Shown: one piece after another, positions 1 to 64,000 of the stretch
How the letters are laid out: every line of letters begins with the position of its first letter
How positions within the stretch are numbered: position 1 is the first letter of the stretch
Assembly (NCBI GenBank): GCA_032622095.1
Contig: CP136066.1
Span: 107,219,319-107,283,318 of the forward strand
Reading direction: 5' to 3'
From: Siphonodentalium dalli
Lineage: Eukaryota > Mollusca > Scaphopoda > Gadilida > Siphonodentaliidae
DNA length: 64,000 bases
The notes under the pieces: generated by a model
The model's input: the letters and a program-made list of their open reading frames with translations, nothing else
Databases searched by the model: none
Told to the model about the DNA's origin: nothing
Made by a program: the position numbers and the translations under genes

Positions 1-310
1 CGAATTGGCATTTTGTCATGTGGGCTTTCGTGAATAACTATCTATTTGCGATTTTCATTATTATTGGTGGCCATGTTGGACGCCATCTTGAATTCTGAAT
101 TTCCCCAAAGCGGATTTTAGCGGATTTTGGATCTGTTATACACGAGATTCTCCCGCGTCGAATGACACCAAAACCGCTTCTTCACCAATTTCTTCTGGGT
201 CTAACCCTCCGACGACCATACTACTTACTTTTTTCCTTCTACTATCATAAAGCTAAGTTTCCTTTGATAATTATTATATAATTTGAAAGTGAAAGTTTAC
301 GCAAATTTAC
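1..310. other. No gene recognised; repeat-like flank
   Basis: No coding potential is visible. A short stretch near 70-100 with GGCCATGTTGGACGCC and CCATCTTG resembles the CCATCTTGG words common in the satellites and dispersed repeats elsewhere in this window, so this is probably old repeat DNA. Confidence 0.4.
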
Positions 311-1935
311 AATGTGGTCGTGTCTTATCAGTTATCTGCAAGCAACAAAAGCACCGTTTGATGAACATGCTCTGTGCATGTGGTGTATCAGATGCAACAA
401 AAAATTTGGTATCCATGCCGATTTTGTCGCTCATATCTACATTCAAACTGGTCCAAGATTAAAATCAGACAAAACGAAGCCGTTATAAGCCCAGGCACAT
501 GCTCCTTCCTTGTGGCTCCCCCGGTTGTAGCTTCCACTCTTTTAGAGATTTCGGCTACCGGGCTCAGGATGCTAGTGAATAGTTCTCCCCTCACTAGCCA
601 AGCAGCTTGTGGTGATGGTTACCTGCAAGGTTCAGGGGATGGGGGGGGGGGTGGCTACCAACCTGTCCACATCTGGGTTCCTTGAGGGGATGTCAACTTG
701 CACCCTTGAGTTTTTGTACCCAGTGTGAATCTGCTACTCGACTAACCTTTGAACCACACCATCTTAAGCTATTAGTCTATATCACGTGTTTAGCTTGCCT
801 GGGGATGCGCCCTGTAATCTGTACTTCAATCCCTGCATGCACTCTGTCCCTGCTGGGTTTGGGCTGGGGCCACAATTACTGAACAGTCTTCCTCCATGTT
901 ATCCTCCTCCACCTCCATGGAGTTCAACTCTAGGTTAAAAAACAGTAGCCGTGACCATCTCCTCCTCGCCTCATAACAGCCTATCATCAGTTCAGATGGA
1001 TGTCGCTCCATCCCCAGGACAATCTCAACTCAGTACTTTTAGCTCAGGAAAGTGATGTTATTCTGTCCCTTCTGGGAAGATGGGCTTCTTATTGAACAAA
1101 GAGAAGTCTTCCCTCATTCGTCCCAAAAATGTTTTCATCTTTTTCATGCAATTTAAAACATTCTTGAATCAGGTGGCTTATTTTGCATTGAGCTGATACC
1201 CTTCCCCAAGAAGTATTGGGAGTTTGTCAGAAGAAGTTGGTCATGGATCGCACCTTCCTACATCTTCTGGGATTAGCCAATGTGGTAGCCTACTTGATTC
1301 ATTATGGACGACTCAATCTACGGCCTTTACAGATGTTTCTACAGACTCGATGGAAGGTGTCAGAACATTGTCTGATTCCGGTTACTCAAACAGTTTCTGC
1401 ATCAATGGGCAGACATTCCATGGCTCATAGTCAGGAATTCCATTGAAATCCCTTTCACCGCACTTCACTCTGTCAACAGATACCAGTGCAACCAGTTAGG
1501 GGGTGGATCCTTCCATTCAAAGAGACAGCAGAGGGCTACAGTGTTATTTTCTGACCCATTGGCAGGAGGTCACATCAGACTCAACTGGTGCTTTCAGACA
1601 ACAGCATGGTAGTGAGTTATCTCCCTCGTGAAGGTGGCACATGGTCTCCTAACCTCTGTCTATTGACCCAACTAGTGTCCACTATGTGTACGAAGTACGA
1701 CAATCTCCTGTCCATACAACATATTCCTGGCTGTATCAATGTATTGGGCGACCAGTTACACTCTATCTTATCGGGGCTTGGTCATCTCAATAGAATGGGA
1801 GTACAATCAACAAGTCAACCAGAGCCTGTGTTGCAAGTGGGGTCTTTCATCGGTCGACCTGTTTGCGAGAAGGTTGAACAACAAGCTCCCACATTATGTA
1901 TCACCATAATTCAGATTACACCGTAAGCTATTGAC
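311..1935 (+). mobile_element. Degenerate DIRS-like (tyrosine-recombinase class) retroelement remnant
   Basis: Several short frames in different registers together read like the end of a DIRS/Ngaro-type pol. Around 1083-1130 there is a reverse-transcriptase-like GLLLNKEKS stretch. At 1258-1360 the frame reads LHLLGLANVV and LRPLQMFLQTRW, typical of the RT-to-RNase H connection. At 1588-1760 comes an RNase H-like segment with LSDNSMVVSYL, REGG, SPNLCLLT and HIPGCINVLGDQL, which matches the DNxxVVxYL, GGTxS and HIPGxxNVxAD pattern. A Cys-containing stretch at 360-400 (DEHALCMWC) may be the end of the gag-like ORF. Frameshifts and stops separate the pieces, a poly-G run interrupts 636-650, and no recombinase or terminal repeats are seen. 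It is a dead fragment. Assignment to DIRS rather than a related class rests on motif memory only. Confidence 0.6.
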
Positions 1936-2237
1936 CATGCATAGAACAGATAAAATAAATATTAAATGCCAAATATTAGCAACTAAGAACAACTTTATTT
2001 AAATAAAACACTGTCAAAAACATTCATCAATTTGTCACCAAATACATAACGCAAACATACTTAGGTTCGAAGTGAATACTTTATTGACATCACTTAACGT
2101 ATTGCCCCAGCAATAAATCGACCTCACACTTGTGCCATAAATTGACAGCCAATATAAGCAATCAAGTTTAGTGTTGTGTATTTGCCATACATGCATGTGG
2201 AATGAATTCCTTTTACATTTTATGCTTCTTTTTCCAG

Positions 2238-15017
<12,780 letters not shown>

Positions 15018-15252
15018 CATCAGATGTCATTTTGTAGATGTATCTGTAATTTTGTATGTGTGTATATTCTGTCATCAAATCAGTTTCTTTGGATATAATT
15101 ATTTGCTGTTCAGAAGTAAATACTGGTAACGAGTCCACCTTCCTTTTTGATTCACATGAGTATTGTCATCAATAACCAGGTCTGGCACATCCTAAATTCA
15201 ACTAGTTACATTAAATTATAGTTAAAGACATATTATGGACTTGTTCGAGTGC

Positions 15253-15258
15253 AATAAA
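15253..15258 (+). terminator. WDR61: Candidate WDR61 polyadenylation signal AATAAA
   Basis: This is the first AATAAA downstream of the stop codon (about 236 bases after it). It lies at the edge of a dispersed repeat, so the true cleavage site is uncertain. Confidence 0.4.
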
Positions 15259-15261
15259 CTT

Positions 15262-15590
15262 ATAAGTTAGTACTCAGGCACTATGCCAACCTGGGGAATG
15301 TATCATTCTACTAAGATCACCGAAAAATTCATATGAAACGACCATACCACTCCATAGAAAACATCACCTGAACTACGCTCAATTGTAAATATTTACACTC
15401 AATTCGGGACGCAACAATTGGCGATAAACTAACGAAAACTATGTCGCCATCTGGAGTCATTGCACTTAATTAATATGATGGTGTGTATTGTCAATATGGA
15501 TTAATATTCGTAAAAAATAACTACTTTGAACAAGATTATTCTCCATATCTATTTGATCACCCTACCGGAGTGTTTCACATCACTTTAAAG
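15262..15590 (-). repeat. Dispersed repeat family D, copy 2 (inverted)
   Basis: Reverse complement of the 5191-5535 repeat, ending ACCCTACCGGAGTGTTTCAC at about 15579. It forms an inverted pair with the direct copy that begins at 15669. Confidence 0.7.
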
Positions 15591-15668
15591 ACATATTATG
15601 TGCTCATTTTCTAAATCAAACCGATATCTTGCGACTCGGCCACTACACTCATTTGAAGAAATCATAAT

Positions 15669-16012
15669 TAAAGTGATGAGAAACACTCTGGTAGGGTGAC
15701 CATATAGAAAAGTAGAAATCTTTTTTTAAATAGTTATTTGTATGAATATTAATACAAATTTACAACACACATGGCCATTCTTATATATTAATTAAATGCA
15801 GCTACTCTCGATGGCATTATTATTTGCGTTAGTTTGTCATCGATTGTTGTGTCCCGAATCAAGATGTAAATCTTTACAATTGCACATAGTTCAGACGATT
15901 ATTTCTATGGAGTGATATGGTCGATTTGTTTAAGATTTTCAGTGATGTTAGTAGAATGCTACATTCCTCCAGTGGGCATATCGCCTGAATTCTAACTTAT
16001 CAGTTTCTTGCT
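15669..16012 (+). repeat. Dispersed repeat family D, copy 3
   Basis: Begins GTGATGAGAAACACTCTGGT and ends CTAACTTATCAGTTTC. Together with copy 2 it makes a large imperfect inverted repeat with a spacer of about 80 bases. Confidence 0.7.
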
Positions 16013-16074
16013 TTAGGAAGACACTATGTAATCGCACATCCCGTTGCACAGCCACATTAAAGTGTTAACCCTTC

Positions 16075-16325
16075 CATGATTGGAGCTTCCTGACATTTTT
16101 GCGAAAACCCTGTGCCAATGCAAGCTCTTATAAATTTGAGTCTCCCATAGGGAGCCTCGCATATATAAGAGAATGTATTGACCTAACAATATTTACCTTG
16201 ACAATGTAAGCCAATGCATTCCCTTAAATATGCGAAGCTCCCTTTGAGAGACTCGCATATACAAGAGAATGCACTTGCACAGGTGCTTATATGCTGCACA
16301 GCTCCTGTCATTAAAGAGTTAAAAA
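16075..16325. repeat. Hairpin repeat family F, copy 2
   Basis: Arms such as AGTCTCCCATAGGGAGCCTCG, ATATATAAGAGAATG and CATTCCCTTAAATATGCG pair with each other. The block starts AACCCTTCCATGATTGGAGC, which is the reverse of the end of copy 1 (near 5030-5060). Confidence 0.65.
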
Positions 16326-16559
16326 TAGTGCAGCAAATGAACAGGCTATAGATCAAATTTTATCCGAGACATTTTGCGCAAGATTACTTTTATTTACTTA
16401 TGATATGAGTATGCCCTTCTGAATGGAATTAATGGTGAAGGATAATAGCTTGTTTCTAAGAACTATTAGGCCAGTTTAGTGTTCACAGAATTCTCTACAC
16501 ACCATCACAAAATATTTGCGCAGCAACATTCACTTTTATCGTATTATTCCCCCCAAGTC

Positions 16560-16580
16560 CCCCCCCCCCCCCCCCCCCCC
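16560..16580. repeat. Poly-C homopolymer
   Basis: An uninterrupted run of about 20 C. No other context is identified. Confidence 0.8.
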
Positions 16581-16619
16581 ACCGAAAATTTCTCGGCTGA
16601 GGATATAGAAATGGGTTCC

Positions 16620-16925
16620 ATCCATCTTTCGGTCTGTCCCGAAAGGTTGCCCGAGTGTTATTTCGAACAATTATCAATGGATTTCAAACAATTTTGGTAT
16701 ATGAGTTTACAAGGGAAATATTTAAAGCAAGTTTGCAAGCTAGGCCCGGCCGGACATTTCACCAGAGTTACGGCCCTTTGATTGTCATTTTTTGGCGTTT
16801 AACACCCACAAAAACTAGTCCGGAGGTTATTTGGAACAATTATCAATGGATTTTAAAGATTTTTTGTGTATGTCTTCACAAGAGGAGTTTTGGAAACGAG
16901 ATTGCAAAGTAGGCCTGGCATACAT
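16620..16925. repeat. Short tandem duplication (~165-bp unit)
   Basis: GGTTATTT(C/G)GAACAATTATCAATGGATTT occurs twice, near 16655 and 16825. Each copy is followed by similar ATTTT(G/T)TGTATG-like and GCAAG/GCAAAGTAGGCC(C/T)GGC words, giving two diverged tandem copies. Confidence 0.5.
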
Positions 16926-17079
16926 TTTTACCACAGTATTAACTGGACTGAAGATTTGATCCACAGTATTAACTGGTTTGAACAATTGGAACATCAAGTG
17001 CAAAATGTTATTAAGGGGTAAAAATGTAAATTGGGCCATATGAAGATTATCAGTTTCTCAAACAACATCCACACTAAAG

Positions 17080-17945
17080 TTTAATTGTCCCCCGAAAAAT
17101 TTATTTTTGGGGGACTATTGTAATCAGCCCTGTCCGTCTGTGCGTCCCGTCCTTCTGTGCGTCCCGTCCGTCCGGAGTTATAACTCCAGTAATGATCATC
17201 CGATTTTATTGAAACTTGGTATGTAGGTGTCTCAACCAAGAACACAGGTGCTCTGCAATTCTTTTATGGAGTTATTTCCTTTTTTTCAACTCTTTTTTTT
17301 TACTTAGAAAATTTCTCACTTTTTCGGTTTCCGGATGATATCTCAAGTTTGGATCCTTTAATTGCAAATACCGTTTTTGAGTTTGATCCGATGATTTTTC
17401 CTAGAGTTATGGACTTTTTTCGACTTAGAAAATTCAATTTTCTTCTTTTTTCTTTGCTTTCCGGATGATAACTCAAGTTTGAACTGTTCAATTCAAAAGT
17501 CCGTTTTTTTGTGAGTCATTGATATCAAAATACAGGTCAAGTTCGAATTTGAGTTTGATCCGATGATATTTCTCAGAGTTATGGGCTTTTTGACTTAGAA
17601 ATTCAATTTGTCTTCTTTTTTCTTTGGTTTCCAGTTGATAACTCAAGTTTGGATTGTTTAATTGGAAATTCTGTTTTTCTGTATGAGGGTACCTTCATGG
17701 TGTAATCAACTCCTCCTACAGTTTTGATCGTAGATATTTGAAACTTCAGACTATTGTTACCCACATATTGGAGATGTGCAACACAACATGTATATAGATG
17801 ACGGAAAAATTATTTTTTTACGGAATTATTAACCCTTTCGACTTAGAACATTTCAACATTTTTTTTAATTTCTTTAACAAAGCGGCATTGACTTGCCACG
17901 TTGTCGGGGGACACTGTGGTCGGCCGACCTTTTATTTATTCTGCA
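17080..17945. repeat. Internally repetitive dispersed element (GATAACTCAAGTTTGGAT)
   Basis: GATGATAACTCAAGTTTG-like words followed by AATTG(C/G)AAAT and CCGTTTTT recur about every 110-160 bases, near 17335, 17465 and 17635. They are separated by GAGTTATGG(A/G)CTTTTT and GACTTAGAAA. The left edge begins with CCCCCGAAAAATTTATTTTTGG, and the right edge ends with GGGGGACACTGTGGTCGGCCGACC; a related end recurs near 52260-52285. There are no long frames. Confidence 0.5.
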
Positions 17946-19529
17946 GTTTGCATTCACATCGCATTATTGTTGAGAGCCTCTGACAAACCAATTGTCGTAA
18001 GCACAGAGGGAGGGAGATTGGGCTCCAGCATAATCTTTCAGTTTTTTTCAGTCCGCATGTGTCAAGCTACATAACATATGATTTTACTACACCTACACCT
18101 GTTCTCACCTGGGCGACAAACTAATCAGTGCCGGTGAAATCGAATTTACTTGTTAGGGAGCTAAATGAGGGAATTAGAGTCTGTCATAAACTATCTGCTC
18201 TTCTAGATATTCTGTTCTTGAAAGTCTTTTGTATGGCATTTTCAGATAATACCATTGATCACTGTGTTACTTGAACTTAATTCAACCAATAGGATGATGG
18301 GTAAATGTTTGGTAAACCAATCACTGGTAACGTTATTACAATGGTTGACTAGTATACCACATGCAGTCACCAAAGCCACTAATGAAAATATTTTTGTGGT
18401 TAGAATTTTCTGATATATCAGTGACAAAGATGCAAATATTAAAACTCCTCTTCATATGCATACATGTTTGCAATTGTATAATAAAGGTTTCGTTGAGTTT
18501 TGTAAATAAATATTTTATTACTTATGAATTGTTATGTTTCATTGTGAACGCTGATCATACCCCAATCTGTTTTATATTTGTATATTTAGCTATTGACTAG
18601 TTAACATTCTGTTACATTATGGGTTGTAGCTACACAATATGGAGCTATCTTAATTGAAACCCATGATATTTCCACATATCCAAGTGGACCCACTGAAAAA
18701 AATTCTTGTATTACTTAGCATCTTGCCGGAAATTACAACCCCGCAGAGATTTTCTGTGTCAGGTAGGAGCCTCATGTGGGAAATTGCAACTCAATTGAAA
18801 TTGTTCTGGTAGTTTGATTTTATCCAACCAGTATTTAGTGTGTAATTTGTTGATTTTAGCCCAATAGTCAAATATTTTCCTACATTCGGTCAAAGTTTTG
18901 GACTGAAGGATAACCAATGTCTTGGCTTTGATGATCAGTCCCGTTGGTTTCACGTTCAGACTCAAGCAGTCAGAGCATAGCTAACATGTTGTGAGACCAC
19001 CACCCCATTTTTTATATGCCTGTTTTTGGGTGATTCAGAACAGTATATGCTGGATTCAGAGTAACGTATACGTCCTATTTGCACCCCTCTGGGCGGCAGC
19101 CATTTTGGATCAATGTGTTGAGGTGTATGGAAGGGTGTCTAGGGGGAACACCCTTTGATAGAAATCTGTCAAGATACTAAGAAATGATTTAGTACCCCTC
19201 TGGGTGGTGGAAATTTTGGATAGGGGTTGGGTGTGCATGGAAAGAGTGTCTTGAGGCCAACTTTACAACACCTTTTGTTTTAATGAAATACCGAATTATT
19301 GAATAAGGAATAGGGCATAAGCTTAAATAATGGAAGTCACCTTTGTATCATAAACATGCCTGACCAATGAGAATAGGGATCTACTGTTGTGAGATTATGA
19401 GATATTTGGTGCATTTTCATTGATGCAGGTCCATTGTTGAAAATTCCAAGTGGGATATTGATTTGATCGATGCTGGCACCATCTTGTTTTCTTATCTGCC
19501 GACTCAGGGACATCACATCAGTTTGTGTC
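17946..19529. other. Intergenic, no gene recognised
   Basis: No exon with splice sites or motif is seen. Between 19060 and 19260 a pair of CCCCTCTGGG(C/T)GG words with TTTTGGAT and AGGGTGTCT suggests a weak two-copy duplication. Confidence 0.45.
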
Positions 19530-19795
19530 GAAGACACCTGTCCAGAAATGCTTCTCTCAATTAATATTGATTTTATATCAATATTTGTTTATATAATGCG
19601 AGAATCAATTGGGACATCTTTTAATTACTATTTTTAGAACAAATTGTGATAAGACGTTCAGGCGATCTCAGATAGAGTTCTGTTGCTATGCTCCGCAAGC
19701 CGTAAAATGTCCCAAATTAGTTTGATGTATTATACCAGAAAGTTCTAAATAAAATCAATATTAATTGATAGAAGCATTTCTGGACAGGGGTCTTC
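19530..19795. mobile_element. MITE-like element S, copy 1 (~266 bp)
   Basis: The left end GAAGACACCTGTCCAGAAATG, CTTCTCTCAATTAATATTGATTTTAT is mirrored by the right end ATAAAATCAATATTAATTGAT, AGAAGCATTTCTGGACAGGGGTCTTC. The terminal inverted repeats are about 45 bp. A related but interrupted copy occurs at about 61975-62480. No coding capacity. Confidence 0.75.
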
Positions 19796-20185
19796 AATTC
19801 ATATTATTTTATCACCAGGAAACTATATAAAACTTATATATGACTATTTTCCGAATAGAATCAACTAAATGGGAATGGAACTAATCCGATTGAAATAGAA
19901 CCGATTGAAATTGAACATTCTCAGTCTGTCCTTATGACTTGGGCAATTAAGTTTTCGTTATTATCGCGTTCTTTTGGGACTACAAAATTAAGAGGAATGG
20001 AAAAGTGAATCAAATTCACCTTGACAGTTCAAAAATTGGGTTTTTCCTGTTAAAATTTCCAAAAAGTTTTTATTCCTGTATAATCAGATAGAATCATAAC
20101 AAAACACAATGCATCGTCACAAAATCGTATAGAATGACTTCCGATGTAACCGTTCCTTCAGTGGCGAAAATGACCATTTAAGAAA
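19796..20185. other. Intergenic, no feature recognised
   Basis: AT-rich sequence. Right after element S, CTATATAAAAC and related words also follow the second S copy near 62465, so the element may extend slightly further. Confidence 0.4.
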
Positions 20186-20186
20186 T

Positions 20187-20615
20187 GGTTAGAGCACAAT
20201 AATTGTTCTTTACCAGAATCAATCGAGTCGAAGATGAGATTTATTCTGGTAAAGAACAATTCGCGTGCTCTGACCGACTAAGAGCACAATTGATCCCACA
20301 TAATTCAATCAACTGGAAATGTGCCGTTGAGCGTGTTTTGACCACGACGCACAATTGGACACAATAGCCGGTTAGCCACGCCCATATTGCAACAACGTGA
20401 TTAACATGAACTCTTCGCCGTTGAAAGTGAATAGATATGTCCGAAACAACAGGGACTGGTCCCACTTTGAAGCGCCCGTGCGATTTGTATGTTATGAGTT
20501 GCGTGTGCCTAACAATGGGATAATCATTGAACTATTCCTTCGCCAGCCTTTGAAATTGTTGTTCTTTACCAAAAATCAGGGAACGATTGCAACAATGGGA
20601 TTGTGCTCTAAAACA
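20187..20615. repeat. Fold-back repeat with AGAGCACAATAATTGTTCTTTACCAG arms
   Basis: AGAGCACAATAATTGTTCTTT (20190-20210) pairs with AAAGAACAATTCGCGTGCTC (about 20252-20271). A further AGTTGTTCTTTACCA/TTGTGCTCT pair closes near 20560-20610. It is a nested hairpin with no coding function. Confidence 0.55.
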
Positions 20616-21940
20616 AAATAAAGGCACTTTTATTGGCAGTATCATTTGGCCCAACCAACATCATAGCTAACTTAGGAGGACCCACCAACGTATAGCAAAT
20701 TAGCAGGACCAGGTTGGTTTCTTTTCCTATGATACCGGGATGTATATATAATGGCCGATTGCGTGCTGGAACGGCTTGGGGCATGCAGCGGATCGAGCGT
20801 GTCACAATCTCTTCTGATTCAACTGAAAAGCACACGATATTATTAATTATTTATCACATGGACACCTATAAACACCCACATGCCGATGTTGTATTGAGGT
20901 TTTTATTTTCTTCTGACAAGTCCTTCTATGACCTCCGGTGAGATATCGAATGTTTAGACATTTCCCGCGAGTGGACCACGACAATGCGACTATCGGACGA
21001 TGTAGTCAGTCAATCAATGGATATCGGTGGCATAAACAAATAGAGCCCCATAACGGATAGTGTGAGCTATACTATAAACTATATACGATCCGTTCAGATC
21101 CATTGATCTGAGCTTTCTTTGTACCCGTTCAAACACTGAAAGCTAAGATCACTTAAATATGTACAATATCGGCATTTATATTCTACTGTACGTATATACT
21201 GCTAATAGATTATACAAGGCGACATGGACGGGTCGGGTCCGTGTATTCGGTTGAAGTGTTTAAGAAAAAGGACTTAACTATCGTGTAAGGTAAGAAAACT
21301 GATATATTCTTTTTTAAATCTCAACAACACTTAAAACTATGTTCTGTCTTCACCAAAGAGAAAGTATTTACATCGTCGAAGACCGGATTTTATTTAACAG
21401 CACTATTGAAACGCAGATGCGACCTTTGTCTCGCTCACCACACATGTGTCATCCCTGATAACCTTAAAGATGCACTATCCTATATGGCACCATAAAACCA
21501 GCATATTTATGTACGTTTTCTGCTCCCGAAATTAATTAGATTGCCCATTATAACAGGAAGTATTGATGGCGAGATATCAACTTTCAAATTATAGAAGTTT
21601 TAGTACGTTTTGAATTTGTGTCAGACAGCAGAGCCTAGCAAAAATTCCAATGATGTCTGATAAAGAGTGTCGATACTTCTGTCGCCCAAAAAGCGGAAGA
21701 TAATATTTAAAGAGCGTTATCAATTACGACATTTTATGATAATTGTCGACGTATTATGGATGATTTTGTTGATTTTCGCGATTTCTGTCATATTGAAGTA
21801 TGGCGGTTGGAAATGATTGTCATTTTCATCTAGTTTTCATCCAATATATACTTCCACAACATTTATCATTAACTGCGATCAACAATTATGTCTTGGGAAC
21901 GAACATATGTCAATCATGCATCCAGTTGAAGAGAAATTTG
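20616..21940. other. Intergenic, no feature recognised
   Basis: Short open frames exist on both strands (up to about 75 residues), but none shows splice-site context or a recognisable motif. Confidence 0.45.
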
Positions 21941-22055
21941 ATTTTCAATTAATTGGTCGGGTCAGTTAAAACCTACAATATACTGGCATCACACCGAACA
22001 CGTGCGCAGCTATACTGTCCGCGCACACCTGTGTTTTCTGTGAGCGTGAGAATTA

Positions 22056-22315
22056 TGAGGATGATTATGATGTTGTTGACGTCGTTGATGATGACGATAA
22101 CGATGATAATGATGACGACGACGAAGACGATGATGATGATGATGACAAAGATAATGACAATATGCATGCTGATGTTGAAACACTCACGACGATGACGGCG
22201 CTAAGGATGATGCATGATGATGGTGGTGGTGATGATGACGTCGACGACGGCGATGATTATGATTACGACGACGATGATGACGACGATGATGATGACGAAG
22301 AACACGACGAATTAC
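22056..22315. repeat. GAY/GAT-GAC trinucleotide microsatellite
   Basis: An imperfect (GAT/GAC)n tract. It produces poly-Asp on the plus strand and Ile/Val-rich frames on the minus strand, which should not be read as proteins. Purity is broken near 22150-22210. Confidence 0.85.
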
Positions 22316-22538
22316 ACTTACGGACCTCGACCGCCAAACGCAACGGCCATACTAACATTGTGTACATAGCTCTGTATATACGTTTTTCACTCTGTATTGC
22401 ATAGAAATTATATGATTGAGTGAATTAAAGCAATTCAATTCACGCCACACCGATTAAGATTGTCGAGAAACCTTACTGGCTAATGAAGTGACATACATTT
22501 ATTTTACAATATTCCGGCCCCGAATTTACTGTTTATGG

Positions 22539-23020
22539 TTAAAGGTACTCAATCCGATAAAACTTCTCCCAATTACTATGGCTTCGTGGGTCAAAAATAT
22601 TTGATTCGAGTCGAGGAAGTCACCCATCAAAGCTCAGATTTGTTAGATATCGATTTTAGAAATCTATTATTTTTCATTATCGGGAATACTTTCTGGCCCA
22701 GAACGCAGTCAAAATTGCGTTATTATTACCACTTGATTTTAGAGTTATCCATCCTTGTCTGTTTGAATAGAGTTTTGGTGTACACATCTCGAGCAGGATA
22801 CGAAATTGACGGCAATTATTAGTACTCATCTCGAGAATATAACAAATTTCAAAAATCAATATCAAATAACTCTGAGCTTTGTTTGATGGGTTCCTCGACT
22901 CGAATCAAATATTTTTTACCCCCAAAGCCAAAGAAATAGTAATATAGGACCCTCTGATCGGATTGTTGTTGTTGGAATCTGTTGAGATGGGGACCCTCTG
23001 TTCGGATTGAGTACCTTTAA
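22539..23020 (-). mobile_element. MITE-like element B, copy 2 (inverted)
   Basis: Runs from TTAAAGGTACTCAATCCG to CGGATTGAGTACCTTTAA. Read on the minus strand it follows copy 1 (5838-6327) almost base for base, including CAACAGATTCCAACAACAAC and AATCCGATCAGAGGGTCC. Length about 482 bp. The close match suggests relatively recent activity. Confidence 0.85.
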
Positions 23021-23149
23021 ATTATTAGAGTATAGCTGTCTCACGGTGGTTTGATTTTTCATGTCTGGCACAACATCAGTTGGAAGTTCAGACCGAAGAT
23101 AGTTTGATTTTTGTCCGATAGTTAGATTATCAAACCAGACTGAGTAATC

Positions 23150-23735
23150 ATTATGCGCGCCGCGTGTATAACTGGTGGAGAGATTCTCGTTTCCCGTGGG
23201 AGCTGACATTATCAATGGGTGATTTATTTATAGAATGGGAATTTTTGGGATGATTAAAAGTCAAACTGCGAGCTGGAGGCCGAACCCGGTAAAAGGTGTA
23301 GTTGGGGAATTTCAATTTCGTTTATTGTCGTTAATCAACGTTGATTAATATTGATTTTTGGTTTGTGATAAACTATATGTCAATTACAAATAAAAGAAAT
23401 TTCTGCATCCCACTGGGGGTTGTGGTCGGAGACGGTCGAGTCGGCCGCCGGTTCGTTAATTAGGTGCTGGTTGTTATTGTTATTTTAACGGAATTCTGAG
23501 TTGGTCATTCGCAAAACCAATATATTTTATATTCTACAATTACAATCTTGGGTTTATAATATATGATCTTGAGCGCGTTACCATTTCTGACATTGGTTTT
23601 CTTGTTGAGATATGTGTTGCTTTTATATGCTGACAAAAGTCGAATATTTACCCGCTGTCGATTTTGCGACTGAAATGCCGTATATAGTATAGGGGGTGTC
23701 AATCTGATCATGTTTATGTGATCTATCATCGATAC
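23150..23735 (+). repeat. Dispersed repeat E, copy 1
   Basis: Contains CGCGTGTATAA, TTTATTTATAGAA, TGGGATTTTTGGGA-like words, ACTGCGAGCTGGAGGCCGAA, CCGGTAAAAGGTGTA, then GAGTTGGTCATTCG, AATATATTTTATATTCTA and GAGCGCGTTACCATTTCTGAC. The same order recurs at 44385-44885, and the last part again at about 43520-43625. Possibly a SINE-like or non-autonomous element. Confidence 0.65.
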
Positions 23736-25105
23736 ACCACACCCCTGCTTAATTCATGAGTTATAGTCTCATGACAAACAGGGAATGGATTTTTTTTAAA
23801 CAGTGAACGAAGCTGAGTTTCTCAATAATGATTGTCCAACACAGAATATCTAATTGAGCATACATGACATACAACATATAGGCAAGACAAACTCCACAAC
23901 CAATTATTAGAGCTTTGTAAATATGCCGATCGTGACATTACGTCGATATATTATTGTATAGAGTTTTAGTTATAAATGGATAGATAAATCGTGGTAGCAA
24001 AACTTGACGCTTCCATCTCATCATTTCCGCTGAGAATAATGTCAAGAAGACCCTATTGGTTTCAGTAAATGATAGGTCGATAGAACAAAAAACGTCAATT
24101 GATGAGCCACAAAAGGTTATAAGAAATTACAGCGGAGACTTTTGTTACTTAATCCCGATTCATTAGACATAGTTTATCGAACTTATTAGTTTTTGGTCTT
24201 TAATCCCGATTGCTTATACCCTTTTAAGGGGGATAGACGCACGTTTTGCATAAATCCAGCCAAAAAATGGCAAGATCGAGATTTTCAACAAAGAATATCT
24301 CTGAATCTATCTGCCAAAAAAATCTTGAATTTCACATATTGACATCTTCATTATATATAGAATCTGAGCAACTATTAAGAGACAACGAAAACAATGGATT
24401 AACATGAGGTTGAAAATATTATATTTTTGTTGTCCCTTTCGGTACCAAGAAACTTCTTGAATAATTAATAATTTGACACAACCCTCCAATCACCAAATAG
24501 CTTGCCTCTATGAGAGGATGCTTCATTTGCATCATAATCATAGATTTTTTAATTGCAGAATTAGACCACATTGTTAAAGTGGTGTGATGCTTATCATATA
24601 TTTGAATGCGTTTACTATGCACACTGCCACACAGGAACTCTTCGATAGTTTGATACAATTTGGTAATATAACCCCGGAAAACGTGATAATATGGAAATGT
24701 CCATGGCTGTTCATAAATATATTGCACTGTGACGTGTCAGAACGATTCTCGTGAACGCAGTGGGCTTGGGTCAGTCTTACTACAAAACTTCTTACTTTCT
24801 TACTACAAAACCTAATACAAAACAAAATTACATACCTGTATGGGACTTACCCAATATATCATTTTCTTTGTTGCACTAATGGAAATGTTTTATTTGTATA
24901 TATTTATTTACCTTTTTTTTTGCCGCATTATACTTTGTTCAGTAAAGCACCGCCCGATTATAAACATTATAAATACACCCAATTCTCTAGACCTTCTTTG
25001 TTTATTTGGGAACGGGACAATTCTAAGTGTCGGCATTTGTGTCCCAATCCCAATTGTTTTATGTATATATATACATGCATATATGGCAATAAAATATGTT
25101 TAAAC
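23736..25105. other. Intergenic, no feature recognised
   Basis: AT-rich, with several overlapping short open frames on both strands and no recognisable motif or splice context. Confidence 0.45.
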
Positions 25106-25480
25106 TAAAGTTACGTGAAACACTCCGACATGGTGATCAAATAGAAATGGAGAACAATCTTGCCCAAAGTAGTTATTTTCACAAATATTATATCCCAATT
25201 GACAACACATACCCTCATTCTTATATATTAATTAAATCCAGTGACTCTTGGTGGCGAAATCGTTTCATTAGTTTATCGCCGATAGATACGTCCCGAATCG
25301 AGAAGTAAATATTTGCAATCGAGCGTTTAGTTCGGACGATGTTTTCTATGGAATGATACAGTCGATTTGCTTGAGATTTTCGGCGATGTTAGTAGAATGC
25401 TGCATTCCTCCAGATGGCATAGCGCCTGCCCGCACGTACTTACTACTTACTAACACTGACTTATAAGTTTCACACACTCG
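25106..25480 (+). repeat. Dispersed repeat family D, copy 4
   Basis: AAAGTTACGTGAAACACTCCG at the left and TTATAAGTTTCA near the right. The internal words CAAAGTAGTTATTTTCACAAA, ATTAAATCCAGTGACTC and TGCATTCCTCCAGATGGCAT match the other three copies. Confidence 0.7.
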
Positions 25481-26035
25481 AACAAGTCCATAAATATGTC
25501 TTTGAATCGCTTCGCACGCTGTCGCACACACGTCTATATTTGAGAGACACACATGTATTATAAGGCCCAAACGCTCGGAGACTATCTCAATATGATAGTT
25601 TCTTTTGAGCAGGGACTATAGTTGTAAAGTGTTGCATTACCTCTCCAAAAAATATGCTGTGATATTGGTCCTATTAGATGATTTTTTTTAATTGCTTGAC
25701 AAACCAAGACACCCTACATGGATAGAGGCTTACCCCATAAAAAAAAACATCACCAATAAACGTGCTCTTGTCGGAGGACTTCCCTCAAGGTGAGTATACA
25801 TTGCATGTGTGCCCTCTGGCTCATTTTCGAGATCGGCTGCGATTTCGGAAAAACTAACCACATGTTTAGGTCGCCCATCTATGTATACCCACATAGAAAT
25901 ACCCCTAATTCTTCCAACTAAGGGTCAGCTGCCCTTAGTGGACCACGCGCTTTGCGTGTTGCTGATTTTCGAAATTGATTGGAATTTCATCAGCATATAG
26001 AACGGTACACTGCCAAAAAGGATTTCCTTACTTTG
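25481..26035. other. Intergenic, no feature recognised
   Basis: No exon or repeat family recognised. A short inverted pair of AAGTCC words is not significant. Confidence 0.4.
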
Positions 26036-26430
26036 AGAAAAAAAAACTATAAAAAACAAGAAATATCATCTTGGGAGTATACCTAGAAAATTTTCTTTCA
26101 TAAAATTTTCTAATATTTAGAAAATTAATTTCGTAAAGAAATTATAATTATGAGAATATTTTTCTTACAATTTTCTAAGAAAGGATCCATTGGTTTTCTC
26201 ATGATTTCTTAATGGTAAGAAATAATTTCTTAAATCCTAGAAAGTCATGTTCTCATAATCTAGAAAAAGGTAAGAAATAATTTCTAATTACTAAGAAATT
26301 ATTTCTTGAAATCCTAGAAAGTCATTGTCTCAGTATCTAGAAAATGGTAAGAAATAAATGGTTAAATGTCAAGAAATTATATTCTCACAAGACTAGAAAA
26401 CTGGAAAGATATACATGTAGAAAATTATAT
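26036..26430. repeat. AT-rich quasi-tandem repeat of TAAGAAATTATTTCTTA-type palindromes
   Basis: GGTAAGAAATAATTTCTTA, ACTAAGAAATTATTTCTTG, CTAGAAAGTCAT and TAGAAAA words recur every 30-60 bases. Many are self-complementary around AGAAATNATTTCT. The array lies about 0.8 kb upstream of the receptor start codon. Confidence 0.65.
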
Positions 26431-27200
26431 ATGGGTGGGTGGATCGACTACCAACAAAATAACCTCGCCCTCAGCAAGAAGACAGACAAGTATGAAAAGC
26501 AAACAGGTGATAACTTGGCGTGTCTAACACAACCACAATGAGAGTTTATATCGCAATTCACATTAATTTCAGCTTAAAGGGACACAAGGCCTTCGAAGTG
26601 GGTTCATGCATGCAAATAACATAAAGTCTGTACATCAAGTGCATAAAAAATAAACTGACTTTGTTCTTAATTTTATTATTAATAACTCCCCAATACTGAG
26701 ATTTCGCTTGTCAAAGGCATTATTGTGTTAACTTTACTGTTACAGTGGATTTGCCGACAAAAGTCAAACAAGAAACCAACGTCTAATAAAAACTTGACGG
26801 TAAACATTGGAAAAGGTCAAAGAATTAAAAAATATTGCGAAAATCATATTAAGACTACAATATTTGAATTTACTATATGTAATGTAAACACGTTTAGCGA
26901 TGTTTGTTGATAAATCACTGTAACAGTTTTGCTTACATTACAATTGGTTAAATTTTCGATATTGGAGAACTATCACTAAGTCTTGTGAATATAAGAACAA
27001 AGTTTATCTAATTTTCAATGTACTTCTTAATGGTAATGTTTTTACAGACTTTTTATATTTTTTGCACATGCATTTTCCCACTGTACGTGTGCCCCTTTAA
27101 CAGAACGAGTATATAACATATTGTTTCATACGAGTCTCTTATCTGTTACAGGGTGTCAACTTCCGAAAACTCTCAAAGGATATGGGTTGAAACTGAAAGA
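26431..27200. other. Upstream region of the receptor gene
   Basis: No coding feature. A pyrimidine-rich tract followed by CTGTTACAG (27143-27151) could be the acceptor of a 5' UTR exon. Upstream of that, the sequence is AT-rich without a recognised repeat. Confidence 0.4.
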
Positions 27201-27202
27201 CC

Positions 27203-27212
27203 CTATATAGGG
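27203..27212 (+). promoter_or_regulatory. TATA-like box upstream of the receptor ATG
   Basis: CCCTATATAGGG is a palindromic TATA-like element 44 bases before the start codon, in an otherwise GC-richer stretch (GGACAGGCGGGGTTGGCGG). If a core promoter, the 5' UTR would be very short. If the 27151 acceptor is used, it is just 5' UTR sequence. Confidence 0.25.
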
Positions 27213-27246
27213 GACAGGCGGGGTTGGCGGGCGGTCATCATTTAAA

Positions 27247-28158
27247 ATGGTAGACACACCCATTTCTAATGTATTGGATATAACTCTTCTCGTTCTCGTA
27301 CTTCTTGGAATAATCTTGATCTCCTACTCCATATTATTCAAGCTCTGCAAAAAGTTTGTTATACCATCACTGTGGAAATATTCTCTCTACCTTCTGGATG
27401 TTTCATATCTGTTCCTTGATATAGGGCTGCTTATTTTCGTCACTTCCGGTTGGAGCGAAGAAGGAGTGACATGCCAATCATCAGGAGTCTTAATGCTTTT
27501 CGGAGTTCTACAGACGCCATGCGGATTGCTGATTTCGGAGGTTATCGTGACCTTTCTGCAGTCCCCTGGAAAGACTATGGAGACACCGAAGTATCTCAGG
27601 AAAATATTCTGCTATATCATACTACCAGTGACATTAATCACGTGTCTGTTATCTACTATACCAATGATTCCTACTCAATATTTTCTGAAAACAACCGACG
27701 ATTCTTCAGGATGCATATCTATATCACGTGATAATGCTTTCGAATTTGGAATTCTTCTGATCGTTCTTATATGGGCTGTGTTATTCGCGACTTCGTGCTT
27801 ATCTTTAGCAAGTGTTTTGAGACTTTGGAAAAGTTTCAATAATAGGATAAATTCGTCAAACGCTTCATCGAACACCCTTCAGATGAGGAATTCTAAACAT
27901 GGAAGGACTCTACAAATCGTGCTTATATCTGAGGAAATCGTATGGGTAGTAGCAATCTTGCTCAAGACACTCGCGCAATATTCAGATCTGATTTCAGGTT
28001 TTATGACTTCAACTGTGGCTCTTGTTTTAGCTGTGTCGATCCATTCGATACTGTCCTGCACCGAAAGCTTCCTGTTCTGTGATTCATGTTGTAGCATGGG
28101 AAATTCTAATTCCGAACCAGTCAGAAAGTTGAAGAAACTGGAGCTAATTAAGGTCGAG
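27247..28158 (+). CDS. Receptor exon 1: seven-transmembrane domain and kinase strand 1
   Basis: Encodes residues 1-304. The hydrophobic segments lie at about 11-33, 45-67, 79-105, 117-147, 166-193, 221-247 and 250-278. The extracellular N-terminus is only about ten residues, so any ligand would bind within the helices or loops. Inner loops carry FKLCKK, KYLRK and LRLWKSFNNR. Behind TM7, CDSCC offers palmitoylation sites. RKLKKLELIKVE, at the exon end, reads as the first kinase strand. The donor is GAG|GTGAGA at 28158/28159, phase 0. The pattern CQxxGxLxxFG in TM3 is loosely like cAMP-receptor-type GPCRs, but I would not assign a class. There are no DRY or NPxxY motifs. Confidence 0.88.
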
Positions 28159-31100
28159 GTGAGATATACACTGTTAATAAAATGGTACCAAACGAAGAAC
28201 CAATTAATAGTTGGTTATTAGGCGGCCGATTTGCAATGTGAGGTCTGAAAAACCAAATATGAGTAAATCGACACAGCTAGATTACTTTAATAAACCATAC
28301 AATATATACATAAAACAGAATTTCGGAGATCGTGAAAGAATACATAATTATATTGGCTACAGTTAAACGGACATGGCTCATTCGAACCCTAAAATTTATG
28401 TGTACGTAATTCGAGAAAAGGGGTCTCAAAACGTGCATATATATGCAAACTATTCCCGAGCTAATTCGTCGATATAGCGCTAAAAACGCGTTTTGTTCGG
28501 GGGTGGGGGTAGTAAAACATTTGCAGGAAGGTATGCCGGGGTGGTGGGAGGCCCGAGGGGCAAAAAACGCATTTTTTACACCCTCATGCAATTTTTATTA
28601 CTAAAGACCTTTTGTGCCCTTATATGACATTTGTAACAGTTTAAAACATATTATAAGAATTTATAACTGCAAAAACACCATAGTTATGTTACTGGGACCT
28701 CATATGGGCCTTAGTAGAGATGACATTGAGCTATATGGCATGTTGCATATGGGGCGGTGGGGTGAAAAAAATCCTTCCCGACAGTCTTCGGAAAGTAGAT
28801 TCGAGAAATGAAAACGGAAATAAATAAACTTGTCTTGATGTAACTAAAGCCAAGATCATTGTGTGCATGGAAAAAGAGCGAGCAACTGTCTCAAACATTA
28901 ATGTGACTATCAATGGCTAGAATATAAATGTCATCACACTGTTCATCAGTGCATCAAGCCAGTCAGTGAAATATTTGCATGTCTATCAATTCTGTTACTC
29001 TCACAACACCTAAAATATCCAAGTCTGGCATAGTGACTGTTTGTCATTTATTATAACAGAGGTTGCTCCAGTGGTCTAACAAAAGTGTTAAGGCATAATG
29101 CTAGATAATGGGCTGGTTGACAGACAAATCAGAAAATAGTTAGAAATTATGGAATTGTGTGTATCCTGTACAATGCCCTAAGTTTGCATATATAAGTAAA
29201 CTTGTCCTGATGTAACTAATGCCTAGATCATTGTGTGCATGTGAAAACAGCGAGCAACTGTCTCAAACATTAATGCGACTATCAATGGGTAGAATATATC
29301 TGTCATCAGTGCATCAAGCCAATCGGTGAATTTGCATGTCTTTCAACTCAGATGATCTCTCACAAGACCGAACGTATCCAAGTCTGGTATAGTGCCGTGA
29401 CTGCTTTTTCTCTCAGACCCCTGGACCGAGTTCAACCAAATTTGGTGTGGTGACTCGGGGTACCCTGTCGGATGTTCTAATGGAGTTAGTTTTTCAAAAA
29501 ATTTAATTAAAAAAAAAAAAAAAAATGGTTTTGTTAAATTGAGCAAGCAATTCAATCTTTAAAAAATATATATTAAAACAATATAAATGAAGGCTCTGTC
29601 TAAGATCAAAATGTTTGCGAAGTCCCACAAGGGGGGGGGGGGGGGCACAGGTATCTCCGATACTGAATATTATAGGCTCCCAAAGGGAGCCTAGCTGTTT
29701 CAGCTAGTTTAGTATAATACAAGTAAGTTGCTCCAGTAGAATAACATAAGTGGTATGGAATATGTTAGATAATGGGCTGGTTGACAGACTAGTCAGGAAA
29801 TAGTTAGAAATTATGAAATTTTGTGTATTCTGCACAATGACCTAGGTTTACAGATGATCAGCAATTTATAAAACAGGTTAAACTGTTATTTGAACTAATT
29901 GAGATAATCCCCAGTCATATGAGTGATATCAGTAGAGTTTTATGCGATTTTAGACCAATTTTAGTGAAATTTGGGGGGGGGGGGTGGGTGTAAAAAAATT
30001 GGGACTAAATTTTATTTTTTTTGCAGGTTTGGGGGTGGTAGGTCCCCGAAAATGCCAAATGCTAAAAAACGGCATACCTTCCTGCTAATTTTTTACTACC
30101 CCCCCCCGTTTTGTTTGTTATATTTTTGCGTAAATTTGATATCGTTTCGCTGTTCTGGTTAAATTTTTCTAATCAGCCGATGTTCCGAGCATAGAAATCG
30201 GATATATATATCCGATTTCTATGGTTCCGAGTGATGCCGGCAGCGCTCGTGTGTTTTCGGAAATAAGTGCATTCTCGATACCGCCATGTTTGTGACGTAA
30301 TATTTTCCAAGTTTCCCCAGCGTCTCTATCATTTTCGGTACGCGATAATGTGTTTCCGTCGGATCTTATTTGTCCATGCGATAATAATAACCTCTGTTGA
30401 CAACGATGTAACTATAGAACGGTTTTGCAGTTTGATACACAATGTCAACATGAATTTTAGTCATTTACATTGATCCTTGGAACACATTGATTTTTCTCAA
30501 ATATACTCTAATCGCAATTTTGTAGGCAATAATTTTCAGTTGAGTGTGTCGATGAACTGCAGTTAATTAAATTCCGTAGTTCTTTTTAAAGGTACTAAAT
30601 CCGATCAGACGGTCCCCATACCACCAAGATACAATAGCAACAACATTTCTTCAAGATACGCTTTATCAGAATCGATGTATTGCAAAAACATAATGCAAAT
30701 CACTGTCAACCATAGCATCAAATTTCCCAAAACTTGTTTATCAACATTTTGTTCAACAAAATATGGCCGTATTATCACTAAAGTATCACAAACATTTACC
30801 ACTTGACTTTAGAGTTATCCATCTTCATCCGCAATTTTGTCCGAGACCCTCCGTTTGACCACGTGTTTCTGGGCCACATGTTATTACACATCTCGAGAAG
30901 TAACAAACTTCAACAATCGATATCTGATCACTCTGAGCTCGAGCCAAATATTTTTTACCCCCGAAACCAAAGAAATAGTAATTTAGGAGCGTCTGATAGG
31001 ATTGAGTACCTATACCCAGGTGTTGAAAAATAAAAGATATCAAAAATCGATATCTGATAACTCTGAGCTTTGGTGGGTGGGGTCCTCGACTCAAGTCTAA

Positions 31101-34100
31101 TATTTTGGTAACCCCCGAAGCCAGAGAAACACTAATTTAGGACCGAAATGAAAATAGGGAAAATATGTTTCTACCTCTAATAAAAAGGAACGATATTGAA
31201 AACTGTCACTTCCCTGGTGACATATACTGGCATCCGTGTGGAGTTTAGAGTCTATATACAGACACAACCAGTATATACATATAGGTTGCTTGGAGCACTA
31301 AAAATCCAAGATGACCGCTTGCAGCTTTGTTTTTCCAAAATTGATGGCTCTCACCTAGAGGTCACCCTGAAGATACATATAAAGTTTGGTGATGTTCGAA
31401 TGAGGGATGTGGTCTGTAAGGTGTGCCAAAAGATTTAGGGTGCATTTACATTGCTATAGAAATGTATATAGATCTGTATGAAGTCACGTGTCGCGCATTA
31501 CTGTGATCACAACATGATTACCAATAGTGAACGCGCGCTGATCTGTACTCTGGTAATTGACAATTCACTGCGAGTCGTGTCAGTTTAGGCCAGACATAAA
31601 AATGTATCAACTATCAGCAGATAACAGCGATTTGGTATGTGCCGCATGTATTTAAAGTGTATCCTTATACCACTTGATAATGGTTCGAAGAAAGAATGAA
31701 AACCATGCAGTTACCCTACAACACCCTTTATTTGACCAAATGTAGTAAAATTTTCAACTGATGACAATTCCAATGACAATGTTAACCAATGTAGGACAAT
31801 ATTGTTTTCTTAAATTACATGCAGTTTGTATATATAGCTGTTAGACAATAAATATGATGATGATGACTGGCCACGGGGAGGGACCAGGACACAATCTTTC
31901 CAAGTGTTGGACATTTCCAACATTACATCCGCCCCTATGATAAGGTTGGAAAATTTCCAGCTAATTGGCCATTCCAGTCCAAAATTTTGATAAAAAGTAG
32001 GAAATTATGCAAATAGTGGTCCGAAAACAATACCCCCCCCCCCCAAATAAAATGTTTGAAAATCAAACTACAAGATCATTTTTAATCTATTGTTGGTTTG
32101 GAAATTACAACTAATGTTGTGTCAGGTATGAAATATCCAACCGTTGAACAAGTTGCCACGTCCCTATCCGTGTTCAATATTCGAAATACACGGGTTGAAA
32201 TGACAACGAAAACATTCGCCAAGCCCGAGTAACAATTAATCAAAACTGATTTGCCTGTCGCAATATATGGGCGTTGACCGTGACGTGTAGCGGTCACGAT
32301 TTGTGCTCACACGAACTAATACCGTTTTCTTTCTGTGTGCATTTCTATATCAACCCGTTTACACTGTCTGCGTGCAGATCTGTGTACATTTCTATAGCAA
32401 TGTAAATGCACCCTTAGTCATGCAAAGAGTAAAACACAAGTAACCATTTAGTGATATCACATACTAGTATTTGATTGTATGATATCATAAATTAATTTTA
32501 TGATATCAATAATTAGAATTGGTGATATCATATATTCATTTTGTGATATCAATAAATACCAGTTATTTTATTATATCAAATATTCTAATGTATTATATCA
32601 CTAATTCGTGCGCACGACAAACGTCCTTGGTAGCTGTGAGAAATCATTACATTTTTTGAGCTGATTTGATTTATTTATATAAATAATTCGAATTATTGAT
32701 ATCATAAAATGTTGGAGAATTAGCGAAATCATAAAATGAATTAAAAATATCACAAATTGGAATTAGCGATATCATAAATTTCGATATATGATATCACAAA
32801 ATAGTATGCATTTAGTATTATCAATAATTCGATTTTATGATATCATAAAATTATTTAATGATATCACGAAATCGCATGTGCAGCTATGCCATTTTATATT
32901 TATTTATATCACAAAATGAATTAGTGATATCACAAATTAAAATGTATGATATCACAAATTATCACAAAATCGATTATGTGATATATCTTGAGATAGTAAG
33001 CATTTAGTGATATCACAAATTCTATTATACGATATCATAAACTCAATTTGTGATATCACTTATTCGAATTTGTGATATCACAAAATATTTAATGATACCT
33101 TTGGATATCTATTGATATAATTTATTAGATTTTGGTATATAAAATTAATTATTGATATCACTAAATAAATAATAAGTAGAAGAACCGCGCCCCATACACA
33201 ACTATATTACATGCATCATTTCGTTCACATTTGTTCTAATTTGCAGAGCCAAGGTAGGATTCGCATGAGAGCGATGTGGGCCGATGATAAAAAGCAAATC
33301 ATGAAGGGGCTGATGAAGATATACGGTACCGATCACTCCAAATACTGGGCGCAGGAAATCGTCATCCTGGGAATGTTAAGGAGGGCCCACCACCCGAGTC
33401 TACTGAAATGTCAGTGGACACGAAGCAACAATCCATACTACGAAACAATGACGCTCATAACCGGCGAAATAATCACATATGATTCTCGGTGAGATATCAA
33501 CATATTTCATGAACATTGGGTCATATCTAAATGTACGTACTCAAAGAGTATTGCAGGTTAACTTCGCTCATATTGTGGATTGCAGCCATCCCACCACGGT
33601 CCAGGATAAAACCGTTACCATAGTTATGAATTTAATCCATGCACCGTATTTGACGTATTTCCTTTTAAAACTAGTCCATATTATGGGACCTATTTTGGAA
33701 TTTAATTGTTTCTCTGACCCGTAAATTAATCGGATTTTCAAATTTAGGAATCATTTTTACCAGTTTAATTTAAACTTGCAGAAAGCAGATTTTTATTTTT
33801 TGCACAAAATCGAATATTTATTAATATGCATGGATACAATTATTTCAGAATAATTTGCATGGAACTGACGAATGGCGGCACCATGAAGGACTTCCTGAGG
33901 AGGGTCCATCTGGCACTTCCAGAATCTTGCCAAAGAATAATCGTTCACGATGTGGCAGAAGGATTGTCCTATCTCCACAATCGGAACATATTACACAAAA
34001 ACATAACGTCTTCCTCCATATACCTCAAAGGATCAATCCAGGTAATGTAATAAGATCAATCCAGGTAATGTAATAAGATCAATCCAGGTAATGTAATAAG

Positions 34101-37100
34101 ATCAATCCAGGTAATGTAATAAGATGCCTAAATTCATTAAAAGTTTGCGGTTATTTGTTGAAATTGTGTAAACATGACTGCATCTCTGAAACGAATTGTA
34201 CATGTGTGAGCGTTAAAAGATTTAATTAACAAATATTCGCATTTTCTTTTCTTTTTTATTGGGTAATTTGTTTTTCAACGTTTTGCTAAATTTGTTTGTT
34301 TTTCCTTTGCTATTGTTGTTTTGTGTTAAACGTGTTTTTTCTCTATATGTTCGGCACTGATAATAGTTTGGCATCAACAAATCAGATTTAAAACTTTAAT
34401 GATGCTCTATTTCTTCCCGGCAGCACGTCCAACAACATCAATAACAACAACAAAATTTATATGAAAATCCTTTTCAATGCATGCTTCAATTATTATTAAC
34501 GAACTGGATAAGTGAAACAGCTGGAGCTGCATGCACGTACTTAAAGATGCATAATCCGTTTAAGCGTGCCTCAATTTCTATTTATTTGGATACGGGGGTA
34601 AAAAATATTTGATTCGGGTCGAGGAACCCACCTATCAAAGCTTAGCGTTATTAATGGCCCAATAAAAAGTCGACGAGCCGACGGTCTGGGACCAACTTGC
34701 GGATGAAGATGAATAACTCTAAAATCAAGAGACTTTGTGTTGATAACAAGGCCAAATTTCGTCGAACAACATGTTGATAAATAACACGTTTCGGGTAGTT
34801 TTATACTATAGTTGACAGTGGTTATTGTTTGGCAATTAATTAATCGATTCTGATAAGTGAAGCGGCATTTCTAAAATGTTTGTTGTTGTTGGAATCTGAT
34901 TATATGGGGACCATCGAATCGGATTTAGCAGAATTAATTCACTCAAACGTGGTTTAAAAGATAGATTTTAAATAATTTTTTTTTTTATAAAAATAGCCAC
35001 ATGTTCTGTCCCATTTCATATCGAATTATTGAAGAAAGTATTGTTTGCTATAGTGAACGAAGCTCCTTTGGACTGGTCTCTCTAAATAAATGTTTTTTAT
35101 TTCATAACCCCGGATCTTACAGAACGTTAGTGAAGGGTTAAGTTGGTCCAATACTCCCCGTTCTTTCGGAGTTTATTGACAGGCATGTTTTATTTCTAAA
35201 AGATATTCCGCGTCGACTAAGGAGTGCTTTCAACTGTATAGTTCACAGTCGATATACCACAAGAATGATTCTTTGTTGACCAACAATGGGCTATGCTGCG
35301 GGAATACTTGTTTTGTTCAATTAGAACAGGAACTTTTGTTGTGTGTCAAACAGTCAGTGAGTCAAAACGCAAAATTAAATGCATCAGAAAATCTGTTCAG
35401 AGCATATAAAGTTTCAATAAGTAGGCGGAATCATCCAAGTGGTAATCTAGATTTAAAGGTGTCATTTAGAAATTACTCACTGTATCGGTTGCACAAAGGA
35501 ACCAGTACACATTGTCGGTTAAGGGTCCATCTTGTGTTCCATGATTTATTTCAAACAAAGAACTTTCTTCATCTTTTTAATACTGGCTATAGTACAGAAA
35601 GACCAGTTATTGATTGCCCCCACCAAAGACAGGATCACAATTATGTCACGTTGCAATATTGTATGTGAATTACTTGTACCAAAATATCGCGTTTGCATAA
35701 CAGATATTATAGATATATCATTTTAAATCCATAGAGTTTTGATGTCTGCAATGTTATTGCATGGGTGAGTGGTCTGGAGAGAGCATACAGTTTTATGGTC
35801 ACTCAATATAAAACATGAAAGTAAGCTCGACACAACACGAAAGACGCAATATAATACCAGCATTTGTATTCAACCATTTGATATATTCTCTCACTGAATA
35901 CACTCCCATTGAATTACAATATAGCGACCGTTCGTCTGGAGATCAAAACACAGGAATTGATATATCTCTCGGCTTGCGAGTGACCTGATTGTTTAGTTAT
36001 AAGTGATCGATCGATTCACTGCCAGCTTTGATGTTGACATTTCATGTTTACACAAGTCAAGCTAGCATTAATAGTTCTGTTTAAAAAAGAAAGAAAGATA
36101 GAACATAAAAGCAATGTTAGCCATTGTTAAAATAAATAATATCCACTCATATGTACCTAGTCCTCAGTTTATTCTTATATTACACACAGTCTCTCCCAAG
36201 TACGGAAATTAGTCTTAAAACTAAAAGGACATAAATACATATAGACAAGGTTATAGAAATTATCCCAACAAGTGGCAGGAATAAATATAAATTACCAAAA
36301 CAAGATACTGTCCAGTATGGCGGCTAAGTTTGAATTATTCAGACGGCCTTTCTATCATCATATTTTAGAGAAACTTTTAGAAACTTGTGAATACTACTAT
36401 ACTATTTAAATAAAGAAAATTATTCTTGAATTTTATCACGTTTTTAAAAGCACCCAATTAGTTTTGTAAACCATTATCTTTGTTTGTCCAACAAATAATG
36501 TTAACCCACCACCGAAATTCACTAAATATGTCGCAATACGTTCTCGAATGTCGAGTGCAATATCAGCCATCCAACAAATGTTTACCTCATGTGTGAGTTT
36601 TGCATTGCAAATTTTGGGAAAGCAATTTTACTGGATTTTGGTGATTAGGGCAGAAGATATCCATGTTCTATTTGATGTTAACATAATCATTTCAAATGTT
36701 CAGCTAAATGTATACATCGGTAAGACGACAGTAGATTGTCCTATACACCTACGGGTATTACGACATATTTCATTAGAGTGTGAAAACTGAAATGGTCTAC
36801 TTGATTGTGAATTGACCCATTATGCCGCCCTTCTGCTGAATACAATCAGACGGCAGTGTGTATAGACATTCAACTACTGTTTCCATGGTAAATGTATAGA
36901 TATTCAACTACATACTTCAGGCATATATGGCAATATTCATTCAGAAATGAACCATAGGTGTCCAATCGGAAGTAACTCGGTCGCATCATATTATATATCT
37001 CGTTCCAGCATATGGTTTTGAGAGCCACTATCGGAGACTTCGAAGAAGCAGAAGTATTCGGACCACTGCAAAATGGCGACCTTTCAAAGACAATCAACAA

Positions 37101-40100
37101 GAAAGACTTTTTTCTGCCGGACATTCGTTCCTTCGCATTGGTTACTTTAGAACTTCTTTCAAGAAGTTGTGAGAAGAGACTGAATGATCGATATGCGAGT
37201 GTTGAATCTGAACAAATACCGCTACTAATGACGTTCGTTGTTTCTGAAGGGGACAATCCGAAGAATCCGAAGCATTCGAAGACCAACTGGGACGAAGTAC
37301 AGACTCCCCGAGATCACGAAAGACCACCCGCACGGTGTGGTCACTATACACAAGATGCGATCAACTACCACTCAGATGTGTGTTCAGAGACTAGCCGATC
37401 TGCCGGGCGATCGGTGCACACTTCTCCCAGCAGAGGGAGCACTAAAAGTCCACTCGTTCCTTCTGTGGGCAAAAGTTGGGATGGCCACTCCACCATCAGC
37501 AAAACTCCACCCATTCAGAGCGATATACCGCCGACTTTGCCGGCTTATACGAAGCTGGCGTCATATTTCATGTCTAGAATGAAAGAGAATGCTGATGACG
37601 AATCTGATGAGTACGAAATAACAGAAGAAAATATTGACACACTGTCAAGGATTTCTATGAAAAATAGACTTGCCATTTCTAAATCAAAAGCAACGGATGG
37701 CACAAATCGCTTCGAAATTCTTCCAGATGAGATATATCCCGACTCACCCCCTAACGATAGAGATGAGACCGTTTTGGACGATTCTTGGGATTCAGATAGT
37801 ACAGACTCCTATCTACAGAATATCGCAGATGACCAAGAAACAATTCCGTCTGCCAAAGAAAACAAAGGCGTGTCAAGGACGTTTACTGGATCTTCTGTGG
37901 GGTCATTTGGGAATGTAGATATATCAGATTTTCTGCCGGGTATCACCGACTTGAAGGAAGAAATAACAACAGAAACCCGAATTGACAAATACGATGCTGA
38001 ACTAGGGGTCAGCCATGCTGTTATTCCTAAAAGCAATGTTAACCCGATGTCACAAGGTACGTTCCCTCTTATCTTTCAGTCATGAACGTATACACCATTG
38101 GTTTGGGCGCCACATTTTAGTTGGAACATTTAAAGGTCTAAATCACAAAAATCAAATGCATGGGATTTCATTTAGTCTTTAGTCCTATATCTTTGAAGAT
38201 TGAACTGCAGATAGCATAATTGGCTAGTTAGCGTCGGACCATGCAGAAGCTATTCTTGATATCCTCGGCATATATCATTTAATGTGAAACATTTGCATGG
38301 GATGTAGATGGTGTGATTTTGTGCTCGATCCCGGACAAAAATTGAAATGCGGTTCATTAGCTTTTCATATATCGATAAACCTATAAGGCATTCAAACTAC
38401 CTATGCACCCAATGGTACAAGTGGTCCTGCTGATATTTGATGACATCCTCGCATACGCACGTTTATGACACACACAGAACTACTCGTATATAGCTGACAA
38501 TTCACGCGACTACATTCTACGTATTCTGTTAAAGATCATGCAGGGGACCCCAATGTTTTGTTTCCAGATAGATATATGTAATTCCATTCTGCTTCAGATT
38601 CATCCAGTCATATTAACAACCAGACTTCACATGGTCCCGAAGAGGATCATTGGTTGGAAATAGATGATGAGAGGCCACAGAGACACCGGGATCTTCACAA
38701 TAATTCACAAAAAGAACACGCCCAGACTACAGACCATTGCCAGCCCGACACGAAAAACGAACACACACAACACGTGCCTGTTTCAGTCCCCGCGAAGACT
38801 GCACCACGACAAGAACTCCGCTTCGTGCTGAATACTGCGCCACAACCGCAGCTCCAAACTGCTATGGGGAAACAAGTGATGCGACAGGAAAGCCGTGGAC
38901 CAACAGATAAAGTGAGCAAAGCCAGGAAAGCATTAACCCGAGCGATAAGCGCAAAATCTTTGCCGAGGTCTAAAACGCCGGTCATTTCTCTCGGTGGGAC
39001 GAAGATGCCCGTGTTCGTAGATGAGCGACAACAACATTTGATGCCGATCTCCGGAACAGCAAAAGATCCGCTGTCCATAGAGCTCAGGCCTGATATTCCG
39101 AAGACGGTGGTCGCTCAGAAGCGAACGAAAATTAACAAGAGATCGACCAAGGATATCCCATCACCACTGCATCTTCAAATGACAAATTCATCGGCAACAC
39201 AGGATATTCAGATTACCAGATATGAAGGAAATCAGGATCAGCATACATTTGCTCATAAGGAGAAACAGTCCGAAATTGAATATAAGCATCCGAATAAGGA
39301 GAGCGTCAAACCTTCTTCAACTTATGGCAATGCAACTCAATCTACGATGAAAATAGAGGTATCACAAGGTCGGGAATCGCAAGACATTACACGTGGGTCT
39401 AATTCGAATAAAGAACTAAAAGTCGTGGAAAGGGATTGTGCAGAAATCATAGATAGTATTGGGAACAGAACCATCGACGAAGAGATTGAAGAATACATTT
39501 TTCTTGATGATGACGAGAATGAGAAAAAAGATCCCGAAGACACTAGTGGCGTTCCGGGAACAGTTTTAATCGACAATCGAAATGTACCCGTCAAGCGTAT
39601 AGTCGTAACGCCCAAACCCTTCCCGAATATGAAATTCGCTGTCGACAAACCAGGTTCTTCTGTCGAAAGTTTCAAGCCAAAAAGTTCGAAATCAAATCAC
39701 GCACCGGGAAAGCCCGTGGTTGCCCGCACTGGTGTCGGTGAGGGCGATCTTGAATCTGCTCAGCAAAAATCTAAACTTAAACAAAGGATTATTTCGAGAG
39801 GTCGGACGAAAATTAAACGAACACTGACTCCAATTGGGGATGAAAATTCGGCAACCCTTGACCATAGTCCCGTGGTAGAGTCTTCTCCCAGCGGCGGTGT
39901 CCAAAAGCTTATTAAGCGGTTTTCTAATCATTCGGAGAGCGGGTTGGTCACGAGGTCCACCGAGCAACCAATGGGATCGCCAGAGAGGATGGATCATATG
40001 GACACGTCAGATCGGGAAACAATGGAGATAATGTCAAATCTGAGAACCGGTCCGCGACGGCCACTTGATAGCGGCATTGAGAGTGGATCAGCCACCAGTG

Positions 40101-43100
40101 ATGTTTCCCGAATGAACACTCCTCTTGTGGCAGACCGTGTCACGCCTATTGTTGTCAAAAGCCTGTACGTCGATTTGCCTCCAGGGGAGGACACTAATGA
40201 CGCAGTTCTCGTTGAGGGGAAATCCGAAAAGTGTGTAACTAGTAATTTTTCTAAAATCAATCGTGTTGAGATATCACATCCAAAAGGAGCTTTAGTCAGC
40301 GAGAGCCTTTATGTTGATTTACGGACAAACGAAAAAGAAAATGTTTCTCTTAATATAAATACAAAAGGCTCGTCTTCGACAAAAACGTCAACCGGGTCGA
40401 CGAAGGAGAAACAAGATTTGAAAGGGAAAACTACCCGCGTTAATAATCAAAACATAGAACGGTCTGTTCGAAACACAAATGACCGCAATTCTGCAGCACG
40501 AAATAGGAACTCTCTACCTCAAAACCCAACAAATGTTCGCAGAAGTCCCGCATCGAGCCCGACTAGACGATACCAGGAGCTTACCAAGAAAGGCGTACCC
40601 CTTAAAGTGTCTGTTGTTGATTCTGATCCAACGAGAGAACACAAAAAGTCGACGGGTGGGTCCTCGCGACAGCGGATTCTTGTTAATGCAAAACAAAGTG
40701 CTTCTTATGAGGATGATAGTGCTAACGTGGAAATTGTTTACAAGGAATTAGAACAGGAGGGTTTCTTTGGAAACAACCCGAATACATTCAACCCCGACGA
40801 GCCGAACAGTGAAGTTCCGGATAGTCTGAGTCGAGATGGTCATGCTATTTCGAGAGACAATGCACTTAATTCTAGTGGATATGTTTCATCTGTTGTTTCG
40901 TCGGGTCAGTCCCGGGCCGGCGACGTAAGCAGAAAGCCCTTGTCAGATATTATAAGGGAGGTCCCAGAAACGAACGATGATTCTTATTCTTTGTTCAACG
41001 ATTCTAGTGAAAACTGTTTTCCCAACCAACCAGACTCGGAGTATTCGAGCAGCGATGCATCGCCAACGAATCAGTCACGTGGTCACCAGGGTGAACATCG
41101 ACAAGTGTTGGTAGAAGATCAGGAACTTGTTATCAGCAGGGTTATTATGAGAAACGGAAACGATTCAGAAGTAGACTCAGGAGTGGGACCAGATGAAGAT
41201 CAACTGAGGGCGAATTGCAGCAGTCCAATGCGATATAGTATCAAACGGACTAGTGATTTACTAGCTAATGTGAAGCTTTCTCCAGGAATGGGGGAAATGC
41301 ACCTTAGATACTGTCAGGATCTATCAAATCAAACGCATTTATTGTCTTTCAATGACCTTCTTCCAGTAAGCATCGATAGCTTCAACATTATGGCTTCAAA
41401 ATTGACGCAGGCAGGCAAACTCACTCATATTGGGCAGCAGGTGAGTCCTTATTACGCCACACCGTGGTGTTGCTTGGTACGCAGATTTTCATATTCTGTG
41501 GTCGATCGATAATCCACTGGGCGACTGTATTATTATGGTTATTTCGTACTGAGTATAAATCGTACCGATAGAGTCACGATAGTACAACAAAGATTAGCAC
41601 ATGTGTTTACGTCACCGGTGTACTTGTGGGGGCATGTTTCTATTATGAAGGTTCGCTATCCCGAAAGTCCGCTATTCCGAAGGTTCCCTATTCCGAAGGT
41701 TTTTGTTATTTTTAGGTTAATTCTATATTCTAAAGTATTGAGACTAATTTGAGAGGGTTCATTATCACAAAGATTCTTTTTACGGAGTGTGCGCTCACAT
41801 CCGAACTGATCCTGCGCGCATACCGATACAGATACAGGAGGAAATAACTTAACTTAGAACATTAAATGTGGTTTTGTTTTCGCGGGTTTTCTTGAGATTT
41901 AATGTCAGTACGTGGGTCCATACTTTTGAATTCTTGGCATATAATATGAATGTTGTGGTATATTGTGGACCCTCCCGCATTGGGACATGACACAGGTACA
42001 GTTGACTTAAGTGATGTTCTGTGTGGGCTCCAATTTGAAGTTCAATATTTTAAGGGCCAAATTTAGGATTTTATGGGCCCATACCTTTGAACTCTGGGCA
42101 TATAATATGAATATTGGGGGCATGTCTCTATTCCGAAGGTTAACTATCCAGAATGTCCACTATTCCGAAATTTCTCTGAATGTTCGCTATTCCGAAGGTT
42201 CACCAATCAGAAGGTTCGTTATTCCGAAGGTTCTGTATTCCGAAGGTTTTTGTTATTTTAAGGTTAATTCTATATTCTAAAGTATTGGGAGGGTTCATTA
42301 TCACGAAGATTCTTTTTATGAAGGAAATAACTTAAAACATTAAATGTGATTTTGTTTTGTCATTACGTATGACTTTATTTCTCATTAAATATTCACGCCA
42401 AGCAACCCACCCAATTGCTATGTTTCCATGCGATTTAATGTCATTACGTATGACCTAATATCTCAATAATCTGAGGCAAGAGTACGCCTGCTAAAGGCGA
42501 ATTATAACAGTGGGGCTATAACGCTCAATGAATACTGGGAACTATAACAAACTGCGCAGCAGAATATCGCTGATTAAACGAGTATGAGATGAGCCTAACT
42601 GCAATTGTGACTTTGTTTAAAGGCCCACTTAATTTTCGAGTCATTCATTTTTGTTATAGTATATACGGTTTTAATAACAATTTATGCCATAAAATTTGAA
42701 TAAATTACTATAATTCATCACCATTTGAAACGCAGAATCCTTCTATCTCCTAGTTTGAAACACCTTTAAAATACCGCGACAAGTCGTGCGTCGTATATCT
42801 AGCAATTAGCAACTAACATGTCCTCTTCGACTTTCCATAGATTTCAACGTAATTTGATACTTATGGGTATTTGTGTCCGGGAAGTGTTTTGGACGGGTCA
42901 AATCGTGAGCCCGACCTGACCTTGACCTTTAAAACTGTCAATGCAAGGTCAATTTGGGTAAAACGGACAAATTTCTGCGAAATTTGATACCTAGGGATGC
43001 TTTTGTCCGGGGAGTGGTTTGAACGGGTCAAATCGTGACATCGGCGTTACCTTGACCTTCAATGTGGTCAATCAAAGGTCAAATCGGGTAAAACGGATGG

Positions 43101-46100
43101 ATTTCGACGAAATTTAAACCTATGGGTACTTTTGTCGGGGGAGTGTTTTGGACGGGTCAAATCATGACTCCGACCTTACCTTGACCTTCAAAATTGTTAA
43201 TTAAAGGTCAAGTGGGGTAAAACGGACGGATTTCGACGAAATTTGATACCTAGTGGTACTTTTCTCCGGGTGGGGGTGTTTTGGACGGGTCAAATCATGA
43301 CCCTGACCTGACCTTGACTTTCGAAATAGTCAATTGAAGGTCAAATCGCGCCTTTCGCCGGAAATCAGATGAGAAACATCCCGGACGAAGTCGGGCCCAT
43401 CAGCTTGTGTAATAAAGAAGACAGTTTGAAGAAAGTAATGTATAACACGAGAAACGTGAAAACTTGAAATATAGAAGTATGCAAATTTCCCACATAAAAT
43501 TTGAAAGCTAGTTTATAGAATGATTGTATTATAATTTATATTTATGGCTAATAATATGATCTTGGTGGCGTTACCATTTCTGACTATGGTTTTCTTGTTG
43601 GTTATATGCTACTTGTAAAGTTTGTTTATTGTGTCTTCTGTTGATAAAAATAACTTTCATTCCTGTTGTTTATGTGGAACGTTTAAAAAAAATTAAAAAA
43701 ATTTGACCATGGGTTTACATTTTTTCTGTGGTGTGCCAATTTCATTTGGTAAGTGTTTTTTTTCCGCCAGTAAATTTGACCATGTCATAACATTTTTATC
43801 TGCCGTGTGCCCATTTCATTTGGAACGTGTGGTGTTTTTTAAAGTAAATTTGACCACGAGTTTACATCGTTATCTGAGGTATGCCCATTTCATTTAGAAC
43901 GTGTGTTATTGCCTTCACGTCTTTAGCTGTGCTGTGCCCGTGTCAGTATTGGGAACGACGAAACAAAGTCTTACACAGAGAAACATGCAGGGTAACATCA
44001 AACCTAAATTAATGCCAAACAAGGACAAATCCAGTTGCATGGATGTGGATATCATGAATGATAACTCTATACTGTACACAATAACGTGTACACAAAAAAG
44101 GCATTGTCTCCCGATGACTTTGACATGGTATGATACCACATGCCGATAAGATGTTGTCGATAATATTTGCATTTTACAAAACAGACAAGAGACAATAAGG
44201 TACACACACTAGCCGTCCTCAACTTAAATCGGCTTTGTTAGGCATGTGTTATATAGTCGGTGAATATAAATACAGGCAATGCAACTGCACACACCACTTC
44301 ATTTTAAACAAATATACATGGGAATAATGACAATGTAGACACTTTGAAACGTTGGGCCTGACATTTCCAACTAAGATGTTATTTCGCGCTCCGCGTGTAT
44401 AATATTTAGCTGATTCTTGCTATACATGGGCCATGGGCGTTTTATTTATAGAAATGGGATTTTTTGGGACGGATTAAAAGTCGAACTGCGACCCGGAGGC
44501 CGAGTCCGGTAAAAGGTGTATAGTTGGAAATTTTGGTGAGATGCATGAGAAACCTTCAGTGACAAGCCGTATATATATAGTCGTAATAATTTGAAGGATT
44601 AGTTGTTTTAACGGAATTATGAGTTGGTCATTCGTGAAAACAATATATTTTATATTCTATAATTACAATCATGGGTATATAATGTATGAACTCGAGCGCG
44701 TTACCATTTATGACATTAGTTTTCTTGTGTGTTCTGTTATAAAAGTTGGATGGGTGGTGATCGAGACACAAATTAACACATATCCCCTGTCGTGTGTCTC
44801 TGCACATGATTAGTATATGCCCCTCCCTGATGCTCCCTCGTAGTTTTGATCGTACACGTGAAGTACAGCTGCATGGTGTCACCAAGCAACGGAACGATTC
44901 AAGAGAGTTGACATTTTTTTCATAACTATGAGCTGGTTCGCATATATTGGATATATAGGCTCAGCAATACAATACGTTATTTAAATGAAAGTGTCAATGA
45001 CACTGTAGCTCAACTTGGAAAGGGAATAATTTAATGTATTACAGTCAATGGAGCGATTAGGAATGTGGAAAGTTGAATGTCTAATACTAGTTTATCGACA
45101 TGAAGAGAAAAGTAAAATCCAAGATGGCTGCTGGCGGCCATGTTTTCGGCCGAATGACCCCAAAATGACTCGTTCCCATCTACATGTCAATATTAACATC
45201 CATGACAAATTTTATGATGATCAGACTAAAGGTACGACCTGTAGCCCGTGCTAAAGGATTTAGTCATACAAAGAGTGAAATCCAAGATGCCTGCTGGCGG
45301 CCATGTTTTTTGACCGAATGACCCCAAAATGACTCGTTCCCATCTACATGTCATTATTAACATTCATTACAAATTTTATGATGATCAGACTAAAGGTACG
45401 ACCTGTAGCCCGTGCTAAAGGATTTAGTCATACAAAGAGTAAAATCCAAGATGGCTGCTGGCGGCCATGTTTTTGGGCCAAATGACCCCAAAATTACTCG
45501 TTCTCATATACATGTCAATATTAACATCCATGACAAACTTTACGATGATCAGACGAACAGTACGACCTGTGGCCCGTGCTAATGGATTGAATTTTGAAAT
45601 CCAAGATGGCTGCTGGCGGCCATTTTTTTTTGTCCGAATGACCCCAAAATGACTCGTTCCCATCTACATTCCAATTTCAACAGCCATGACAAATTTTATG
45701 ATGATCGGACTAAAGGTACGACCTGTAGCCCGTGCTAAAGGATTTAGTCATACAAAGAGTAAAATCAAAGATGCCTGCTGGCGGCCATGTTTTTTGACCG
45801 AATGACCCCAAAATGACTCGTTCCCATCTAAATGTCATTGTTAACATCCATGACAAATTTTATGATGATCAGACTAAAGGTACGACCTGTAGCCTGTGCT
45901 AAAGAATTTAGTCATACAAAGAGTAAAATCAAAGATGCCTGCTGGCGGCCATGTTTTTGACCGAATGACCCCAAAATGACTCGTTCCCATCTACAAGTCA
46001 ATATTAACTTCCACGACAAATTTTATGATGATCAGACTAAAGGTACGACCTGTAGCCTGTGCTAAAGAATTTAGTCATACAAAGAGTAAAATCCAAGATG

Positions 46101-49100
46101 GCTGCAGGCCGCCATGTTTTTTGGCCGAATGACCCCAAAATTACTCGTTCCCATCTACATGTCAATATTAACATCCATGACAAATTTCATGATGATCAGC
46201 CGAACAGTACGACCTGTGGCCCGTGCTAATGGATTGAATTTTGAAATCCAAGATGGCCGCTGGCGGCCATTGTTTTTTGTCCGAATGACCCCAAAATGAC
46301 TCGTTCCCATCTACATTCCAATTTCAACAGCCATGACAAATTTTATGATGATCGGACTAAAGGTACGACCTGTAGCCCGTGCTAAAGGATTTAGTCATAC
46401 AAAGAGTAAAATCAAAGATGCCTGCTGGCGGCCATGTTTTTTTGACCGAACGACCCCAAAATTACTCGTTCCCATCTACATGTCAATATTAACATCCATG
46501 ACAAATTTGATGATGATCAGACTAAAGGTACGACCTGTAGCCCGTGCTAAAGAATTTCGTCATACAAAGAGTAAAATTCAAGATGGATGCTGGCCGCCAT
46601 GTTTTTTGGCCGAATGACCCGAAAATTACTCGTTCTCATATACATTCCAATTTCAACAGCCATGACAAATTTTATGATGATCGGACTAAAGGTACGACCT
46701 GTAGCCCGTGCTAAAGGATTTAGTCATACAAAGAGTAAAATCAAAGATGCCTGCTGGCGGCCATGTTTTTTTGACCGAACGACCCCAAAATTACTCGTTC
46801 CCATCTACATGTCAATATTAACATCCATGACAAATTTGATGATGATCAGACTAAAGGTACGACCTGTAGCCCGTGCTAAAGAATTTCGTCATACAAAGAG
46901 TAAAATCCAAGATGGCTGCTGGCCGCCATGTTTTTTGGCCGAATGACCCGAAAATTACCCGTTCTCATATACATGTCAATATTAACATCCATGACAAATT
47001 TCATGATGATCAGACAAACAGTACGACCTGTGGCCCGTGCTAATGGATTGAATTTTGAAATCCAAGATGGCCGCTGGCGGCCATGTTTTTTGTCCGAATG
47101 ACCCCAATATGACTCGTTCCCATCTACATGTTATTATCAACATTTCTGACAAATTTTATGATGATCGGACTAAAGGTACGACCTGTAGCCCGTGCTAAAG
47201 AATTTAGTCATACAAAGAGTAAAATCCAATATGGCTGCTGGCCGCCATGTTTTTGGGCCAAATGACCCCAAAATTACTCGTTCCCATCTACATGTCAATA
47301 TTAACACCCATGACAAATCTCATGATGATCAAACGAACAGTACGACCTGTGGCCCGTGCTAATGGATTGAATTTTGAAATCCAAGATGGCTGCTGGCGGC
47401 CCTTGTTTTTTGTCCGAATGACCCCAAAATGACTCGTTTCCATCTACATTCCAATTTCAACAGCCATGACAAATTTCATGATGATCGGACTAAAGGTACG
47501 ACCTGTAGCCCGTGCTAAAGGATTTAGTCATACAAAGAGTAAAATCAAAGATGCCTGCTGGCGGCCATGTTTTTTTGACCGAACGACCCCAAAATTACTC
47601 GTTCCCATCTACATGTCAATATTAACATCCATGATAAATTTGATGATGATCAGACTAAAGGTACGACCTGTAGCCCGTGCTAAAGAATTTCGTCATACAA
47701 AGAGTAAAATTCAAGATGGATGCTGGCCGCCATGTTTTTTGGCCGAATGACCCGAAAATTACTCGTTCTCATATACATTCCAATTTCAACAGCCATGACA
47801 AATTTTATGATGATCGGACTAAAGGTACGACCTGTAGCCCGTGCTAAAGGATTTAGTCATACAAAGAGTAAAATCAAAGATGCCTGCTGGCGGCCATGTT
47901 TTTTTGACCGAACGACCCCAAAATTACTCGTTCCCATCTACATGTCAATATTAACATCCATGACAAATTTGATGATGATCAGACTAAAGGTACGACCTGT
48001 AGCCCGTGCTAAAGAATTTCGTCATACAAAGAGTAAAATCCAAGATGGCTGCTGGCCGCCATGTTTTTTGGCCGAATGACCCGAAAATTACCCGTTCTCA
48101 TATACATGTCAATATTAACATCCATGACAAATTTCATGATGATCAGACAAACAGTACGACCTGTGGCCCGTGCTAATGGATTGAATTTTGAAATCCAAGA
48201 TGGCCGCTGGCGGCCATGTTTTTTGTCCGAATGACCCCAATATGACTCGTTCCCATCTACATGTTATTATCAACATTTCTGACAAATTTTATGATGATCG
48301 GACTAAAGGTACGACCTGTAGCCCGTGCTAAAGAATTTAGTCATACAAAGAGTAAAATCCAATATGGCTGCTGGCCGCCATGTTTTTGGGCCAAATGACC
48401 CCAAAATTACTCGTTCCCATCTACATGTCAATATTAACACCCATGACAAATCTCATGATGATCAAACGAACAGTACGACCTGTGGCCCGTGCTAATGGAT
48501 TGAATTTTGAAATCCAAGATGGCTGCTGGCGGCCCTTGTTTTTTGTCCGAATGACCCCAAAATGACTCGTTTCCATCTACATTCCAATTTCAACAGCCAT
48601 GACAAATTTCATGATGATCGGACTAAAGGTACGACCTGTAGCCCGTGCTAAAGGATTTAGTCATACAAAGAGTAAAATCAAAGATGCCTGCTGGCGGCCA
48701 TGTTTTTTGACCGAACGACCCCAAAATGACTCGTTCCCATCTACATGTTATTATCAACATTTATGACAAATTTTATGATGATCAGACTAAAGGTACGACC
48801 TGTAGCCCGTGCTAAAGGATTTAGTCATACAAAGAGTAAAATCCAAGATGGCTGCTGGCGGCCATGTTTTTGGGCCAAATGACCCCAAAATTACTCGTTC
48901 CCATCTACATGTCAATATTAACATCCATGACAAATTTGATGATGATCAGACGAAAGGTACGACATGTAGCCCGTGCTAAAGAATTTAATCATACAAAGAG
49001 TAAAATCCAAGATGCCTGCTGACCGCAATGTTTTTTGGCCGAATGACCCGAAAATTACTCGTTACCATCTACATGTCAATATTAACATCCATGACAAATT

Positions 49101-52100
49101 TCATGATGATCAGACGAACAGTACGACCTGTGGCCCGTGCTAATGGATTGAATTTTGAAATCCAAGATGGCCGCTGGCGGCCATGTATTTTGTCCGAATG
49201 ACCCCAAAATGACTCGTTCCCATCTACATTCTAATTTCAACAGCCATGACAAATTGTATGATGATCGGACTAAAGGTACGACCTGTAGCCCGTGCTAAAG
49301 GATTTAGTCATACAAAGAGTGAAATCGAAGATGCCCGCTGGCGGCCATGGTTTTTGGCCGAATGACCCCAAAATGACTCGTTCCCATCTACATGCCATTA
49401 CTAACATTCTTGACAAATTTTATGATGATCAGACTAAAAGTACGACCTGTAGCCCGTGCTAAAGAATTTAGTCATACAAAGAGTAAAATCCAAGATGGCT
49501 GTTGGCGGCCATGTTTTTAGGCCAAATGACCCGAAAATTACTCGTTCCCATCTACATGTCAATATTAACATCCATGACAAATTTCATGACGATCAGACAA
49601 ACAGTACGCCCTGTAGCCCGTGCTAATGGATTGAATTTTGAAATGCAAGATGGCCACTGGCGGCCATGTTTTTTTACCGAATGACCCCAAAATTAATCAT
49701 TTTGGTCTAAATGTTGATGTCAACAGCTATGACAAATTTTATAATGATCCGACCAAAGGTACGACCTGTAGACTGCATTGTTGACGCATTACGTACACAC
49801 GTACACACGGACGACAAAGCCATGGCAATAGCTCAAACTTTACAAAGTAAAGTTGAGCTAAAAATAGGACCACAACCAAAGGCACTAGCATTAGCGTAAA
49901 CAGTTACAAGTTGTGTAACATTATCTCCCAACGATAGCAGTGTAAGCTATCGATCGAAATGTTGATATATTCAACGAGCTTTCGTTGTCGTTTTAAGAGC
50001 CTTTTGAATTATTGATGTCCACGTGGATTTCATCTCGAGGTACTTGTGACGTGGGTATCATAACGCAGCTAGGATGCCATTTCTCCCGGTGAAAATACAG
50101 GATACCGATAATCCTAAATACAATACATTGCCATATTCTATATCCCTGGTGTCGATTCCTGCATGGTCACTATTGGTGACGTATATATCGTGCGTGTAGT
50201 TCTGCCTGTGTTAGATCATACCACGAATGTGTACCCTGCATGGATACTATGCGCCCTTAGTGATCATATTCCACCAGTATCATAGGAACATTTTGATGAT
50301 CTGACGGGGAACATTATAATATCGAACAAATATCGTAGGCAGTATATGCTGTTTTTTCTTCTCCAAGCAACGTATATGGTGTTGTTGTTGTCACCAAGCA
50401 ACGGAACGATTCATGGGCAGTTGATCAAATTTGGTATGTGGGTTTATCAGCTCAAAGCACAGGTCATGTTCGAATATGGGTTAGGTCCCATGTTACCGGA
50501 GTTATGGCCCCTTTTCGACTTAGCATCCGTCCGTCCGTGCGGAAAGTTTCCGGATGAGAACTTTATGTTGGGCTATCGGATCGAAACTAAATATGGTATG
50601 TGAGTTTATCAAAACTGAAAACACAGGTAATGTTCGAATTTGGGTTAGGTCCGCCCATTTTTGCCGGAGTTATGGCCCCTGTTGGCGATGATAACTTTAG
50701 TTTAGTGTTTGTATTAATCCGATTGTTTTTAAATTTGGTATGTGGATTAACCACAGGAAGATACAGGTCAAGTTCGAATTTGGGTTTGGTCCGCCTATTT
50801 TGGCTGGAGTTATGGTCCTTGTCGACTTAAAATTTGCCGATTATTTTGGTTTCCGGATATCTTTATTTTTAGTTATCTGATATTTTTTTTAATTCAACAG
50901 AATCTCTTGATATTTGGTACATGGTTCAAATTTCTGAAGACAAAAAGGCCAAGTTTAAATTTATGGTCACGGTCCGATGAATTTTGACAAGAGTTAAACG
51001 AGAGGCCGATCACGATCGGCAGATGTTAACCCATCCCTTGGCGATAGTAAATTACTATGATCGGAATCATAAATGAGAGTGGTGGTGAATTATAGAGTAT
51101 ACTGTTATGTACTATTATAGACAAATGTACATAACACAAATTATTGGAATTTATGGGTCACTCGCATTTATATAAGAGAATGCACTGGTACAGCTAAACC
51201 ACCACAGCCTTGTATTAAATGCGAAAGGTGGCCTGGACATGGAATACTTGGGTTAAGAGAGTCCAATTTAAGTTTACAATAATAATGTATCAAATTCTAC
51301 CAACAATATAGTATAGAGATAAGCCACCTCACTGCTGACCCATTAATATCAATTATATAGCAGAGCTGTCAACAAATCACAAGAATTGTTTATGTTGAAC
51401 ACTGACTTCTCTATTCAACCAATAACAATTATAATGACCTCAGACCATCTGAAGATATCACTCTACATCACAGATGTCCATGTCTACTGTTAATACCATG
51501 TGATGTTTATTGTTGAATCTTTATTTAAATTAGATACCATAGCTTTCTTTATCAGATTATTTGCACATCAATTGGCATAAGAGACATCAGAAAATAATAT
51601 AGCCTTATCAATAGATAAGTAGTCCAAAGGCATGGGAATGGGATGAAATTGGTGAATTGGGTTTAAAGTTGCTCCAAACAAATTTACCAGTACATTACAC
51701 AAGATTATGGACCGATTTAAAGCAAATTTGGTGTGGTGACCCTTGGCAGAGTTATAATGGTGTTAGTTTTTCAAATTTTGTTACTTTAAAATTAAATTTT
51801 TTTTTTTTTTAATTATTTAAACAAAAAATATTTTATTATATATTATTTTTATTTATTTATTCATATTCAAGTTTTTTTTTGTGGTTAAATTAAATTTTTT
51901 TTTAAGTGAATATATTTTTTCGAAAAAGGGCCATAACTCAGTTAAATATATTCGGATCAAACCCATATTCGAACTCGATCTGTATTTTGGACTAAGAAAC
52001 TCACATACCAATATTTGAGTTATCGCACCATGCGTAAAGTGTCTACAGACAGACAGACGGACTAACGACGAGTGGTCAATCCGGATTGACCACTCGTCGT

Positions 52101-54366
52101 TAGTCCGTCTGTCTGTCTGTAGACACTTTACGCATGGTGCAATAACTCAAATATTGGTATGTGAGTTTCTTAGCCCAAAATACAGATCGAGTTCGAATAT
52201 GGGTTTGATCCGAATATGGGTAAACATAAAAAGCTATCCTTACTAAAAAGCCACTTTTTCGGGGGACAAGTGGTCGGCGACCTTTTATTTTAAATGAAAA
52301 TGTCAACGTGGAGAGAGGGTCATGTCATACATTACAGTCAATGGTGTGATAAGGAAAGTTTAAATGTTTAAGTAATACCGGCCAGCTAGAGGTCAACCCG
52401 CACAGCCATGTAACCTTTGGGATTAATTGGATAATAAACTGCCAAATTGTATATGCCACCTTGAAGTGATCCTGAAGATGCCTGTAAATTTTCAAAACAT
52501 TTCTCCAATAAATGTCGACTGCAGGGTGTGCCGATGGATTCAAAAGTGAAATCCGAGATCGCTGCAAGCGGACATGTAATGTTTTTTTTAACAAAATTCG
52601 GAAAATTAGATGGCTCACAGGAGATTCATATGAAGTGTTGGAGATGCTCGGATGAGTGATGTGGTCTATATGGTGTGCCAAAGGATTTACTCACAAAGAG
52701 TAAACTCCAAGACGGCTGCCGGCGGCCATATTTTTCATCAAATTTTTTTCAAAATGTATAGCTCCCATCTAGAGGTGATCCCAAACATGTCTGTAAATTT
52801 TCAATAAATGCGGGTTGCGGGGTGTGCTGATGGATTCAAATCTGAAATTCAAGATGGCTGCTGTCGGCCATGTTTTTAAAACAAATTTCGGGGAAAAAAT
52901 CTATGGTTCCCATGCATCGAAATGTCACCCGAAGATCCTTATGAACTTGAAGTTTGGTGACGATTGGAGGAGAGATTTTGCCTGCATGGTGTACTAAAGG
53001 AGTTTGTCGACAGACGCGCCACACACAGCTAGAAGCCAACCCATGGCATTATTTTACAATGTCAAGTTGGGCTTAAATGGAACACCGGCGACAAAAGCAG
53101 TTCAAGATTACATTCTCACGGGTAATCAATTCATGTTTATCACGAAATTGGTTCATAAAAGTCGCCTAAATTATGAAATTTATTGCAATTTTTTTGTGAA
53201 TTTTATAGTTGTTTTTTTATTTCGCTCTTGCGACAGATCGCGTGAGGTTCTCGTGAGGGTGAGGCTAACCATTTGGGAAATATTGAGCTTTTGCGATGGC
53301 TCATTTCTTCAATAAAATGAATTTTATCTCCAGATAAATCATCAATGTTTTGTCCACTACGGCAGAGATACGCAAGCCTGAACGATAAAATCCTGTCTGG
53401 CTGAACTGTATGTATACCTGCATACGCGGGTTGTCATGAACATTTAGTTGCCTAATGTTCACCCCATTTTTCCGCTGCGTTCCTGTGTATATATGTCAAT
53501 ATCTTTTTTGGTAATGGTAAACGATCGTTTTGGGATTTATTTCCATAAATACCAAACACTGACACGACAGCATTAATGAATGGTATCGTGTAACAACCAT
53601 TACGCGAGTATTCAGTTGTATCGATGACACGAACTGAACAAAATTTCGGCCTTCACCTGCCTTCACAATAAATTTAGTTAAAGACCCACGGTCCGATCTG
53701 ACACCACATTAGTCAAACTTTCATAAGGTAAACTTCAGCTTACCAGGCACAAACACAAATAAATATATTTGCTATCACCACAGTTTGTAAGAAACAGATA
53801 TCGTGAAAACCCACAAAAGCAACCATTGTTGAAAATGACTACAAAACATTCTGATGCATAACGCTCTTTATTATCTACTGCCTTTGGAAAAGGAATTCAT
53901 GGATGCTCTTTATCGGGATAGATTATCGGAATTTTTGCCAGCTTGACAAAATTCAAAATGCATTTAAACTTTCCATGTGTAGGTCGATATAATGACAAAC
54001 AAACCTACTATTAATGGACTAATTGGCACGATCTAGTCATTTTCTGATATATAGAAGGCGTACTAATGGTAGTTTTATGGCGTCACCATTTATTTTTTAA
54101 ATAAAAAGCTGAAAATTCCAAAGATTGCATGCTAAAAATAAAGCAGATTGTTCGAACAACGATCGAGTGAGCCGAAAAATGACTATGTTCCAGCTGTATG
54201 TTCCATAAGTTGTGGACATCAATAGACTTTTATTGTCAATGTATACTTCATTTTTCAGCTATTAAACATAATACAGGAATGCTGGGTCTTGGAGAAACCC
54301 CCAACATCTGACGATTTAGTGGAAATGCTCACAGACACAGACCCAATGCCAGAAACAGAACTATGA
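27247..54366 (+). CDS. Seven-transmembrane receptor fused to a pseudokinase with a giant C-lobe insert (six exons)
   Basis: Exons 27247-28158, 33247-33488, 33849-34041, 37009-38056, 38598-41440 and 54259-54366 join in phase to 5,346 nt (1,781 residues). Residues about 11-278 form seven hydrophobic helices. C76 (start of TM3) and C156 (loop 2) could form the usual GPCR disulphide, and loops rich in Lys/Arg predict the C-terminus in the cytosol. The kinase fold follows TM7 at once: strand 1 about 297-304, K324 (IMK), E341 (AQEIVIL), hinge MELTNGG at 389, HKNITSSSIYL at 434 in place of HRDxKxxN, GDFE at 458 in place of DFG, DIRSFALVTLELL at 487. About 1,200 polar, disordered residues follow. Helices G to I then close the domain (IIQECW, PPTSDDL). 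The ATG has a good context (AAAATGG) and follows an in-frame stop. It is probably a catalytically dead signalling scaffold. GPCR class and ligand are unknown. Confidence 0.82.
28826..29850 (+). repeat. Tandem duplication (~370-bp unit) with later insertion
   Basis: Block A (CTTGATGTAACTAAAGCCAAG, ATCATTGTGTGCATG, GAGCAACTGTCTCAAACATTA) occurs at about 28833-29040 and 29200-29400. Block B (GTTGCTCCAGT, TAGATAATGGGCTGGTTGACA, AGTTAGAAATTATG) occurs at 29050-29175 and 29725-29850. The second A-B pair is split by about 320 bp that include a poly-A tract (about 29510) and a poly-G tract (about 29632). Confidence 0.75.
29954..30115. repeat. Poly-G and poly-C rich tract
   Basis: Runs of G near 29972 and of C near 30101, with TTTTTTTTGCAGG between them. 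The G- and C-runs can pair, giving a weak fold-back of about 140 bp. An open frame across it is accidental. Confidence 0.45.
30182..30231. mobile_element. Perfect 34-bp palindrome flanked by 8-bp direct repeats
   Basis: 30190-30223 (CATAGAAATCGGATATA followed by its exact reverse complement) is a perfect 17+17 palindrome. It is flanked on both sides by GTTCCGAG (30182-30189 and 30224-30231). The arrangement looks like a target-site duplication around a minimal inverted-repeat insertion; an 8-bp duplication is the hAT length. It is not recognised as a known element. Confidence 0.6.
30585..31145. mobile_element. Element B, rearranged copies
   Basis: TTTAAAGGTACTAAATCCGAT at the left and AGGATTGAGTACCT near 31010, with B-family interior words (GGTCCCCATACCACCAAGAT, GAGCCAAATATTTTTTACCCC, GAAACCAAAGAAATAGTAATTTAGGA). 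The latter block appears twice (about 30950 and 31100), suggesting tandem or nested partial copies. Confidence 0.6.
31300..31437 (-). repeat. Satellite-like monomer, split by the Harbinger-like insertion
   Basis: AAATCCAAGATGACCGC, CTAGAGGTCACCCTGAAGAT and GGTGTGCCAAAAGATTTA match the diverged satellite monomers, in the orientation of the array at 45-50 kb. The next expected word, GTCATGCAAAGAGTAAAA, resumes at 32417 on the far side of the insertion. Confidence 0.65.
31438..32413. mobile_element. Harbinger-like non-autonomous element with TTA target duplication (976 bp)
   Basis: Both ends carry the inverted repeat GGGTGCATTTACATTGCTAT, continuing AGAAATGTA, then (after a mismatch) CAGATCT-type sequence, about 38 bp in all. 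The element is bounded by TTA at 31435-31437 and 32414-32416, giving a 3-bp TWA duplication typical of PIF/Harbinger. The flanking satellite word GATTTA|GTCATGC is restored when the element and one TTA are removed. No transposase frame is seen inside, so it must have been mobilised in trans. Confidence 0.8.
32440..33175. repeat. AT-rich array of TGATATCA palindromes
   Basis: About 18 GATATC sites in some 730 bp, most as (A/G)TGATATCA(C/T) and spaced about 25-40 bases, separated by AAATT/AATTCG-like spacers. The array ends 70 bp before the second receptor exon. The word is self-complementary, so each unit can base-pair with every other. Confidence 0.75.
33247..33488 (+). CDS. Receptor exon 2: kinase N-lobe
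   Basis: Encodes residues 305 to 385 (split codon). The acceptor is TAATTTGCAG at 33237-33246 and the donor is CG|GTGAGA at 33488/33489. SQGRIRMRAMW corresponds to the Gly-loop and strand 2, with only one of the usual three glycines (G307). KKQIMKGL carries the candidate ATP-anchoring Lys (K324), and YWAQEIVILGML holds the helix-C Glu (E341). HHPSLLKCQW matches the HPNIL-type strand-4 approach. Confidence 0.85.
33489..33848 (+). other. Receptor intron 2 (360 bp)
   Basis: GT-AG intron, starts GTGAGA and ends TATTTCAG. No repeat or regulatory element recognised. Confidence 0.7.
33849..34041 (+). CDS. Receptor exon 3: hinge to catalytic-loop position
   Basis: Encodes residues 385-449. IICMELTNGGTMKDFLRR is a typical strand 5-hinge-helix D of TK/TKL kinases. 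HDVAEGLSYLHNRNIL is helix E. HKNITSSSIYL sits where active kinases have HRDLKxxNILL: the catalytic Asp is Asn (N436), the loop Lys is Thr (T438) and the Mg-binding Asn is Ser (S441). The donor CAG|GTAATG at 34041/34042 is the first of four tandem copies. Confidence 0.88.
34031..34127 (+). repeat. 23-bp tandem repeat carrying four copies of the exon 3 splice donor
   Basis: GATCAATCCAGGTAATGTAATAA starts at 34031, 34054, 34077 and 34100. Each copy contains CAG|GTAATG, so potential donors lie at 34042, 34065, 34088 and 34111. Using any but the first adds GTA ATG TAA and stops translation just after residue 451. Confidence 0.9.
34128..37008 (+). other. Receptor intron 3, remainder
   Basis: Ends TCTCGTTCCAG at 37008. 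Apart from a diverged element B at about 34545-34935, it holds AT-rich sequence without recognised repeats or exons. Open frames at 35273-35668 and 36548-36790 lack splice or motif support. Confidence 0.55.
34545..34935. mobile_element. Element B, diverged copy 5
   Basis: ACTTAAAGATGCATAATCCG at the left and ATGGGGACCATCGAATCGGAT at the right, with AAAAAATATTTGATTCGGGTC, GAGGAACCCACCTATCAAAGC and AACTCTAAAATCAAG inside. Diverged and shortened relative to copies 1 and 2. Confidence 0.65.
37009..38056 (+). CDS. Receptor exon 4: DFE motif, helix F and start of insert
   Basis: Encodes residues 450 to about 798. VLRATIGDFEEAEVF is the strand 8-DFG region with DFG changed to DFE (D459 kept). Only 27 residues separate it from DIRSFALVTLELL (487-499), the DxxSFG helix F, so the activation segment is short and has no APE. 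From about 505 the protein becomes polar and low in hydrophobics: Ser-rich, with SPSRGSTKSP and acidic DDSWDSDSTDSY (CK2-like) stretches. The acceptor is at 37008 and the donor is CAAG|GTACGT at 38056/38057, phase 1. Minus-strand frames here are shadows. Confidence 0.85.
38057..38597 (+). other. Receptor intron 4 (541 bp)
   Basis: GT-AG intron starting GTACGT and ending TGCTTCAG. No repeat recognised. Confidence 0.7.
38598..41440 (+). CDS. Receptor exon 5: long disordered insert and helix G
   Basis: Encodes residues 799-1746 in one uninterrupted 2.84-kb frame. Composition is Ser/Thr/Asn/Asp/Glu/Lys/Arg-rich with few hydrophobic residues, typical of an intrinsically disordered linker. Visible short motifs include EEYIFLDDDE at about 1097, a DSGIES phosphodegron-like site (1289-1294), YVDL twice (1322 and 1370), basic SRGRTKIKR and SPTRRY stretches, and DSGVG near the end. 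The last 20 residues (FNIMASKLTQ, AGKLTHIGQQ) resume the kinase fold as helix G. Donor CAG|GTGAGT at 41440/41441, phase 0. Conservation of an open frame this long argues for a real coding exon. Confidence 0.88.
41630..42370. repeat. Tandem duplication (~485 bp) containing 16-bp TATTCCGAAGGTT units
   Basis: CGCTATTCCGAAGGTT-type 16-bp units run at 41650-41710 and 42125-42250. Both runs are followed by TTTTTGTTATTTTNAGGTTAA, TTCTATATTCTAAAGTATTG, GGGTTCATTATCAC(A/G)AAGAT and, further on, AACATTAAATGTG. It is two diverged copies of a unit of about 485 bp. The 16-bp core is close to the one in the fold-back at 62850-63920. Confidence 0.7.
42371..42845. other. Intronic, nothing recognised
   Basis: Unremarkable AT-rich intron sequence with a duplicated CATTACGTATGAC near 42361 and 42443. 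Confidence 0.4.
42846..43360. repeat. 130-bp tandem repeat (4 copies) rich in TGACCTTGACCTT
   Basis: AATTT(G/A)A(T/A)ACCTA-like starts at 42851, 42981, 43111 and 43241 give a 129-130 bp period. Each unit has TTTTGGACGGGTCAAATC, (A/G)CCTTGACCTT and AAGGTCAA(A/T)T, that is, AGGTCA-type half sites in both orientations. Confidence 0.8.
43361..44384. other. Intronic, mostly unrecognised; fragment of repeat E at 43520-43625
   Basis: TTATAATTTATATTTATGGC, AATATGATCTTGGTGGCGTTA and CCATTTCTGACTATGG match the second half of repeat E. Between 43700 and 43915 there are three spaced TGCC(A/C)ATTTCATTT(A/G)G(A/T)A-like words about 90 bp apart, a small tandem repeat. Confidence 0.5.
44385..44885 (+). repeat. 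Dispersed repeat E, copy 2
   Basis: CGCGCTCCGCGTGTATAA, GGGATTTTTTGGGACGG, TTAAAAGTCGAACTGCGACC, CGGAGGCCGAGTCCGGTAAA and later GAGTTGGTCATTCGTGAAAA, CTCGAGCGCGTTACCATTT follow the order seen at 23150-23735. Confidence 0.65.
44985..49861 (-). repeat. Satellite-bearing terminal-repeat element, copy 2 (inverted, larger)
   Basis: Reverse-complement counterpart of 2426-4892. The left end ATGAAAGTGTCAATGACACT, GTAGCTCAACTTGGAAAGGG matches the right end of copy 1. The right end ACTTTACAAAGTAAAGTTGAGC (about 49838-49859) matches the left end of copy 1, preceded by GACGACAAAGCCATGGCAAT. Around 28-29 monomers of about 160 bp lie between (CCAAGATGGCTGCTGGCGGC, GACTCGTTCCCATCTACATG, GGTACGACCTGTAGCCCGTG), in two alternating types. 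The array is about twice as long as in copy 1, partly by a recent duplication. Frames reading RPVARAKGFSH etc. are by-products. Confidence 0.85.
46290..48555 (-). repeat. Higher-order tandem duplication, two 1,133-bp units (7 monomers each)
   Basis: The segments beginning near 46290 and 47423 repeat with an offset of exactly 1,133 bases. Matching landmark frames start at 46333/47466, 46587/47720 and 47247/48380, and the same variant words recur in both (AAATCAAAGATGCCTGCTGG, TCACATACAT-like variants, CCAATATGGCTGCTGGCCGC). Divergence seen by eye is a handful of bases. Confidence 0.8.
50330..51050. repeat. Dispersed repeat G-like block (GTTCGAAT(A/T)TGGGTTAGGTCC units)
   Basis: Three to four units carry TTTGGTATGTG(A/G)GTTTATC, AC(A/T)CAGGTCA(T/A)GTTCGAAT, TTGGGTTAGGTCCG and GGAGTTATGGCCCC, spaced about 140-170 bases. 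It ends with AACGAGAGGCCGATCACGATC, GGCAG at about 51000, also found near 57560. Confidence 0.55.
51051..51940. other. Intronic, nothing recognised except small tails and an A/T tract
   Basis: TATATAAGAGAATGCACTGG near 51170 matches the hairpin family tail. 51780-51910 is an AT-only tract with long T runs. Confidence 0.45.
51948..52217. repeat. 270-bp perfect-looking palindrome (two inverted repeat G ends)
   Basis: Centred on TCCGGA at 52080-52085. The left arm (ATTCGGATCAAACCCATATTC, TTTGAGTTATCGCACCATGCG, AGACAGACAGACGGACTAAC) is mirrored by the right arm with only a few mismatches. Each arm is a copy of repeat G, so the structure is two G ends joined head to head. Confidence 0.8.
52540..53010 (-). 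repeat. Diverged satellite-like monomers
   Basis: Two to three units with AGTGAAATCCGAGATCGCTGC, GGTGTGCCAAAGGATTTACTC, TCCCATCTAGAGGTGATCCC and ATTCAAGATGGCTGCTGTCGG. They are the same family as 9820-10330, in the orientation of the 45-50 kb array. Confidence 0.6.
53011..54258. other. Intronic, nothing recognised
   Basis: End of receptor intron 5. AT-rich sequence with no repeat family found elsewhere in the window, leading into the polypyrimidine/AG at 54251-54258. Confidence 0.5.
54259..54366 (+). CDS. Receptor exon 6: terminal kinase helices H-I and stop
   Basis: Encodes residues 1747-1781 (LLNIIQECWVLEKPP, TSDDLVEMLTDTDPM and an acidic tail) and TGA at 54364-54366. IxxCWxxxxxxPPTxxxLVxxL is the end of a TK/TKL kinase domain (CW...RPTFxxLVxxL). 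The usual Arg of RPTF is Pro here. That Arg normally pairs with the APE Glu, which is also absent, so both partners are lost together. The acceptor TTCATTTTTCAG (54247-54258) keeps phase 0. The exon is too short to stand alone as a gene, but the motif is unmistakable. Confidence 0.82.
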   Translation, partial: LLNIIQECWVLEKPPTSDDLVEMLTDTDPMPETEL

Positions 54367-54419
54367 TCAGAGAGGAATACACGTTCAGTGTGTAAACAGA
54401 ATATTTTGTATGAGTGGCC

Positions 54420-54800
54420 AAATTCACATTTACTATTAAATTTCAATTCAGATAACTTAAAATTTCAGTAAGAAAGATTTAAATTTCAGTTTATAAAAAT
54501 GTGATAATAAGATGTTGAAGATTCTCTGAAAAGAAGTTACATTGGGAATCTTTTCCGTGAGTGGTTAAAAACATATTTGAATATTAAGCTTAATTAATTT
54601 TAATTTTTAGTGTTCAATTAAGATAAATGTGATAATATATCATTGAAAATTATCTGAAAAGAAGTAAAATTGGCAATCTTGTGTATGAGCAGATGTGAGT
54701 GGCAAAATTCACATTTAATATTAAATTTCACTTCAAGGGAAATTTCAATTAAGAGAAATGTGATAATATATTGTTCAAGATTCTATATAGAGAAGTTTAA
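54420..54800. repeat. Imperfect ~130-bp tandem repeat in the presumed 3' UTR
   Basis: GTGATAATA(A/T)(A/G)(A/T)T...GA(A/T)(A/T)(A/T)T(T/C)(A/T)(C/T) followed by (A/T)GAGAAG or AAAAGAAGT and TTGG(A/C/G)AATC recurs near 54500, 54628 and 54759. The units are separated by AAATTTCA(C/A/G)TT and CACATTTAATATTAAATTTC words. Three diverged copies. Confidence 0.6.
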
Positions 54801-54942
54801 TTTGGAATCAATTTACATTAGGATATCTGATACCTGGTTGCTGAATTTCTGATAAATTCAAGTTATCAAATTTCTCTTATCTGAAATTAGAAAGCAAAGA
54901 ATGAGCATTTGTGTTCACTGAAGAATATCCAGCTGCTCGGAT

Positions 54943-54993
54943 ATTACCCATAATTCTGCTGTGGTTAAAGAGTCAATTATTTATGGCATTACT
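54943..54993. mobile_element. Half copy of palindromic element P
   Basis: ATTACCCATAATTCTGCTGTGG, TTAAAGAGTCAATTATTTATG, GCATTACT matches the right arm of the element at 10927-11124 with a few changes. Confidence 0.7.
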
Positions 54994-55014
54994 GTATTAT
55001 GGACTTATGCTAGT

Positions 55015-55020
55015 AAATAA
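55015..55020 (+). terminator. Candidate polyadenylation signal for the receptor gene
   Basis: AATAAA about 650 bases after the stop codon (in AGTAAATAAATCTG). It is the first clear canonical signal I see downstream. Unsupported by any transcript. Confidence 0.35.
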
Positions 55021-55696
55021 ATCTGATAAGTTATTGTTTTCAAATAAGATTATTAAATCATGAAATTGAACATCAGGAAAGGTCTAAGCATTAAAAAGTT
55101 TTGCAAAGCACAGATTGTCAACTGAATATTTAAATCACAATATTGCCATTGGTGATGTTTTAAAAACAGTGGTTTCAGTGGTTTCAACATGAAAAATCTC
55201 ATTATTGGACAATTATTAATACTGAAAATAAGAACAAAGTCTATCTATTTGTTCACGTTCTTCTTGGATGATCTTACAGAGTTTTATCATTTTTCACCTA
55301 CCGCGAAGGCCTTTCGCCTCTTCAAATTCTGTTAATTCAATTAAGAGAATTAAGAAAATATAAGCTATCAAAAGAGAAAATTCAAATTGAATGTGAAATG
55401 AAAATTAAATGTGAAATTGGGCTCCCATACTTTTATGTGCATATCACAAATGGAATGTTGGAATATGGTAATGAATAGGTCATATTGTATGTATGGAATG
55501 TGTCTGAAATTGCTGGTTTTATTTTTGTGAAATTATATTATCAATCATATATGAATAGCATGTCAATGCATGGCACCATATTGCTAGCACTGTGGCGCAA
55601 GTCAAATCACTTGAGTTGACATGTATGATAGAAAGTCAATATTGGAGTACCCTGATAACAACAGAAGAGGTATACACACAACAACATGGCGGTTGT
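55021..55696. other. Downstream of the receptor, nothing recognised
   Basis: AT-rich sequence with no coding or repeat structure that I can name. Confidence 0.45.
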
Positions 55697-55952
55697 GCAA
55701 GCCTTGAAATAGGGTGTCTTGTCATTTGCAGAATGAGGTCCCCAGAGGGTGAATTTAGTGATGCTACCCCGCATAGCGGGCTAGCATCACCAAATTCACC
55801 CTCTGGGAACCTCATTCTGCTGAGGTGTAAGCAGAATGAGGTCCCCAGAGGGTGAATTTGGTGATGCTAGCCCGCTATGCGGGGTAGCATCACTAAATTC
55901 ACCCTCTGGGGACCTCATTCTGCAAATGACAGACACCCTATTTCAAGGCTTG
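55697..55952. repeat. 256-bp palindrome with nested inverted repeats
   Basis: The left arm from GCAAGCCTTGAAATAGGGTG through TGCAGAATGAGGTCCCCAGA is mirrored by the right arm TCTGGGGACCTCATTCTGCA to CACCCTATTTCAAGGCTTGC. Each arm is itself a hairpin (GGTGAATTT(A/G)GTGATGCTA facing TAGCATCAC(C/T)AAATTCACC around CCCGC(A/T)(T/A)(A/G)GCGGG). The centre is near 55825 (CTGAGGTGTAAGC). Confidence 0.9.
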
Positions 55953-56285
55953 CCGTTGTGAACAAGTGAGATATTTAGTTATATGATATCATACTGACAT
56001 TCAATCAAAACAGATCTAACACTCTCAAACATACACATTTATTTAGATCTTGTGAGAAAACTTGATTGAAATTTAGTTGTACACAAATAATTCAGTTCTA
56101 TTGAACATATACCAATGTTAATGGACCTTGATGACAACAAAGGTTTATGGGTATAAGATCATGTACATCAATTCATACTTCATTACATACTCAAGCCAAC
56201 CTGATATTTTGGGGCTTCTCCCAGTCAGTTTTAACGGTTCAGATAATATACTGATGACTGGCAGAGAACACCAATGTAATCCTGT
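55953..56285. other. Intergenic, nothing recognised
   Basis: AT-rich sequence between the palindrome and the next hairpin. Confidence 0.4.
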
Positions 56286-56395
56286 TTATTCATTTGCAGC
56301 GATGTTCAGATAATAAGTATAACAAACAGCTTGCCTGTTGAGCTTATTATCTGAATATCCCGACTAGTAAATGAGAGTGGGAAGCAGCTAGCTAT
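56286..56395. repeat. Hairpin of element T family (partial)
   Basis: GATGTTCAGATAATAAGTATAA faces TTATTATCTGAATATCCC, as in the hairpins at 12560-12610 and 60460-60535. Confidence 0.55.
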
Positions 56396-56744
56396 CTACC
56401 CAAAAAAGCCTGTGTCGAATTATTCAAACTTTAAAGATGTAGTCAGGGTTCCAGACCTCCAGTTACAACAACAACAACAACATAAAAATCAAATTTTCTC
56501 ATAGCATCATTTTCTGCTTTGTTCTGTTGACAAAATGTTGGAAACAAAAATTGACATATAAACTACAACTATATTACATACTGAATTCATTTTGTTATTG
56601 AAAAATTAATTGTTGGTTTCTCTCTATAACATTGATATCATATGAAATAAATGCATAGAAAATATTTTAATATGAAGCAAAGAAGCGTTGTTTATACAGA
56701 ACTTCTTGTTCCTTGTAAAAATTAGCCTGAGTGTATCTTTAACA
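56396..56744. other. Intergenic, nothing recognised
   Basis: AT-rich, with a short CAACAACAACAACAACA run near 56465. Confidence 0.4.
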
Positions 56745-56995
56745 ATTTCATGATGGGAGCTGTGCTGGTGCAGCATTAAAGACCCTGTGCCAGTTCATTC
56801 TCTTATATATGCGAGTCTCCCGTAGGGAGCCTCGCATATACTAGTACAAGAGAATGCACTGGCATACAAGATCAAGGTAAATATTGTTAGGCCAATGCAT
56901 TCTATTATATATGCGAGGCACCCAATGGGAGACTCACATATATAAGAGAATGAATTGACCAATTCTCAAATTATGATCCCAAACCAGCAAAGGGT
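56745..56995. repeat. Hairpin repeat family F, copy 3 (two hairpins)
   Basis: CATTCTCTTATATATGCGAG, TCTCCCGTAGGGAGCCTCGCA, TATACTAGTACAAGAGAATG forms one hairpin at about 56797-56858. GCATTCTATTATATATGCGA, GGCACCCAATGGGAGACTCA, CATATATAAGAGAATG forms a second at about 56897-56954. A GGGAGCTGTGCTGGTGCAGC word with CATTAAAG precedes them. Confidence 0.75.
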
Positions 56996-57960
56996 TGAAT
57001 TATTATGTTTGATTTGATGCCGAAAGATTATATATGACTTTAAATGGATACATCTCAAACAGTTATATTTTGTAACTGATATTATTTCATTCCAGCGGTT
57101 GATTGAACTTGAATGCTTTTATCGTAGGCCTTGAATATTGATGAGATATTATTTCTACATTCATGCGTCTGTTGACTCAGCAAGATTTTACATGTCACTG
57201 TGATAAAATTTAATCTGTGATAGAACTGGTGCCATTTCATTTGTGCATGTGATATAGTAATAAACTTAGGACATTCGACCATTATCATGATTCTATATAT
57301 TGCTATGTTTACACTCAATCGGTACAGACTAATGTATTCATTGGGCAAGTTTGATCAGATCTCATACCCAAGGGAGTGCTTGACAACATTACTGTTCTGT
57401 CATTGTTAGAACATGAGCCTACCTGTGATAACACAGTAAGTGTGTTTATTGTTAAACTGACAAAGCGGTTGTCTCCACAAAATGCTCTGAATCAATATTG
57501 TAGGATTTCTCAAGGAATAGGGTTAGAAAAAGGTTTTCTAAGTACTTTGTATATATATAACGAGAGGCCGATCACGATCGGCAGATGTTTAACCCATACC
57601 TTGGCGATAGCGATCTTTTTATGAGTGCAAGAATTTCAACAATTCACAGCGTACTATTATTTATTAGTTTCATAGTGGAATCAGACATATTGAGCAACTT
57701 GCTCATTTAAACACAATAGGAAGATGGATATGACATTCGATTTCAACCTATTCGGTCACTCCAACAGAGATACATGTATGTGTGATATATTGATAAAGAT
57801 AATTATACCCAAACACAGTCAGACAGATGCACCATAGCTGTTAAAGATATAATTGTTACAATATTAACATCATAATAACTCTATTTATTTAATTCTTACA
57901 ATGGAACCTGAGTCATAACAGATTATGTTGTTGTGTTAGCTGCATAGTAAAAGTTATGGG
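56996..57960. other. Intergenic, nothing recognised except a shared tail at ~57560
   Basis: AACGAGAGGCCGATCACGATC followed by GGCAGATGTTTAACCCAT (57558-57600) matches 50998-51040. No gene seen. Confidence 0.45.
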
Positions 57961-59570
57961 ATGATTGAGATTAGAGACCAACAAACACCTGAACATCTAT
58001 ATAAGTGAGGGGTGTATAGACCTTGATATTAAATATGATTGATAATGGTTGGATATAAAATATTTTAATACAGAATTATCAGATAACTAAAGGAGAGATA
58101 TGAGAAGGGTCAAATTGAAAATATTAGAGTCATAACATTGGATCGCGTACAGTATACATGTACCTATGGTTAATTTTATTCTAAGCTGATCATTGGAAAG
58201 ATACAATGTCTGTAACAGCAGAAATATTATTAAATATTGGGTTAATATTCTCAAAACCATTCAATCAATACCAAAATCTATACGCATGAAGAATGTATCA
58301 CAATCAACCTGAATGAGATTATAAAAGTGATTGGGTGACAAATATTTGACCAAAAAGTCAGCTTCAAGAATACCAGAACCATTATTATTATCCTGCAGCC
58401 CAAATGCAATAGAGGGAATTTCAAAATAAGATATATCCTCAAATGATGAATATTCAATTGGTGGCTTATAATTAATAGAAATTCTTAGTGAACCTGGCCT
58501 AAGGCGAAAGAGATAATTTAAAATCTGCGTATCAGATATTATGTGTCTATGGAATAGGTTAATTTTAATCCTGAAATACATGCAAGTGAAAAGTGGATCA
58601 CGATCAACCTGGACATAGAATAGGAGAATGAACATATGATGTGTGGAGAGTGTTAATCATTTTCAATGACATCATATGATGGAACTAATGTGTGGATAAA
58701 TTGTTTTCTCAAGATAAGACAACAGTGTCTCTGTAAACAACAATTCTCTAAACAGCCATGCTCCAGAACATCCTTCACATGGACAATGGACTATTTGTAT
58801 TAATGCCATGAACATGTTTCAACAGGTTGGGTTAAATTACTATTGCACACAAACTGGAGTAAAGTATCATCAATCACTTAAATTTGACAGCTCTGGGAGC
58901 AGCAGTGGTTTAGCAAAGAGTATCCAGTGTCATTTTCTGATCCCAATAAAGCAGATTACTGTGTAAAGTTGTTTGTCTTAAATTCTCACAGGGCATATAC
59001 AATAGGTAGTAAATTACTTGAATTATAAAGGGCCATAACTCTGTTAAAATATATCGGATCAAACCCAAATTTGAACTTGATCTGTATTTCGGGGTGAGGA
59101 CCACATGTACCAAATTTGGTGTAGATCAGATTAAAAATGTTTTGAGTTCTAAGTAAAAATAAGTTTGAAAAGGGTTAATTAAACGATACCAAAAACCATA
59201 CAGATAAAGAACGTGCTAAGAAAAACCTTGGTAAGAAATATGAGGCATATCAGAAGAAAACAGTTTGACTTAGATGGATCAGATAGCATTTGTGTGCAGG
59301 GTTAATTATTTTCTAAACCGATCAACCGATCGATACCAAAAACTATACAGGTGAGGGGTGTGTCATTATAAACCTACATATCAAATATGAAAACAATCGG
59401 ACAAAAAATAATTTGGTTACAGCATCAGATGTGCGGATGCAAAGTGTTAATAATTTCTAAACCGATCAACCGATCGATACCAAAAACTATACAGGTGAGG
59501 AGTGTGTCATCATAAACATGGGAGTAAAAAATAACTCTAATTCCCATAATACAGATTTACTGCTCTCAGA
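57961..59570. repeat. Dispersed/tandem repeats with GATACCAAAAACTATACAGGTGAGG
   Basis: Units with (C/A)GAT(A/C)(C/G)CAAAA(A/T)CTATAC, GTGAGG(A/G)GTGT(G/A)TCAT and CAAACACCTG/CCTACATATC-like continuations lie near 57990, 58265 and 58560 (reversed sense variants), 59185, 59325 and 59475. Units are about 140-300 bp apart. A 124-residue minus-strand frame at 58261-58635 runs through this repeat and is not taken as a gene. Confidence 0.5.
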
Positions 59571-59619
59571 GCTAAACTGATACCACTGGTAATTAATTGT
59601 AGACTGCTATGGTTATCTG

Positions 59620-60080
59620 TTCAATTCTTAGTTGAAAAAGGGCCATAACTCTGGTATAAAATGTTGGATATAACCCATATTCAAACTCGATCTGTATTTT
59701 GAGTTGAGAAACTCGCATACCAAATTTGGTTCCGATCAGATAAAAAAAAATTGAGTTATGGCAGCATGCATGAATTCTAAGTCGAAAAAGGACCATAACT
59801 CCATTGAAAAATATCGGATCAAACCCATATTCGAACTCGATCTGTATTTTGGTCCGAGAAACTTGCATACCAAATTTGATTCTGATCAGATAAAAAAAAA
59901 TTGAGTTATGGTAGCATGCATGAATTCTAAGTCGAAAAAGGGCCATAACTCCGTGAAAAAAACTCGGATCGAACCCATATTCGAACTCGATCTGTATTTG
60001 GTGCTGACAAATTCATATACAAAATTTGGTTCCGATCAGATATAAAATGTTCGAGTTATCGCACCATGCATAAAGTGTCT

Positions 60081-60126
<46 letters not shown>

Positions 60127-60210
60127 GGACGGACGGACGGACGGACTAACGACGAGTGGTCAATCCGGGCAACGACACTATGTTTACCATACTATGGTAT
60201 GGGTAAACAT
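59620..60210 (-). repeat. Dispersed repeat G, inverted multi-unit copy
   Basis: Three units of AAAAAGG(G/A)CCATAACTC, CCCATATTC(A/G)AACTCGATCT, GTATTTTG and CATACCAAATTTGGTTCCG, about 120 bp apart, followed by TGTCTACAGACAGAC and finally CCATACTATGGTATGGGTAA. It ends with the same CATAGTATGG word as the copy at 10340. Confidence 0.7.
60080..60146. repeat. (ACAG)n(ACGG)n microsatellite inside repeat G
   Basis: About eleven ACAG units followed by about five ACGG units between TGTCT and ACTAACGACG. It is an expansion of the AGACAGACAGACGGAC word found in the other G copies. Confidence 0.85.
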
Positions 60211-60329
60211 AAAAAGTGCTAACATGCAATAAAAGTGCCCATTATAGAAATTTGTAGTGTTAGTTCTGAATGTTATTTGTTCTATCCACATTGTCGAAAG
60301 CTCGGCTATAACAGGGCTTTTAAAACCTT

Positions 60330-60590
60330 TTTTAGTAAATGGATTTTTCCATTATTTATAAAAGTATACATTGGAATGGTATATTATTCATCTGGCGGGA
60401 TGTTCAGGTAATATAAGCAGATGTCATATAATACATGGGCAGAAGGATTCCTATTCATTGGTGGGAAATGTTCATATAAATAAGTTCATCAAACAGCCTA
60501 TGGCCATTTGTTGAACTTATTATATGAACATTTCCTTAGGGAACTACTTGTCAATGAGTATTCAGTAAAGAAATGGTTAAAGGGGTATTT
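60330..60590. mobile_element. Hairpin element T, copy 2
   Basis: GGATTCCTATTCATTGGTGGG, AAATGTTCATATAAATAAGTTC faces GAACTTATTATATGAACATTTCC. Flanks TTCATCTGGCGGGATGTTCAG and TCAGTAAAGAAATGGTTAA match 12460-12510 and 13250-13275. Confidence 0.65.
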
Positions 60591-61020
60591 TTCACATCCA
60601 CATTAAAAGCCCAATCCTATTCATGAAAATTAACCTTTTACCTGAAATTCTAAATTATTATCTAACACAGTGCTTCATTTAGGCGACCAAAAAAAATTCC
60701 ACGGTATTAAGAAAATCTGATGGTTCTTTCCTACACCTGATGAGACATTGATCTGTTCTAAATTTTATAGGAATAGTTGTCTTGATAACCATATTGAGAA
60801 TTCTGTTATAAAAAATAGAATGAAAAGTAAAATATATTCACAATTCAAGACTAAAGTGGGCTTTGCTTTTTCTTACTGGAGCCTATATTTAATTGACTTG
60901 TACTCTTCAGCCCTCAAATAAAACCTAGTAATTTGTTACTTTGGTCAAGTTTCGGTGAATCAAAATAGGTTGCTAAATAATTATAGTACCTAAATGGGCA
61001 CTCTATATCCTTCCAAAAAA
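60591..61020. other. Intergenic, nothing recognised
   Basis: AT-rich; no coding or repeat structure recognised. Confidence 0.45.
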
Positions 61021-61024
61021 ATAA

Positions 61025-61410
61025 ATAATTGGATACTTTATAATAACGTATAGCATTTATATAGCACTTAATCCCTGGTGTAGCTCGAATCGCTTATATT
61101 ATTACCCCAGCTGTTTTGAGTCTTGTGCATGCTGCCATTTTACAGGCACTTCACAATAGCGGCTTACGCTTACCCAACAACCAGGTCCCTATTTTTTCGT
61201 CTAGGTACAACGAAGCGAGCACAGTACAAGTAACCTTGCCCAAGGGTCACAACCTGGCACGTGATTTGAATCAGCGTGCTGCTCTACACCGCATACACAA
61301 CTTAGTGCAGCCAAGCCACTGTTGTGGAGATGATAGTCTACCAGCGAGCATGAACTCATGCCGGTGTGTTAAAACCATTATAAGTCCAACACTCTAACCA
61401 CTAGGCTACC
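61025..61410 (-). mobile_element. tRNA-derived SINE
   Basis: On the minus strand the element opens with GGTAGCCTAGTGGTTAGAGT, GTTGGACTTATAATGG (A-box-like, tRNA head at about 61380-61410), then a decayed B box (GCATGAGTTCATGC). A middle domain reads GTTGTGACCCTTGGGCAAGG, TTACTTGTACTGTGCTCG, and the tail near 61025-61090 reads CCAGGGATTAAGTGCTATAT, AAATGCTATACG. The tRNA head, a CTTGGGCAAG-type core and a GCTATATAAATGC tail are the hallmarks of invertebrate V/Deu-type SINEs. It is not a functional tRNA. Confidence 0.7.
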
Positions 61411-61970
61411 GAAATTTCACATTATAGCATTCATTGCCTTAGTAAGAAACAAGGGTCCCTTCTTTTCAACAGCGTAAAATATTATACGAGTGTCTTCGTT
61501 GGTATGTTCCTGATATGGTAAAAATTAAAGAGCATTTGTTTTACTTCTGTGCAGAAAGTTGGAAACAGATGATGAATTTACTAGACCTCAATGAGATTTT
61601 TGAGAGTATAAAGTCATATATTAGTATTTTGATCTAAGCTAATGTGGTGACCAGAACATGACTAACATGTGAAATTACTAGGTCTAGTTTGAGGCTTGAG
61701 GTTTACAGGTCGCTTTAAAAATCAGAGCGTTTTGTGGTGACTTTTTATTTCATAGTTCTAAAGATGCACATATCACTTTCATATTAAAATAAAATTTATA
61801 TTTGTATAATACACTTATTAAACACATCACATCAAATTAAAAACATTTCTAATCTTTAAGTGTTGTTTTGTTTTCATTTTCGATCATCATTTCAGCAACT
61901 GTTAAAGATTCTATCTTTTCCTATAACAATTTTAATATATTTTCATAGGTATAAAATAATAAACACGAGT
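61411..61970. other. Intergenic, nothing recognised
   Basis: AT-rich sequence with no recognised gene or repeat. Confidence 0.45.
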
Positions 61971-61974
61971 TGAA

Positions 61975-62480
61975 GAAATGATTCTATCAATTAATATTGA
62001 TTTTATTTCAAATTTTCCGGTATAATATACATGCAATCAATTTGGGACATTTTACGACTTGAGTTCGTTCAGAGTGTATCATGCAGGATAACTCTATCTA
62101 AAATAGTAACGGACAAATTGCGGTTGTAATATGGATAACTCTAAAATCAAGTGGTTACTATTAACAATAATAACCACTTGATTTTAGAGTTATCCATCTT
62201 ACAACGGCAATTTGTCCATTTGAGCACATGGTTCTGGACAAGTTCTGGTCCACAAACAATAGAAACAGCAAACTTCAAACACCGATATCTAATCACTCTG
62301 AGCTTTGATGGGTGGGTTCCTCGACTTGAATCAAATATTTTTTACCCCCGAAGCCAAATAAATAGTAATTTAGGAGAGGCTGATCGGATTGAGTACCTTT
62401 AAATGACAGAAACTTATCTGGACATGTGTCTTCGACTCATTTATTATTTTATACAACGAAAACTATATAAAACGTAGTTA
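61975..62480. mobile_element. MITE-like element S, copy 2, interrupted by element B copy 6
   Basis: GATTCTATCAATTAATATTGA, TCAATTTGGGACATTTTACG and (after the insertion) GGACATGTGTCTTCGACTC, AACTATATAAAAC follow element S and its right flank at 19550-19835. A B-type element lies within, so S is the older insertion. Confidence 0.6.
62130..62403. mobile_element. Element B, copy 6 (shortened)
   Basis: The right end GATCGGATTGAGTACCTTTAA, preceded by GAATCAAATATTTTTTACCCC and CCGAAGCCAAATAAATAGTAA, is typical. The left half is replaced by an inverted pair ATAACTCTAAAATCAAGTGGT / ACCACTTGATTTTAGAGTTAT around 62158. Confidence 0.7.
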
Positions 62481-62817
62481 GGAAGAGATAGACCATCTTT
62501 AAATACAAAATGTTTACAGATAAAAGAGATGAACAGAGAGACAAAGAAATGTTTTAATCTGGAATATATCAATGGCCTATTTATAGCCTCCATAGTATTA
62601 CCTATGTAAAAGTAAGGAATTGTACCATTTTGGAGCCCTATTAGATCACACTTTCAAGTCAAACTGTTGATTAAACTTAATTCAAGTGCTACCTATGACC
62701 TACAAAAGAACAAATTAAATATTTGAATCTCTTATCTGTACATGGTGCTTTTACAGCTCATATAATACAAGCCTAAATAAACCGAGCTGCAACATCAATG
62801 GTAAGGCACCCAACCAA
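62481..62817. other. Intergenic, nothing recognised
   Basis: AT-rich; no feature recognised. Confidence 0.4.
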
Positions 62818-63955
62818 CCTAAAATTTGGAAAAATTTTGGTTACGTAGCGATTCTCCGAAGACCCATAACTCCGAAGGTCCGATTCTCCGAAGGTCCGAT
62901 TCTCCGACGGCCCGATTCTCCGAAAGCCCATAACTCCGAAGTCCCGATTCTCCGAAATCCCATAACTCCGAAGACCCATAACTCCGAAAGCCCATAACTC
63001 CGAAGGCCTATAACTCCGAACGCCCATAACTCCAAAGGTCTATAACTCAGAAGGGCCGATTCTCCGAAGTTCAGGTTTTCCGAAGATCATGTTTTATCGC
63101 TTATTAAATAGTGTACAGTTCAGTGGCGGAGTCAATGGGGCCCTAGGGAAGACCGCCCCCCAAAAAACATGTCAAATGTCATGTAAACGTCCGGAAATCC
63201 CTCCTAGGCATTCAAATATTCACAGTGTTCTGGACCAACGATTGGGGGCGACCCCTCCCATGCATGCGCTCCCCAAATCAGGCCTTCGTGATATGCTTTC
63301 GGCATATCATATGCATGATATATCCCCCACATATGGTAATTAATGTGCACCCCTAAATGGGAACCCTGGCTTCGCCACTGGTGGAAAAGTTTGAATATTT
63401 TGATGCCCCATGAACGATTTCCGGGCGTTTACATGACATTGGACATGTTTTGGTAGGGGCCCATATTGTCTGAAATAGCAAGTAGAGGTTTAATGGGGGC
63501 AGTAGGAATTTTGGGACCCCTTGGCTTCGCCACTGGACTGTACACTATATAGTAAACGATAATACCCCGATAAAACAAAATCTTCGGAGAATCGGACCTT
63601 CGGAGAATCGGACCTTCGGAGTTATGGGCCGTCGGAGAATCGGGCCTTCGGAGTTATAGGTCTTCGGAGAATCGGGCCTTCGGAGTTATAGGTCTTCGGA
63701 GTTATAGGTCTTCGGAGAATCTGGCCTTCGGAGTTATAGGTCTTCGGAGTTATAGGTCTTCGGAGAATCGGCCCTTCGGAGTTATGGGCTTTCGGAGATT
63801 CGGATCTTCGGAGTTATGGGCCATCGGAGAATCGGGTCTTCGGAGTTGTGGGCTGTCGGAGAATCGGGTCTTCGGAGTTGTGGGCCTTCGTAGTAATAGG
63901 TCTTCGGAGAATCGGTCTGACACCAAAATTTTGGGGAAAAAATTAAAAATACTTT
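62818..63955. mobile_element. Fold-back element with 16-bp CTCCGAAG/CTTCGGAG arrays as arms
   Basis: Left arm 62849-63088 is an array of 16-bp units (GATTCTCCGAAGGTCC, CATAACTCCGAAGGCC). Right arm 63580-63915 is the reverse complement array, about 20 units. Outside them, AAAATTTTGG on the left mirrors CCAAAATTTT on the right. Inside them, GTTTTATCG, TAGTGTACAGTTCAGTGGCG and TAAACGTCCGGAAAT face CGCCACTGGACTGTACACTA, ATTTCCGGGCGTTTA and CGATAAAAC. The whole is one nested inverted repeat of about 1.1 kb. Frames reading FGVMGLRSYG and similar are repeat artefacts. Confidence 0.8.
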
Positions 63956-64000
63956 ATATAGTTTTTTGTTTTCCACTTTTTTCGTTGGAATCTTGATTGA

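Follow-up and report, generated by a model that had tools for sequence, protein, structure and literature searches.

Van den Hoogen et al. (2018; PMC5784254) report GPCR-TKL proteins from oomycetes and amoebozoans and describe metazoan GPCR bigrams as rare or nonexistent. In a 2025 eLife survey, as far as its text was available, GPCR-TKL/K proteins are reported only from acanthoecid choanoflagellates and GPCR-TK proteins are found in choanoflagellates and sponges, with none in other metazoan lineages when tyrosine-kinase queries were used (PMC12716839). Such queries need not detect the molluscan family described here. With sponges the only animals to which that text ascribes GPCR-tyrosine-kinase fusions, it bears out the view of an earlier note on this DNA that a 7TM protein joined to a pseudokinase falls outside the standard receptor classes of animals. 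In the main text of the oyster kinome paper, as available, the terms 'gpcr', '7tm', and 'pseudokinase' each have 0 occurrences (PMC4883820), and literature on a molluscan receptor-pseudokinase family was not found in a search whose scope left out preprints and most subscription journals. As far as these sources go, GPCR-kinase fusions are known already in oomycetes, amoebozoans, choanoflagellates, and sponges.

The window, the whole stretch of 64,000 nucleotides of Siphonodentalium dalli DNA analysed here, carries a single six-exon gene (27247-54366, + strand) with a product of 1781 residues (Table 1). Each of the five introns is GT-AG and the phases are compatible throughout, giving one continuous frame, in agreement with the earlier proposal that exon 2 joins exon 1 in phase. 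Scored with an approximate matrix against the 3547 GT sites that the window contains, the exon 1 donor, GAG/GTGAGA, outranks more than 99.7%, and the stop-free runs of 336, 369, and 976 codons have chance expectations of about 5e-7, 5e-8, and 2e-26, respectively. The 7TM domain is entirely on exon 1, together with the putative first kinase strand, and exon 2 carries on in phase. No second copy of the gene was found within the window at E 0.01.

Several repeats were observed in and around the gene. The end of exon 3 lies in a perfect 4.1-copy tandem repeat of 23 bases (34031-34125), which duplicates the exon's own donor, CAG/GTAATG. Intron 5 contains a near-perfect, spacer-free palindrome (51948-52217) with two 135-base arms that are 99% complementary, and a similar 164-base repeat forms two arrays, one in this intron (45111-49771) and one near the window start in the opposite orientation (2673-4465). 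Arrays of 16/32-base units based on CTTCGGAG and its complement are present at 63581-63915 and 62849-63054.

Table 1. Coordinates in the window of the exons and of the protein features discussed in the text. Counts are of rows in the 33-row alignment, or of proteins where stated.
Feature	Residues	Position	Strand	Content or conservation
Exon 1	1-304	27247-28158	+	7TM domain, post-TM7 cysteines, LELIKVE segment (taken as kinase strand beta1)
Exon 2	305-384 plus 2 bases	33247-33488	+	Degenerate glycine loop, beta2, beta3, alphaC, beta4
Exon 3	385-449	33849-34041	+	beta5 to catalytic-loop region
Exon 4	450-798	37009-38056	+	DFG region, shortened activation segment, alphaF, start of insert
Exon 5	799-1746	38598-41440	+	Polar insert with short conserved motifs, then start of conserved C-terminal region
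Exon 6	1747-1781 and stop	54259-54366	+	Conserved end (LLNIIQECW...LVEML), C-terminus ETEL
TM helices 1-7	5-34, 41-66, 74-104, 114-140, 161-200, 210-246, 249-277		+	On exon 1
Cys76, top of TM3	76	27472-27474	+	Cys in 25/29 non-gap rows
Cys156, second outer loop	156	27712-27714	+	Cys in 26/30 non-gap rows
Cys281-Cys282, post-TM7	281-282	28087-28092	+	Cys in 30/31 and 29/31 non-gap rows
K328, beta3 (VAIK) lysine	328	33316-33318	+	31/31 non-gap rows
E341, alphaC glutamate	341	33355-33357	+	32/32 non-gap rows
HKN replacing HRD	434-436	33994-34002	+	Catalytic Asp in 0/32 non-gap rows
DFE replacing DFG	459-461	37036-37044	+	33/33 rows
DSGIES	1289-1294	40067-40084	+	DSG(F/I)x(S/T) in 32/33 proteins (all but P0026)
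Basic block RRYQELTKKGVPLKVS	within 1449-1476	40547-40630	+	(K/R)RYxELxxKGxPLR, strongly conserved across six representatives compared
ETEL, C-terminus	1778-1781	54352-54363	+	PDZ-ligand pattern in 30/33 proteins

When the full window model was compared with about 5.8 billion proteins, scoring the 7988 candidates sharing most words with it, 28 relatives were identified (E 1.9e-175 to 7.3e-104). A profile search headed by an octopus protein, in which 7998 such candidates were scored, returned 20 rows, all of the receptor-pseudokinase family, of which four were new (E 5.5e-89 or better). Of the resulting 32 relatives, 25 carry a species name and every one of these is a mollusc; because only candidates sharing most words were scored, the family may also occur in annelids, brachiopods, and other phyla. 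By class, the named entries comprise 17 from bivalves, 6 from gastropods, and 2 from cephalopods, with one match per named species except for two in Mytilus edulis. In the databases the relatives are called uncharacterized, hypothetical, or unnamed proteins, some are protein-kinase-domain-containing, and one, from Plakobranchus, is named LRRK2. Exon 1 alone, used as a protein-search query, gave 2667 candidates and none at E <= 10, its length limits (about 167-532 residues) having shut out full-length relatives. A maximum-likelihood tree was built on 596 columns from 31 sequences, two of the 33 being omitted because fewer than half of their columns were filled. In it the gastropods group together (support 100), as do the cephalopod-type sequences (100), and Solemya is placed weakly (48). 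The window sequence adjoins the long branch of the cephalopods (support 92), a position that may reflect long-branch attraction.

Both parts of the protein are present in 26 of the 32 relatives, each of which fills 255 or more of the 275 columns for the 7TM domain and 190 or more of the 206 for the kinase. Part or all of the 7TM domain is missing from P0021, P0025, P0026, P0027, P0031, and P0032, the last of which is also without most of the kinase. The earlier note had held that the membrane and kinase parts are one protein, and had asked whether related genomes might have them as separate genes; among the proteins found, the opposite is seen. Seven relatives come from a source marked 'lgn', in which the longest contigs are 3.8-6.8 kb and have uninterrupted reading frames, against a 27 kb span for the window gene, and these are therefore taken to be assembled mRNAs. 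In four of them (P0003, P0010, P0020, and P0029, on contigs of 5-6.5 kb) the 7TM and kinase parts are both present. The alignment is ungapped over the 12 residues that bridge exons 1 and 2 (298-309) in 27 of 28 relatives, the remaining one, P0027, beginning within them.

These observations bear on two ways in which the fusion could be only apparent. There might be two adjacent genes, or a transcript of the 7TM domain only, with the kinase starting elsewhere. An in-frame ATG is present just upstream of exon 2, and reading through the exon 1 donor leads to a stop (28219-28221). AATAAA occurs nearby, at 28176 and 28289, which makes a short, 7TM-only isoform possible. As an account of the locus this is nevertheless extremely improbable, given that the two parts occur together across the family, including on the four mRNA-sized contigs, and that the junction residues are unbroken. 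Alternatively, gene prediction might have merged neighbouring genes in the relatives, which are mostly predicted proteins of genome assemblies. Such an artefact is scarcely credible, since the same join is found in many separate assemblies with conserved residues across it, the mRNA-sized contigs concur, and the putative beta1 strand of the kinase sits on the 7TM exon. The gene product is almost certainly a receptor and pseudokinase fused in one protein.

For the receptor part, hydropathy averaged over 26 members of the family has seven peaks, supporting the seven helices proposed previously. Net loop charge alternates over the same members, with -1.1, -0.5, -1.3, and -0.3 for the outer loops, +2.5, +2.0, and +3.7 for the inner loops, and +3.4 for the tail, so that the inner loops are positive, as had also been noted. 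The predicted topology is N-out, C-in, the orientation being taken from charge alone. An AlphaFold2 model of exon 1, built from an alignment that included 27 relatives, has seven helices, a pLDDT of 80.2, and a pTM of 0.81. Among the matches listed for this model in the PDB, GPCRs account for 50 of 50 Foldseek rows and 50 of 50 VIA rows, mostly of class A (LGR4, glycoprotein hormone receptors, NTSR1, and adrenergic receptors), with class B (GLP-1R, PTH1R) in a few of the Foldseek rows listed. The Cys76/Cys156 pair, a TM3-ECL2 feature of class A, is placed as in GPCRs, in keeping with the earlier reading, yet is missing from four cephalopod-type rows. In TM2, the 28 non-gap rows at position D51 have Asp in 25 cases and Asn in 3. 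The DRY motif of class A is not present at the end of TM3, where QNPGK, YNPGK, or similar is found. The cysteines following TM7 (Cys281-Cys282) are a possible palmitoylation site.

No Pfam 7tm family was detected in the 12 members scanned (E up to 10), and the 7TM profile had no sequence matches in the PDB (E up to 10). Since there are GPCR fold matches but no sequence match to any GPCR, the exon 1 domain is, on the modelled structure, a GPCR-fold domain outside any assigned GPCR class. Single-member Pfam matches (MASE1 at E 7.6e-4 in 1 of 12 members, and ten other families more weakly) were scattered and were dropped, and spike proteins of the PDB that matched exon 1 through a cysteine-rich tail, none better than E 0.5, were judged to be chance matches.

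The window protein matches both PF07714 and PF00069 over the Pfam cut-offs. For PF07714, with a cut-off of 23.1, a construct lacking the insert scores 40 bits and residues 1-505 score 35.2. Of five relatives scanned, every one exceeds the PF07714 cut-off, whereas for PF00069 two exceed it, two fall short, and one is unlisted. The best matches of the window protein in the PDB using phmmer are TYK2, KSR, and LIMK1. A profile of 22 relatives gave 31 PDB rows, of which 25 are LIMK, LRRK2, or MLKL, five are PLK4 or ULK2, and one is an unnamed kinase. In terms of the TKL and TK groups the signal is mixed, as are the fold rows.

The folded relative was a Solemya protein (P0026, 984 residues) without TM1-2 and the C-terminus. 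In its model, five TM helices lead into beta1-3, alphaC, beta4-5, alphaD, alphaE, beta7-8, and alphaF, in kinase order, and all 50 of the Foldseek matches listed are kinases (best E 3e-4). Confidence is low to intermediate, with a mean pLDDT of 51.2, ten-residue means of 40-80 in the kinase core, and values mostly below 50 past alphaF. The LELIKVE segment, previously suggested to be the first kinase strand, is indeed a strand in this model, but the model of exon 1 by itself has a helix there (292-303), at low confidence.

Residues were counted in the 33-row alignment, in which P0032 begins near the catalytic region. The beta3 lysine is K328, rather than K324 as had been supposed; the alphaC glutamate was correctly placed at E341. 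At the position of the HRD Asp, the 32 non-gap rows have Asn in 28, His in 2, Lys in 1, and Arg in 1. The catalytic Asn is found in 0 of 33 rows, and the DFG motif keeps its Asp in 33 of 33 and its Gly in none, the latter being Glu in all. No [AS]PE motif is present within 45 residues of GDFE in any of the 33, and within loop positions 304-309 the sole conserved Gly is Gly 307 (31 of 32). With catalytic residues missing throughout the family, the kinase-like domain is, to judge by its motifs, a pseudokinase, as first proposed. It might instead be an active, atypical kinase receptor, phosphorylating in spite of the missing motifs. The VAIK Lys, alphaC Glu, and DFG Asp are kept in every non-gap row, and it is possible that they leave weak catalysis or nucleotide binding; set against the loss of the HRD Asp, the catalytic Asn, the DFG Gly, and [AS]PE, and against a glycine loop with one conserved Gly, an active kinase is very unlikely.

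Conservation is uneven along the protein. Identity to the window protein is 44-65% in the kinase part (28 relatives), 24-33% in the 7TM domain (the 27 having any), 16-21% over the aligned columns of the insert (28 relatives), and 38-52% in the last 90 residues (11 relatives). That the kinase part is conserved best suggests that it carries the main function. This, along with the lack of DRY, counts against classical G-protein-coupled signalling in which the pseudokinase tail would be merely a scaffold for trafficking or desensitisation. The GPCR fold, with listed matches mainly of class A, and the positive inner loops are as expected of a classical receptor, and such signalling is therefore a serious if rather unlikely alternative to output through the pseudokinase.

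The insert that separates alphaF from the conserved C-terminus is 698-1350 residues long in 32 of the 33 proteins (P0026 stops early), and is mostly polar and poorly conserved. It contains short conserved blocks such as KARxALKRAL, (K/R)RYxELxxKGxPLR, and DSG(F/I)x(S/T). The second of these corresponded to no Pfam family when the window pieces and five relatives were scanned. The DSGIES of the window protein fits the beta-TrCP phosphodegron pattern DSG-hydrophobic-x-S, and the ETEL C-terminus the class I PDZ ligand pattern, S/T-x-hydrophobic, the exceptions in the family being P0025 (TETL) and P0026 and P0032 (other ends). Neither the DSG motif nor the PDZ-ligand pattern featured in the earlier note.

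The conserved C-terminal region, of about 90 residues, looks like kinase alphaH-alphaI (CW...PP...LV..L). Residues 1720-1781 had previously been thought to fold with the kinase, a suggestion that finds no statistical support: alignment to KSR gives 1.1-2.0 bits, a C-terminal profile has no PDB matches at E <= 10, and no Pfam kinase family is found in the region across 12 members. The idea is retained as a resemblance, from which the region may supply the last kinase helices. As nothing in the C-terminus matches a kinase significantly, it is conjecture that the insert splits a kinase fold.

The best explanation, in which we have moderate confidence, is that a GPCR-fold 7TM domain drives a TKL/TK-like pseudokinase acting as an allosteric scaffold. 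The cytoplasmic side of the 7TM domain passes into the pseudokinase some 13-20 residues past TM7. A ligand would move the 7TM helices, the faster-changing 7TM domain being the putative sensor, and the shift would be transmitted to the adjoining N-lobe of the kinase. The pseudokinase, presumably incapable of phosphate transfer, would then alter its binding to a partner kinase or scaffold, and this conserved domain would be the output, in the manner of the pseudokinase domains of KSR or JAK, which act as allosteric scaffolds. The PDZ tail may anchor the receptor, phosphorylation of the DSG motif may mark it for turnover by SCF-beta-TrCP, and the C-terminus, going by its resemblance, may close the kinase fold. 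More tentatively, and with rather less confidence, we propose a mollusc-wide receptor class in which a GPCR fold signals directly to a built-in pseudokinase scaffold and not to a G protein, possibly with a C-lobe closed over a thousand-residue loop by far C-terminal helices that bear the PDZ anchor, this last on resemblance only. Output could be through a G protein instead.

The fusion is kept in bivalves, gastropods, and cephalopods, and such receptors therefore exist in bilaterian animals too, some of them culturable. Whether a 7TM domain can act by driving a pseudokinase thus becomes testable, and an orphan receptor is named in commercially important shellfish.

Among known systems, some can be told apart by their domains. 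Scanning the window pieces and five relatives with Pfam revealed no PIPK family, the hallmark of GPCR-PIPK, no RGS family, the hallmark of GRK, and no cyclase domain. A GRK has an RGS-homology domain and an AGC kinase without a 7TM domain, whereas the molluscan protein has a 7TM domain and no RGS. Receptor guanylate cyclases, according to the available part of the oyster kinome paper, are likewise membrane receptors with a catalytically inactive kinase-like domain (PMC4883820); unlike the molluscan receptor, they are single-pass and have a cyclase domain.

The layout of the GPCR-TKL bigram, a 7TM domain N-terminal to a protein kinase domain, is that of the 26 relatives with both parts. Oomycete GPCR-TKL proteins, as far as described in the text available, have in one protein a 7TM domain and then a C-terminal TKL-type kinase, some with a DEP domain (PMC5784254); Pfam detects no DEP domain in the five relatives scanned. 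The molluscan kinase differs from theirs in being without catalytic residues and in being followed by a very long insert. Choanoflagellate GPCR-TKL/K proteins, compared by their architecture as described in the available text, share a 7TM domain and a TKL-like kinase (PMC12716839). The GPCR-TK proteins of choanoflagellates and sponges are also GPCR-kinase fusions, in animals from sponges, but in the same text their kinases match metazoan tyrosine kinases, whereas the molluscan family has mixed TKL and TK matches and has lost its catalytic residues. In this last respect the molluscan receptor is like KSR, JAK JH2, and MLKL, which are among its sequence, profile, or fold matches and have a kinase fold without the full catalytic motifs; it is unlike them in that its kinase fold is fused to a 7TM domain.
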